A stretch of 64,000 bases of DNA. Source: Diphasiastrum complanatum. Taxonomy: Eukaryota > Streptophyta > Lycopodiopsida > Lycopodiales > Lycopodiaceae. The position numbers were made by a program, and so were the translations under genes. The notes below the pieces were generated by a model. It did not search any database and was not told where the DNA came from. It saw only the letters and a program-made list of their open reading frames with translations. The stretch lies in the NCBI GenBank assembly GCA_029204225.1, contig CM055100.1, forward strand, positions 33,904,645 through 33,968,644, written 5' to 3'. Numbering within the stretch: position 1 is the first letter of the stretch; every line of letters begins with the position of its first letter. Below are positions 1 through 64,000 of this stretch, piece after piece.

Positions 1-39
1 TTTAAATACAAAATAGAATTTATACTCCGTTATGCCAAT

Positions 40-316
40 CACCAATGAGTTAAGATCATTTCATTGATCATTAATTACCCTGATAATATATCGTTATATA
101 CTGACAACACACCTCACTTGATACAAAGACAAATCTAAATCAAGTCAATATTCCAACTCACACAATTCCACAAAGTTTCACCAATGAGTTAAGATCATTT
201 CATTTATCATTAATTACCTTGATAATATATCGCTATATACTAACAACACACCTCACTTGATACAAAGACAAATCTAAATCAAGTATTCCAACTCTCACAA
301 TTTCACAAAGTTTCAT
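40..316. repeat. Tandem duplication, 139-bp period, two copies
   Basis: The block starting CACCAATGAGTTAAGATC at 40 recurs at 179 with a few substitutions and small indels, including the later run of CCTCACTTGATACAAAG. The copies lie head to tail. No coding content was seen. The sequence from 317 to about 1000 is AT-rich and shows nothing I can assign. Confidence 0.85.
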
Positions 317-1237
317 CTCGAAAACTAACAATACGAAGATCAAGATAAAAAATCACAAAAATAGTAACATTAGATATCTTTTGAAAAATTCCCTTGATTT
401 TTACTTTTTGAAAAAACAATTTTTTTTTAATGGAGAATGTATTTTTCTTCACAAGATGTTTTACAAATAAAACTTTAAGAAGAAAGATTTTAAGACATAC
501 CAAAAGGAGTAACAGTGGAGCCAAACCACCCAACATAGTAGAAGCTAAAGATTAGACCATAGTAGCTTCACCCCCAAGCCACAGTGTGAATGCTCATGAG
601 GAGCAAAACTAGTAACTAACAAATGAAAGCTTGAAGTGTAGGAGGGCAAGTTTTTGTATGGTAGATATAGACCCCAAGGCACTTGTGCATGTGCCATGCA
701 ATTATAGTACAACCCTAATTGGAATTATTGTTGATACTCCTTAGCCATGCATATGGTCGTCAAACACCATGAACTACTCCACATCTCACAAATGGAGTGC
801 TTGGGCCCTCTCAAGTTTATTAGTTACAAATTTGGCCTTGAGTGGAATTTTGAGGCATAACTAATAATCTTGACAATAGGACCGCAAAATGACCAAACAA
901 CTAATGTTGGCACTTAGATAGTAAAGCATCACAACATACGATATCTCATGTTGACTTGTTTGTGTTTCTAAACATTTGAAAAAGAAGTATATGACACAAA
1001 ACATCAATGTACTTAAAATTGGGATGTGATCTTGGTAACATGATGTTGGATCTTTGTGATCCTTATGAGTCAAGAAGGACTCTTGATTTTCTCATGGATT
1101 TGCAACTATTTTCAAGGAGGAGCTTTGGGATCAATCATGTTCTTCAAGGATGGAAGAAATCAATGGCAAAAGTGCTCAAATGGTGGAAAGCTCTTCTTGG
1201 TGCTTGGAAACAATTTTCAATCAAGGAAGCCTTGTCA

Positions 1238-1382
1238 TGACTATGGTGATCTTACTGCAATCTCAGGTTTACTGGCTGGTTTTCTCACCAATTACATGCC
1301 AAAGGATCCACTTGAGAAGCTATTTTTCACTACCTAAAATTTGGAGAGAACTAGCACACTTATCAAACAGTATTTTGAGGAG
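1238..1382 (+). pseudogene. C0: end of a Ty1/copia RNase H domain, remnant
   Basis: One frame reads FLTNYMPKDPLEKLFFTT followed by a stop. This resembles the ADxLTKxxPKDxxxK tail that closes copia RNase H. It is followed by a purine-rich stretch TTTTGAGGAG and then a TG-initiated LTR-like sequence at 1383, the order expected at the 3' end of a copia element. The upstream part of the polyprotein (about 1000-1238) is too decayed to assign. Confidence 0.4.
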
Positions 1383-1500
1383 TGTAAAATTTTGCAAAAT
1401 CTAGCTTGATGTTTTTACATTTTGATGTACATATGTAAATCACACATGTGTGGAGCATGTCCCCACATGTGACTAGTGAGTAGTAGGCCTATTTGCATTA
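1383..1500 (+). mobile_element. C0: start of a copia 3' LTR (partial)
   Basis: After the polypurine stretch the sequence runs TGTAAAATTTTGCAAAATC and then TAGCTTGATG. This resembles the start of the C4 LTR at 23299 (TGAAATTTCACAATTCTAGC, then TTGATC). The right end of this LTR was not found. The rest of 1500-2330 is non-coding apart from the small integrase remnant listed next. Confidence 0.35.
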
Positions 1501-1729
1501 GCCAATTCATGCTTTAGAATAGCTTATTTCAAAGTAATGTGAAACTAGTTAAAAGCAAGTCATGTAGAAGCATGCCAATTGTCATCATCAGGTTGGGCCT
1601 CAATTCCCTTATGACTTGTAAAAATCAAAATGCATGATTAGGACATGCAAATAGACATCCATTTCAAGTCCTAAGAGGTGTTGACACATGTCAGAAAGTG
1701 TAGAATTGCAAATTGGCAACTAGTGCACC

Positions 1730-1880
1730 ATAGGTCAAATATCTCTTCAAGTTGATGTTTGGGGTCCAATTAAATTATGAGGTGCAAATCATGGATCCAA
1801 TGACTTTTAGAAGTTACTACATGCTTATTGAGTAGGAGCTCGAGCTACTACTATATGGATGTGGAGTTTCATTGTACTTT
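1730..1880 (+). pseudogene. Copia integrase remnant
   Basis: With frame changes and stops the translation gives VDVWGPIKL, then GANHGS and YYML. This resembles the start of the copia integrase core (HxDVxGPI...SxNGxKYxMxxID). It is very short and degraded, and I could not connect it to a specific neighbour. A chance match is possible. Confidence 0.3.
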
Positions 1881-2329
1881 AAGAAGTTTGAGAGATAATC
1901 AAGTTAAAAGCTTGCATACTCTTGTGTTTTCTCTCTCTATCCAAGAGCTTTACTTGTGTTTTCTCCATAATGAGATTTACTTAGTTTTTTTAAGGATATG
2001 CATGAAACTTACTTGACTCTGGATGATGATTGCCTTTTGTGTACAAGAGCTCTTACCTTGATCCAAATTGTGTCAGATAGCTCTTGAAAATCCAAGTTGA
2101 TCAAGAGGAACTTGGTAGTGTGCAACCTCTCATTCATGTAGGTCATGGATGATCTATTCAAGGTCCTCAAAAATCACGTTTCTGACAATCAACACTTTTA
2201 GCTTAATACTTTCATCACTTATAAATATTTAAGTTTGTGCACCTTTTTTTTTATGCTTGTCTTAGCGTTAGTTCATATGTTGTTTTTTTGCTTAATAAAG
2301 TAATGAAATAGAAGCATGAGAGAATATGT

Positions 2330-4223
2330 TGAAGTGAATACCACCTGAAACTTGCCTCTCTTTACCATAAAAGATGGCCCATAACCTTGGCCATCCATCT
2401 TGAAGATCCCCTTGAAATCATATGTTGAGGAGGCTCCTCCTCAAACCTCGACCCCTTCACATCTTGATAATCTTCAATAGATACGATTTGAGATGCATTT
2501 TGAGATGTCTTGATCTCGTCCCCTTCCAATGTTGAATGTAGATCTTCATAAAGTATGACATCTTTACTCTCAATCACTTTTGAAATAGAGAGTATAATGG
2601 CTTTATGGGCCTCCTTGGTGGATAAGCATCCAACCATGATCCATGATATTGGATCATTCATCCTCCTTGTTTCCAAGGGAATATGTGCAAAGCAAGAACC
2701 TCCAAAGACACTAAGGTGATAAACCTTAGGCTTCTTGAATAATACTTCATATGGTGTATTTCCTCCAAGAACTTCATCATTCCTCAAAGCTTTGATCTTC
2801 AATGAGAATTTCATCTCAACATATGCTTTGAATAATAGGAATAATCATGCACCATAAATCTTGAAGAGAGAAGATATAAGCATGTGCATCTTGTGTAATC
2901 CTCCTCCTTTGAAAGCTTGGATTCATAAGCAACATCAATAGATTTTGCACACTCTCTTGGATCCAATTTGTAGATGCCTTCATATTTTGATCCATGAGGA
3001 TCTCACCATCCTTCTTGATCACACAATTGTCAATATGGAAATTGACATCAAGACCATTGTCAAGTAATTGGCCAACACTTAAAAGATTCTTTGTAAGCTT
3101 GGGAACAAAAAGAACCTTGTGAAGAGATAGAGCTTTTGATGATGCAAGCTTCAAGGGAATAGTCCCTACTCCTTCAATTTTGCACTCTTGATCACTTGCA
3201 ATATAGATGGACTTCTTGATTCCTTCATAAGGCATAATAGATGAAAAGGAATCCTTGGGGCTACACATATGAGATGATGCTCCGCTATCAATATACCAAG
3301 AGTCATCCTTCTTGAAGGTGGAAGAGGAGAAGCTTGATGCCATAAGAGAGCCTTCTCCATCACTTGCAATAAAGTCTTCTTTCTCATGAGAGATGTTGGC
3401 TTGCTTGAATTGATTCTTCTTCTTGAAGCAATTGGTGGCATAGTGACCTTTCTTGCCACAAAAGAAGCACTTAACATCTTTTTTCTTCTTCTTTGAAGTA
3501 GTATCTTGAGAGGAATCATCTTCCTTGTCATCTTGTTCTTTTGCTTTGTCCTTAGAGAAGTGTTGGTGTTGCTTTTTGCTCCTCTCTTGGTGCTTGGCAA
3601 ATAGAACTTTGCCATCACCATTATGATTGAGTGACAATTTGTCCATCCTTAATAAATTGTTCTCATGCCTTGATTCTTTAGCTATTAGCACTCCTTGCAA
3701 AGCCTCCAAGGTTGGTAGCTCCTCCTTGATAGCATAGGGTTGGAGAAGATTCTCATATTCATCCTTCAAGCCATTGAGTATGACTTGGACTAGCTCACTT
3801 TGTTTGATGAAATCTCCAATACAAGCAAGCTCCCTATGAATGTCTTTCGCTCTCAAAACATAGTTATTGGCACTCTCATCACTCTGTTGACAACTTCGGA
3901 ATATTTGATTTCTAAGAGTGAGGAGCCTAGAGGTATTTTTGGCCTCATAGATTGCTTTGAGAGTATCCCAAGCATCCTTGGCCGAAGTACAGGCACCAAT
4001 CTCTCTCAAAATCCCATTGGAGATATATATATATTCATTTTGATATAATAGAGAGCCTTCCTAGCTCTCTTCTTATACTTTTGTACTTATTGAAGGACTT
4101 GAGGCTCCTCCTCAATCCCAAGTACAATGTCCCCATCACATCTTGGAGTATCAAAATTGACTCCATTCTAACCTTCCAAATAGAATAGCTAGATTCCAAT
4201 AGAAAGGAACCCATAGATGCCAT
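2330..4223 (-). pseudogene. C1: degraded Ty1/copia Gag-PR plus integrase tail
   Basis: The minus-strand reading starts at an ATG at 4223 and shifts frame near 4030. It gives the copia Gag domain (AWDTLKAIYEAKNTSRL, then LVQVILNGL). Next come a CCHC zinc knuckle (CFFCGKKGHYATNC, near 3420-3465) and the protease site [11 protein letters not shown] (near 3270-3300) with the following LSVGQLLDNGL block. It then jumps at about 2815 to the part downstream of the integrase core ([19 protein letters not shown]) and a linker. The integrase catalytic core is mostly deleted, and RT and RNase H are absent, so this copy cannot move on its own. It is closely similar to C6 at 44.9-46.8 kb in Gag and linker. 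Confidence 0.85.
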
Positions 4224-4954
4224 GTAATAGTGAAGACTCCTTGTGAATTAGACAATAAAGTGTTGCTTCTCTCTCACTATAGGATCCTTGAAAGGTGTAC
4301 TACCCGCTCCTATGCAAGATCTTGCAACAATATGATGGATCTCACTAGCTCTACCAATCTCTCTCAAATTAGATCAACCTCTCATCAATTGATGGAGTAT
4401 AGGCAAAGTTTGGGTCAAAATATCTTTGCCATGTGTGAAACACTCAAAGAATCCACAAATCACTCTAATACAATGGAATTGTAAGAAACAATGTGGCTAT
4501 GACCTCAAAAAGTTGACTAGATCTCAAATAGATGAATTGGCAAGCCTCTTCTTGAATTTTATGGTCAAACTAGCAAGATATGATCAAACCAAATGTGTCC
4601 ACACAGGTCTAGATTCCCTACCTAACCCTATTCAAAAGCTTATAGCTTTTGATTGGCTCTACCAAATGGATTGAAATGGATTCCTACAAAAACTAGACAA
4701 AACTATCTTTCAAATAAGCTATCTAGCACCAAATTTGGATTTAATTTGAAAGAGAACTTTCCAAATGAAATTGGCTGTACTTCACATGTGCCTAAGCAAG
4801 AAATTACGTATAGTACCTGAAATGATTAAATCATATGATAATGGACCCTCTTGATCCAAATTTCCTTCCAAATTATGTAATCAACACTCTCTAGATCTTG
4901 ATTTTCATGAAATTTTTGAAACTATGGATGATAGATGCATCAAACACTTAGGTA

Positions 4955-4967
4955 GGCTCTGATACCA
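4955..4967 (-). other. C1 primer-binding site (initiator tRNA-Met type)
   Basis: The minus strand reads TGGTATCAGAGCC, the usual plant LTR-retrotransposon primer-binding site complementary to the 3' end of initiator tRNA-Met. It lies about 730 bp upstream of the C1 Gag start in the same orientation, and directly after a sequence ending in CA, as expected of an LTR boundary. Confidence 0.8.
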
Positions 4968-5240
4968 TGTGAAAATTCACACATGTGGGAATGCCCTAAT
5001 GTGCGAAGTTGATCTCCTAAGCTTGGCTCATGCACTGTAGATCACCTATGGATTGAAATCCAAGATCATTGTCTCATACTTCTGCATAAAGTCCAACACT
5101 TCCGCATATAATTTCCACACGCATATTCAATCAAAACAAATACTGTTCTATTATTACATAGACTAGATAAAATCGTGATTGAAGACACTGATATTAATTT
5201 GATTTATTCAAATTTGTATCGTGTTCTCTGTAAAAAAATA
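4968..5240 (-). mobile_element. C1: 5' LTR, partial, outer end not found
   Basis: It is placed by its position next to the primer-binding site: on the minus strand it ends in TTTTCACA just before TGGTATCAGAG. No second LTR copy was recognised to the left of C1, so the outer boundary near 5240, where C2 coding begins, is an estimate. Confidence 0.4.
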
Positions 5241-5253
5241 ATTACTATTTTCC

Positions 5254-7978
5254 CTACGGCAAGAAGAAGACCGATGGCAAGAAGAAGCACTTCAAGGAGA
5301 CCCAGGAGGAGGATGAGGCTTTAAGCTCAAAGGGCAAGATCAAAGACAAGTCCAAGTAAAATGTTTTTTCTGTGGAAAGAAAGGACATTTTGCATCCGAA
5401 TGTCTCAAGAAGAAGATGGCACAAGAGAGCAAACAAAGCAACATTGCACATCAAGAGGAGGAGGATGAAGAAGAGTCATCCTTGATGGTTTCCAACAAAC
5501 CACCATCATCCAAGAGCAACACCAATGATTCTTGGTGGATTGATTATTATGAGACTTTTGCTCCCACATGACATATCAAAAGGACATTTTCTCCACTTTA
5601 CTTTCTTACAATGATTTATATAGATCAATCTACACTGCAAGTAGTCAAGAATGTAAGATAAGTGGAATAGGAACCATTCCATTGTATGTTGGATCATCCA
5701 AAAGGATGAATCTTGAGAATATTCTTTATGTTCCTAAGTTAACCAAGAATTTTCTTAGTGTGGACCAATTAATGGATAATGGCCTTGATGTACAATTTAA
5801 GCATGAAGTTTGTTCCATCCTTAGATGTATAGCCAAAGGCTTTAAGCAAGGTAGATTGTGTAAGCTTGATGCTAATATTGCAGTGGAGAGTGTTAACTTG
5901 GCAAAGGTGGAGTTATCAAAGGTGGACTATGGCACAAAAGGTTGGGCCACCCCAACTTCAAAGCCATGGAATCTATGGTTGCAAAGGAGCTTGCAATTGG
6001 ACTCCCCAAGCATTTGTCAAAGTGTGGGAAGAGATGTGAAGCATGCAGCCTCTCAAAGGCTCACAAACTACCCTTCTCAAGATCTACATCAAGATCAAGC
6101 TCTCCTCTTGAACTCATCCATTTGGATGTTCATAGCTTTTCACACGAGCCTAATGGTGGTGCCAAGTATCATGTAATCTTCATTGATGACTATTCTAGAT
6201 ATTGTTGGATGTACCTCTTGTCTAGCAAATCTATGGTGTTTGATTCTTTTGTGAAGTTCAAGACTTTGGTAGAAAATCAACTTAGTACCAAGATTAAGGC
6301 ATTAAGGAGTGATAATGGAGGTGAATATTTCTCCAATAAGTTGATTGACTTTTGTAGTTCTAATGGCATAAAGAGGGAGTTGTCATGTCCATACACCCCT
6401 CAACAAAATGGAGTGAGTGAGAGAAGAAATAGATCTCTTTGTGAGTGTGCTAAGGTTTTAAGGCTAGATGCTTCTCTATCCAAACCATTTTGGGGTGAAA
6501 CAATAACTTGTGCTAATTATTTGTGCAATGGATTGCAAAACCAAGCCATTGGAGGAATCAGGCTATTTGAAGGTCTATTTGGAGAGAAGCCCAATCTCAA
6601 GGATCTCAAAGTTTTTGGATCCACTTGCTATGTACACCAATACTTGGATAAGAAGAAGAAGGATGATGCAATATCCATCAAAGGCATCTTTGTGGGATAT
6701 GGTGAGAATAGCAAAGGATATAGAGTCTTCAATATTCCCATCACTAGCAAGGTGATAGTGAGTAGGGATGTTATTTTTTATGAAGGACATGCTTGTGATT
6801 TGGATGATAATGCTACTAATCATCTTGATGCCAAGGATCATGCTAGGATGGAGGAGGAGCTTCCAAGTGAAGAAGAACTTGAGGATCCACCTCAAGATGC
6901 AAGAACTCCAAGAACTCCAAGAAGATCTACAAGGGCAAGGACCGAGTCATTGAGGCTGACCTATGATGGTCAAGGTGATCAAAGGGAAGGCTCATCATCT
7001 TTCACATCTTACACCTTTCTTACTTCAATGTTAGATGAGCCAACATGCTATGAAGATGCTTGTAAATCTAAAAGTTGGATGGATGCTATGCAAGTAGAGT
7101 ATGATGCTCTCATTGAGAATCATACTTGGGATCTTGTGGATCTTCGTCAAGGGAAGAAACCTCTTGATTGCAAGTGGGTATTTAGATTGAAGTATAATCA
7201 AGATGGATCAATAAGTAAGCATAAAGCTAGGCTTATAGCCAAAGGTTTTTTACAAACCAAAGGCATTGATTATTATGAGACTTTTGCTCCTGTGGCTAAG
7301 CTTGTTACTATCAGGTTGATCACTAGTCTTGCTACAACCTTCAATTGAGAGCTATTCCAAGTTGATTTCACAAATGCATTCCTCAATGGTTATTTTGAGG
7401 AAGAGATCTACATGAGGCAACCCGAGGGCTTCATCAAGCCAAAGCATGAAGGAAAGGTGTGTTTCTTAAAGAAGAGCCTTTATGGGCTCAAGCAAGCACC
7501 TAGAGCATGGTACTCTAGGCTAAACTCTTTTTTCATTTCCATCAATTTTGTAATGAGTGCCTATGATCCATCATTGTACATAGGATTTCATGATGGCATA
7601 ATCATTATTCTTGTTTTGTATGTAGATGACATTATCTTGAGTGGTAATGATCTAGATGGAATTAGAGATGTAAAAATTGCTTTAGCAAAAGAGTAACTTT
7701 AAGATGGTAGATCTCGGCCTATTAAGCTTCATTCTTGGAATAGAGGTTATTAGAGGATGCAATTTTAGCTTTCTTTGTCAATTTAAATATGCTACATCCA
7801 TCCTAGATAGATTTGGAATGAAGATTTGTAAAGGCATTGAGACACCAATGGAGCAACATGTAAAAGCATCTATTGGTTGTGATGAAGCATCATTTGAGGA
7901 CATCACATTATATAGAACGCTTATTGGCTCCTTGATCTATTTAACTATAACTAGACCTGATCTTAGTTATAGTGTTAT
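5254..7978 (+). pseudogene. C2: degraded Ty1/copia polyprotein (zinc knuckle-PR-INT-RT)
   Basis: The plus-strand order is as follows. A zinc knuckle CFFCGKKGHFASEC lies near 5358-5400. A damaged protease start follows near 5535-5570, then the YTASSQECKISGIGTIPL block. The integrase zinc-binding domain ends in CEACSLSKAHKLPF (about 6030-6080). The integrase core has FIDDYSRY, LRSDNGGEYF and PYTPQQNGVSERRNR. RT has [41 protein letters not shown] and the catalytic LYVDDIILSG (near 7615-7645). The start of RNase H has ITRPDLSYSV. Frameshifts and stops occur around 5560, 5940, 7348 and 7696. The N-terminal Gag and both LTRs are missing. The frame breaks off at about 7978, where the sequence turns into inverted RNase H. 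Confidence 0.88.
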
Positions 7979-7984
7979 TTTCAC

Positions 7985-8195
7985 ACGTGGGAAGATTGGA
8001 TTGGTTGCAAGGTGTTGGGCTGAAATGTTGTCATTGTAGAGAGTTGGAACAACATCTAAACTCATGACTTTCAACTCCATAAGTAGCCTCTTGATCCATA
8101 ATAGCTCCTTTGTTGTAGTGGTGAGAGCTTTATACTCGGCTTCAATTGAAGAAAGTGAGATGATTTCTTGTTTCTTTGACAACCAAGAAACTGCT
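7985..8195 (-). pseudogene. Inverted Ty1/copia RNase H fragment
   Basis: The minus strand encodes SWLSKKQEIISLSSIEAEYK, then LYNDNISAQHLATNP, the copia RNase H segment that would follow the point where C2 breaks off. It lies head-to-head with C2. An inversion of the 3' end of C2, or end-joining with a second copy, would produce this arrangement. No LTR follows. The bases from 8196 to 8550 show no coding content. Confidence 0.8.
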
Positions 8196-8550
8196 GGGAG
8201 AGAGGGAGATGAACGAGTTGAGAAAAAAGGTGTCGTATGTTAGAAACGAAAAATAAGCTCAAAGAGGTAAGATGAACATGAACGAGACACAAACTTGAAC
8301 AAGAAACGAACTCGAAACTACGCCTATCAGAACGAACAAAATGGTAGTGATGGGAATCACAGTCGTTCTTGATTACATAGCCAAACTTTAATAAATGAAT
8401 GAAGCTCCGGAAGAATGGTTTGTCGCAAATAGTAAGACAAACTATTTGTCGCGAATGATTCCCGAAGAGCTAGACGGTCCTCGATTGATAACTAGTTGCG
8501 AATGATTTGCGAAAGACAAGACCAAATGTTAGTCGTCTATTACCAGAAAG

Positions 8551-8928
8551 CATTAGAGGAGTTCTAAATCCAAAAAAGACCCTTTCTAAAGATTCTTTTT
8601 ATATTTTTTTCTCAATTTTTTCTTACACATGGACCAATCAAAGTACTCAAATTTGAAATCTACGTAACGTAACTTTTTGAGTCCACATTTTGATTCCACA
8701 CTAAAACTGGCATAACTTTTTAGTGGTAAGTCCGAATTTAGCAAAGTTTCATGCATTGGAAAGCGCTCAACAAGGGCTTTCCAATGATATGTTAGTTGAC
8801 ATACTTTTGAGCTATGATTAAAAAGTTATGGCAAGTCAAAAGTATTAGTGTTATAATATTTTAATAATATAAACTAATCTTGCATGAATTTTTAAAGGGT
8901 CTTTTTGGAGCTCAAAACTCCTCTAATG
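8551..8928. mobile_element. Foldback / MITE-like element, about 378 bp
   Basis: The outer arms are inverted: CATTAGAGGAGTT and AAAAAGACCCTTT at 8551-8585 reappear as the reverse complement at 8893-8928. Further inside, ATTGGAAAGC pairs with GCTTTCCAAT, and GGCATAACTTTTTA pairs with TAAAAAGTTATGGC. The whole unit could fold into one long imperfect hairpin. There is no coding capacity. Target duplications are not clear. The sequence from 8929 to about 9000 is unassigned. Confidence 0.65.
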
Positions 8929-8999
8929 AACAACTAGAAAGATCAGACAAAATGAATGATAAGCATAACGGTATTAACATGGATCTGAACGCAGAACAA

Positions 9000-9628
9000 A
9001 GAACTGTATCAGATTAAGTATATTATGTATACATGTCAATAATGTGGTAGAGCACAAGACAATAGCGGATGAAACTGCGTGCCCTACAAAGCTTATACAA
9101 TCTGTAAAGGAATAAGACCTTATTGCTGACAATCGAGAATCAATGCGCAAGGCATCTACTTTGTCTCATTCACTCATAACTCATTAACCTGAATAACCTC
9201 GTTAAATTGAATACGCAAATGGTATCCAATATATATATACATTATATTACAGGTGTGCAGATGTGGAAAGTACAGTGGATGTGCTGTCTGTAAAAGATCG
9301 TGGGCGGCTGCAGTCGTTGTCCAGTCTATTAGTGCAGCTGCATGGGGTGAGCGTGAAAAGGGTGCGACATCAGTCAGTGCTTGAGTGATCGTTGGTGATG
9401 ACAATGCAAAAAGTGCGTCACTCTTACGAGTAGCCTTAGGATTAGATTTACAAGGTGCCTTTGCTTTTAGGGCACCTTTGGCATTTTGTAAGATAGTGTC
9501 CCCTTTCCTTCGTCTGTGCGAATTTGCATGTAAATATGCAAACTGCACGACAACGTTGGTAAATATGCAGCATGAATGGAGGCAGATTAAAATGGAATTT
9601 AAGGAGAGTAGAGGGAATAAATCCAACA
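9000..9628 (-). mobile_element. C3: 3' LTR region (inner boundary at 9628)
   Basis: On the minus strand the polypurine tract (plus-strand CCCCCCCTTT, 9629-9638) is followed directly by TGTTGGATTTATTCC, the start of an LTR. The distal (left) end was not located because no partner LTR is present. The limit of 9000 is an estimate. The C3 RNase H frame ends just upstream, which supports the placement. Confidence 0.6.
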
Positions 9629-9638
9629 CCCCCCCTTT
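9629..9638 (-). other. C3 polypurine tract
   Basis: AAAGGGGGGG on the minus strand, immediately before the TG that starts the LTR. This is the usual primer site for plus-strand DNA synthesis of an LTR retrotransposon. Confidence 0.7.
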
Positions 9639-9639
9639 A

Positions 9640-11400
9640 TTTGGATCCGTGAATGCCTTGATCTTCAGACTAAGCAATGCACAAAATTTGTTGTGTGCAT
9701 TAACACTGAGTGCTTTCGTGAAAGTGTCTACAACCATGTCCTGCGTTCTGCAGTACGTTAAGCTCACCTCTCTGTCGAGAACCTTGCCCCTGATGTAGTG
9801 ATATCTAATCTCAATGTGCTTACTCCTAGAATGAAATCTAGGGTTGGCTGATAAGGCAATAGCACTTTGGTTGTCAGAAAACAAAATTGTAGGGCTGTAC
9901 TGATACATATTGATGTCTGATAGCAAATTTCTCAACCAAAACGCTTCCTTAATAGATTGAGAAGCAGCAATGTATTCTGCTTCAGTAGAAGAAAGTGCGA
10001 TAGAGGTTTGCTTATGACTGTTCCACAAAATAGGACTGCCGTTGAAGAAGAATGTAAATCCAGATGTGGACTTACAATTGTCTGCATCTCCTCCCCAACT
10101 TGCATAAGAATAATCATTGAGCTGATGAAAATTGTTGTTGCTGACATCTCCATAGTAGATGCACTGGTCCATGGTAGCTCGAATATACCTCATGACTCAA
10201 ATAAGAGCCTTCCAATGGGTAATGCCAAGATTAGCCACGTATTGGCTGAGTGAGCTAACAGCAAAAGAGATATCTGGTCTTGTACAAACCATTGCGTACA
10301 TGAGAGATCCTAGTATCAATCGATACAGATACTCTCTCATTTGCTCCTCTTCCTGCTTGGTCTGAGGACATTGGTCATTTGACAAATGCAGGCCTGAATC
10401 CATTGGTGAGTGAGCTAATTAACAATTCATCAAATTGTATTTGAAGATACCTTTGTTGAGTGATGTAAATCAGTCGATTTGCTCTGTCTCTGTGGATTTG
10501 AATTCCCAAACAAAAGTGAGCTTCGTCCAGATCAGTCATGTCAAATTTTGAGAACAACATCTATTTCGAATCCTTAACCATATTGGTATTGTTGCTGAAG
10601 AGCAACGTATCATCCACGTACAAGGTGATGATAATGAAGGATTGCTGCACTGACTTCGAATAAACATTGCAATCAGCAGTGTTTGGTTTGAATCCTTGTT
10701 CTATGAGGAATGTGTTGATCCTTTGAAACAAGCCCTGGCAGACTGTTTCAAGCCATACAGTGCTTTGTGGAGTTTACAGACACGATTTTTCATGCCTTCT
10801 AGAATGAATCCTTCGGACTGGATCATGTAGATATTTTCTTGTATAACTCTATTCAGATAGGCTATTTGTACATCAAGTTGATGTACTTTGAGGTCGGCAG
10901 CTGCAGCATAAGATGAGCATTTGGATCAATGAATGTTTGACGACTGGACTAAAAGTCTCACTATAGTCAACATTCGAGATCTGGGTGAATCCTTGTGCTA
11001 CTAATCTAGCCTTCCTTCGACCAATTGCTCCGTTGGCATTATATTTGATCTTAAAGATCCATTTGCAATCAATGATATTGCAGCCAATAGAAGCTTCGAC
11101 TAATGACCATGTTTGATTCTTGATCAAAGAGGAATACTCTCTGTCCATGGCTTCTCTCCAGAGATCAGAGTCTGGTTGGCTAAGTGCTTCTTCGACAGTC
11201 GTCGGTTCCTAAATTAAGAGACATGCAGACTCAGGAGTATACCTTGTGGGCTATGTGCACACTCGAATTGATCTTCTGGGAGGATTCGACTGATGAATCA
11301 CTCCCGGGACTTGTTGCTGAGTAGCAGCAACATCTTCGTCTGATTCGTTGTCTCGAAGTGGGTTGACAATACATACACCTGAGCCAGAAGCTTGGTCTCT
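9640..11400 (-). pseudogene. C3: Ty1/copia RT-RNase H, degraded, different lineage from C1/C2
   Basis: Reading down the minus strand, the linker and RT start lie at about 11300-10875 (DCKWIFKIKYNANGAI, VDYSETFSPVVK). The catalytic LYVDDTLLFSNN lies near 10590-10625. DEAHFCLGIQIHRDR follows in 10375-10560, then TRPDISFAVSSLSQY in 10197-10403. RNase H lies in 9640-10193 with GFTFFFNGSPILW, ALSSTEAEYIAASQ, FSDNQSAIALSANP and RSKHIEIRYHYIRGK. The frame is interrupted several times. Sequence style (LALSSTEAEYIAAS, SDNQSAI) differs from the C1/C2/C4/C6 family. The integrase half of probably the same element lies at 15.1-15.5 kb, separated by gypsy-derived DNA. Confidence 0.88.
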
Positions 11401-11419
11401 GACGTACAATCATTTGTAT

Positions 11420-12475
11420 GTCATTCTTGAGCCCTCGCAGAAAGAAGGTCAGTAGTAATAGGGGTGGTAGTAACACAGTGGGTTCCACTTAGCGTGACAA
11501 CTCTGTCAAATGACGCCAATATTGTCGGATGGTTTCGTTACTTCCTTGTTGTAGGGAAGTTAGTGTGAACAGTAGGCCATCAACTGTTCGATGGGGAGAC
11601 ATTGAATAGTCTGATTGAGTCACATCAGATGTTTGTGACGAGTATAGCCACAAGAGAAAATCTTCCAACCTATGAAGAGCTAGCTGGATTGATTTTGCAG
11701 GAAGAGCCTCCTCAATGGTGTGAATTGAGCCTCTCTGCAGACTATGATACCAGTGCCTAGCCGCTCCAGATAAAGTGCTGGTGAAAAACATCATTTCATG
11801 ATGTGGGTTTGTGATGGCACTGGTAAAGCGGGTGGTCCAAAAAGCATCAATATGCTCTTCGACACTTTCATACGGTGCTCCATGAAACTCAGGAGTGGAT
11901 CCACTAAGCTTGGGTAGTCCTCCTGTCTCCGGGGGTACTACAATTGGTTCAGTCAAACGTCTTGCCATTCTGTTGGCAACAGGTTCTATAGCAGCAGGTG
12001 TTACGTTCACTAACGGTGGTTCTGTAGCGTCGGTGGGCTCAAGTTATGGCAGTTCTTCTATAGGTTCCAACGTATCATCCAAGTCCATTATAGGTGGGTG
12101 AGACTCATCATCTAAGGCTGGTGGGATAAGAAACCCACGATTGCTTCTTTTGAGCCCTCGCTCTCTCTGGGAATTTGAAGTCTCTCCGTGCGGTGTTCCT
12201 TGAGACCTAGGTTTCCTTGGTATACCTATGATGTCTTGTCTAGGGTGACACTAATGACTTCTGTGTAATGTTCTTCTCACTTTCGGATAGCAATCGACTG
12301 TCGTTGCACATGCGTTTTGTGGTTTTCCCAAGTTACCCCATAGGTCATCCACCCTTCGTCCACTAATACTGCATATGGCCTAACTAGCTCTACTTGGTCA
12401 TTCTTCTGCTCGATTCTAATCCAACAGTATCCATGTACAGTTTTTCTTGGTTCCCGCCGACCCAACATTGAATAT
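11420..12475 (-). pseudogene. G1: Ty3/gypsy Gag, degraded
   Basis: The frame at 12010-11489 gives a retrotransposon Gag core: VEEHIDAFWTTRFTSAI, HEMMFFTSTLSGAARHWYHS, EALPAK, then NETIRQYWRHLTELSR. A shifted frame continues with FFLRGLKNDIQMIV around 11440-11400. Upstream readings (12475-12010, with frameshifts) look like a proline/acid-rich Gag N-terminus. Near 11400 the sequence changes to the copia C3 linker, so the gypsy copy is truncated at that point. No protease or RT belonging to G1 is attached. Confidence 0.7.
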
Positions 12476-12479
12476 GTTG

Positions 12480-15119
12480 ATGATGCATAAATTGTCGACT
12501 ACACTCACGTGTACACCGTTGGGTTAGCACATAGTGACTATCGCTAAAACTCGAGTAGTGTCAAGCAATTACTTATCAACAGGAAAAACAATTTTATCAC
12601 TAGTGAAACAACATTCGCGATTTCGGTAAGTCTAGTAGCATCACGCAACGAGAGAGCATTTCATCAAACATTCAAACGCTCCTGACGTTTGTTAGTTTTC
12701 ACAAAATACAGCATAAGCAAATAAGGACCTCTAACCTTAAATGACCGGCTGGTGACGTGACTTACTGCTTGTCTAAATCCAACATAACAAGCTTACAGAA
12801 AGTTGGTACACCAAATCACTTATATTCACTAGCATTGCAGGCAATGTAATGTAAAATCGCTTATAGGTCCCTTCACTATGCGTAATACGATTTCGGATCA
12901 CATATACTCTAGCACAGAATAGTTCAGCAAACTAACCATCTTTCACACAACTTGCATAACATGTAATGATCTGAGATGAAATTAAAGTACCTTAGTGATG
13001 AGTGAGGTAGCCGAATTGCCGCAAGAGCTCACTAGTCATGAATATCTCAAAGTCCCGGTTGTTTTGCCTTTACTGTCTCGCATGGCTTCTTGGAATGCGA
13101 TGGGTATGTGCTTGAATGCTGGCTGACTGCAGAAGAATGCTAGAAATTAGCAAATTCAATGCCTTGGATCTCTGCCTCAAAGGTAAGGTTGATTCGCCAT
13201 ATCGGTGCACTTAGCCTAACTAGCAGTAGAAGTGTGATTGAATGCTGCATAAGTCCACTTTTTGAATCACCGATTGATGGCTTCAAAAATGCGTTCAAAT
13301 CAGGGAGAGACAACGGATGAATTTTGCTACAGAATCAGCGAAGGGATGCTTTAAGGCTCCACAAAAATCAGCGATTGAATCTTCGTGAGTGAATTTTCAG
13401 AACCGTTAATATACTAGGCAGAACCAACAAAGGTACAGTGCTTCATAAATCAGCGATGGAGGGCTTAAAAAATGTGCTGGACTAATCAATGAGGAAATAC
13501 GCTATAGGCTGGCTCAGAGAGTGCGATTGGTTGGTTGGTTGTAAAAAGTGCTCTCAGATCAGGCAGAAAATAGCAGAGGTATTTTGCTCCAGAAACCAAC
13601 GATGGAGGGCTATGGAAATAGACTCCATGGTTGTCTACACTGGGATATGTAGACAACAATGGGTTAAAGCAGAGGTCCTGTTTACAAAATGTAGTATTTT
13701 TTCACACAATGGGATATTGGTCTCCGATGGACTGACAAGGATTTACCCACTTCTGAGCAAAGAGGATTTGTGCTTGCAATGTTTCTTGCTATCATCAATG
13801 GACAGACAGGTGGCTTGATCAACTAAGCAAGAAGTCTTGAGCCACAGCTGGTCGTAGGTGGCTTCTGCAGATGTAGGCCGTGGGCAGAGAGGGCCGTGGG
13901 CATGTAGGTGGGTATGCAGATCAGGCCAGTCATGAGCTACAGAGGCCACACAAGCAGATTTCGAGGATCACATGCAACTCAAGTAGGTCGCACAGGGCTC
14001 AGCTCTCTGATTTTTGGCCTTATATGGAACAGTAGACAGTAGACAGGTCAAACAAGCTGCAACCAACTAGTACATGGTCATAGGCAACTCCAGCGAGCTA
14101 TTCCAAGCTCTCCACAAGTGTAACGAGTTCTCCATAGGTGCAGCAGTGACTGTCCAGGGCTGTAGGTAGCAGGTTTGGAGTTTGAGTCTTTGTATCCTTC
14201 TCACTTTTTACTGTTATTTTACTGGTATTTGATTCTCTTGATTGCGGATACACTTTTCGAGCACCCAAGGGTATCCAAGCATTCTAAAAATACAGACATT
14301 ACGCCAACTGCTTGAACACAAACCAATCACTGCTTACGAAACAAATCTCCAACATGCATTCAAAACATTCCACTCAACACTTGCATACAAACACTCAAGC
14401 ACCTCATGCTAATGTACTCCATTTGAACCAAGCAAGTCATGATCATTGTCCCATCACTCCCCCTCTTGGAACAAGTAACCGAAATCTTTTTGCATATTCA
14501 AACTGTTAACTGACCTCACATTGTTATTGACCAACCATCAAAGAAAACCCTACTCCAAACTCTCAAACTTTCAACCAATCCACTCAACCATTTCTATTTA
14601 TCAGCCAACCACACATGAGTGTCAAACTCAATCTCCACGAATCAAACAAAACATTCCATATTTTAAGCAATTAACATGGAACAAAGTAACCACTACGAAC
14701 ATCCAATCAAACATGCCATGGGGTAACTAACCTTAAATCTCTCTCAAACAATCAACATTGAACAAGTATCTCTCAAAATTTAGCATTCTACGTTCTCAAT
14801 TGACGATACTAGCATGGGAGACCACGAGACCAGAAAGTGAAGTTAACTTCTCACATCCCATACAAAACACTAGTATTGAGCAATAAGAAAGTAGGCATAC
14901 CAAATTTCATTCTCAGCTTATCAACATTCAATCAACAACCCAAAGGCATTCCAACTCACATGACTTCTAACTAACTCTCAACAATTGGGATGAAACTCTC
15001 AATCAACATGGCATTCAACTATCACATCAAACTCATCAAGCTCTCAACTCTCAACTTAGCAACTATCAACATCATCTCATTATCCCATTCTCACATCAAA
15101 CTATCACATCATCATCCAA
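12480..15119. other. Non-coding retroelement-flanking region with degenerate repeats and a G-poor tract
   Basis: No convincing gene was found. From about 13260 to 13620 a degenerate motif recurs (AATCAGCGATGGAGGGCTT, AATCAGCGATTGAAT, ACCAACGATGGAGGGCT), which suggests decayed short tandem repeats. From about 14290 to 15120 the plus strand is rich in A, C and T with very few G. Open frames in that stretch are low-complexity by composition. The position between two halves of copia C3, next to the Gag of G1, fits an LTR or leader of an inserted gypsy element, but no LTR pair or primer-binding site was found. Confidence 0.4.
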
Positions 15120-15545
15120 CTATATCTTAACACAAAGAGTGGCCTCCTTGTATAGTAATTCCCAAGTGTCCCCCTTCAAAATGAGGCTTTGCCAATTTTT
15201 GTGCCCTTCCAGCCTTCTTTCCATTTGTTCTTGACAGACAGGTAACTCGACCTTTTCGCGAGGATAGTCGAGATCAAAAATTTGATCAATAGATTGTCTA
15301 GACATTCGTTGTACAGCAGCATGATTTAAATGACCAAGTCTATAATGCCAAAGTAAACCTTTATTTGAATGAATTGAAGTACTGAGAGCTTGACTAGAGA
15401 CAGAAAAGCAATGACTCAACTTATACAAGTATCCATGCCTCTTTCCGAGTGCTAGGATCTTGCCTATCCTATCAACTACTTTACACTGATCACATTCGAA
15501 CTCTACTCTATGTCCTAGATCTGTGATTCTGCTTACAAAGAGCAG
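15120..15545 (-). pseudogene. Ty1/copia protease-integrase N-terminus, probably the upstream half of C3
   Basis: The minus strand reads VSRITDLGHRVEFECDQC, then GKILALGKRHGYLYKLSH and LLWHYRLGHLNHAAVQRM. These are the copia protease tail and the GAG-pre-integrase region that holds the HHCC zinc-binding histidines. Homology stops near 15130. Orientation and style are compatible with the RT/RNase H at 9.6-11.4 kb, so I infer one copia element split by later insertions. Frames are broken. Confidence 0.7.
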
Positions 15546-15682
15546 ATTCTAAATTCAGAATCATCCTCACTACTAGATACTTCCTCCCATTCAGATGGAG
15601 GTATGCGTGCTCTTTCTGACTGAGGCACCTTGGGATAACCGCCAACTACTGTTCGTTCTTTACCCCTTCCAAAAATCAATAC

Positions 15683-17421
15683 TCATGCGAGAATGTCGAC
15701 TGTGCAGTTGCTAAGCCTGAGCCATGGTCGGCCTAGCAGTATAGAGTACCCACGATTCCCGACGTACATCCTCATGATGTAAAAGTCCACTTGAATGGTC
15801 TTGTTAGCCACGGTAATGGGTACATTCTTAAGCTCGCCCTCTGGTTTGATCACAGAGTTGTTGGCTAGCTTTAGAGCTGTCAAGGTAGAAGGTTCTAGAG
15901 TAAAACCAAGGTGATCTGAAAGTTCTAGACTTATGATGTTAACTGCTGACCCTGCATCAACTATGGCCCCTGAAATGACTAGGCCATCTATGAGTACATC
16001 TACCTTAGGGCAATAGCGATCTAACAAATCTGCATCTACTTTCCCTATTGTAGGTGGCTCTAGTGTTCTAGTCGTGGGTGGTCTCATCAGCCATTTGACC
16101 GTGCGTTTAATAGTGGGTGACAACTGTACTAGTTGCCAGAGGCCTATTTCCAATTTTAGATTCTCTAGGGCTTGACCTAGGTCAATATTCCCTCTCTTCA
16201 GATTAAGGTCTATATGCTTCCTAAACCTGCACGTTGGGGTCATGGTTCTCTTGATTTCTAGGCCGATTTTTTCTTTTCTCGGTCCTAGGAATCTGGGATG
16301 TCTACGCCCTTCCAAGACGCTAACCTCACATTGCTCTTTGGGCAGTGGATCCTTATAGATGGTGTAGGTTCGAATACTGGCTTCTCAATGACCACTAGGT
16401 TATCTATCTCCGGTGGTGGTTTTGGTGACGGCTTGGGTTTCCTGGGAGGTAGCTCCGTCTGGAGGTTACTCCGAGTCACTAATAAAACCTCTTTCCTGCT
16501 CGTGGGTTCCTCTAGTGTCTCCACGGCAATGAAGTTCACGAGTGACCGGTCATCTTCTATGCATGCCTTCCCTTTATCCACCTAGCTAATCTTGGGTCCC
16601 CGTTGTATGTATTGAGGTGGCCTTGATGGCCCCACTGTTTTGTCCTCCTGGGGTCTATGGTTCACTGGCCCAGGCATCCTATTTCCAGTGTTTAATGCGT
16701 CTCTACGTACCCAGCATCTATCCTCCAAGTGTCCAGGCCTCTTGCAGTACCCGCACACTTGGTTGGGACAGTTTCGATTTAAGTGATTCCCTCTACGATG
16801 TCTACACACTAAGGGATTTGGTCCTTCTATGGGGTGTCTCTGACCCAACAAATTTTGGTGTCGTTTGAGAAAATTTACATCTACTGCTAAGGTCTGCATA
16901 TTCTCACTCATCACGTCCATGTATCCCTTTAGCATGGTTCGCATATCGCCTAGTTCTACATTAGAGCCTGTGCCCTCATAGCCTCTATCGGGCGTCTGTG
17001 CTTGGAGCCTTCGTGCATCTTGTGTTTGCACGTTCCTGCCTTGTCGAGGTTCAATAGCCTGTATGGGACGGGGTTCCACTATGGGAACCCCATTGGCAAG
17101 TACATCAAGTGGCCTCCTTGAGGGTGTAGGAGTTGGTGCCATTTAAGGCCCCTTTCCAAAACTAGCCAAGATGCTTCTTTTGTCAACAGCTAGAGGAGGT
17201 ATCTACCAAACTTTGCTAGCCTCTAAGGCCTTCTTGCATTTATGATCCAAAAGGTTGTTGAAGACTCTTGCCAACCTTTCTCTCTCTTGTTAGGTGTCCT
17301 CTATTTCCCTCGGTCCTCCATTTTCCTTGGCTTTTCATTTGATTTTCCTTGTAGTATGCACAGCCTGACTTTTGGTTTGTGGTTTCTTGGGATTACCGAC
17401 TGATTTGCGTACTTTGCCCAT
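15683..17421 (-). pseudogene. G2: Ty3/gypsy Gag-protease fragment
   Basis: The reading starts at an ATG at 17421 (MGKVRKSVGNPKK) and meets stops and shifts before 17142. The frame 17142-16585 ends with tandem zinc knuckles: a degenerate CRHRRGNHLNRNC and then a good CGYCKRPGHLEDRC. The following frames (16581-15683) contain a retropepsin-like domain with VDAGSAVNIIS as active site and ILLGRPWL near the end, both characteristic of gypsy-type proteases. The Gag core seems shortened. RT, RNase H and integrase do not follow; copia sequence takes over at about 15550. Confidence 0.75.
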
Positions 17422-18021
17422 TTCCCGTAATCTGCCCAATTTTACCCGTTAGGGTTTCTGCCAGTTTTCAGTATTGCCCATAATTTACAGCTTGGGTTTT
17501 TCCCGATAGATATTTTTCTTTGATGGCTCTTTGACTGGGGTTGACTTTTTTGGCATTCATGACTAGGGCTCCCACGACAACACGGTTCCCCTGAAAATGC
17601 ACTAGGCAATCATGTATTAGTAAAACCAGGTACATGGTAGGATTTTAGCACGGCTATGCCATCTATTTTTACAACTGGCTAAAAAGCCGTAAAACTTTAT
17701 CACAAGCCATTTCTAAGGCTGCAACCTTTTCTCTAGCCACATTTAGGGCGGGCTGGGACCCAATTCTAGGTGGACTGGCATTTTTGGCTCGGTCTTTACA
17801 AAAATTGGCCACAAAATATTTTTGACGATTTTTTTGAAAGTCAACTTCTTTATTTTAAACTGTGTCTAGCCACTTTAGGGCGGGCTGGGAGCCAATTCTA
17901 AGGCAAACTTGTGCCGATTTTTCTCTAATAACCAGGTTTTACATGCCGGTTTTTTTACAATTATTGCGAACTTAGACTTCAAAATTAGCCCAATTTTTCG
18001 TGCAAAAATATCGGCTAACCT
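17422..18021. repeat. Non-coding region with an internal direct repeat
   Basis: There is no gene. A segment TAGCCACATTTAGGGCGGGC at about 17733 recurs at about 17867 (with CACTTTAGGG), each followed by a near-identical GGGA(C/G)CCAATTCTA. It lies directly upstream of G2 Gag, so it may be part of a gypsy leader or LTR. The stretch ends abruptly where the truncated C4 LTR begins. Confidence 0.5.
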
Positions 18022-18637
18022 GTACCAAATCACATAGGATGCTTTCCAATAAGTTCATTCCTCATATTACATTGTGATAGCATCTTTGAAATAAGGCAAA
18101 AATGTGTTTGGATAGGCTAGAGAAATTCTAGGATCTAAAAATAGCATGTTCTATATTGTTTTTGGATCTCGAGATCTTGAACCCCAAGTTAGGGTGGATC
18201 CAATGACCTATTAGGGTAGATGTTAGGGTTAGGGTATGATAAGTTCATAGGTGCCCTAATATTCTCAGATCCGAGCTTGAAATGTATAAATACATGATGG
18301 GATCTCCATCAAATCATCAAGAAAAATCGAGTTTTTCCACTTCTATCATCATTGTCTTTTGGTGCTGAGTTCTAACTATTGGATGTGAGTGTTCTTATGC
18401 ATTAATTGCTTGGTTTGGAAGGTAATGAACCTGTTTACAGGTCTGAGAAGCTTGTTGTACTTTACTTTGGTTCATTTGATCAAATCTATGTGCCTAATGT
18501 GGAGTTAAATGTCAAATTTGCTAGTTTTGGTAACTAGTCTTGATTCTAGCTCATAGTTTGGATCTAGATCTTGTATTTGTGCATCCTCCATCACTTTTAA
18601 GATTGATTGGGATTCATTTTGCTGTAAAATTTTGTCA
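18022..18637 (+). mobile_element. C4: 5' LTR, truncated at its left end
   Basis: It matches the LTR at 23391-23986 along its whole length with scattered substitutions and ends in TTTTGTCA just before a primer-binding site. The first 90 or so bases present in the 3' LTR (from TGAAATTTCACA) are missing, so the element lost its outer end and its left target duplication. The LTR contains AGGGTTAGGGT, which is telomere-like only by chance. Confidence 0.9.
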
Positions 18638-18650
18638 TGGTATCAGTGCC
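18638..18650 (+). other. C4 primer-binding site
   Basis: TGGTATCAGTGCC starts directly after the LTR terminal CA. It matches the tRNA-Met type site TGGTATCAGAGCC except for one base. Confidence 0.85.
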
Positions 18651-19463
18651 TAATCAAAAGTGAGCTTTAGATTTGATTTTCTCAAGCTTAGATCCTAGAT
18701 TTGAGTAGTATTGGCTTTGTCCTTGCTACTAGTTGCTAATCTAATGATTGTACCTTCAAATTAGGTTTCATTTGAGTGATAATAAATCAAAGGGAGCTTG
18801 TTTTGCTGAGTTATAGCTGCAGGAACCGAGATTGACCCATTTCCATTCAACCAAACCAAATTAGAAAGTTCTTATGAGTTGAATCTTGGAGTACATGTCT
18901 CCTAGTAGAGATTTTCATAAGGATTTGAATGCCACCACTCTTTAGAAGTTTGGATCAGCCATTTGAGAGCTTAATTATGTTTTTCTTAGGCTTTTTAAGA
19001 TCCTAAAATACACCTTTTAGGTTCAGATCAAGTGTTTTGATGATTTTTTATCTAGAAATGCAAAACTAGTGAAAATTGTGTTTCTATTCTACTCGGTTTT
19101 GGATAGGTTTATGATTGAATATGTCAGTGTGATTCAACCTGAATTTATGAGGCTTTATTTGTAAGACATTTGTGTGCTATAAAGTGCTTTTGGTTCAATA
19201 TAGGTGGATTCACCCTTCTTGTGAAGTCGAGATCGAGGAGACTAGTTTGATAAAATCTATAGTAAGTTTGGATCTAGTTTGGATCTAGAAGATAGATCAA
19301 GCTCAAGATCACCTTAGATGTCGTTGAGAAATCAGAGAGTGATTCATCTATGTCCTAACTACCCTAGGCCTATTTTTACACATGTGAATATGCTCACACG
19401 TGTGTGGACTACAATATGTACAATCTATCTTGTTTCTTTGAATCTATCTCCTTATTATTAAAG
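18651..19463 (+). other. C4 untranslated leader
   Basis: About 810 bp without coding potential between the primer-binding site and the Gag start codon. The leader length is similar to the 730 bp in C1. Packaging signals would be expected here but cannot be recognised by eye. Confidence 0.6.
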
Positions 19464-22400
19464 ATGGCATCCATAAGTGCCTATCTTTTGAATTCTAGTG
19501 ATAGATTGGACTCTTCAAATTATTCAATTTGGAAGTTAAGAATGGAATCCATCCTTGTCATGAAAGATTTGATAGACATTTGAATGGAGAGGAAGATGAG
19601 CCAATCCATCCACAAGAAGCAACTAAATACAAGAGAAGGTGCAAGCTTGCACTTCATTGTATTAAATTGAATGTTGCAAATGATTTGCTCAAAGAAGTAG
19701 GAGCATGTACCTCATCCCAAGAGGCTTGGGAGACTCTTCAAAAGATCTATGAGTCCAAGAATACCTCAAGGTTACTTTCCCTCAAGAACCAAGTTCTTCA
19801 ATGCTTCCAAGGGAGGAGTGAGAGTGGACATCAATTTGTTTTGAGAGTAAAAGATTCGAACAAAGAGCTTACTTATGTTCGTGAACCTATTAAAGAGAGT
19901 GACCTTGTGCAAATAGTTTTGAATGGCTTATGTAGTGATTTTACTACCCTTGTCCAAAGCTATGCCATCATGGGAAACTTGGCTACAATTGAAGACCTTC
20001 AAAGTGTGTTGATGGCCAAGGAGAGTAGGAAGGCTCATATCAAATCAAGGATGGAGAGGCTCTCCATCGATGATGGTGATGACAAAGCCTTATTTTTCAA
20101 GAGCAAAGGCACATCAAAGACCAAGGGAGGAGCATTTAAAAGGGAGCAAGCAAAGGATGGAGATCAAGGAGGATCCACATCCTCATCATCACAAGTCAAG
20201 CCCAAGAAGGACAAATATAAGATAAAGTGCTACTATTGTAGCAAGATGGGGCATTATGCCTTGGAATGCTTCAAGAGGAAGCAAGATCAAAGCCAAGCCA
20301 ACATTGGACAAGAGGAGGAAGAGAGCTATCATGAGGACTCACTCATTATGTCAACCTTTTCATCATCAAATGTCAAAGGTGAAGATCCTTGGTGGATAGA
20401 TAGTGGGGCTAGCTCCCACATGTCGAGTAAAAGGGAGTATTTTTCTCAACTCACACCTTATGTAGGACCTATAAAGTCCATTTTTACAGCAGGTGATCAT
20501 GAACGTAAAGTTGAAGGTGTGGGATCCATTCCCTTATGCTTAGGATCCTCCAAGAAGACTAAGATATATGGTGTTCTCTTCATTCCTAGCATCACTAAGA
20601 ATTTGCTTAGTGTTGGCCAACTTTTAGATCATGGTTTCATTGTGGAGTTCTCTACTAATATATGCAACATCAAGAAAAGTGGGATGATCATAGCAAGGGG
20701 GACAAGGTTTGGGAGGCTATTTAAACTTGATGCTTTTGTTAATCCTAACCAAGTTGTGATGGTAGCCGAGGAGACCAAGATGACCACATTTGACTTGTGG
20801 CACAAGAGGCTTGGTCACATCAACACCAAGTCCATGGAAGCTATGTGCAAGGAGGAGCTTGCTCTTGGCCTTCCAAGATCTTTGGCAAAGGGGTATGTGA
20901 AGCTTGTGCCTTGGCTAAGGCACACAAGTTACCTTTTTCAAGCTCAATCACAAAGACAAGTCATCCTCTTGAGTTGATCCACTTGGATGTGCATTTTGCT
21001 AGCACAAAGAGCAATGGTGGAGCTACAATGTTTGTCACCTTTATAGATGACTACTCAAGATATGGATGGGTATATCTACTTTCCTCTAAAGCACATGTTT
21101 TTGAGAGTTTTGTAAAGTTCAAGACTTTTGTTGAGAAGCATCAAAACCACAAGATCAAGCTCTTTAGAAGTGATAATGGAGGAGAATATATCTCCAATGA
21201 ATTTAAAGATTTTGTGATCAAGAAGGGATCAAGAAGGAGTTATCTTGCCCCTACACTCCTCAACAAAATGGGGCAGCCGAGAGAAGAAATAGGGCACTAT
21301 GTGAGTGTTCTAAAGCTCTAAGGTTATATGCATGCCTACCTAAGTCTTTTTTGGGAGAAGCTCTCACGTGTGCTAACTTCTTATGTAATAGAGTTCCATG
21401 TAGCTCTATAAATATTATAACATCTTATGAGTTATTGTATGGAGAAAAGCCTAATCTCAAAAGCTTGAAGGTGTTTGGATGCATTTGCTATGTACATGTC
21501 CCTTTGGACAAAAGAACCAAGGAGGATCCATCATCCATGAAGGGGATCATGGTAGGTTATGGCAATGCAAGCAAAGGTTACAAAATCTACATTCCCTCTT
21601 CTCAAAAGGTTGTCATTTCTATGAGACTAGAATGCATAAGCTTGAAGATGATTCATTTAACCACTCTATTGGAAGAGAGGTACCCGAGATCAAGGAGGAG
21701 CTATAACCAAGAACACCAAGCACACCAAGAAGATCCACAAGGTCAAGAATGGAGCCATTAAGGCTCACATACAAGGACAAGGGTAAGCAAGCCGAGGGAA
21801 GTACTTCTTCTTATGCCTTCATCACATCTTTTGAAGAGCCTTCAAATGTTAGTGAAGCTTTAGAATCAAAGGAGTGGTTTCAAGCTATGTGTGATGAGTA
21901 CAATGCATTGATGGAGAATGATACTTGGATGCTTGTTGATCTACCTTCGGATAGGAATGTAATTGGATGTAAGTGGGTTTTTAAGCTCAAGTTGAATCAA
22001 GATGGGAGTGTTTCTAAGCACAAGGCAAGGCTTGTAGCCAAGGGGTATGCTCAATCAAAGGGCATAGATTATGATGAGACCTTTGCACCTATGGCAAAGA
22101 TGGTCACCATAAGACTAATCATTGCCTTGCTTCTCACTTGATTGGTTATTGTTTCAAATGGATGTGTCCAATGTTTTCTTAAATGGTCATTTGGAAGAGG
22201 ATATATTCATGGAGCAGCCCACATCAAGCAAGGTATGGAAGACAAGGTTTGTCATCTCAAGAGGAGCTTGTATGGTTTGAAACAAGCTTCTAGAACTTGG
22301 AACACAAGGCTCAATACTTTTCTCATTTCTATTGGATTTACTCCTAGTGAGTATGATCCCACTTTGTGCATAAGATTTAGTGCAAAAGGCATTGTACTTT

Positions 22401-23290
22401 TATTACTTTATGTTGATGATATCATACTTAGTGGAGATGATTTAGAAGGTGTTGAGAAAACTAAGCTAGATCTATCCAAAGAGTTCAAGATGGTAGATCT
22501 CGGGCTTTTGCACTTCATTTTGGGTATGGAAGTACTTAGATCTTTAGATTATGTCTTCATTTGTCAATCTAAGTATGCCATTTTATTACTCAATAGATTT
22601 AACATGCATGGATGCAAGCATGTAGAGACTCCTATGGAGCATGATGTAAAAGTAACCAATAAAGAGGATGAAAGATCCTTCAAGGACATCACTCTTTATA
22701 GGCAGCTTATTGGCTCCTTAATGTGGATAACCATAACAAGACCTGATTTTTGCTATAGTGTTTGCAAGCTTAGTCAAAATATGCAAGATCCATTAGTTAT
22801 CCATTGGAAATGTGCCAAAAGAATATTGAGATACATCTCGGGCACACTAGATTCTGGGATCCTTTATAGAGGTGAATCCATTAACTTGCATGCTTTTAGT
22901 GATTCATATTTTGTAGGGGACAAGAAGGATACAGCAAGTGCCTTTGCAACTTCCATTGGAGAAGGTGTGGTTTCTTGGCTATCAAAGAAGCAAGAAACAA
23001 TATCTCTTTCATCAACCGAGGCCGATTCCACTCATCTACAATGACAACATCTCAGTCCAACACCTAGCATCCAATCCAATCTACATGCAAGGAGCAAACA
23101 CATAGAGATTGCTCACCACTTTGTAAGAGAAAAGGTCCAAGCTAAGGAGGTCTCATTGGAGCATGTTTCAAGTGAAGAATGCATAGCTGATATATTGACA
23201 AAGCCTCTGCAAAAGAATGCTTTTTTGAAGCTTAGATCAGCCCTTGGCTTAATTAGTAAAGCTATGTTATCATCTAGCTAGATTGTGAGG
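19464..23290 (+). pseudogene. C4: Ty1/copia Gag-Pol polyprotein, frameshifted
   Basis: The probable start is ATG 19464 (MASISAYLLNSSDRLDSS); the frame shifts near 19570. Gag has EAWETLQKIYESKNTSRL and a zinc knuckle CYYCSKMGHYALEC (20229-20270). Protease has [13 protein letters not shown] (about 20392-20430). Integrase has LWHKRLGHINTKSMEAM, then after a shift near 20890 CEACALAKAHKLPF, FIDDYSRYGW and RSDNGGEYIS, and a further shift before the PQQNG block. RT has CKWVFKLKLNQDGS, YDETFAPMAK, LKRSLYGLKQASRTW and the intact catalytic LLYVDDIILSG. RNase H has ISLSSTEA and, after a stop at 23042, the out-of-frame YNDNISVQHLASNP tail. Domain order PR-INT-RT-RH is typical of copia. It is the most complete element here, but at least five lesions make it inactive. 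Confidence 0.92.
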
Positions 23291-23298
23291 AGGAGTAT

Positions 23299-23986
23299 TG
23301 AAATTTCACAATTCTAGCTTGATCAATTTTGGTCACATGCATTGTAATTGGCAAGATGGCCATGTAAATAGATGCCACACGTGCCAAATCACATAGGATG
23401 TTTTCCAATAAGTTCATTCCTCATATTACATCGTGATAGCATCTTTGAAATAAGGCAAAAATGTGTTTGGATAGGCTAGAGAAATTCTAGGATCTAAAAA
23501 TAGCATGTTTCACATTGTTTTTGGATCTCAAGATCTTGATTCCAAGTTAGGGTGGATCCAATGACCTATTAGGGTAGATGTTAGGGTTAGGGTATGATAA
23601 GTTCATAGGTGCCCTAATATGCTCAGATCTGAGCTTGAAATGTATAAATACATGATGGGATCTCCATCAAATTATCAAGAAAAATCGAGTTTTTCCATCT
23701 ATCATCATTGTCTTTTGGTGGCAAGTTCTAACTATTGGATGTGAGTGTTCTTATGCATTAATTGCTTGGTTTGGAAGGTATTGAACCTGTTTTCAGGTCT
23801 GAGAAGCTTTTTGTACTTTACTTTGGTTCATTTGATCAAATCTATGTGCCTAATGTGGAGTTAAATGCCAAATTTGCTAGTTTTGATAACTAGTCTTGAT
23901 TCTAGCTCATAGTTTGGATCTAGATCTTTGCATCCTCCATCACTTTTAGGATTGATTGGGATTCATTTTGCTGTAAAATTTTGTCA
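23299..23986 (+). mobile_element. C4: 3' LTR, complete
   Basis: It starts with TGAAATTTCACAATTC after a purine-rich GTGAGGAGGAG and ends with TTTTGTCA, giving TG...CA ends and 688 bp. It matches the truncated 5' LTR at 18022. The two copies differ at scattered positions, so the insertion is not very recent. Confidence 0.88.
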
Positions 23987-26035
23987 GATTCTAATGTATA
24001 TTTTTTAATTCATGATTAGTCGATAGACCTATTAAATTTGTAACTAAAGGTGTAGATCGAAGTACATGGCTTGTTTCATTTCTTAAAATAAGATTTGAAT
24101 ATCTAAAAATAGCGTTTTTATTTAAAGTACATGTACTATTTGGAGTTATATCTTCTAAAATTACATATGTGTGGATTTATGGATCAGATGTCATTGCTTC
24201 ATAAGGTTCTTTGTTTTTATCTATGAATTCATTAACAGTGTTTTCTGATAATATACATAATTTTTTTTTTGTTTTATCTATTTCATATAAGGTTTTAAAA
24301 CATTGGATTATGATTTATATTCTGTATGAGTATGTCTTCTAAAAATGAAATATCATCATTTTGATAATCATCATAAAGATCAAAACAAGCAACTGGATTA
24401 TCAAACAAAGATTTTTTTTCCAAATATTCCTATAATGAAACAAGTCATCTTTTTAGTTGTTTCAATTGATATATCTATTAACGACATTGTTTGTAATCGA
24501 ATAGGATGTAAATTTAATAAAGATTGTATATATTTTGATGACATAAAAATTGAATATATTATACGATTATTATTTTTTACATACTTTACATACATACCGA
24601 TCATTTATATTGTTGTTTTCATATGTATTTTCATAAAGAAATGTGTTTGCAATTGCATAAGGTGGAATGACATGTTTATTTTTAGATATTACAAATTTAT
24701 TTTCATGAAAATTAAATGACAATATTCCACAAATTGCACAACATTTCATATTTTTATGATTTGATTTGTTATATTATTCCACTAATTCATTAATCTCATA
24801 CCAATTATTACTTCTTGGACGAAATTGTTTTTTATAATTTATGAAAGTTCTTTCTCTAGCTATGGATCGTTTTTCTTTCATATTTCTCATTATAATAAAC
24901 CTTGTGTTCAAATTCGTTTATAACATAACTTTAAAAAACGATTGAATTTTTTACATACCTCCAAATATAATATCTCTTTTGTGATTAACGCGACATTTCT
25001 TTATGGCTCCAATTTTTGTTGATTTCTGAAAATTAATAGAAATAATTATTATATTAATAAAAATTTTAAAATAGTTTTATTATTATTAAAAATATATATA
25101 AAAATAATAGAATAATATGATTATTTTAAATCATAAAATAAGAATCATTGTCATTTTGAAATAATATCTTAGTCAATTATTCTATCAATCAATAGATTAA
25201 ATATAGGTTAATAAAAATACAATCAAATTTTTTATGTTAATAGTTATAGTGTATAATCAAAAAGCTTAATTATTTCTAATGTGAAAACATACTCGTAAAG
25301 AATGAAATAAAAACATTGTAAACAAAAAGAAATTTACATAAGAGATTGATAACATAAAGATACGGACAAGGCACAAAATAATCATACTCAATTTCTTTAT
25401 AAACTACCACAAAGGATCTCACATCAAAACAATCCAACTGTAATTTTTCCAAGTTAAGCATTATAGAGTATGATGACCAAAAATTGAATCAATTCTAGAA
25501 ATTTTGTAAGAGATGAAATAGAAAATATGTAAACATGAAAATATCACCTAAAAAATAAAAAAATGTGTAGAGATGTACATTCTCAACTCAAAAAAGTCAG
25601 TCAAACGTTCACTGGACTTCAGGCCACTAATTATTTGAACATCCAATAGGCCTTTTGGCCCACCATTCAATTTTTATGAAAATTTTTTACAAGGACAAGA
25701 TGAAGATACAAGTTTCTTCATTTGGTCCAAATACTGAATCAAATAGCCATGATCGAGAACTTAAGTGGAAATCCTTCCCCCCTTGACTACAACCCATGAA
25801 CTCCAAGAGAAAGTTTTGCCCCCCTCCTAGAGCGTATAAATTTAATGAATTTTGTGCATGGAATCCATTACTCTCTTGTCCCTCTCAACTTACTTAGAGC
25901 TAAATGCATGGCTCACACCCCCTATCACATCCATTGGATATGTCTAGTGTGCTTAGCATTGAGTCTAACACCATGGGAATCTTTTTGGTACAATTGGGGT
26001 CGAGGATTCATATACGCAAAAGTAATAGCAGGCAC

Positions 26036-26116
26036 CATGATCAAGCATAAACTCATGACAGTTGCAATACTTTCATCATGATCAAGCATAACTCATGACA
26101 GTTGCGAGACTTTCAT
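26036..26116. repeat. Tandem duplication, 41-bp unit, two copies
   Basis: CATGATCAAGCATAA(A)CTCATGACAGTTGC and the following bases appear twice in direct succession (26036 and 26077) with minor differences. Confidence 0.8.
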
Positions 26117-26877
26117 CGACAACTGTGAAAGATCCATTTCAAATTTGCAGTTTACTGCATTCAAAGTTGAATTGGAGATGTGGCTGACCTCTTAGTCAGT
26201 CTGTCAATCGAAGTGTACTTCACCTATTCTCACCACATGGGATGCAGATACAACCCAACATAGAAAATAGAATACAAATCGAATTTTATATAAATCGAAT
26301 GAGCAACTGGAGCCCAAGTGAAGATGATCAGGCCATGGCTATGGGTCCGTGAAAGGAAACTTTTTGAAAGTTCAGTAGCTTCTGTGGCAGATCGCGGCAG
26401 TCCTAAAATCCAAAGGAATGCTTGCTGGCAGGCATGCAAAGCTTGGCCAACTCTTGGATACTAAAAATGTTTATTCCAGTTATCAGGAGAAAGACTTACC
26501 AAACAGGTTCTGCGTGATTCGATTCTCATCGCGGGATTGGAAAAGCGCAAACCAACATCCATAAAACAAATATCAATACCCAGGAGCAAATGAATATACC
26601 CTCCATTACATCTGACATTTCCATGAATTACAATACTTCTGGAAATAGAAATCACTCTGGACAATGCAAACACATATCGGCAGGTCTTCTACAGATAATT
26701 TACACCAACATTATTATCTTTCGAAACAACTACGTGCTTTGCAAAAAAAAAACTGCAGTTTTAATGAAACAAACTACATCGATTAGGTAGAAATCGAATA
26801 TCAGATTCAAAAAGAATACATGTAGGTAACAAGGCGGATATAGTACACCAGGAAAAGGAAAAATAACTGAAATAAAA

Positions 26878-26883
<6 letters not shown>

Positions 26884-26915
<32 letters not shown>

Positions 26916-26933
26916 TGAATGAATGAATGGACG
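26884..26933. repeat. Microsatellite (GA)n followed by (GAAT)n
   Basis: A run of about 13 GA units passes directly into about five GAAT units. A compound simple repeat with no coding meaning. Confidence 0.95.
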
Positions 26934-27071
26934 GACGCTAAGTTTTGGGCATAAAAGTTTCATGGAAAAAATACATTGAAGTTTTACAATTAACATCTAA
27001 CTATAAAATAATGATGACGTGTAATTATGTGGAGACAAAGAGTTTTAAAATGGCTAAGGGTTGGTCTTGGT

Positions 27072-27565
27072 AACTAGTTTAGTTATATTTGTTACATTTG
27101 TTTTTACACATTTGAGGCCAATTTCATATTTAATTTAGAGTTTGACTTTATAAAGTTATATTAGTCTAAAATCATTTGAATAAACACTTTTGAAAAGTGT
27201 GGAAAATCATATTACACCAGTTTCAACATATTCAAATTTGAGTAGTAGAGACATTGAATCTAGCCACAATAATAGTAGGGTTTCTTATTATGAAGGGAAA
27301 CCAAGTTTGAATTTAAGTTTGAATCTGTTATAAAAGGATGTAACTCATGGGAAGAGATACAATTCTCTTTCTCTTATCTCATTCATGCTTATACATGGTT
27401 CTCTTGGGTTCTTCTATCCATTGGTGCACGATACTTGTGATATCTTGCAATTTTGTGTGGAGAATGTTCATTAAAAACTATTTTCATATCCACACGTGTG
27501 AAATACAGTAGCTTACTGTTATTGTACGGAAATAAACTTTATTTTATGTTTTGGTTCATGTTTGA
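27072..27565 (+). mobile_element. C5: 5' LTR (homologous part)
   Basis: It aligns with 30064-30541 over the whole stretch, from AACTAGTTTAG to GGTTCATGTTTGA. Both contain CACGTGTGAAATACAGTAGC near the right end. The outer left end seems lost or diverged (no TG start). Homology to the right of 27565 is blurred by a small deletion in the 3' copy, so the LTR may extend further. Confidence 0.82.
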
Positions 27566-27899
27566 ATGTAGATTGAACCTTTTGTAAATCAAAACTCTAT
27601 TTGGGGTTATATTCTTGATCAATTCTGATTTCCAAACATACTTACTGGAAATGGTCAATTTTTAGAGCATTGGAAAAGCCCAAGTGGTGGCTACAAGATT
27701 GCATATCAAGATTTAGACATTTGCATGTAGATTTTGAAATAATCAATTTTTTGTGATTTTTTCAAAATTCTAACTTTGATTGAATCTCTAGATTATGAAG
27801 TTACTGAACTTCATTTGAGTGTGTTTCAATCTTAGGAAGTGGCAAGAGTCATTAGATTGAGTATAGATCATAGGTTGATCAAGATTTCACTATTCTATG

Positions 27900-29190
27900 T
27901 GTTGATTTGCTTGGTATAAGTGGCATCAAAGAACACTTTGCAAGTGAGTGCTACAAGAAGATGAGAGAACGAGGAGCCAAGCAAGATAATCTTACTCTTG
28001 ATGAGAATGGTTTGGATGTTCAAAATGAAAATGATGATGCTTTTATGATGTCTTCATGTATGCTTGCTAATGATGGAGATCTAGATCCATGGTGGATTGA
28101 TAGTGGAGCAAGTTCACACATGACTTTCACAAAGAGTACTTCACTTACTTTGTTGGCATATGGAGATGACAAGAGGGTGATCTACACGGCCAATGATAGT
28201 GAGTGTGCAATCAAAGGGATTGGCACAATTCCTATAGGAATATTCATTTGGAAGATGTTTTGTTCATTCCATCTATTACCAAGAATTTGCCTAGTGTGAG
28301 TCAATTGCTAAGTAAAGGCCTCAAAGTTGAGTTTTATGGAGATGCTTGTATGATCAAAATAAAGGATATCTTGATTGCAAAAGGTAAAAGACAAGAGAAG
28401 TTGTTCAAAATAAATGCTTGTGTTATTGCTAACCAAGTTGGATGTGTTGCAAGAGAGCAAATACCTATTCAAGAGGTCTGGCATAAAAGGATGGGACACC
28501 TCAACTTCAAGTCATTGGAGGTAATGGCTAAGAAGCAAGTTGTGATTGATCTCTCAAGTTCCTTAAAAAGTATCAATCATGTTTGTGAGTCTTGTGATTT
28601 TTCAAAGTCACATAGACTACCTTATGCTAGATCTACATCTAGATCTACAAAGCCTTTTCAAGTTGTACATTCGAATATTCATGAAATTACTACAATTAGC
28701 AATAGTGGAACAAAGATGTATGCAACTTTCATTGATGATTTTAGTAGATTTTGTTAGATCTATCTACTAAAGAGCAAAGATGAAATGTATGATGTCTTTG
28801 TTAAGTTCAAGGGAGAACCAATTTTTTACAATGATCAAGTGCTTAAAGAGTGACAATGGTGGAGAGTACATATCTACCAAGTTCAAGGCTTTTAGTGATG
28901 AGCATGAGATCAAGAGAGAGTATACAACACCAAGGAACCCACAACAAAATGGAGTGGCTGAAAGGAAGAATAGGACTGATGGTGATGTAGATGGATCTAA
29001 TATTCTTGATATTGATGTAAAAGATCCTATTTTGGATGGTGATGATGAAGGACCATCATCAAGTCAAAAGCAAAGGAGAACATCAAGGGAAAGACAAAAA
29101 CCTTCAAGCCTCACTTATGATGAGAATGGTAAGCAAGTGGAAGTGACTCATTTCAATTTTCTCACATCTTTTGGTAAATCTTCTTGTGTA
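27900..29190 (+). pseudogene. C5: Ty1/copia zinc knuckle-PR-INT, shortened
   Basis: It starts inside the last half of a zinc knuckle (HFASECYKKM), so Gag is almost wholly deleted. Protease: [14 protein letters not shown] (near 28090-28130). After a shift near 28240: VLFIPSITKNL, then integrase VWHKRMGHLNFKSLEVM, CESCDFSKSHRLPYARS, FIDDFSRFC with a stop, LKSDNGGEYISTKFKAF and [15 protein letters not shown]. The integrase C-terminal part after this motif is missing, and the frame joins the linker (RRTSRERQKPSSLTYDENGK). RT is absent. The element therefore keeps integrase pieces and lacks polymerase. Confidence 0.85.
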
Positions 29191-29580
29191 GATGGAGCTA
29201 TGCAAATGAATGGATGTTTTCATGATTTTACAGCAAGTAATGGATCTGGAAAAGAAAATTTGTTCAATGACTTTGATGGTCAAGTTGATGATCAAGAGGT
29301 TGATCTCGAAGGGCTTCAACAGCATGAAAGGAAAGATGGCAATTTAGAACTAGTCAAGAGCATCAAAGGAGAGTCAATTGGCAAAGATATTTTGGATCTG
29401 TTTTTGCAGGTTATTGAAGACTCAAGTAATGTGAAGGAGCAACATGCAAGTGATGTTCAATTTTATTTTACTTGTTCTATCTCATGTTTCAACAATTTCG
29501 AGTGGATGTGTGTAAATTGTCAAGATATAGTAAAACTAGTTACATTGTTGAACATCATTTTGATGTTGAATTTGTACTAG
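29191..29580 (+). CDS. C5: unrelated open frame in place of RT/RNase H
   Basis: The frame that carries the copia linker continues without a stop into about 130 residues that do not resemble RT or any retroelement domain I know. It begins around MNGCFHDFTASNGSGKEN, continues with an acidic stretch (FDGQVDDQEVDLEGLQ) and KDILDLFLQVIEDSSN, and stops at 29580. After it, 29581-29850 has no open frame, and then the copia RNase H tail resumes. Known: non-autonomous LTR elements often carry captured or unrelated sequence. Inference: this is captured host sequence or a replacement produced by template switching. The function is unknown. Confidence 0.45.
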   Translation, partial: DGAMQMNGCFHDFTASNGSGKENLFNDFDGQVDDQEVDLEGLQQHERKDGNLELVKSIKGESIGKDILDLFLQVIEDSSNVKEQHASDVQFYFTCSISCFNNFEWMCVNCQDIVKLVTLLNIILMLNLY

Positions 29581-29854
29581 CATTCTTGGCTGATTTTGCT
29601 GATGTAAATGAAGCTATTGGAGGTTCATCATGTCACTCATTCATGGTCAAGTCATCAAGTGATGATGGCATCTTATGACAAGATGGAAATGGAAGCTCAT
29701 TCATGGAGTTTCATGGTGGATACATGGTAATAAAGGACAAAGATGGAAGATATAAGCAAGCCATAATTTATCCCACATTTATTGTTTGGTTGTTATAATT
29801 TTCCAGAGAGTTCAAAGTTGATAGCATGGAAGAATCATTTCATTTCCATTCTAT

Positions 29855-30050
29855 GTGATTCTTCATGTCATATTAAGGTGGCATATCACTTTGCAAGTCA
29901 TGATAAAGGAGGTGGAGCTTCAACATGTTTCTCCAAGGGAATGCGTAGCTGATATCTTCACGAAAGCATTGGGAAAGGACTTGTTCATGAAGCATAGGAC
30001 ATCACTTGGAGTGTTATCAAAGTCCATGCTAAAACTAGTTGAAGAGGGAG
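29855..30050 (+). pseudogene. C5: RNase H tail of Ty1/copia
   Basis: It reads VSPRECVADIFTKALGKD, then FMKHRTSLGVLSKSMLKL, the typical end of copia RNase H (ADxxTKxL motif). It is followed by GAAGAGGGAG as polypurine tract and the 3' LTR. Only the last part of the domain is present. Confidence 0.8.
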
Positions 30051-30541
30051 TGTGAAAGATTTCAACTAGTTTAATCATATTTGCTACATTTGTTGATGCA
30101 CGAGGCCAATTTTACATTGGACTTAGAGTTTGACTTTTTAAAGTTATATTAGTCTAAAAGCATTTGAATAACCACTTTTGAAAAGTGTGAAAAATCATAT
30201 TACACGAGTTTTAGTAGATTCAAATTTGAGTATTAGAGACATTAAATCTAGTCACATAATAATAGGATTTTCTATTATGGAGGGAAACCAAGTTTGAGTT
30301 TAGGTTTGGACCTGTTATAAAAAGATGTAACTCATGGGAAAAAAAACAATTCTATCTCTCTTATCTCATTCATGCTCTTTTGGGTTCTTCTATCCATTGG
30401 TGCACTATACTTGTGATATCTTGCAATTTTGTGTGTAGAATATTCATTAAAAGCTATTTTCAGATCCACACGTGTGAAATACAGTAGCTTACTGTTATTG
30501 TACAGAAATAAATTTTATTTTATGTTTTGGTTCATGTTTGA
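30051..30541 (+). mobile_element. C5: 3' LTR
   Basis: It starts with TGTGAAAGATTTCAACTAG immediately after the polypurine tract. It aligns with the 5' copy from 30064. Differences between copies are scattered single bases plus one deletion of about 25 bp just after the aligned part. Confidence 0.82.
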
Positions 30542-32374
30542 TCAAAATCTATTAGAGTATGCATCTCATTCTTAAAGTAGATGCTGATTTTGCTACATTG
30601 GCAAGATTGGTGAATTGTTTGTTTTTCTAACCAAAGATCATTTTGTAGGTTTGGATCTTAATTGATCTGAAACCTTTCACACTGCACATAGGGCAACTCA
30701 TGTAGATCATGCATGCAAGTAGAGGAAGCCATGCATGCTACTTATGCAAGTAGATCAAATGGTACAAGCAACTCAAATTAGTCGTGCATACATCTCAAAT
30801 TAGCCTTGCATATATCTCAAATTAGCCATTTTATGCAACCCAATCTACAAGTAGAACAAGTCATGCACATCTCACGCAAGCCATCATTCTCATCTTCACA
30901 CTTGGTGTGATTTTTAGACCCATATGAACTTATTTAGCTTTCTCGTGTCTTTAATTCTTTGATTAAGTTATTCTTTCTTTACCCATGAAGACAATTCTAA
31001 GGTGTATGTTATGCCATCTTAATAATTGCATAATGACAAGTTCATCAAGGTTGTCCACCCCGTGGCAAGATTGCAAGGCTACCGTACCCTAGGTGATCTA
31101 ACAAGTGGTGATCAACGCCTTGATGGATCACCATTTCTCAAGGTCAAAAGACCATTCTCATGGTCACTAGGATCGTTCTTTTTGGTCACATGGACTATTC
31201 TTGTTCGATCACAAGAACCATTCTTCTTCGAGATCTCATTCTTAGATTCTTTCTCTTTGGCCATGGCTTTTTATCTTAGGCACCCTTTGAGTGCCTACAC
31301 ATCATAAATCATGGTTGATTTTTAGCCCATCATGGGTTAGTCTTTTTCTTGCACTTATCAAGGGATACATCTTTGGCAAACCATGTCATTGTTTTTTTTT
31401 AATTTTCTTTTTGTAAATGGGACTGAAGGAAAGGAATGTGTTTATTCATTTAAGGCCAATGCCTTAAGAGATTACAAAAACAACATTGAAATCACATTGA
31501 GAATAGATTGATGTGGATAGGGGACATGAGACCTACACAAGTACATGCACAGGGAGTGGGGGTCAAAGGATCTTCTCAATGATGAAATTAGTCTATTCAT
31601 AGACAGCATTCAAAACTTTACTATTTTGAAAATTTCTAGGAACTATGACCAGCTTGTTAGCCTCTTTCAAACTTATAAGCCATTCAAGAGTTCTTTTAAG
31701 GGAATCATAGAATGAAAGAGCAGACCAGGTTACAAACATATAAGATCCACTGACCATCCAAGTCATTGTCATCATAAATCTCTGCAAAGTAAATTAGTAG
31801 CAGTGCTGTAAAAAAGCTTGTTAGTAGTGTTGTAAAAAAGCTTACTGGCCAGACCTAGTACATGGGTTATAAAACAAACAAGTCCACGACTATGCAAGTT
31901 CACACAAAATAGAATAGACATTTTACTGCGTCTCAAATATGAGTTTCAAATATCACAGGAACTCTTAAGCTTGAGAACGCTGAAAAAAGGCATATTAAAA
32001 ATGTATATTTGGAAAAAGCATTTGCCATCCTTGCGCATGAAGATGAATGGCATCTATAATATTTGATTCTTGACAAACATGATAGCTTCAAATGGCTGAG
32101 CTATCATGAACGTTAACGAACATGCAAAAAATTACCCAGGGGCCAGAACAATCTCTTTTACAATCATGTAAAGCCCTTTCTAGACTCTAGTTTGATGTCT
32201 TCATCACAGACAGGAATTTCAACAAAAGCAATTGACTGTCAAACTTGCCTCTTGCACGTACCTCCAAATGGAAGCAGTCAAGATTATGAAGCTGATGAAA
32301 TAGCTATACCTTCTTGTATGCTACAGTTGGCTAACATTTCTGTGATTGTCAAAGGTTCCACCTTGAAACAGTGG
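30542..32374. other. Intergenic region downstream of ThrRS
   Basis: No gene recognised. It contains a short array near 30768 (separate entry) and AT-rich DNA. The 3' UTR of the ThrRS gene must lie here. A minus-strand AATAAA (plus-strand TTTATT at 31440) could be a poly(A) signal, but its distance of over 900 bp makes this weak. Confidence 0.4.
30768..30833. repeat. Three imperfect 22-bp repeats
   Basis: The motif CATCTCAAATTAGCCTTGCATA occurs in three tandem variants: the first reads CAACTCAAATTAGTCGTGC and the third ends CCATTTTATG. This is a very short array, not CRISPR-like because there are no spacers. Confidence 0.6.
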
Positions 32375-32470
32375 TTAATGATATGATTCTGCTTCTGCTT
32401 GAAATTCTGACAGCAGTTCTGGTAGGGTTTTTACTCCATGAACAACATTGTCTCGTGTGCGTACATTCAC
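32375..32470 (-). CDS. THRRS: ThrRS last exon with stop codon
   Basis: [20 protein letters not shown], then [11 protein letters not shown] and TAA (complement of 32375-32377). The acceptor is [15 protein letters not shown] is the final strand region of the anticodon-binding domain. Confidence 0.95.
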   Translation of the reverse strand: MNVRTRDNVVHGVKTLPELLSEFQAEAESYH

Positions 32471-35400
32471 CTGCTTTGTCAAAGAAGCTTGATGTCAAGT
32501 TCTGAATTAAGATGCATATTCAAGATCATTTTTTCGTAAGTTAAGGAGATGAGCGAAAATTAAAGGAACATTCTGATTTAGTTTTCATAACCCCAACACT
32601 TTCAAGATAAAGTTTCAGATCAGTTTGCATGAATTATAATGTCAATAAATTATTAGAAACTATTTGAAAAGAATTTAAATCTTACAGAAAAAAAAAAGCC
32701 TGATACATGAAACTGACTTTCTCTTTATAGAGCAACCTAATTTACCATGCTACTCAGCCATATAGTACCCTGAAAATGGGCTAGAAACTTTCCATGTTAC
32801 ATTCCATGTATTTACATCACTTTCATGAAGATGAAGGGCATGCCAATCAAGATGGGTGTACCTTTCCAGAGCTTGCTTCTTCTTCTCCGACGACAAGGAT
32901 GTAGTTGAACTGTGCCAATTGTGCTTCTCTGATCTATCAATACCAAATACAGAAACTTTTGAAGAATAGCGGGGAGATGATGCACGCAACATCATATGAT
33001 CATAACACAATATATTTCATGAAAGCTAGACAAAAGGACATCCACAATCCAGTCTCATGATGTGGAGACCATTGCCTTGAAATAAATCTCAAGAGAAATA
33101 ACAATATGATCAATATCAAAGCAGCATAGTCATAACATTCAGAGATGCCAACAATCTACTTTCTATCAAAAGCCAAAAGAAGCCATCTTGTTGTTGATTA
33201 CCCACCGCTGCAAACATTCAAAAGAAAGAATTTGATAGAGAACAAAAAAGTTTAATTAACAGGCCTTAAGTGCCTTGAGTCTGTTTTTCTACTGAGACAG
33301 CAAAAGTTGTATGGAGTACATTATTGGGCAGCTCATAGTACGGCAAACCCACTGAGATGTCGATTTTCATTGAGCTTGAAAATTATACAGATAGCTATTT
33401 GATTGGATTAGGTTGGTTTGTTTGCTTGCAAAGACATAATGCAGGTCATCATATCATGCTGTATGTGCTGTTTGGCCTGTCACTTGGTATACGAGTACTT
33501 GGACTCTATTATTAATCATCCTAAACATACCAAAAGCTGAAATACCAAAGATGAAACCAAAAGAGCCTAAAATAGTTCGAACTTTTCTCATGATTCTTAA
33601 ATAAGCAACCCTTTTATGGAGTAACAAAATGATTAGATCGCTTGACTAGTCTACAAAAGCATCTCTACTAGTACAAAGATGAGAAAACTTGTAGAATTGA
33701 GAAGTGATCACTCCATATTTAACATAAACTGAAATATATGAAGAAATACGAGGCATGCGAATTATGTTCAAGTTACTGCATTCTGGCTGCGGCCTTTTAT
33801 CAAAAATATCAACCAATAAACCTGACCTAGCTTGGCTTATCGAAAGGTCTAAAAATTGCACTTATCATCACTAGTTCTACAATAAAGTTCGCACGAGTCT
33901 TTAGGATAGATTCCTCTACAAAAAATGTTACGGTCTTTATATAAAAAACTACCAAAATTAGGAAGATCAGGAACAAAAAAGTCATCAAAATAACATGAGT
34001 TAATTTATGCAATAAGATGGGAGAAGTACCACAAGCAACTAATCTTTGTATAAATTCAAATTCACAAGAGAAAAAAGTTAGCTAGATGAAGAGCACAATT
34101 AGTACCCCATGGGAATACCTATTGTTTGTTGAAAAGCGAATCACGTAGAGTAATAGCAAGTTATCTAAGAGAAAGTGCAGCCAAGAATAAATATCTTCAA
34201 CATCAACTATTTTAGAAAATCTTTTCTTCTTTGAATCGTCCTCTTGACTTTTGTTCTTAAGCCAACAAAACTCCAGATAAAAAGCACTCTTTTCAACTTT
34301 TAAAGCTTTGCATCGAGTGTCCTTTAGTTTATTGCTAAAAACATCTCAAATTAGCTTATTAACACGAAACTTCAAATCTTCCAAATCAATTTTAGTGTTT
34401 CGTGTCGTGAAGTCATAGGTTTGAAGAAGCACAGGTTGGGTTTTTTCTTCTAAAGTACAAGAGGAGTTGAAAAACTTTATTACTTCCATAATACCAACAG
34501 AATTCTTTAAAATCCAGCTACAATTTATAGGAACATCTGCATCCTTAAGTAAGTTTATCCAAAGCTCATTAATAGAAGGAAGCAATGCTTTGAAGCAGTT
34601 ACTTAGCCACTTAGAAAGATCAGTCAACATAGTTTTACAGGCTGCTGCAATAAACCTAGTCCTTTTAGGAACTTTATGAAGTTTCCATGCACCACACAAA
34701 AATGGAAGATTTCGGTAACAATTAAGGTTATAAGAATAACAAAAATCTTGACGATATTTTATTACAGTCATAGTTGAGAGAAAACAGACATTATATGTTC
34801 CCACTAGAGAATGGACTTCATTCAATAACGATTCCAAATAGAATTTCTTGCAAACAAATACAAAATTGTTTGAGCATTTATCCACATATGAAATGACAAA
34901 ACGTCTATGAAACTTACGAAGAACTTCATCCTCATTAGAAAATGAAGTATGAGTATAAGAAGATGGGACAGAACTTTTTCAAACTGAAAGTTACATAATT
35001 TAGAAACTTTAGCCTTCCATTCTGATAACAAACCATGGACTCCAAAAGATTCTTCAATACGATAAATAAACTTTTTAATACTCGTAATTATAGATTTTCA
35101 CAAGCATCTACTGAAAGAGGAGGACAAATTTAGCGCCTTTAGAAAAGGACTCCTTCAAAAACGATGAGGGAAGGATTGATGTATCTGAAGTAATAATATG
35201 ACCTAACGAAGGTTCACAAAACTTCGAAAAAAAGGAGTCACCACAAGAACAAGGGCTATTAATAATAGACACCTTTTTCTTTTCTGAAAAATTCCGACCA
35301 ATATCAGCATAATTCAAAGCTTTTTGTCTTATAGTTTTAACATATTTTCAAGCAACCATTGGATGATTGCAAATTTTCTTCACACAAGGAGAACTAGCAT

Positions 35401-38400
35401 TCATAACTTCAGGCTTTTTAAGAGTAGAGCTCAAACTAATTTTGTCAAGATCAGGCAAAGTAAACATTGTGATGAGAAGATCTTTACTAGAGGTAAAAAG
35501 TTTAGTTTGAACCATAGTACCCCCTGGTACCGCTGGTATGGTACTGCCGGTACCATATCAGTGGTACCGTCGGTACGGTACCGCCCTGGGATCCGCAGTA
35601 CCAGGGCGGTACCATTTTTAATATTTTTTTTATTTTTAATATATTTAATATTTCTTTTTTGCCTATTACTTACCAAAACAAGACAAAAGATGGAAAAAAA
35701 GGGGTATTGAGTGTAAAAAAAAAGGGTACAGTACATGGTGCACGGGACTGGTGCAGTGGCACATGGGCACTATGGGTGAGCAGACCATGGGGCCAATGGG
35801 AGACCAACACAGGGGGGGAGCATCACATGGGGGCAAGTACAAAGGCACATGGACACTGTGGGTGAGCAGACCATGGGGCCAATGGGAGACCAACACAGGG
35901 AGGGAGCATCACATGGGGGCAGGTACAGAGGCACATGGATGGATGATGGGGATCCACATGGCCGATCAGGCTGTGGGGATAACTAGGCACTCACAATGCC
36001 ATTGTGGTTGGCATTTGCAAAGGCTGTGAGAGAGCTAATGATAGACAGTGAGAGAGCAAGCGAGAGCCGGTGACAAGCTGTTTGAGAGCCAGGGTGCTGT
36101 GAGAGGGTGTTCAAGGACCAGGGTGTTGTGAGGACAAGGTCGATTGAGATGGCAGAGCGCATACCACCGAAGCCCGAGGGCGAAGCAAGGAGGAAGCTTG
36201 AGGAAGATATCCGAAGGCACAACGAGAGACATCGGAAGCAAGAGGCAGATATCCGAGAGATGCTGCGACAGACTCGGCAGAGAAATCCGGAACCGGAGCC
36301 ACCCGCCCCCGCTGTGGATCTTGCCCCGCTGTCGAGCTGGATCTGGATGAGCAGATCGGAATGAATTTCACATGACGGCAGCTCATCATGGTCAGGGAAA
36401 GGGCGGCCAGACGTCGGGCTAACCAGGAGGCAGCTCGGGCTAACCGGGAGGCAGAGCAAGAGCGACAAAACACTGCACCAGACGAGGGCGAGGAGTCAAT
36501 GGAGGATCAGTGAGGGATGTTTAGAATAGATAATGTCCAGCCGTATGTGGCGGACTGTTGCTATGTAGTTTTCAGCAGTTTATGGTGCAACAAATAACTG
36601 GATGGCTGCTTAAAAAAATGACAGTATATGTGATGTTATCTTGATACAATGGTTGAATACATACATAGTTGTTTTTTGTGCAACGCGAGCCTGGTCATGT
36701 AAGATGCAATCTCTATAATTTTTTTAAATGCAAATGTATTACGTGTGTTTATGAAATGTCGTTTGGGGTGTAGGGGTGATTGTTGTGCTCATGATGTAGG
36801 TGCATATATGTGAAGCTAGCATTCACTTCAAACGAAATTAAATGAAAATAGGATTCACACACGCATATAGAATTCGACATAAAATTGAAAATACAACATC
36901 ACATGTACAGAGCGACATACACACAATGTGCAGCAAATAATGTAGGCCAAACACTGTATATAATGTAAAAAATCATCTGAGTACAATGGTAGACCGTCTG
37001 CTGGAGACAAACTACTGAAACTAAAACAACAGAGCCACAATCAATGCTCTGGCTCTGACTCAGACGAATGCTCTAGAGACAACTCAGGGCCCCGAGCTGA
37101 CTCTCGCAGCCGATATCTCTGCCTGTCTGGAACTGGCATGGGCTGTGTGTCTGAGGAGGAGGACTCGTCACTAGCATCATCCCAGTCTGTCTCCACATCA
37201 GCCCCCAAGCAGGCCAAACCAACAACACCTGCTCCAACTGGCTGTGATACTGCACCTCTGCCTGTACCTGGAGCCCTGCGTGGTCGTCCTCTCCTCCTTG
37301 GCAGTTTCTGTGCCTTGCCTTTCTTGTTCGGTGCACCCTTGGGCCTTCCTGGTCTCTTGCGGACAAGAGGAGCTGTCAATGCCTCGTCACCCCCATGCAA
37401 ATCACCTGGCTGGCTAGGTTGGGCCCAAGCTGAGGCCGGCTGGGATAGGGAAGCAAAAGAGGGAACTCACTGTGCACCTGAGCGAGGAGGATGAGCTCGC
37501 CCCTGTGTGCCCTGCCTGTCTCCCGGTATAACCTGTGCCATGTGTCCCACCTCTGCCACGTGATGCACCTGTGACCCCTGCCCGTGGCGTGTGCCCTGCA
37601 CCTGTATCATCCGCCTCATCCCTCTCTGATCTGGCAAACACAACCCGAATGGGCTCATCCTCATCATGCTCATCCTCTGACACTGGCTCATCTGCCTCAT
37701 ACAATGGGGGTTCTCTGTTCTCAAGCCCAAGCTCTCTCTCTCTCATCTCGGCAAGCTCCCTCTCTCTCTCTGCCATCAACTGTGTGCCCAGGTAAACTGC
37801 AGGCATGGGATGGGTACTGTCCGTAGGCAAGTCAACCTGGCGTTCCAAATCAGATATCTTCGTCTGCAAGGTTTAAAATTTGCATGTCAGAGAGACAACT
37901 TTATGAAGAAATGAAACCAACGTACTAGGAGTCAACCAACATGCTATGGGAGAATAGCTAATCACCTGCAATGCGCTCATAATGGTCGGAAGTCTCCTGG
38001 CGAGACGTGCGTTGGTGCTACAGAACACCAACCGCTCCAACTGACTCACTGACAACCGGTTTCTTCTCCTCGTGTGAATCAGTGCCCATGTGCTCCAATT
38101 ACGCCCACACACGGAGGCAACGCAGTCCTGTGGTACGTGCACATGTGCACGGGTGGAAGGTCAACGAAACACAGCAATGGAGGATGAAATGAGATGCATA
38201 GCTGAGAAAGGACATGCTTCAGCACATGTGCACGGGTGGAAGGTCAACGAAACACAACAATGGAGGATGAAATGAGATGCATACCTGAGAAAGGACACGC
38301 AGTGCAAGACGCTGTATGGATGGATAGGTGCTACCAAACATGGTCCACCAGGTAATGGGAAGTTGCCTCCTCTCTGGATCTTGAGCAGCCGGGTGGCCAA

Positions 38401-41400
38401 ACGTGCCCATGCCGAAACGAAATGCAGCAAGCTCCTCCATGAGCCTGATAGGATCCAAACTTATGTATGGACCCACCCTGTGAATGTACTGAAGCCAATC
38501 GGCCTCGAGCTCCCTGTCTGCGATCTGTGTTGGAGAGAGGAAGAGGGGATGCAGCATGTGTGCAACGCTGTGGGCCGCGCCTCCCATATGAACTTCAGCT
38601 CTGTCATCCTGCAGGTGAGAGGCATGTGGTTTAGGACATTACAAAAAAACTTAACACTAACAGAAAAACAAACTAGCAATTACTAAAAAGATAAAGGCCA
38701 ATTACATTACTATACTTCTTACCTCTCTGGCTGCAAGATGGGCAGCTGCAGGAACTATCCAATCCGGTCCATGAGCTCATATACAAGTCCAAGTGTCGAC
38801 CCCTCGCTGTCAGCCATGCGGAGCACAATGTAGAGTGGTCGAAGCAGTCCTGACAATGTCTGTGCATCCCTCCAGAACTGGTCTCCCCTCACCGTGGAAG
38901 AAAAGTGCTCCCCATCCTCAGTGTGCTGAAACGTACTGGCACGCCAAAGATCACTGGCAACCATCTGTAGAAGCTGCGCCCTACACCTGATCAGACGGTC
39001 AATGATCACCAAGTCAAATGCAAAGCGTGTGGGGGATGGCTTACAGAGGTCCAAATGGCTGAACACCCGGAACATGGCAAGAACACGCCTCTTTCTGGTG
39101 ACAAAAGTCACCAGGAAGAGGGCCTCACGGACGATGGCTCTAACCCAGGGAAGTGCACCTATGTCCCCCATGAGAAGGTCTATGTCGTGCGCCGCACAGG
39201 GGGTATGGACGATGTGAGGGAACTCGGCCTCTAGTAGGACACCCATCTAAACACAGTTGGTGGCATTGTCCGTCACCACCGTAACGACATGCTGGGGGCC
39301 TATGGACAGTATGGAAGACCTAATGACACCGTACTTGAAATCTGCAGATATGACTCCCCCCCCCCTACTGCAATCCACGGCTCTCAAAAACTGTGTACCC
39401 ATGCAGCTGGAGACCAAGATGTTGAGGATCGGCCTCCTCCTGACATCAGTCCAGCCATCAGACATGATGCTACATCCATATGTGGCCCAGTGGCGGCATA
39501 GAGGCTCCATCTCTCTAGACAAGGACTCAACCCTATCTCTCAACATGTGTGTGAGAGATAGGGTTGAGTCCTATCTCTCACACACATGTGTGAGAGATAG
39601 GACTCAACCTCCGAACCAGGGACTCTCCAGCCAGGGCTGACAGACTGTGCAAGGCGGAATGCCCTTCTGAAGGGCTCAGAATTGGTGATGGCAAAAGGTA
39701 GGTTCAACTCGTAAATCAAACTGGCCACGGCCTGTGTGGCCTCTCTGTCCATGTGTGGCTGATGCGCGCCACGAATGGTCTGCTGCACAAGGGCTCTACC
39801 TGGTGGGCGACGGGTGGTGGACCTCCAACACGGTGCACCAACCGTGACGGGAATGGACGATGACGCGACAAGCTGGGCACTGGTGGATGCATCGGCTGTA
39901 GACGTGGAATGGGGAGAGTGGGATGCACTGGCAGGGATGGGTGCAGCAGCATAGGTGGGGTGCACTGGTGGAGGGGCAACATCTGGCATGGGGTACGAAA
40001 ACTGCTGGCTGAGGAGGTCATCCGGATGAGAAGGGAAGGAAGAAGGGATCTCTTCCACATCCTCGAAGGCCTCAGCAGTAGCATCCTGGGCCTGCTCGGG
40101 TGGCGGAGAGTCCATGAGAAAGTCGTAAACCGGGGGCGTGCGAGCAACACGACGTGGAGGTGGAACCACAGTGGCAACTGGCGGACGCGATGGGACGGGA
40201 TCCACCGGAATCTGAGCAGATGGAGGTGCGTGAGACGGAACTGTCTGAGGGGAATGAGGGGCAAAGGGACTGGACGAGGATGCACTCCCTCTCCTCGTGC
40301 GTGCCAGCCAAGCAGGCAGCAACTCTGGGTCAGCCACATAAGGAGCGGTGCAAAATCGGAGAATGCCCTCCGAAATGGTGTTCTCCCCCGCCACGAGCCG
40401 CGGCCCGTAGGTGTCCAGTAGTCGTTGCCTGTCGGGGACGGTCATGCTGCCACAAGGGACAGCATTCAAGGTGGCACCATTTTTGGCGCGTGCACCGAGT
40501 AGATGGCCTTTAAGGCGAGTGAGGGATGCAGCAAATTCGACAAGACAGTATCGGCAGCGCACGATCTTCTGTCCGGTCTTGTTGGACTTGTTGGCAACCC
40601 GCCTGACAATGTCTACCTTGTCCCACAAACCGGAAAGGTCGGATTGCAGCATTGCGATGGAGAAACTAGGGACAAAATGCAGATGAAGCTAAAGCTGCAA
40701 GGATGGAACGCTGGAAAAAAAACAGCAGGGTACACTGTGTGAGAGACGCTAAAAATGGGCGAAGGCAGGTTCTTGCAGATCAGATGCAAGGCAGGGCGGT
40801 CTGTGGGCGAAGGGCCACGCAAATCAGACGCAAGGCAGGGAAGGCAGAGCAGCAAAACCAGTAGCGAAGGCAGGGCAACGATGGCTGCAAAAGAATTGGG
40901 AGAGAAGAAGCAAGGGGGGTGGGTAGATTAGGTTTAAAAAAATTTTAAAAATATTAATTATTAATTATATTATTATATTATGATACCGCGGTACCAGTAC
41001 GGTCCCGCGGTACCGGGATCCGCGGTACCCAGTACCGCGGGACCTATGAACATTAGCCTTGGAATTTATAAAGCGACTTAAAAGAGTTTTAAGTTGATAA
41101 AAGTGAGAATGTGAAATACCAAGATCTTGACAAGACATATTTTCTAAAGTATAGAGCAACTGAAACAAGTTCTTAAGGTTGTATCTACTAAAAATATCAA
41201 GGGAGAACTTACCCAAAGACATAACACGATCCAGAAAAAGTAATCTCCTTATGTAATCTCTATAAGCAAACGTTTTAGAGACAACATTACCAAGGGGTAA
41301 AAAGGTAGGAGTATTAAAAGTACGACGAGGAGAAGGAATGGGAGGATGAGGTGTGATCACAGCTTGTGGATTGTAGCAATCTGGAGGAGGCGGTAGATGA

Positions 41401-44133
41401 TGTGCCATAGGTTTCCAGACTTTCAGACCATTGTGAATTTAAGGTGTAATGTTTTCAGGGTTGTAGTGGGTTCTGAGTTCTCCACAACATGTTCTCTACT
41501 CCTCCCAAATAGCCTCCTCCCCTTTGTGCTCTCCTCACTCCATTCATCACTCTGCCTGCCAATCCCTAACTGGCATCTGGTAGCTATCTCCTTTCTAACC
41601 AGCCTCCTGTCTAAATTTCAGCCCAAAATTATTTGTGGAAACTTGAGAAGGTCGGAAAATGATGGCTGGTCTTGTTAAACTGATAAATATTTGACCCACT
41701 AGCTTCATTATCAACCCTGCAGTCCTAGCTTCTTTGTTAACCCACCCACATCCTCTGCACTGGTGACATAGTGACCAGAAAGATTTGACTGGATTTGAAC
41801 TTTACAAAAGATTTGAATTGAGCACTTTTTTTCAAAAAAAAGGTTTGCAAAAAATCACATTTTTAGGTTTTAGGGAATCCAGACGTTAATTTTTGTTAAA
41901 AACTTAAACGCTACTAACAATCCTAAATGCAGATACAGATGGGAGATGGATGATATAATGACTCCTGTGGCAACTCAATTCAACTCTGAATTACTTGTAA
42001 CCTAGTACACAAATTTCTAGCAATCCTATTCACTGTGCACAAATTGCATGCCCCCACCCCCCAATCGGGGGTACACATTCCAGCATCTCCACTTCTACTC
42101 AGGCCGGGCATTCATGTCCAACATAATCGCTTCTTAAAATTTAAGAATTTAGAACATTTCTAAACTGCGGCTTTTGGAACAGTTCGACATATCTCCAAGT
42201 CAAGCAGAATCGAATACAAAACTGCATCCAGTATGAAATTATATACATCATATCCAAGTCATAATCAGGAACTTTCTTCATTTTATTTTCCAACAGAGAA
42301 TTTCTTGTTGAAAATATCTCCTTAATACTTCCAATATACGACTCTCATATTATGCCACATAACTGATGCAAGGCTACAGAAAAAATTGTGAATTCACTCG
42401 AATTTTCTTGTGAAGCACAACAGCTTGAAATACTAAAAGAAACTGAAAAAGACGTGTTTGAACCTTCTTTTGCAGCTTACGATCAGTCGTATCTGCTTCT
42501 ATGTAGAAACCGGCTTTGTGGACTTCATCCCGAACCTAGTGAAAACGACCAGTTCCATGACATGAAAGGATTATTAACAGTAGTTTCAAATCAACTCATA
42601 AACAAAAGCTTTGAGTATCTGAGAATCTAGGTTAAAATTACCTGAATTGCGTACTCAGTAAACTTTTCAGACACTGGGCATACAATTGCCTGGCGTGGGC
42701 TTAACCAAAAGGGCCACTTTCCACCATAATGTTCTAGTAGAATGGCAAACATTCGTTCAACAGATCCCAAAATAGCTCTATGGATGATCACAGGTCTTTC
42801 CCTTTTGGCTTCATCTTCAGTAGAAAATGACAAGTTGAAGCGTATTGGCATCTGAAAATCTAACTGCAAATCGTCCACAATCAACTCATATCAAGCACCG
42901 CTAACCTGCACACCTCTAGTTGATCAAGTACCTAGATCATAACCTTAAGAAACAGGAAGAGAACTTTCAAAACAGTTAGCTCCACAGGATTGACATGGCG
43001 TCCCAATTGTCCTTAAGAATGTATTTGTCCAAAATTATGCATAAAACAGTACAACAGAATAGCAAAATTTCAACTTAAAATCGTGTCAAACTAAGATCTG
43101 GAAAAATCAACAATAGACGGGTGAAGGCAGCCACAGTTGTCCCCCTTGAAAAGGTCTATCCCAATCTCATATAGAAAATCAGGCTTTGCAAAACCACTGA
43201 ATCCATAACCATTTGGGCCCTTTTTGATTATTTGACATTGGACCGTACTGTTTGGGCACTTTTGAATCTGCTTACAACAGTCATAAGCATTATGTCACTG
43301 GGTATAGCCCCTTCATGCTTCTGTACGGGTTTCAGCCCTGAACTTCCATTTTGTAAGAGCAAGAGTACCGAAGCTCTAAAAAGTGGAAGATTTCCAACAG
43401 AATATGCAAGAGCGTTACACCTTGCATCGAAAATGTCCAAAGTGCCAAGGATCAAGCCAGACATAAATGCAAACCTCAAAAGAGATCAAAGTTTTAAGAA
43501 AGCAAATGAGTATATCCACGAATCCTGAAGGACTAACTGACTGGCAAGCATGAGAAGTTCTCTACAACGTTTAAAATCTTAAAGTAAGTTGATGATGTGG
43601 CTTACAAGCCGAACTTTCAAAAGAATATAAATTCATTAAATATTTCATTTTAAATGGCTTTAAAAAAAAATCATTCAGTGGCACCAGATGGTGAATTGGA
43701 GAGGAGGTCGTTGACAATCATGTTGTCCCCTAGTACTTGAGTACATGGCATCAGATGATGGTTCTTAAAAGTGTGAAAAAGTTCCATCATAATTGCTCTC
43801 TACCCGACCAAGGTACATGCAACCCATATATTATCACATCAAAGCTATCCTATATACACATGCATGACCAATTTAGGCACATGCGTGGACTTGCACAAAA
43901 GCCAGGTAATGTGGTAAAATAGCAAAGCCGGCTGTATCCAACTCTAAGAAATGAGTCCAATAGTAATCGGCTTTGACCCCTAACTGGCCTTGCCAGGCTC
44001 GGTCAAGATATGCTCTATATATAAAACGTTTGATAAACTGGTGTGTACCCAAAGGGAGGTCTATGATAGAGATACCAAATGTCTCGAGGAGGTGAGATGC
44101 CTGAGAGAACCATGACAATCGATAGCCCTGATC

Positions 44134-44169
<36 letters not shown>

Positions 44170-47100
44170 CTAAAGTCTTTCGGTTCCAACAAGTACATAA
44201 GGCTAAAAAGAGTTCATATAGAATGTGTTCTCTACTCATAGTTGCCCAAAAATGCGTTTCCGGACAAAAACGTTCCAGAAACGCGTTTCTGGATCCAAAA
44301 TTGCTGGAAAAAACAAAAATAGATCTTTCAAAATTCATAGGGATTGACAGAATCCAACAACGATTGATGCACCTAAACTAGACCACACCATAACTGAAAC
44401 AATCGGCAACCTACATAAATGCAATGCCCTTGATTAGAGTCATAGTTGCATTGCGATTCAGAATCGCGGTTCAGAATCGTGATTCGGAATTTTCCTAGAA
44501 TCGTTTAGAATTGTGTATTTTTTTGGGGGGCAATATGGGTATCAGAGGAAAGCTCTAATTAAGAGCATTATTATTGTGTAGTTTGCCGAATGTTTCGGGT
44601 ACAGGATAGTCCAGTTCAGGTGCATTAATCCATGTTGGGTTCTGTCAAGGATAAAAATTCAAAACTGTTACGATCACAGATGGTTCCAGTAGGCAATTGT
44701 ACCTCGCTTTTTGCTTCGGGAGGCACTGCCCCCTGATCCCCCCGGACCCCCCCGGCGACAGTAGCAGGGGGGCGCTACCCCCCCTGCACCCCCCCGTATA
44801 TAAAAATGGGGTCCAAATGCGCGCCGATAAGGGCCCAATATTTATGCCCCCAACTGTATGCACATTGCACTCACATCTCTAATGAAATGCATTGGAAACA
44901 TCTAATTGGAACACATTCCACTTGAAATAGGTAGCAAGAGATATAGGAATCCTTATTGTCACCATCTTTGCCACGGGTGCAAAGGTCTCTTCATAATCAA
45001 GTCCATGGATTTGAGCAAATCCCTTGGCACATAATCTTGTCTTGTACTTGTTGATGGTGCCATCTTGATTATACTCGATTCGAAATACCCACTTGGATCC
45101 ACACGCTCCCAAGTGTTGTTGATGATCAAGGCTTCATATTCTTGCTTCATGGCCTCATACCACTCCTTGAATGCCTCTTCAACATCCTTTGGCTCTGTGA
45201 GATGAAATATGCAAAGTTGGTGGAATCAAGCTCCACGGCCTCATACCACTCCTTGGGAATGCCTCTTCAACATCCTTTGGCTCTTCATGTGAGATGAAAT
45301 ATGCAAAGTTGTGGAATCAAGCTCCACTTGCTTGCCTTTGTCAACAGATGAAAGCCTCATAGGCTCGGATCTCTCTCTTGATGTCCTCCTAGGTGTGAAA
45401 ACCCGAGGAGACTCCTCCTCAAATCTCGACCCCAACATCTCTTGATTGTCTTCAATACGCATGATAGTTGATGAATCTTGAGGTAACTTGATCTCGGCCC
45501 CTTCAAGTGATGGATGTTAATCTTCATGGAATATAACATCTCTACTTTCAATCACTTGTGAAGTAGATAGTACAAAGACTCTGTAAGCCTTTTTGGTGGA
45601 TGAATATCCAACCATGATCCCTTTGCTAGAGCATGGATCATGCTTCTTCCTTGTTTCCAAGGGAACATGTACACAGCAAATAGTGCCAACTACTCTAAGG
45701 TGATCAACCTTAGGCTTCTTTTTGAATAAGACCTCATATGGTGTCCTTCCTTCAAGATGTGGGAGCCTATTCCAAAGATAGTTTGCACATTTTATAGCCT
45801 CTCCCCAATTTAGGCAAAGATGCTTCAATCCTTATGGCTTTTGTACACTCACATAAGGATCTATTTTTCCTCTCGGCCACTCCATTTTGAGATGGTGAGT
45901 AAGCACAAGAGAACTCCCTTTTAATGCCTTCTTTCTGACAATAGTATTGGAATTATCACAACTCTCTCTTGGATCAAGCTTGTATATGCTCCAAATCTTG
46001 ATTCGTGTGCAAGGATCTCATCATTTCTCTTGATAAGTATTAACATTCAACTTCACATCAAGGCCACCATCAAGAAGTTGGCCAACACTTATGAGGTTCT
46101 TTGTAAGATTAGGCACCAAAAGAACCTTGTTGAGAGAAGAACTTTAGAAGATAAAGTCTTCAAGGGAATACTCATTATGCCTTCAATATTGCATTCTTGG
46201 CCATTTGTTGTATAGATAGTCTTCTTAGCTCCTCCATAAGGCATAATAGCTGTGAAGGACGAGCTACACATATGTGATGATGCTCCACTATCAATGTACC
46301 AAGATCCAGTGTAGATGAAAAACTAGAGACCATAAGTGATCCCTCTCCATCACTTGCGATAGAGTCTTCTTTCTCATTTGAAATGTTGGCTTGCTTGAAT
46401 TGATTCTTCTTCTTGAAGCAATTTGTAGCATAGTGACCCATCTTGCCACAAAAGAAACATTCGATATTCTTCTTCTTCTTTGAGGTAGAAGCATGAGAGG
46501 TGTCAACCTCCTCTCCATCTTGGTCTTTATCTTTTGTTTTGTCCTTGGAGTGTTGGTGTTGCTTTTTGCTCCTCCCTTTGTGCTTGGCAAAAAGAGATTT
46601 GCCATCACCATTATGATTGAGTGATAATCTCTCCATCCTTAATAGCTTGTTCTCATGCCTTGATTCTTCAGCTATTAGCACTCCTTGCAAAGCCTTCAAA
46701 GTAGGTAGATCCTCCTTGATGGCATAGGATTGGACAAGGTTCTCATACTCATCTCTCAAGCCATTAAGTATGACTTGGACTAGCTCACTTTGCTTTATAG
46801 AATCTCCAATACAAAATTATGATTGGTAAAGCGAGTACATATAAAACTCATGGAGATCCATGCTTACATCCTATTAGACCCCTGATCCTAGCCTCTCTAA
46901 TCCTATTGGATGAGTGATGCATCCATCTTGCGATTCTATTGGACCCTTCATATGGATTTCTCAATTGTGATTGGACCCTTTGACCTTTGCCAACACTTTG
47001 ACTTAATCACTCATCAAATTATATTTACACAAGTGTCACAAGCCTAACTAGCTTGAGTTTGCATCATAAACTACTTTTGGCCAAATTGTGGCTTTACATG

Positions 47101-50100
47101 TGGAATTGACCATTTTGCAATCTTTGCTAATTTTGGCCCTATCAAAGTCCTACACAAAGATGCTTGACATAAAAAACTTAGCAAACCCCTAAAGCTATGA
47201 TAGATAACTTTTTATAATTTTCACAGCTGCAATTAGGATTAGAGCTTTAATTTGATACACATGTTGCCCAAAAAATTTAAAAAACGTTTCTGAGAAACGC
47301 TAGCCAAAATTAGAAACACAGTTCGGAAACACATTTCTGACTGCGTTTCAAAAATCGTAGTGCAACTATGTCTCTACTTTGGGAGCATAAAAATGTCTCA
47401 AGCATAAAGCAAATTAATCTAAATCTAACAGCAAAACAACTACCTGAATAATGAACAAATGTTCTTCAATCAATGTAAATAATAACATAACTCTCTACAA
47501 CCTCCTGGAGTGACCTGAAAAGAAATTCCTCATAAACCTTGGAGGTCATGTTGTCATAGTTGCCAGGGAACGGGAAAAAAAAAATAACGTGGCCACTGGG
47601 AACAGGAACGTTTACGAGAACTTGGAAACATGGGAATGTGGGAACACCACCTCATTAAATATAAGTTTGAAACAGCGCTCAGGAAAACCGGCAAACTGTA
47701 GGAATGAAACCAGCCTTATTTCTCAAAAACGAGTATCTTGATACTTTTGATGGTTTTTATATAGGCATATGAACCCTTTTATGGGTAACAGTCAACAAAA
47801 AACTGAGAAACTTCACAAAAAGCAACTTTTATTAGAAGATTTTGCATTTGCTACTTGGGAACGCGTTCCCACCCTTGGGAACGTGCCAAGGATTGCCTGG
47901 GAACGTGTTCCCACTGCTACGGGATGTTCCCACCTGGGAACGTGTTCCGAGAATGTTTGGTAGGTGGGAACGTGGGGAACGTGTTCCCTGGTAACTATGC
48001 ATGTTGTATGCCAAGATGATTGCCATGGTACTCTAGATACATTTCATCATGCAACCTCAAGGTGGGCTAGTCTAATATGCATTTGACGTTGTTTTCAAAC
48101 TTGATTTCTATAAAGGGCATCTTTATCTATCCTTTGACTCAATTTGTGTCTTTCTCACCAACCTAGGGCCTCGCCTGGGGAAGAAAGTAGTGATACGTTG
48201 CAATGTATGATAGCTAGTGCTTGTGTCAGCCATGCAACATATATCACCCCTCAAAAAATAGAACATCTCTTGTACCATCAGGACAACACATCTTTGGTCC
48301 CCGTATGATTTAGAGGAAGGAGTCATGACAAGTGATCCTAAATCAGTAATATCCCCCTCACATCTCGCAATAAATTGGGCATCCGAAGATAAAGTGCTCC
48401 TTTGTCTCCACCTCACCCACGGAACATAGCTCGATAACTGATCCTCTCTAGGGTGCAATGGAACCAACCCACCTCTACCTATAGTTGATGTGAAGATACT
48501 CTGAACTACCCTAAGGTAAAGCAAAGGCTGTCTAACAATCACGATTCCAAATATTGCGATCGGATAATGTCTCCATGTGGATCAAACTACAAAAAATGGG
48601 ATTTAACTCAAAGAAGAAATAAAAGAGGATGAAATGGGATTAAGCTGTTTTTTTTACCAGCTTTCCACAACAAACAAGGCATATTCTACGGTTAGATTGA
48701 CCGAAATTTGTCATTCTATTTCCATGAACTTTTATTCATGGTCTTCCACTCTCCTCATTAACTCGATCTTCTTACAAGGTATGAGAGCAAGTGAAATCAT
48801 GCTTGGTTTTCTTACATAACCAAAACATGTACTAGCGTTTCTAAAATTCCATTCAAAAGGTACATGACAATATATTTCTAATAGGAATGGCAAACAATTA
48901 ACCAACCTGACTCCACTCTCCCTAAATGTGAAGGTTGATGAAGAAAATTTTATGTAATATACCCACAAGAAAATTCTTTTTGAGTTCCAAATCGACAATG
49001 CTAGAAATCTAATCACATACTCTCTTTTCTTATACTCAATCATAAATGAACAATGTCAAAGAGTGGGGTGAAGTGATGAAGTTTAAGCAAATTTTAGACT
49101 ACAATGCAACAAACTATACAATCCTTCTTGGCTTTATTCAAAAATTAACACAAATCATGAGAAGATGAGGTTAAAGAGACCTAATCCTACTCTATGTCAG
49201 CAGAATTTGAAGTACATCAGCCAAGGGTTCCCCAGTTTTGGGGAAAATTATGAAAGGGTACCAATTTGGAAGAAGCTAGAGATATGGTAGGTCAGAAATC
49301 TACATTAAGATGTGGAAAAGAAACTGCATTGAGTACAAATTCACACCTTGAATGCATACCTGTATTGTCGCACATTGGAATTTTCTCTTAAGTGCATCGT
49401 AAACGGTTATGTCAATCTTGGGACCATAGAAAGCACCATCCCCTTCATTGATCTAAAGGAAAAGCACCAATGAAGATCCCAAAGACACATCAAAGCCTCT
49501 CATCACAGCATGGAAAATGTCAACGCGTTTTGAACTCCTAGTTTCAAACAGTGTTCCAACATATTGATTACAAGAGGTTATTGAATGAAAATGTTACTGG
49601 TGCTACAGATTATTCAGACACCTTAAGTACCAAATAGCTTTGAAGATCATTTCAAACATACCTGCCAAGGCTTCCCAAAAGAATCTAGCGCATGACTCAG
49701 AGCCTTTTCAGCACGGTCCCATGTTTCAAGTTCTCCAAGATACTTTTCTGGTCTCTATCGACAAAAGAAAACTCAACTTCAATGAAAAAAAACAATTAAG
49801 TTTTCCTTTTATCAGTGACACCAAGATTGCAAAGAAACAGTTTGTGCAAAGCCATCATAGAACAGATTAGTATGAATGACATCTATACTACAAAAGCAGA
49901 TAGAGAAATATGTGCTTGGTTATAAATTACACAATCCCCAAGAACTAAAGCTTCAATTCTTCCGCTACCCAGATGATAGTACAGAATTTGTGCATTTAAG
50001 AGAGATGTCATACTCCATACTCAACTTCTGACACGAGACAAAAATATCTTTCAGAATGGATGTGATCAATGTGAAGGGCAAATGCAAAGCAAACTGCATT

Positions 50101-53100
50101 GAAAGATCCACTTGACATATTCAAGAATTCTAGTGCAACTACTAAAGTACAAACTTTGCACTCCCAGATTAATGTTATTTGACAAATGAAAAGTAAACTT
50201 TATACACAATATTAAAATTCAAGAGTTCTAGTGCAAGTACTGCAGGGTGACGTCAAAACAAATTAAATAATTTCCTTAATGAGAGATCAATAAGTGTAAT
50301 GAATATGTGTAGTCCTGTACTACGGATTTTTTTACAACTCTCATCTATTGCTTACCAAGAAACTGTTATAAGTATCAGTCATGTCAACTAAGAACATAGC
50401 ACTCTGGCAGGCAAGACCTATTTAACAGGGATAGTGAAATGAAACAATAGATTGAGAGAACATAACTTATTGTTTCAAACTTATGACCTTGTACTGCTCT
50501 CATAAATGCTAGGAAAAGAAGGACCTTCTGATGTCCAAATAAAAAGAGACATGAAATTTCCCTACTGTGGAAAGCTCCAGCTCAAATGTGAATCCAAATA
50601 CGCCGTACGCAAACTCCAAGAAATCCAGGGCCCCTCTTACTTCATCGGTGATCTGTTTTGGAAAAAATCAGAACATATCATGCCAGAAAACTGTTATCCT
50701 TTTAGATTAGGGCATCACTCATTAACAGTTTCATCAACAGTGGAATTTAACAAATCAATGACTGGCTATTATAAACACACAAAAGGACATGACGGAGAAT
50801 TAAATGCCTTGGAACCGTAGAACAATTCTGACTGAGCTCTTAAATATGGTCACATGATAAATGCCATTTCTACTTATATTGATAAATTGCCCATTTGGAA
50901 AGAAACAATTGTTGCTTGATGGAAAGTTGTTGTAAGCGGTGGTTCATTGACAAGAATAATCGAAGATACATCTACAGCTCATGGAAAGTTGTTACTTGAT
51001 GGAGAGTTGTTGTAAGCAGTAGTTCATTGACAAGAATAATTGAAGATACGTCTACAGCTCCGACCTAAGTTCTAGGATAAAAATGAGACAGTTCTTCTAG
51101 TCATATCATTGATTCGGTGGTCCAAACATTGACCAGCACTCCATCTATGTGGCAAAATATATAGAACCATTCTCGTTAAGGCAATAATAATAATCAATTC
51201 CAAACTAGCGTCAAGTCTAGGCTAAAGCTCATTGATATCTATGTGATATAGGTTTGTGCTTTCCTTAGGGTACGTGATAGTTAGAACTTAGCATCCATGA
51301 GCTCCAACAGTCCAATTTCATTCTTCTTCTTTGCTTGCAAGGTTTCAATCATAATAAAGCTTGCATACAAATAATCCTTGATTAATCAGAGAGCAATTTA
51401 AATAAAGGAATTCACAAATACCTCCCCAATATATGGCCAAGTCATTCAGAATCACATCCAGATAATTTTCTTGAAGTCCTTAGTCCAGCAACTTGGCTCG
51501 AGTTCCACACAAAAATTGATTCTTGTGATAATTTTTGCAGTCAATATGCCACTTTTGAGGAGCCTGACCTTTACAAAATATTGATTCTTTCAGGTGGCAA
51601 CTGCCTTGAAGGGGATTTATTGAACAGATCAAAATAAAAATCTTGAAAGATGCAGGCAAATTTTAGGACAAGTATGTAGATTTTCCCAGTTAAGCTATAA
51701 AGAAAACTAACAATTGCTTATACACTCGGTAAATACAAGGAATTTCAGAAAAACGTTTTGAGCAAAATTCTCCCCCCTCAAAGATGACATTTTAGGTATA
51801 TTAGAAGGATTCTCTATGTGGATTAGGTGGGCATCATAAGGAGTTCTTCCAGATTATAACACTGCTGGAATAGTTTTCAATCAATTCACACAGTTGTGAT
51901 CACATGGCTTCAGCCTCGTCTTTTGCAGAGTAGCCAACACCAATGGCAGCAATTGCTCCACTTCTAAGCAACGAAAATTTACTTGTTGCTTCTGTGCTCA
52001 CTTTTCAGCAGCAAAACGTAATCTTTCTGGCAGTGACTAATCATTTCTCTTACAGCATTTGAATCCACTCCTTTTGAAAGCAACAAAAAATATATGGTTT
52101 GTCTTCTTGAAACAAAGGCTTCAAATGATTTTCCTTACTGGTTGCACTGGCAACTAACAATCCATTCAAGCCACTGTTCAGTTTTGCCAACAAGCAATGG
52201 ATTTGCCTCTCCATCTCTACAGCAGAGTTGGTCTCCCAACCAAGTTCCCATCTCTTGGGAACTTGTTTCCTGGTCACATTTCAAACATCACGCTTCCATG
52301 CATGTTACCAACCAGGACCGCATGGCATATCCAGAGCCACATTCCCACATTCCCTGGTCACTATGCTTCTATCAGCTCGTTCTCTGAAAGTGATAAGCTC
52401 ACATTCAACCAGCAACTTGAGAACAAGAAACTACATAATCAATGCTGAAATAATAGCTGTTTAGAGCAAAAAACTAATTACAAATTTGAGCATGGCCTTC
52501 ACGAGCCTCCACAACTATGAGGCCATACATATTACTTTACTCTATTTACCTAAAAAGGAGTAACATAATAATATAATATTTCTCAGCAACAAAAGTTCAT
52601 CACAAATCCACCTGTTTAGAGCAAAAAACTAATTACAAATTTGAGCATGGCCTTCATGAGCCTCCACAACTATGAGGCCATACATATTACTTTACTCTAT
52701 TTACCTAAAAAGGAGTAACATAATAATATAATATTTCTCAGCAACAAAAGTTCATCACAAGTCCACGCAGGTAAATTTGTTCTCCACGCTAACCTTAAAG
52801 CAACTAATGTATAACTTTTGTATTGCAAAATGGGTGTAGTTCAGTTTCCTTCAAGGAAAAAAAATTTCATCGAACACGAATACAACATAAAGCTATAGAC
52901 AATATTGAGCAGGCAATAATCTATCCAGCTATGATAATTTATCCATCATGATTGAGTGAATAGTAGCCTACAACACAAGCGTATTTTTGTATCCAAAATG
53001 CATTTTTCAAACAGACCAACAGATAGATATTTACCTGAGCTTCTGTACAAAATATATGAGCATCATCCTGCAAAAATAAATTTGGACAACAAATGCTCAT

Positions 53101-56100
53101 GCTTCGATCTGAGAAAAATTAAATGGAAAAGTATGAAAGAGCACTTGCAAAGAAAAATCTCATGGAAACGTATGGAAGAACATGTACACACGAAAAACAT
53201 CTAAAACGTTTGCCAAGAAAAGTGGTACTTCAAGCCTAGTAAAGGCCATAATATCACTCTCAACTTGACAATCTCCATCTTTGGACTTCCAAATAGACAG
53301 CATTGAAAACGTCATACTCTTTGCATTTTTCTACTCTTTATCCCAAAACTTGGTTCCCAAAAAGTAGAAAATACAACTGGATATTCTATGCAAAGGAACC
53401 AGGGCTTTGATTCTGCCCTTTATAAATACCAGGCAGTATCTGGTTTTTATTTTATTTTATTGCATCATCCTACATGCAGAAGTCTAAACAATTCAACTTC
53501 AAAGAGAGTAGTTTTTACGAACTTGTTGGAATCGCCTCACGCGGGTCAGGCCTGTTAAAGCACCGCTAAGCTCATTTCTATGAAGAACACCAAAGTCAGC
53601 TAACCGTAGTGGGAGCTCTGCAAATCAATAAAATATTATCATAAGATCAAATCTCCTCAAAAAAGAGTGTAATTGGTCTTGTTGCGGTTAGACTCTGTGA
53701 GAACTAATCTCACACACAATGAAGTCTCCTGTCAAGCTCAAAATTATTCAATGCAGCTTTTCAACTGATGGTTCTATTACGTTTAACACAAATGTAGCTC
53801 GCATCAATCTATGCTCCGCAGCTAGTCACTTCTGCACACCAAGTTTCTCATAGGAAAATCTTCAAAGCCTCCAAAGAATACCTCAAACCAGGGCAATCCT
53901 GTGCCAACAGGACATTCACACTAGCCCGATAGAGCAGTTACAAGCAAAACATCTTCTTTGCCCACATTGCAAAAACCTCGTAAATACATGCAAACCCAGT
54001 ATGCTATTTTTTGAATGCCAAGATGCAAACAGCATGTATTTGACAGGCTTATTCATTAAAAAAAAACCTTAATTTCCCTGATCTTTTTTGTTCAATGCTC
54101 AAGAAGCTTCTGCATCATTGATACCCAAATCTGTGAATTTGTTCATAACAGTCCTATACATTAAACATAGGAACAATCTAAACTCATGAAAAGGTTATAA
54201 CGGATGTGTTAAAATTACTGGTGCATGCACCATTGCGATTGCCATCAAAACTATATAAGCAATTTTCAAGTGATGGCGAAGAGAATCATTCATAAGGACC
54301 TAACAATTAGAGATCTCAGAATTTTTAAGATGATACTGTAGCTTTAAAACATTGCAAATCAGAACATATACACAACAGAACCAAGCACACAAGGAAATCT
54401 AGGAGGTGCAGTAAATTAATACCTCGGTATGAGCGTACCCTATGATCAAACATGAGACAATGACCTGGACAATTCATGGGCTTCAAACCAAACTCCTGTT
54501 TTTCAACCTGCATATGTAAATTGTTACATCCTATGAGAGTCAACTCAAGATGTTTGCAACAGGCCTCAAGCACTCAAAAGATACATCACCACATTTGTAA
54601 TAATGAATGCTTTTACACAGATAGATATCTCTGAAACCACAGAATAAAACAATAACTATGTCGTCCCAATTCTATTTTTGAGAGTTTCCTAGACTATGGT
54701 TTCTATGTCCTCCTCAACCTAATCTAGTTTTTCGACATTATGATTTTAGTTTTTCCACCATAAAAAAAAAAGGTTAATATTGGGCCTTATGGGAAAGAGA
54801 TAAGAAGACGATGAATGATCGATCAACCACCTAGCCTAAGGTGAGTCAAAGTGAAAATTTGAGTGATCCAGGAAGGATGTGTCATGATTCAAAGCAAAGT
54901 TAGATAAGACATTTTTAGCATCAATTTAAATGCCATTTGGAAAGATGTTTGAGAACTTGAAGCAAGTCTTGTGCATTGAACTTGTGGGGCTTAGTTACAA
55001 GCTAAGATTCACTAGCTATGCTAGAAAGCAAGACTTAAGCTAGAAAGCAGGAAGAGAATGCTTAAGGAGGCTAAAAGAGGAGCAATCATAATAAACTCAA
55101 TAAAGGAATACAATGTTGCCCTACTTATACCCTCTCCCTAAATCAAATGGAGGATTCAAAAAAGGGAGGGAAAAGGATTTGGAGGGAAAATAGTGCGCCC
55201 TTCCAATAGGAGGACCCCCACTCCAAATCAATGTGACCAAGTCCTAAAAATATAACTAGGGCCCAAGGCCAATATATGAATAAAAAGGGCCCTTAGGCCT
55301 GCTTATGCATAATAACAATAAAAGAATGGACGCGGCGAATGTAATGAGCCAAGTCCATAACTCTCCCCTGCAGAAAAACAAAGCCCTCCACCGGCTACCA
55401 ACAGGGGAAGCATGAGCATCAGACAACAACTGAGGACGAATGGAAAGAGAACTGGGGATACATAAGGCACCATAGTGGTATAAACGATCATCAACAATAG
55501 TATAAACCTGGAACTTCCGAGAGGACGAAAGGGGACGAGTATGATAAACATCAGAAAAGTCAGAACAAGACAAATATGCGGCTGGTAAATCATCAAACCA
55601 AGAAGGAACTGAAGCAACAATACTATGTAACAATGCAGGAAGACGAGATAAAGCATCAACTGCCGTGTTTGCCTTGCCTGGACGATACACAATATCAAAA
55701 TGAAAAGACTGTAAAAATTGTAACCAACGATATTGACGATCACTAAGATCACGCTGAGAAAAAAGATAACGAAGAGACTGACGATCAGTAATAATATCAA
55801 AGGGAACACGATACAAATAATGACGCCATTTCTTAAGAGCGTGGATGACAGCAAGTAGCTCTTTTTCATATACATAGTAACGTTGCTCATAAGAGCGCAA
55901 ACGACGAGACTCATAAGCAATAACACACTCGGACTGACGGAGAAGAGCGCCTAAACCAATAGCACTAGCATCAGTCTCAACAATAAAACGTTGATCAAAC
56001 TGGGGAAGACACATAACAGTAGCAAAAACAATGGCATGACGTAAAGCATCAAAAGCAGTTTGACACTCAGAAGTCCAAACAAAGGAATGAGACTTCTTTA

Positions 56101-59100
56101 GTAACGAATGAAGCGGAGCAGCCACAGTGGCAAAATACTTAACAAGACGACGAAGATGGGTTGCCATAACTAACAGCCTCCACCAATCTGCAGGAAGGTT
56201 GACGGAGAAAAATCGATGAAAGTGATGGGTGGTAGGGCGCTGGACAGCCTCCACCAATCTGCAAGAAAGTGCTCTGATACAAAGTTACAAGCTAAGATTC
56301 ACTAGCTATGCTAGAAAGCAGACTTAAGCTAGAAAGTAGGAAGAGAATGCTTAAGGAGGCTAAAAGAAGTGCAATCATCATAAATTGAGTAAAGGAATAC
56401 AATGTTGCCCTACTTATACCCTCTCCCTAAATCAAATGGACGATTCAAAAAAGGGAGGGAAAATAGTGCGCCCTCCCAATAGGAGGATCCCCACTCCAAA
56501 TCAATGTGACCAAGTCCTAAAAATATAACCAAATAGGGCCCAAGGCCAGTATATGAATAAAAAGGGCCCTTAGGCCTACTTATGCATAATAACAATAAAA
56601 GAATGGCCGCAGCGAATCCACATCTGTTTAAAGACTCCAATAAGTTTTCTAGAAAACAATATCTGCAATCTTGTGGATGCAAGATAGATATAGCCCTTTC
56701 TGAAAAACAAGAGAAGCTCACGTGTTTATTATGAGCTTGTCACTCAAGCTCCTCTCTGCAATATGGCCGATGCATAGTTTTGGGAAATATTTTCCACATG
56801 GGAGACGAGAATCCCCTAGGAAAGGGGAACGATAATCGAAAAACAAGATAGAAAAGGATAGAAATTACGTTGACATCATTTACATTGCAAAGGAGTGAAA
56901 TTATGTTAAAATAAAGTCAACAAGACTCCTAATAAACGTTCAAATTTGGCGTTTAACCAAATGACATGCCTTATGTTATTGGGAAACATGATTCCCCGGA
57001 GCGTTTCCCCATAATGTTTCCTACGCATAGATGTTAACTTAGCGTAAACTAGAATTATGGTCTTCAGCACATCTCATTCCTTTATGCAACAACATACTTC
57101 CATGTTAGATGGTTAGCCAATGGAGATGGTCTCATCATATAAAATACCTGGAGTATTTTTCAAAAGTCCTATCTTAGCAAAAGACACACCTTTCAATTGG
57201 ATAGGGAAGGGAAACTCATCCTTGGTCAGTTTGAAATTTTATGTTTTAGGAGGTATGTTTGTGACTTGATGAGGGAGTATAAACTCTTTGACACATTGGT
57301 ATCTCCTACAACTATGTATGCAACATAGGGATGGTGCAAATGACTTACAAACTCTATCTCGTAATCTTATCCTTACAAAAGGAACCACATAATGCGACCA
57401 TGCTTATCTCTCTCCTTGGCTCTCCAATATTTAGGTCCGATCTTCTAGAGCACCGTACTTCATTAACTAGGAGTGATCTTGATCCTAGAACATGCAGCAT
57501 TCTAAAAAACACTAAAGTTTCAATCAAGTACTTTGATGCCTTTACGCATCAACTACAAGAGCCATAATGATAGATTCTAGAATGACCACAGGTAGCTGTA
57601 GCAAGAAGAATACAATGCTCTATGTTAAGACATGATGATAGAGTTCAACTAAAGACAGGCTCCAGTATCATCAATTTCTTCCCCCACATCTTGGTAGAAC
57701 TTTGCATCTCTCTCTCGTAGCTTGAAACTCAACAGCGTCTTGCTTGAGCTGGTTCTCAATTAAGAACAGATCTATTTGAACTATCCTATCAAAATTTCTA
57801 GTTTTCACAACCACTTTATGTTGAAGAGTAATGCCTATTTTACCCCTTTGGCTAAGCATTAATTATGTTGTAAGTTGTACATTGCTGGGGCATGGGGCAT
57901 GGGGCATGTTATTATTAAATACATGAGACCCCCTATTTGTAACTTAAATAAATTAGGGCGAGTGGCCCGCTTGGCCAAGTAGCTCACTCATATGATTGAC
58001 ACCTATACTTTCCATGCATGTACTTGAGGTGCTTGCCTTGCCTCACAAGGGACTTGGAGGACCCAGGCCTTCTTCTCTCTGTCTCTCTAGCAATTCATTT
58101 TCTCTTTTAACTTTTGGTGTTGTGAGGTGCTTATGCAATTCTCCTTGTAATTGATGTTTTCCATAGCTAAGTTTCTCAAGCTTTCCTAGTTGATCTAGTA
58201 TTGCAGTTAAGACACTCCATAGCTAGGTCTTGCAATTCATCACTTTATTGCTGAATTCTTGGTCTACCGGAGCTATGATAGTGTTTTATTGAAGAGGGAT
58301 GTCAACTATTAATTCCATCATGACTTAAACAGCTATCCTTGAAGTGTTTTCACCAAAACAAAATCATACACTTTAAGCTTCAGCTTTGTGCATAGAATGC
58401 ACTTTCAATTTGCTTCAATTTTTCCTTATGTTTCTCCAATTATTGAGAACCTCTTGCACATAATAGCTCAAAACTTTTGTAGTTAATATGTGGCAGTCGT
58501 ATTTGAAGTTCCCAAAAGCATGTTTCCAGATTTCAATTTCCACAAGCCATAGTACATGAATTGCAAATCGACCAGCACATTACTTCACTTGTATCAAGGG
58601 AGTCGGGACACTATTTTGCAGCATAGTGTGCCTTACACCCTTTATGATATATGGTGTATAATGTACTAGTGACACTATTTCTACTTTCTTATCCTTCAAA
58701 ATCAACTTTTTCATCAACTTTTTGAAAGAGCTAAGAATAAATTTTAAAAACTTAGGACAACAGACATCTCTGGCAGCTTCATATGCATCTGGTCTTATGG
58801 AATAACTATATGTGCAACATCCTAGATTCAAAAGAAACACCAAATAAAAAAGAGAGAAAATCAAACCTCAAATACAAACATATTTTCTTTGTAATTGGCT
58901 GCATGGCCAGAAATTTCCCATAGTTGCATGTTGTACATGTTTGGTGTCACAACCTGCAAGCAATCAAATAAGTGTGTACAGAAGGATGTAAAAGGTATTA
59001 TTTGTCTTGGAAGGATCATATGGAAGTAACAGAAATTCAGCTTGAGGTTGAAATGACCACAAGGGTCAAAAGTGACATAGGATGATAGACATTGCCATTT

Positions 59101-59464
59101 GGCTGCCAAGGTAAGGCATATGAAGACGTTCAACCATGAAAAGGAGGCACATAGGAAGACTCAAAAGTGAGGTATGCACATCACAATTTGTCAAAGTTAC
59201 AAGAAAATGCCGGAGGAACACCACGGATCTGACAAGCTTACACTGGAACTAGCAATCATGTCCTTTCCTAAAACAAGTAAAAAGTCTCAGTAGCCTTGCT
59301 TTCTATAGCTTACACTAGAACTAGCTATCAATTCCTTTCCTAAAAAGCATTATAGGTAAAAACTCACCTCTTGGTAACCTCGCTTTCTATATTGTGAGCG
59401 AACAAACTCCAGCAATTTGTTATATATACGTGTGCCATGTGGTAGGAAAAAACAACTTCCTGGG
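32375..59464 (-). CDS. THRRS: Threonyl-tRNA synthetase, 3' part of a split gene (12 exons seen)
   Basis: Class II threonine-tRNA ligase, which charges tRNA-Thr for translation. The exons (minus strand, 5' to 3') are 59464-59368, 58953-58867, 54507-54423, 53617-53523, 53067-53035, 50652-50566, 49754-49662, 49452-49360, 42863-42642, 42535-42464, 32933-32862 and 32470-32375. They join in frame to 376 residues plus stop, all with GT-AG introns. Visible landmarks: [11 protein letters not shown] start of the core, the zinc cysteine in MNCPGHC, motif 2 LHRNE, zinc histidines in DDAHIF and IHRA, motif 3 [13 protein letters not shown], and the anticodon domain with [10 protein letters not shown] and VNVRTRDN. 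The N-terminal TGS and editing domains are not in the window. Introns range from 106 to 9530 bp; three large ones are swollen by transposons. Exons look undamaged, so the gene is probably functional. Cytosolic versus organellar targeting cannot be judged without the 5' end. Confidence 0.95.
32862..32933 (-). CDS. THRRS: ThrRS exon: anticodon domain [16 protein letters not shown]
   Basis: 24 codons: [20 protein letters not shown], then SSGK. Acceptor TTGATAG, donor GTACAC. A longer open frame in another phase across 32750-33010 is only a shadow of this exon. KKI|REAQ replaces the usual KKVREAQ, a mild change. Confidence 0.94.
33540..35317 (-). pseudogene. PLE reverse transcriptase, decayed
   Basis: RT of the Penelope type, homologous to telomerase RT. 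In order on the minus strand: [14 protein letters not shown] (about 35240); [20 protein letters not shown] (about 34890-34830); [20 protein letters not shown], the PKLHK box (34710-34640); motif [19 protein letters not shown] (34420-34365), with the catalytic Asp kept; a decayed G-PMG motif B as NNRYSHGVL (near 34125), followed by CEFEFIQRL; motif C CYFDDF (33974-33994), still with two Asp; then [32 protein letters not shown] (33700-33660) and KVRTI (near 33575). At least four frame changes and several stops show an inactive copy. Motif order and the KLHK and FDKR blocks exclude LINE or group II RTs. Confidence 0.82.
35520..35620. repeat. H1 left subterminal GGTACC palindrome cluster
   Basis: It contains at least five GGTACC sites or one-mismatch variants, plus GGATCC, within 100 bp. 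It mirrors the cluster at the right end. In hAT elements subterminal repeats are bound by the transposase; that role is inferred here. Confidence 0.8.
35759..35940. repeat. H1: 86-bp tandem repeat, 2.1 copies
   Basis: Units start GCACATGGGCACTATGGG at 35759 and GCACATGGACACTGTGGG at 35845, and a partial third starts at 35931. They are rich in CATGGGGCCAATGGGAG. They lie between the left end of H1 and the plus-strand reading frame. Confidence 0.88.
36149..36513 (+). pseudogene. H1: small coiled-coil-type frame opposite to the transposase
   Basis: It begins [20 protein letters not shown], then [20 protein letters not shown] and [18 protein letters not shown]. After a one-base shift it reads [13 protein letters not shown], a TGA in place of a probable CGA, then [20 protein letters not shown] and a tail ending in EGEESMEDQ with stop. 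It is strongly charged and heptad-like, with an acidic end. It converges with the transposase gene. I do not recognise the family. Some DNA transposons carry a second accessory protein, so an accessory role is possible, but this is inference. Confidence 0.5.
38139..38304. repeat. H1: 83-bp tandem duplication across a transposase splice donor
   Basis: Units 38139-38221 and 38222-38304 both contain GCACATGTGCACGGGTGGAA. The duplicated part covers the end of exon 2. The copy nearer the exon keeps CTCAG|GTATGC on the minus strand, while the other reads CTCAGCTATG and has lost the donor. The extra copy now lies in the intron. Confidence 0.85.
39523..39609. repeat. H1: double palindrome inserted in the transposase coding region
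   Basis: GGACTCAACCCTATCTCTCA at 39523 pairs perfectly with 39552-39571 around a 9-base loop. The right arm again pairs with 39587-39609 around a CA/TG-rich centre. Translation across it gives repeated YLSHxC and RDRTQ stretches that do not belong to a hAT core, and the frame shifts. The gain is probably a replication-slippage or template-switch product. Confidence 0.85.
40981..41044. repeat. H1 right subterminal GGTACC palindrome cluster
   Basis: Repeated CCGCGGTACC and GGTACC units around a central GGATCC, like the left cluster. It is the inverted counterpart within the terminal region. Confidence 0.8.
41049..41408 (-). pseudogene. PLE N-terminal region upstream of the hAT insertion
   Basis: The open frame from ATG 41408 reads [17 protein letters not shown] through [18 protein letters not shown] to FINSKANV, where H1 interrupts it. 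Removing H1 and one copy of the 3-bp AAC lets the frame continue as [16 protein letters not shown]. No known domain was seen in this part. A GIY-YIG motif is not visible here. Confidence 0.65.
42464..42535 (-). CDS. THRRS: ThrRS exon: anticodon domain [15 protein letters not shown]
   Basis: 24 codons: [17 protein letters not shown], then DRKLQKK. Acceptor TTCACTAG. The donor GTTCAA is weak but the only one that fits the reading. The next exon follows after the 9530-bp intron that holds the PLE and H1. Confidence 0.92.
42642..42863 (-). CDS. THRRS: ThrRS exon with class II motif 3
   Basis: 74 codons, the largest exon seen. It holds [13 protein letters not shown], the third zinc histidine in VIIHRAILG (E. 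coli His511), motif 3 [19 protein letters not shown], and [15 protein letters not shown], where the anticodon-binding domain begins. Acceptor ATTTGCAG, donor GTAATT. Confidence 0.97.
44136..44165. repeat. (GA)n microsatellite
   Basis: About 15 GA units just left of element H2. Simple repeat in a ThrRS intron. Confidence 0.95.
44441..44870 (+). mobile_element. H2-internal hAT-type left terminal region (nested copy)
   Basis: It starts CATAGTTGCATTGCGATTC, followed by GAATCGCGGTTCAGAATCG palindromes. It is homologous to 60753-61180 (shared AATATGGGTATCAGA, GAAAGCTCTAATTAAGAGCA, CCATGTTGGGTTCTGTCAAG). A GC-rich block with runs of G and C lies at 44720-44800. Its right terminus was not found, so it is either a nested, truncated insertion or part of the body of H2. 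Confidence 0.6.
44884..46820 (-). pseudogene. C6: internal Ty1/copia fragment inside H2
   Basis: The minus strand gives Gag end [20 protein letters not shown], zinc knuckle [14 protein letters not shown] (about 46415-46460), and a damaged protease block with the DSGA site deleted. It then gives integrase tail [20 protein letters not shown] and [18 protein letters not shown], linker, and RT start [19 protein letters not shown] with [15 protein letters not shown], breaking off at VSNAFH near 44884. There are no LTRs and no Gag start, so both ends are internal cuts. It is closely related to C1. The lack of LTRs within a hAT-type element suggests capture, or an insertion trimmed later. Confidence 0.8.
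45152..45330. repeat. Tandem duplication of about 85 bp in C6
   Basis: CCTCATACCACTCCTTG, CCTCTTCAACATCCTTTGGC and GGAATCAAGCTCCAC recur in the same order in two adjacent units (about 45152 and 45240), with small indels. It lies in the RT/linker boundary and disrupts the frame. Confidence 0.8.
47555..47999. mobile_element. H3: hAT-type MITE, 445 bp, exact 8-bp target duplication
   Basis: Ends: CATAGTTGCCAGGGAAC at left and, reverse-complemented, CATAGTTACCAGGGAACACG at right. CATGTTGT flanks both sides (47547-47554 and 48000-48007) exactly. Inside, variants of GGGAACGTGTTCCC occur repeatedly near both ends. There is no coding capacity. It must have been moved by a transposase supplied in trans. 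Confidence 0.9.
48123..48542 (-). pseudogene. Possible Ty1/copia protease-region remnant
   Basis: A frame of 139 codons includes [20 protein letters not shown]. This recalls the copia protease start with an ADxATTHxIL-type active site and not DSGA. The rest is not convincing. It is single-copy in this window and has no flanking LTR. It may instead be an accidental open frame. Confidence 0.3.
49360..49452 (-). CDS. THRRS: ThrRS exon: [17 protein letters not shown]
   Basis: 31 codons: [20 protein letters not shown], then [22 protein letters not shown] is a ThrRS signature close to the active site. Acceptor CCTTTAG, donor GTATGC. Confidence 0.96.
49662..49754 (-). CDS. THRRS: ThrRS exon: [19 protein letters not shown]
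   Basis: 31 codons, ending [12 protein letters not shown]. This is the strongly conserved STRPEKYLG...W block of ThrRS. Acceptor GTCGATAG, donor GTATGT. Confidence 0.95.
50566..50652 (-). CDS. THRRS: ThrRS exon: [18 protein letters not shown]
   Basis: 29 codons: [18 protein letters not shown], then [11 protein letters not shown]. It matches the segment between the second zinc ligand and the RPEKYLG block. Acceptor AAAACAG, donor GTAGGG. A plus-strand frame over the same bases is only its shadow. Confidence 0.94.
50911..51060. repeat. Tandem duplication, 80-bp period, two copies
   Basis: The unit starting GTTGCTTGATGGAAAGTTG and including TTCATTGACAAGAATAAT recurs after 80 bp, with five or so substitutions. 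The first copy reaches past the end of ThrRS exon 50566-50652 only in the intron. Confidence 0.85.
52200..52367. mobile_element. Possible H3-related terminal region
   Basis: It contains CAAGTTCCCATCTCTTGGG and ends with TTCCCTGGTCACTATG, close to the right end of H3 (TTCCCTGGTAACTATG). The left end and target duplication were not found, so this is a weak call. Confidence 0.35.
52457..52766. repeat. Tandem duplication, 155-bp unit, two near-identical copies
   Basis: Units at 52457 and 52612 both run from CTGTTTAGAGCAAAAAAC to CATCACAA(A/G)TCCAC and differ at only about two visible positions. The near identity suggests a recent event. Confidence 0.95.
53035..53067 (-). CDS. THRRS: ThrRS micro-exon [11 protein letters not shown]
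   Basis: Only 11 codons. The histidine of DDAHIF is the second zinc ligand of the family (E. coli His385). Flanked by TTTGCAG and GTAAAT. Confidence 0.92.
53523..53617 (-). CDS. THRRS: ThrRS exon with class II motif 2
   Basis: It completes the split Glu codon and reads [16 protein letters not shown], then [21 protein letters not shown] and RVRRFQQD belong to motif 2, which contacts ATP and the acceptor stem. Acceptor TTTGCAG, donor GTTCGT. Confidence 0.95.
54423..54507 (-). CDS. THRRS: ThrRS exon with zinc-ligand cysteine
   Basis: [20 protein letters not shown] and DHRVRSYR. The cysteine in MNCPGH corresponds to the zinc ligand that selects threonine over valine in the family (E. coli Cys334). 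It ends with one base of a glutamate codon. The acceptor is ATATGCAG. Confidence 0.95.
54993..55340 (-). mobile_element. G3: 3' LTR
   Basis: It is repeated at 56283-56617 with small differences (AGTTACAAGCTAAGATTC at one end, GCATAATAACAATAAAAG near the other). On the minus strand it follows a purine stretch GCAGGGGAGAG near 55365. It may extend to 55370, beyond the part shared with the 5' copy. Confidence 0.85.
55370..56257 (-). pseudogene. G3: Ty3/gypsy RNase H with RT end, isolated
   Basis: One uninterrupted frame reads [18 protein letters not shown] and [18 protein letters not shown] (end of RT), then [74 protein letters not shown] and [16 protein letters not shown]. These are the gypsy-type RNase H with the catalytic Asp and Glu residues. 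The frame continues shortly into the spacer before integrase and then into the LTR. Gag, protease, the RT palm and integrase are all missing between primer-binding site and polypurine tract. It is an internally deleted element. Confidence 0.9.
56268..56282 (-). other. G3 primer-binding site, variant
   Basis: The minus strand reads TTTGTATCAGAGCA at the inner border of the 5' LTR, a variant of the TGGTATCAGAGC type. Confidence 0.65.
56283..56617 (-). mobile_element. G3: 5' LTR
   Basis: The second copy of the LTR at 54993-55340. It lacks a TG start on the outer side, and no target duplication was recognised, so the outer edge may be trimmed. Confidence 0.82.
56773..57030. mobile_element. Possible further hAT-type element with GGGAAA/TTTCCC palindromes
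   Basis: It begins CATAGTTTTGGGAAATATTT and shows GGGAAACATGATTCCCC and GCGTTTCCCC near 56980-57020, then GCATAGATG. This resembles the H2/H3 style, but no matching terminus or 8-bp duplication was found. Confidence 0.35.
58867..58953 (-). CDS. THRRS: ThrRS exon: [19 protein letters not shown]
   Basis: 29 codons, phase 0: [18 protein letters not shown], then [11 protein letters not shown]. This is part of the substrate-binding core of ThrRS. Acceptor CTTGCAG, donor GTTTGA. Confidence 0.95.
59368..59464 (-). CDS. THRRS: ThrRS exon: [10 protein letters not shown] start of catalytic core
   Basis: It encodes [20 protein letters not shown] and ends RKRGYQE. The acceptor is TTTTGCAG at 59465 and the donor is GTGAGT. 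The exon begins with the third base of a serine codon, so an upstream exon ending in a split Ser codon is required; none was found up to 64000. Confidence 0.95.
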
Positions 59465-60752
59465 CTGCAAAATGAGTTGAAATATCAAAAGCTGCCATAT
59501 AATGATGCTTTAGAATTTAATGGGCAAAGATGAAACTGTCCTTTGATATTGGATATGGATATTACCTATCACTTAATATTTCTTGTAATAGACTGTGACT
59601 CTTTCAAAGAGGTAACAGGAATTCAAACTGTCGTGGGGGTCCTTAAGAAAATATACCCAGGAAAAGGGAGACCAGGGGGGGTTGGGTGGTTTGGGGGTTT
59701 TCTTTGAAAGACAGCATAACAATTTTACACCATGGATTCGATTTCAATGTCATGGTGTATGAATTTGGACACTTCCATGTTTTTTAAGTACATTTTAAGT
59801 GGGCCCTGAAGGAATTATTGAACATAGTGAATAACTTTTTTTTTTAAAAGACCTGAAGGACTAGTTTATGGATTGTCTGATTACGTTGGTTAAGTATTTC
59901 AAACTTATTTTAAAAGGCATAAAATATATGTCTTAGGAAGTTTTGAATCTTCTGGCTCATTTCTTCTTGATCTTTGAGTTCTGGAAATTCTCTTGTTCCT
60001 TGAGCCTTAGCATCTCTGCTTCATGGCCTACCAACACATGAGGGGCTTGTGTCATGCTCTAGCTTCAGGCTTGATAATCAGAATGGTATTTTATTGTACT
60101 TAATTTTTAATTCTGATCGGTGCAACTATCTCATGTTCTGTGTTTAGAAATGTTGTCTGGATGTTAATTTGTATATGTTTGTTTAAACATGACAATTTTG
60201 GTATCAGAGCAGTTTGAATCATTTTCAGAGCTTCCATTGACTGCAATTCAAATCTCCCTAACTAACTGGTTCCATAGGTTTAGGGCCAAGATCCGCTGCC
60301 TTCAGATATACCACAATAACTCCCCATTTGCACATATGCCTAGCATTGATTGAATTTCATTTTTTGAGTCTGATTGATTGATTGTTTTTAGTTTTCCTTC
60401 TACAATCTCTCTTTCATCTTTAATCTTAGCCCTAAATCCAATTTCCTGATTCTTTCTAGGAGGGACCAATTCCGAATGGCCTGAAAAGCTAATGCCTCCA
60501 ATTCTGAGAAGGTGGGAAACAATGATGCAGCCTGTTTAAACTCAAATTGTGTATTTTGATATTTTCATCTTATCTCAAAAGCATCAGGGTTACGACCTGC
60601 TCAAGCACCTCAAACTTATGTTCGCACTCTTGTAGATCGTCTTCTAAATATACACCTAAGCCATGTTCCATCAATGGTTCTACGAAGTGGTACTGTTACA
60701 GCCATATTAAGCTAAGGATTTCGGTATTCGAGATTGAAAATAACTAATCCGT
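59465..60752. other. Region upstream of the first visible ThrRS exon
   Basis: It should be ThrRS intron, but no further upstream exon was recognised here. It contains a primer-binding-like site at 60199, which hints at another LTR element remnant in plus orientation with its LTR to the left. Confidence 0.5.
60199..60210 (+). other. Primer-binding-like site
   Basis: TGGTATCAGAGC, a full match to the plant tRNA-Met primer-binding core, on the plus strand. The sequence before it does not end in a clear CA and no LTR pair was found. A Gag-like start could lie near 60470-60540, but it is not convincing. Confidence 0.45.
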
Positions 60753-61180
60753 CATAGATGCCCAGCGTTTCTGAAACGTGATTCAGAATCGCGTTCAAAA
60801 ACATGGTTCAGAAACGCGTTTCTGAAAATTTTAAAAAATTCCAGAAACATTTTTTTTTTGTTTTTTATTGGACAATATGGGTATCAGATGAAAGCTCTAA
60901 TTAAGAGCATAATTACTGTGTAGTTTGCCAACTGTTTTGGGTGCAGGATGGTCCAGTTCAGGTGCATTAATCCATGTTGGGTTCTGTCAAGGATAAAATT
61001 TCAAAACTAACCTCTAGCCTGTTCGTTACGATCACAGATGGTCCCAGTAAGTGTGTTTTCGCTCAGGAGTTGTAAGGGCAAATCATGAAAAGGCCTTACT
61101 GTCGGGGTCGGGGTCTACCGGCAGCCCCCGGACCCTGCCTTTGGGGGGCGTTGCCCCCCAAACCCTCCATAGAGTTGAAA
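60753..61180 (+). mobile_element. H4: hAT-type left terminal region
   Basis: CATAGATGCCCAGCGTTTCTG, then GATTCAGAATCGCGTTC and CAGAAACGCGTTTCTG. It is homologous to 44441-44870 including the AATATGGGTATCAGA and GGTGCATTAATCCATG blocks. A GC-rich box GGGGGGCGTTGCCCCCC lies near 61145. The matching right end was not found in the window. Confidence 0.6.
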
Positions 61181-62901
61181 AATACACTAAGCGATAAGTC
61201 AAGTGATTGGGTTGATCTTCTCCAAACCTTCATGTAATCCCAATTACATGAATCACTAGTTGAATCAACTTTTTATTTCAAAGATCAAGTCTAAAAGCAA
61301 AATAAATCCCATTTAAAAAATAGTCTATAATTTGTCCACAATTTTTCGTAGATAATAGTGCTTCCTGATACCAATGCTCTTAGAATACCACAATATTCCA
61401 AACCAAAATCTCTAGAGATCCATCAAGTCTCAGACAATTATAACTCAATCCAGAGTACTGCAATTACTCTAATTTGTTAAAAGCCCCATTTCGAACATAC
61501 ATATAGACTACAATTTGTAATAGAATACCATCCACTAAAGTAAGCAAAACTCTCCGTAAACAAAAACAATTTACTTTACAAGAAATGCCTGTGAGATCCT
61601 TAGGTCTCAATAAAACACTGGAGTAAACTTAACTCATTTAATAGGTCAAGAATTACTCAACATACTTAAGAATCATTGCATTTCCTTATAATCCTCTGAT
61701 AAAATTAAGTATTCATTTATGATCCCTCAATCACAAATATTTAGATCCTTATGATTTGTTAATTACAATTCACTCGAATCTAAAACCATAATCATTATAG
61801 GATACTAGAGTATATGTCCAACGTAATTCAAGAAATATAAGAATCATTCTAAAATCTTTCCTACAAGGAAAAATCTTGGATTTTAAGAATATTCTCCAAA
61901 CCGGATTCTTAACAGGAATGTGAGATATTCAAGTTCTATATACCACAGGTAATTAAAGACAGAATGCATACCAAAAGGATACTTATTACTAATAACCATC
62001 TTCAACTACAAAAAACTGAATCTAGACACCCCAAGGTCCTATTGTTGATGAATATAAATTCAATTGTCATTCTTGGAATCATTATGATCTGCTATCCAAT
62101 TGAGCTCTCAAGGTGACAATCACTAATGAACTGAGTCTATTCCTCGACGGAGGAATGCTCCTTACCAAGAATACTATATATCCTATGCACATAATTTTCT
62201 ATTGATGAATCCAAATGATTCACAAATCATGCGTCGTAAAAGCAATATAACTCAACACAAACAATTTTTGGTGAATCCTCTTCACACTAATCGTTTTACC
62301 AATTAACTTCATCCAGGAGTAATAAAATTACTCAAGTTAAATGCCCATGATTTAGAAATCTCAAATGTCTAGGTGCAGATCTCAATTGTACTAATACAAC
62401 ATCACATTTAGATTCTTATCCAAGTCATTTCTAAGTTAACGTATAAATCTACCTTATCAGGATCTGCTAACTTTGCAAGTAATTGTCAAATACCAGACTT
62501 GATCATATGTCCATGTTCACCGACTAAGTTAAGTGCGCCAAATAACCCTAGTGACCAGGAATACATAGTAGATTCATACAAGATTAATCGTGCACAAATG
62601 AGAATAATCTCACTATGACCCACAACATACACATGCTCTTATATGGCAAATTCCTTCAAAATCGACAAATGTTACTCACATACCTCACTGAGAATCTTCT
62701 AACTCAGCTGCAAAACAATTCTATTTCTCATGAGTAAATAACATATCTGGGAAATCTTTGAGACTGAGAACACATTCTCTCTCATGAGTTCTCCAACTGA
62801 ACTTACCTTTTACCATCAATTTTTTGCCAGTCAATCCTTTCCCTAATCCTAGTACAAACATTCCTTGATCATACTTACTGCTATCCCAAATAAACTGGGA
62901 T
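61181..62901. other. AT-rich region, possible long LTR
   Basis: No genes. At 61360-61374 the minus strand reads TTGGTATCAGGAAGC just after a CA, which could be a primer-binding site with an LTR extending to the right. No partner LTR is present in the window, so this remains a hint. Confidence 0.3.
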
Positions 62902-62985
62902 CATAGATGCCCAAAAACGCGTTTCTGGGAGGACACGTTTCTGAAACCGCGTTTCTAAACCCAGAATCGTTAAAAAAAAAAAAAA
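62902..62985 (+). mobile_element. H5: hAT-type terminus
   Basis: CATAGATGCCCAAAAACGCG, then TTTCTGGGAGGACACG and GAAACCGCGTTTC. It closely resembles the H2 left end (CATAGTTGCCCAAAAATGCG). The other terminus is not in the window. Confidence 0.55.
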
Positions 62986-63599
62986 CCGGAAAAATAGCTT
63001 ATGGCTGAAATTTTTTTAGGGGATCAATGGTCAAATCAGCGTTTTGCCTCTCACAAGTGCACTAGATGGGGCACAAACAGATTTTATTTTCAATAGCTAT
63101 TTGGTTGTTATTTGCTCTGGTTTCCAATGCTGAGACATACAATTGGATAATTGTTATGTCTCTAGGTATTTACTTAGATAAAGAAAATCAGACTAAGGAT
63201 AATGATTCTTGAACAAAAGTTAAAAGTTAAAAAACAGTATCCCAAATTTTTGTCTTTCCCGTTCTGAGGACAAAACTTGTTTACCCCTATATATACGGGT
63301 AGGTACACACCCTCCACATGAGGGTCCTGATGGAGAGTAGCAATCAATGCTCGCTGCAGGCAGATTTCATGTGTATGTCACTCAATGCTCTCGACAAATC
63401 CCACTCCAACAAAAACTTCCACATCCAAGCCAAGATAAATGGAAGAAAGTTAATGCTTACTTGATAGTGGCAGAACCCACAACCTTTTCAATACCGATTC
63501 TCTCGAGCGTCGTGGGGTAGTGGATCTTGTGCAAGGCATAGCAACGCCATATTGTGGTCAGATTTGTGTTGACCCAAGCAAACTAGATCTGCAGGGGGG

Positions 63600-63942
63600 G
63601 CTTTCTATTTCATGAGCTTCATTGATGATTTTTCATAGGACATAGAAGATGGTGTTTATTTTCTGAAGCAAAAATCTAAGGCAATCAAGTACTTCAAGAT
63701 CTTCAAGGCTTTGGTTGAAACTCAAACTAGCATTTAAGATAAAGGTACTTAGATCTGACAATGGTGGTGAGTACATATCAAAAGAGTTCAATGAATTGTG
63801 CAACTCAAGTGGAATCAAATGTCAGTTTGCTACTCTAGATACTCCTCCTCCACAAAATGGTGTTTCTGAGAGAAAAAATAGGTCCATAGTTGAGTGTGCA
63901 TGTAGCATGCTCAAGGCTATTTCCAAGCTCTTTCTAGGATGA
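63600..63942 (+). pseudogene. C7: Ty1/copia integrase core, fragment near window edge
   Basis: An out-of-frame FMSFIDDFS is followed by a shifted VYFLKQKSKAIKYFKI. The frame 63715-63942 then gives KVLRSDNGGEYISKEFNEL, QNGVSERKNRSIVECACSML and a stop. D, D and E of the integrase catalytic triad are visible across these pieces. The remainder, if any, lies beyond 64000. Confidence 0.8.
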
Positions 63943-64000
63943 AGCTATGTATATTGATGCATTCTTGTTAAACAAGAGCCCTACGAAAGCAGTGGAGGGG

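Follow-up and report, generated by a model that had tools for sequence, protein, structure and literature searches.

The window, a stretch of 64,000 nucleotides of Diphasiastrum complanatum, holds several hAT transposons with CATAG tips, among them H1, which encodes a transposase, and the non-autonomous H2 and H3 (Table 1). H1 has the tips CATAGTACCCCCTGGTACC (left) and CATAGGTCCCGCGGTACC (right, reverse complement) and aligns in pieces, at 78-94%, to a 6,229-bp copy elsewhere (L001/L092) with both ends. The 8-bp flanks of H1 in the window, GTTTGAAC and AACATTAG, are no matching target duplication. In a Pfam profile search its finger frame gave no match, including zf-BED (PF02892).

When CATAG..CTATG pairs 150-8,000 bp apart were scanned for 8-bp flanks with at most one mismatch, H2 and H3 were the sole pairs in the window to pass, both with perfect flanks (TCTCTACT and CATGTTGT, respectively). 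H2 owes part of its length to an internal copia-like piece with Pfam gag_2, zinc knuckle and SH3 domains. H3 contains GGAACGYGTTCC four times and has 590 first-look candidates across the genome; no autonomous partner turned up for H3 or for the D and E classes. For three further left ends (44441, 60753 and 62902) the scan turned up no duplication-flanked CTATG right end. Two of them precede a shared body, whose best identity is 95% to L036 (44441, winH4) and 96% to L022 (60753, winH4b). AAACGCGTTT lies at 44279, 60812 and 62915 of the window, and the site at 44474 is GAATCGCGATTC or one transition away from it. CATAGWTGCC with at most one mismatch matches 18 times in the window versus 7.25 expected, a count reached by 0 of 100 shuffles. 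The series of CATAG-tipped hATs described in the first-pass annotation is largely correct and extends across the genome, with corrections as to the duplication of H1 and the right ends of the three left ends.

That annotation had also given each lineage a palindromic motif of its own. Such motifs do sit at element ends and differ by lineage, but some had been quoted inexactly. H1 has an array of CGGTACC/CGGATCC half-sites; GGTACC(N0-2)GGTACC and GATTCNNGATTC, each approximately its own reverse complement, have zero occurrences on the plus strand of the window. One CATAGTTGCA (58919) was rejected as an element end, since it sits in an open frame (58861-59160, minus strand) that we take to be a threonyl-tRNA synthetase exon. 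This frame has no Pfam match; an exon at 42630-42890 matches tRNA-synt_2b just below the cut-off of 29.3 (E 1.6e-6, 28.7 bits).

Table 1. Features of the window (positions in the 64,000-nucleotide stretch)
Feature	Position	Strand	Basis
H1 hAT element	35513..41048	- (gene on minus strand)	hAT ends and pieces aligning to complete copy
H1 transposase C-terminal hAT dimerisation region (weak)	38219..38587	-	PF05699 (Dimer_Tnp_hAT), E 0.0013, 18.9 bits, below cut-off 21.4
H1 transposase DUF659 exon	39247..39546	-	Pfam PF04937, E 1.3e-21
H1 BED-type CCHC finger (LWDKVDIV...C)	40452..40652	-	translation; aligned with eight other fingers
H2 target-site duplication TCTCTACT, left copy	44229..44236	.	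flank scan
H2 non-autonomous hAT, tips CATAGTTGCCC / CATAGTTGCAC, AAACGCGTTT-type array	44237..47370	+	ends and duplication
Nested left end CATAGTTGCATTGCGATTC... in H2, GAATCGCG half-sites, then shared body (CAATATGGGTATCAG)	44441..44650	+	right boundary undefined
Ty1/copia-type gag and polyprotein fragments within H2	45520..46816	-	Pfam PF25597 E 1.2e-26, PF14223 E 1.9e-6, PF00098 E 6.5e-5
H2 target-site duplication TCTCTACT, right copy	47371..47378	.	flank scan
H3 target-site duplication CATGTTGT, left copy	47547..47554	.	flank scan
H3 445-bp non-autonomous element, tips CATAGTTGCCAGGGAAC / CATAGTTACCAGGGAAC, GGGAACGYGTTCCC arrays	47555..47999	+	ends and duplication
H3 target-site duplication CATGTTGT, right copy	48000..48007	.	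flank scan
CATAGTTGCA in probable threonyl-tRNA synthetase exon, outside any element	58919..58928	+	open frame 58861-59160, minus
Left part of body-bearing element, tip CATAGATGCCC, CGTTTC half-sites	60753..61180	+	right boundary approximate, by eye
Left end CATAGATGCCC with AAACGCGTTT	62902..62985	+	tip and motif matches

Tips, bodies and half-sites across the genome

An inner-body 15-mer, picked blind to the motif, was used as anchor and has 4,434 exact places in the genome (reversed control, 0), of which 40 loci were sampled. CATAG[TA]TG[CT] occurs at most 260 bp upstream of the body in 24 of the 40 (distal control 0/40; shuffles, mean 0.205, maximum 2). Candidate duplication pairs were obtained at 14 of the 40 loci, and in 10 cases the tips were hAT-like with no more than one mismatch, the right end being sought only within about 900 bp. 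Target duplications of 8 bp were also read in families Q (CTAATCAA) and S (CTACAAGC) and in the autonomous copy L105 (GTATATGC).

The outer terminus, claimed to be constant, is common only in its pentamer. The bases that follow vary with the class (TTGCA in A/B; GTCCC, TACCC or ATCCA in the H1 lineage; AACCC in family Y) and sister families have CATGG, CAAGG, CAATG and, in family W by reading, CTTAG. CATAG, CATGG, CAAGG and CAATG fit the hAT tip type C-A-n-n-G with short terminal inverted repeats, a loose consensus with which the deviating sister-family tips are compatible. CATAG could be a chance or generic hAT tip void of lineage information and the window elements unrelated hATs, as the sister tips, the different transposase lineages of H1 and of H2/H3-type elements and the finding that plain CATAG, seen beside the body at 30 of 40 loci, also occurs in 11 of the 40 distal 260-bp controls might suggest. 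Against this stand the nine-base form, so frequent beside the body and absent from the controls, and DUF659, which is present in H1, L105 and families X, Y, Z and W; we regard a mere generic tip as quite unlikely.

The core of the body is inverted at both sides of small elements (e.g. C1:8813639, plus, and 8814145, minus) and is present in differently ended elements. Both would fit a small transposon in its own right, bounded by inverted ends (GGGCAATATGGGTATCAG...), whose copies had landed in many unrelated hATs. However, the body lies 39-168 bp inside the tip in all 24 nine-base-tip loci of the 40 (search limited to 260 bp), and the autonomous copy L105:1119-6191 has a single exact body arm, beside its right end, as have the coordinates at C1:10639171 (body 10641491, end 10641592), which makes an independent origin of the body very improbable. 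The small copies, at the several thousand places of the 15-mer, share tip and body with an autonomous CATAG(T/A)TGCA element at its right end; A-type body elements share right-end tip and body with L105:1119-6191, which makes them candidate MITE-like non-autonomous hAT derivatives.

Tip and body are separated by arrays, each element having CGTTTC, CGATTC or CGGTACC/CGGATCC as its main half-site. CGTTTC and CGATTC segregate by element (among the 21 loci that have 3 or more sites, |A-B| sums to 84, against a mean of 35.7 and a maximum of 56 in permutations; 0/5,000); L013 (2:1) and L023 (2:2) are without a clear majority. Ends of classes A, B and C all occur with the same body, which over about 50 bp also follows D ends; motifs therefore do change around a related core. 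In the body tree, where a number of branches are long and certain class labels depend on a single site, classes are strongly clustered (7 changes versus a shuffled mean of 14.6), yet these 7 are the minimum where 3 would suffice, and starred branches force at least two changes each for A and B.

Transposase families and their BED fingers

A BED finger could be read in nine transposase families or subfamilies, each with ends and motifs of its own, except that Q and S share one motif. Own ends were read for X, Z, Y and W, picked from the DUF659 list, for Q and S, picked from the dimerisation list, and for H1. W, V, C, C, H, L and C are invariant in the nine aligned fingers, and the zinc ligands W..V ... 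C-x2-C ... H ... C are present. L105 matches DUF659 (PF04937) with E 2.6e-38 and PF05699 with 29.4 bits, above the cut-off.

Within the CATAG(T/A)TGCA lineage, fingers are of H or L type according to the residue three places after the second Cys. The H-type finger matches zf-BED (PF02892) below the cut-off of 20.6 (E 0.028, 14.9 bits) and the L-type finger gives no match; among 60 matches listed, mostly generic zinc fingers, there was no sequence match to a solved BED structure. Of 25 loci fetched, 14 were readable for both finger and motif. Within 150 bp of the start of each copy's own left end, CGTTTC is present in all 8 L-type copies and in none of the 6 H-type copies, so that the finger separates the motif in 14 of 14, which, H and L being two subfamilies, amounts to one or a few evolutionary events and not 14. 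The rule had been fixed before the last 12 loci were fetched; 6 of these were readable and all agree. L-type elements bear both half-sites, and Q and S have CGAATCG sites beside GGTTCGAACC. Some of these copies are decayed, with in-frame stops interrupting the finger segment in L105, L109 and L113.

Right ends gave the same picture. Those of CGTTTC type, with the A-type tip, adjoin 13 transposase matches (12 distinct ends), namely 13 of 26 in range for frame 131 and 0 of 15 for frame 122, and those of CGATTC type adjoin 3 of 11 for frame 122 and 0 of 18 for frame 131. All 16 pairings agree, in right-end orientation and 1.3-3.9 kb downstream.

The suggestion of the first-pass annotation that each motif cluster might have a distinct BED finger or AT-hook tail was borne out for the finger. 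AT-hook-like tails occur in both lineages whose tails were read (H1 and L105) and thus do not separate these two. H and L fingers show no positive selection (dN 0.106, dS 0.327). By an alignment made by eye from the zinc ligand, both have GSLTR..A at the base-contact positions of Hermes and differ a few residues before these (H or L) and in flanking residues; the finger may therefore not explain the difference between CGTTTC and CGATTC.

Chimeric elements and (AT)n flanks

In 3 of the 40 sampled elements a body of the CATAG(T/A)TGCA (CATAGTTGCA) lineage lies between two ends of the H1 lineage. The ends of one chimera (L026) match H1 1-114 (E 7.7e-18) and 6111-6229 (E 1.6e-26) and its interior matches the A/B body (E 6.8e-44); TATGGGTATCAG is absent from the complete H1 copy.

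Under simple descent, ends and transposase would have been inherited jointly and the agreement of motif and finger would reflect ancestry, with no switching. Near transposases do have near motifs: X and Z both have CAAACG (77% DNA identity, 109 bases), H1 and Y both CGGNNCC, Q and S both GGTTCGAACC, and the clustering of the body tree is in line with this. The same body behind differing ends and the surplus of class changes in the tree speak against it, as do the C-ended body elements, whose ends match those of another lineage over about 110 bp. We consider simple descent a serious possibility, though a somewhat improbable one. The co-evolution of sites around a shared terminus that had been proposed is upheld in that motifs go with BED fingers and change around a related core, but it mixed two processes, the divergence of motifs with the transposase and the exchange of both ends in chimeras.

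All 3 chimeras adjoin (AT)n, versus 1 of 24 body elements with CATAG[TA]TG ends, in a comparison whose run length of 7 was chosen post hoc and whose sample comes from the same chromosome arm; target choice thus goes with the ends. Runs of at least 8 beside the tip were found at 7 of 10 loci with H1-type ends (6 of 9 if L001 and L092, one element, are counted once) versus 3 of 50 with A/B ends (Fisher 1.3e-4). In this small sample, elements with H1-lineage ends adjoin (AT)n irrespective of the body; H1 in the window has no adjoining (AT)n. The flanks might reflect a chromosomal or chromatin niche rather than where the transposase that the ends recruit prefers to insert, and the H1-type L001 and L003 indeed have one array in common, as nested or clustered insertions would give. 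Since body elements of the same arm differ by end class, we find a niche unlikely.

Discussion

The elements probably form a large group of paralogous DUF659-type hATs, in which dialects pair a finger with a subterminal motif. Observed are the ends, the duplications, the pairing of motifs with transposase families and subfamilies, the small copies that share tip and body with an autonomous right end, the chimeras and, in a small sample, the (AT)n beside H1-lineage ends. Each autonomous lineage would encode a transposase with a differing N-terminal CCHC BED finger, and its ends would carry arrays of short, mostly CpG-centred palindromes, each most likely bound by a pair of own-lineage fingers; the catalytic core would cut at the common CATAG-like tip and insert with an 8-bp duplication. 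From the sequences we infer that the BED finger reads the palindrome and that one transposase may move mainly its own dialect. The chimeras would have changed their helper transposase by gaining new ends, and the transposase so recruited may set target choice.

More speculatively, and in our estimate rather improbable as a whole, the half-sites may form a combinatorial code, CG-[T/A]-T-[T/C]-C with a CGG-shifted branch, read by one BED scaffold, through which lineages move by changing finger and half-site one step at a time, and non-autonomous parasites may flee a dying helper via the ends of another dialect, changing helper and landing site at once. All members of the code were seen (CGTTTC, CGATTC, CGTTCC and CGATCC); the shifted branch would comprise CGGTACC, CGGATCC and CGGTTCC.

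Ac/Ds of maize is a hAT system whose N-terminal domain binds many short subterminal sites, AAACGG; its tip and core family differ from those of the elements described here, and we know of no dialect series in it. Hermes makes 8-bp duplications, as do our elements. A pair of Hermes BED domains binds a quasi-palindromic subterminal repeat, and the N-terminal CCHC BED finger, palindromic subterminal repeats and short tip are likewise similar (PMC10368747). The motif bound by two BEDs there is AAG(T/C) (PMC10368747), whereas the present genome has at least six, mostly CpG-centred motif kinds and a DUF659-type core. For hAT-19-type transposases and CGG-binding proteins, related hAT fingers are reported to read different motifs, often with CGG or CGC, with four hAT-encoded motifs matching the subterminal regions of their own elements, in a cross-species comparison of fish, other vertebrates, insects and fungi (PMC8097297). 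In contrast, close paralogues within one genome are compared here, and chimeras and a shift of target flanks come in addition. The Ac-mMITE of pineapple has small elements clustered in (TA)n arrays with nearly pure (TA)n between them, but is Mutator-related with 9/10-bp duplications (PMC8449440), whereas here hAT ends, 8-bp duplications where read and an autonomous-type copy in (AT)n were found. An assignment to the Ac-mMITE type was rejected on these duplications, only the (TA)n niche being alike.

It is an open question how transposases and their binding sites can change jointly without loss of mobility. A single genome here contains thousands of paralogous hAT copies differing in finger and motif, together with intermediates bearing two half-sites and chimeras. 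It offers a natural test set on three points: a recognition code of BED fingers, the switching of helpers by small elements, and whether target choice, an (AT)n microsatellite or not, depends on which transposase the ends recruit.

Results

hAT elements in the window

The window corresponds to C9:33904645-33968644 of a 1.74-Gb genome. It contains 18 matches to CATAGWTGCC with at most one mismatch, as compared to 7.25 expected. Exactly two CATAG..CTATG pairs carry an 8-bp duplication (at most one mismatch allowed), namely the non-autonomous elements H2 and H3, and in both it is perfect. The great length of H2 is partly due to a copia-type fragment inside it. H1, which carries a transposase gene, shows no target duplication in its flanks in the window. 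It aligns in pieces, with 78-94% identity, to a complete 6,229-bp copy (L001:2539 to L092), where ATATATAT flanks each tip, CATAGGTCCC and CATAGTACCC. Remaining candidates beyond H1, H2 and H3 are left ends only. A motif match located at 58919 was excluded as coding sequence.

Positions, ends and motifs of the hAT elements and autonomous-type transposase families
Element	Position	Target duplication	Tips	Motif or half-sites	Coding features
H1	window 35513-41048		CATAGGTCCC/CATAGTACCC (complete copy)	CGGTACC and CGGATCC	minus-strand hAT transposase with DUF659 (E 1.3e-21) and a weak dimerisation region
H2	window 44237-47370	TCTCTACT, perfect			
H3	window 47555-47999	CATGTTGT, perfect			
A/B lineage, autonomous	L105:1119-6191 (5,073 bp)	GTATATGC			DUF659 (E 2.6e-38), dimerisation region
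X			CATGGTTGCA and CAAGGTTGCA	CAAACGCGTTTG	
Z			CATGGTTGCA	CCAAACGCGTTTGG	
Y			CATAGAACCC	CCACGGTTCC	
W			CTTAGAAGCCC	GGAACGTTCC (CGTTCC)	
Q			CAAGGTTGCATC	GGTTCGAACC; CGAATCG sites too	
S			CAATGTTG	GGTTCGAACC; CGAATCG sites too	

In the H1 transposase gene, where the frame switches between the N-terminal part and DUF659, perfect inverted repeats of only 23, 21 and 20 bp lie in tandem (39522-39609). Between 55000 and 56620 two near-copies of one stretch are found by eye (from 55000 and from about 56290), and the sequence between them is possibly a retrotransposon, terminal repeats included. Minus-strand exons at 42630-42890 and 58864-59160 presumably belong to a threonyl-tRNA synthetase gene; Pfam supports 42630-42890 alone, with a score just below cut-off. 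With such a gene, H2, H3 and many other repeats of the window would sit in its introns.

Small elements with different motifs have a body in common

H3 has 590 first-look candidates in the genome, and 31 of the 40 scored (window copy included) cover at least positions 5-427 of 445. Small elements with different motifs share an inner sequence, the body, starting with GGCAATATGGGTATCAG. Its 15-mer occurs at 4,434 exact places in the genome, two of which may fall in one element, and the reversed control at none. We sampled the first 40 places on the list, omitting the second member of any pair and disregarding the motif; all lie within the first 15.3 Mb of C1. CATAG[TA]TG[CT] was present at most 260 bp upstream of the body at 24/40 loci, as compared to 0/40 distal control stretches and an average of 0.2 in shuffles. 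Plain CATAG is weaker as evidence (30/40 body loci versus 11/40 controls). By majority half-site, 19 loci were assigned to class A (CGTTTC), 12 to B (CGATTC), three to C (CGGTACC/CGGATCC) and two to D (CGTTCC-type), and four to none. A and B sites sort by element far beyond chance among the 21 of 40 loci with at least three A+B sites; mixed elements do occur.

The body is located in the right end of the autonomous A/B element at L105, so that the small elements look like derivatives of that right end. The alternative, a body that is a separate transposon, is disfavoured. L065 (oriented, about 320-775) contains a body piece and an end bearing A/B-type half-sites between stretches matching a copy of family R, one hAT having apparently inserted into another.

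Transposase families

Autonomous-type families were taken from the DUF659 list and the dimerisation list, and their ends were read. The CATAG(T/A)TGCA lineage was found via two A-type ends facing one another, which led to L105. A smaller A-type element adjoins the L105 element; to it belongs an extra A-type end, located 2,977 bases upstream of the L105 gene. Nine fingers were aligned, and the residues W, V, two Cys, His and Cys are kept in all. Neither family P nor family R yielded a complete element; in P a right end, CAATGTTTCAG, is accompanied by CGTTTC sites, and both copies of R appear truncated. L095 is distinct from all these families, matching Y copies at 78-79% over about 140 bases; its ends were looked for and not found. 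By DNA comparison L103 matched no other fetched locus. Family W was not accepted as helper of H3, because its tip is CTTAGAAGCCC. With the Pfam zf-BED profile only five matches were obtained in the genome, and no BED structure was among the 60 matches listed in a PDB search with the finger alignment.

The H1 DUF659 search returned H1-type copies, which also dominate the lower DUF659 list. Among 150 scored matches, 88 share one score, 198.7 bits, and many retain a 672-aa frame without interruption, suggesting that the H1-type element spread in a recent burst. The C-terminal tails of the H1 (window 37041-37400, minus strand) and L105 (L105:4936-5328) transposases contain basic GRP stretches that resemble AT-hooks.

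Finger type is paired with motif

The first-pass annotation proposed to test whether each motif cluster has its own transposase with a distinct BED finger or AT-hook tail. In the A/B lineage, finger type goes with motif. Relatives of the L105 DUF659 exon, 94-100% identical among 150 scored of 10,437 candidates, form two finger types, H-type and L-type, with H or L three residues past the second Cys; in most, the fingers also differ nearby (RGPDG versus RGPGG). After 13 loci (L105-L117), and before 12 more were fetched, we fixed the prediction that the own left end is without CGTTTC in H-type and has some in L-type elements. CGTTTC was found at the own left end in 0/6 H-type and 8/8 L-type loci, these being the 14 of 25 loci readable for finger and end; six of the 12 later loci were readable, and all six fit the prediction. 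Left out were L107, L108, L110, L114, L117, L119, L120, L125, L126, L127 and L128, where finger, end or both were unreadable (in L117 and L128 the finger). Right ends found by pattern agreed with the transposase subgroup in 16/16 pairings among the matches listed, comparing 50 of 150 DUF659 rows (49 on C1-C8, one on C11) with the first 100 listed places per pattern. Here a frame length of 122 or 131 served as proxy for finger type, which held in 16/16 loci of those lengths with the finger read. Positive selection on the finger was looked for and none was seen. Since the copies are kin, the evidence is strong for pairing and weak for repeated co-evolution.

In the Hermes transposase, residues 63-67 and 70, just ahead of zinc-binding His71, contact the bases, and a quasi-palindrome is bound by two fingers (PMC10368747). 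Counted back from the histidine, the contact stretch reads GSLTR..A in the A/B lineage, GG[LP]QR..S in Z and X, [AS][ST]LTR..G in H1 and Y, NTLTK..A in W, and GGPTR..A in Q and S, which have one motif in common. Such family residues are what motif recognition by the finger would predict, yet ancestry alone would give the same pattern. Subfamilies A and B are identical at the Hermes-type contact positions. In another report, motifs bound by four hAT-encoded fingers match sites in their own subterminal regions, and the principle is thus already known (PMC8097297). We infer from sequence that the finger may recognise the motif; GGTACCGCGGTACC, GAATCGCGATTC and GAAACGCGTTTC would be candidate palindromes for the BED domains encoded by H1, H-type and L-type elements. 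TGTCGCGACA, the site of the human BED protein ZBED1, was not used as evidence, and a literature search for ZBED1 with this site gave no result.

Ends are exchanged between elements

The body tree, built without L014, L023, L024 and L030 (no majority class), needs seven end-class changes as compared to a minimum of three and 14.6 when shuffled, with some labels taken from a single site (L004, L011, L027, L034 and L040). Well-supported branches force at least two changes for A and for B, and several long branches make the details unsure. Clearer evidence of switching comes from chimeras, in which an A/B body lies between H1-lineage ends. L026 contains, in order, the H1 left end, A/B body and H1 right end, and L003 holds an element built likewise. 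At L043 the H1 ends surround the body in reversed arrangement, and L010 has a short body piece only. The complete H1 copy has no TATGGGTATCAG inside. A further element, at L001, has ends CTGTGTTGCAG/CAAGGTTGCAG and the GGATCGCGATCC motif around an A/B body.

An (AT)n run of at least 8 lies beside H1-lineage ends at 7/10 loci (6/9 with L001 and L092 counted once), as compared to 3/50 for CATAG[TA]TG ends (Fisher 1.3e-4). Body-bearing elements of the 40-locus sample lie beside (AT)n in 3/3 cases with H1 ends versus 1/24 with CATAG[TA]TG ends, at a run length of 7 chosen post hoc. This indicates that the landing site follows the ends, not the body. Several differently ended hATs are neighbours within a single (AT)n array at L001:1440-2540 and L003:1694-2519; one of them has CTGTGTTGCAG/CAAGGTTGCAG tips and the GGATCGCGATCC motif. 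Small elements associated with (TA)n are known from pineapple, where they are Mutator-related (PMC8449440), whereas the elements here are hATs.

Discussion

A constant CATAG terminus with switching subterminal palindromes had been proposed from the window. The pattern is real and genome-wide, but the constancy of the terminus was overstated. No description of this dialect pattern with chimeras was found in the literature searched, mainly open-access papers, and in our view it has not been described before. Genome-wide, the elements make up a group of paralogous hATs whose tips are only loosely alike. Their subterminal palindromes are lineage-specific and go with distinct BED fingers, and some non-autonomous members have exchanged ends.
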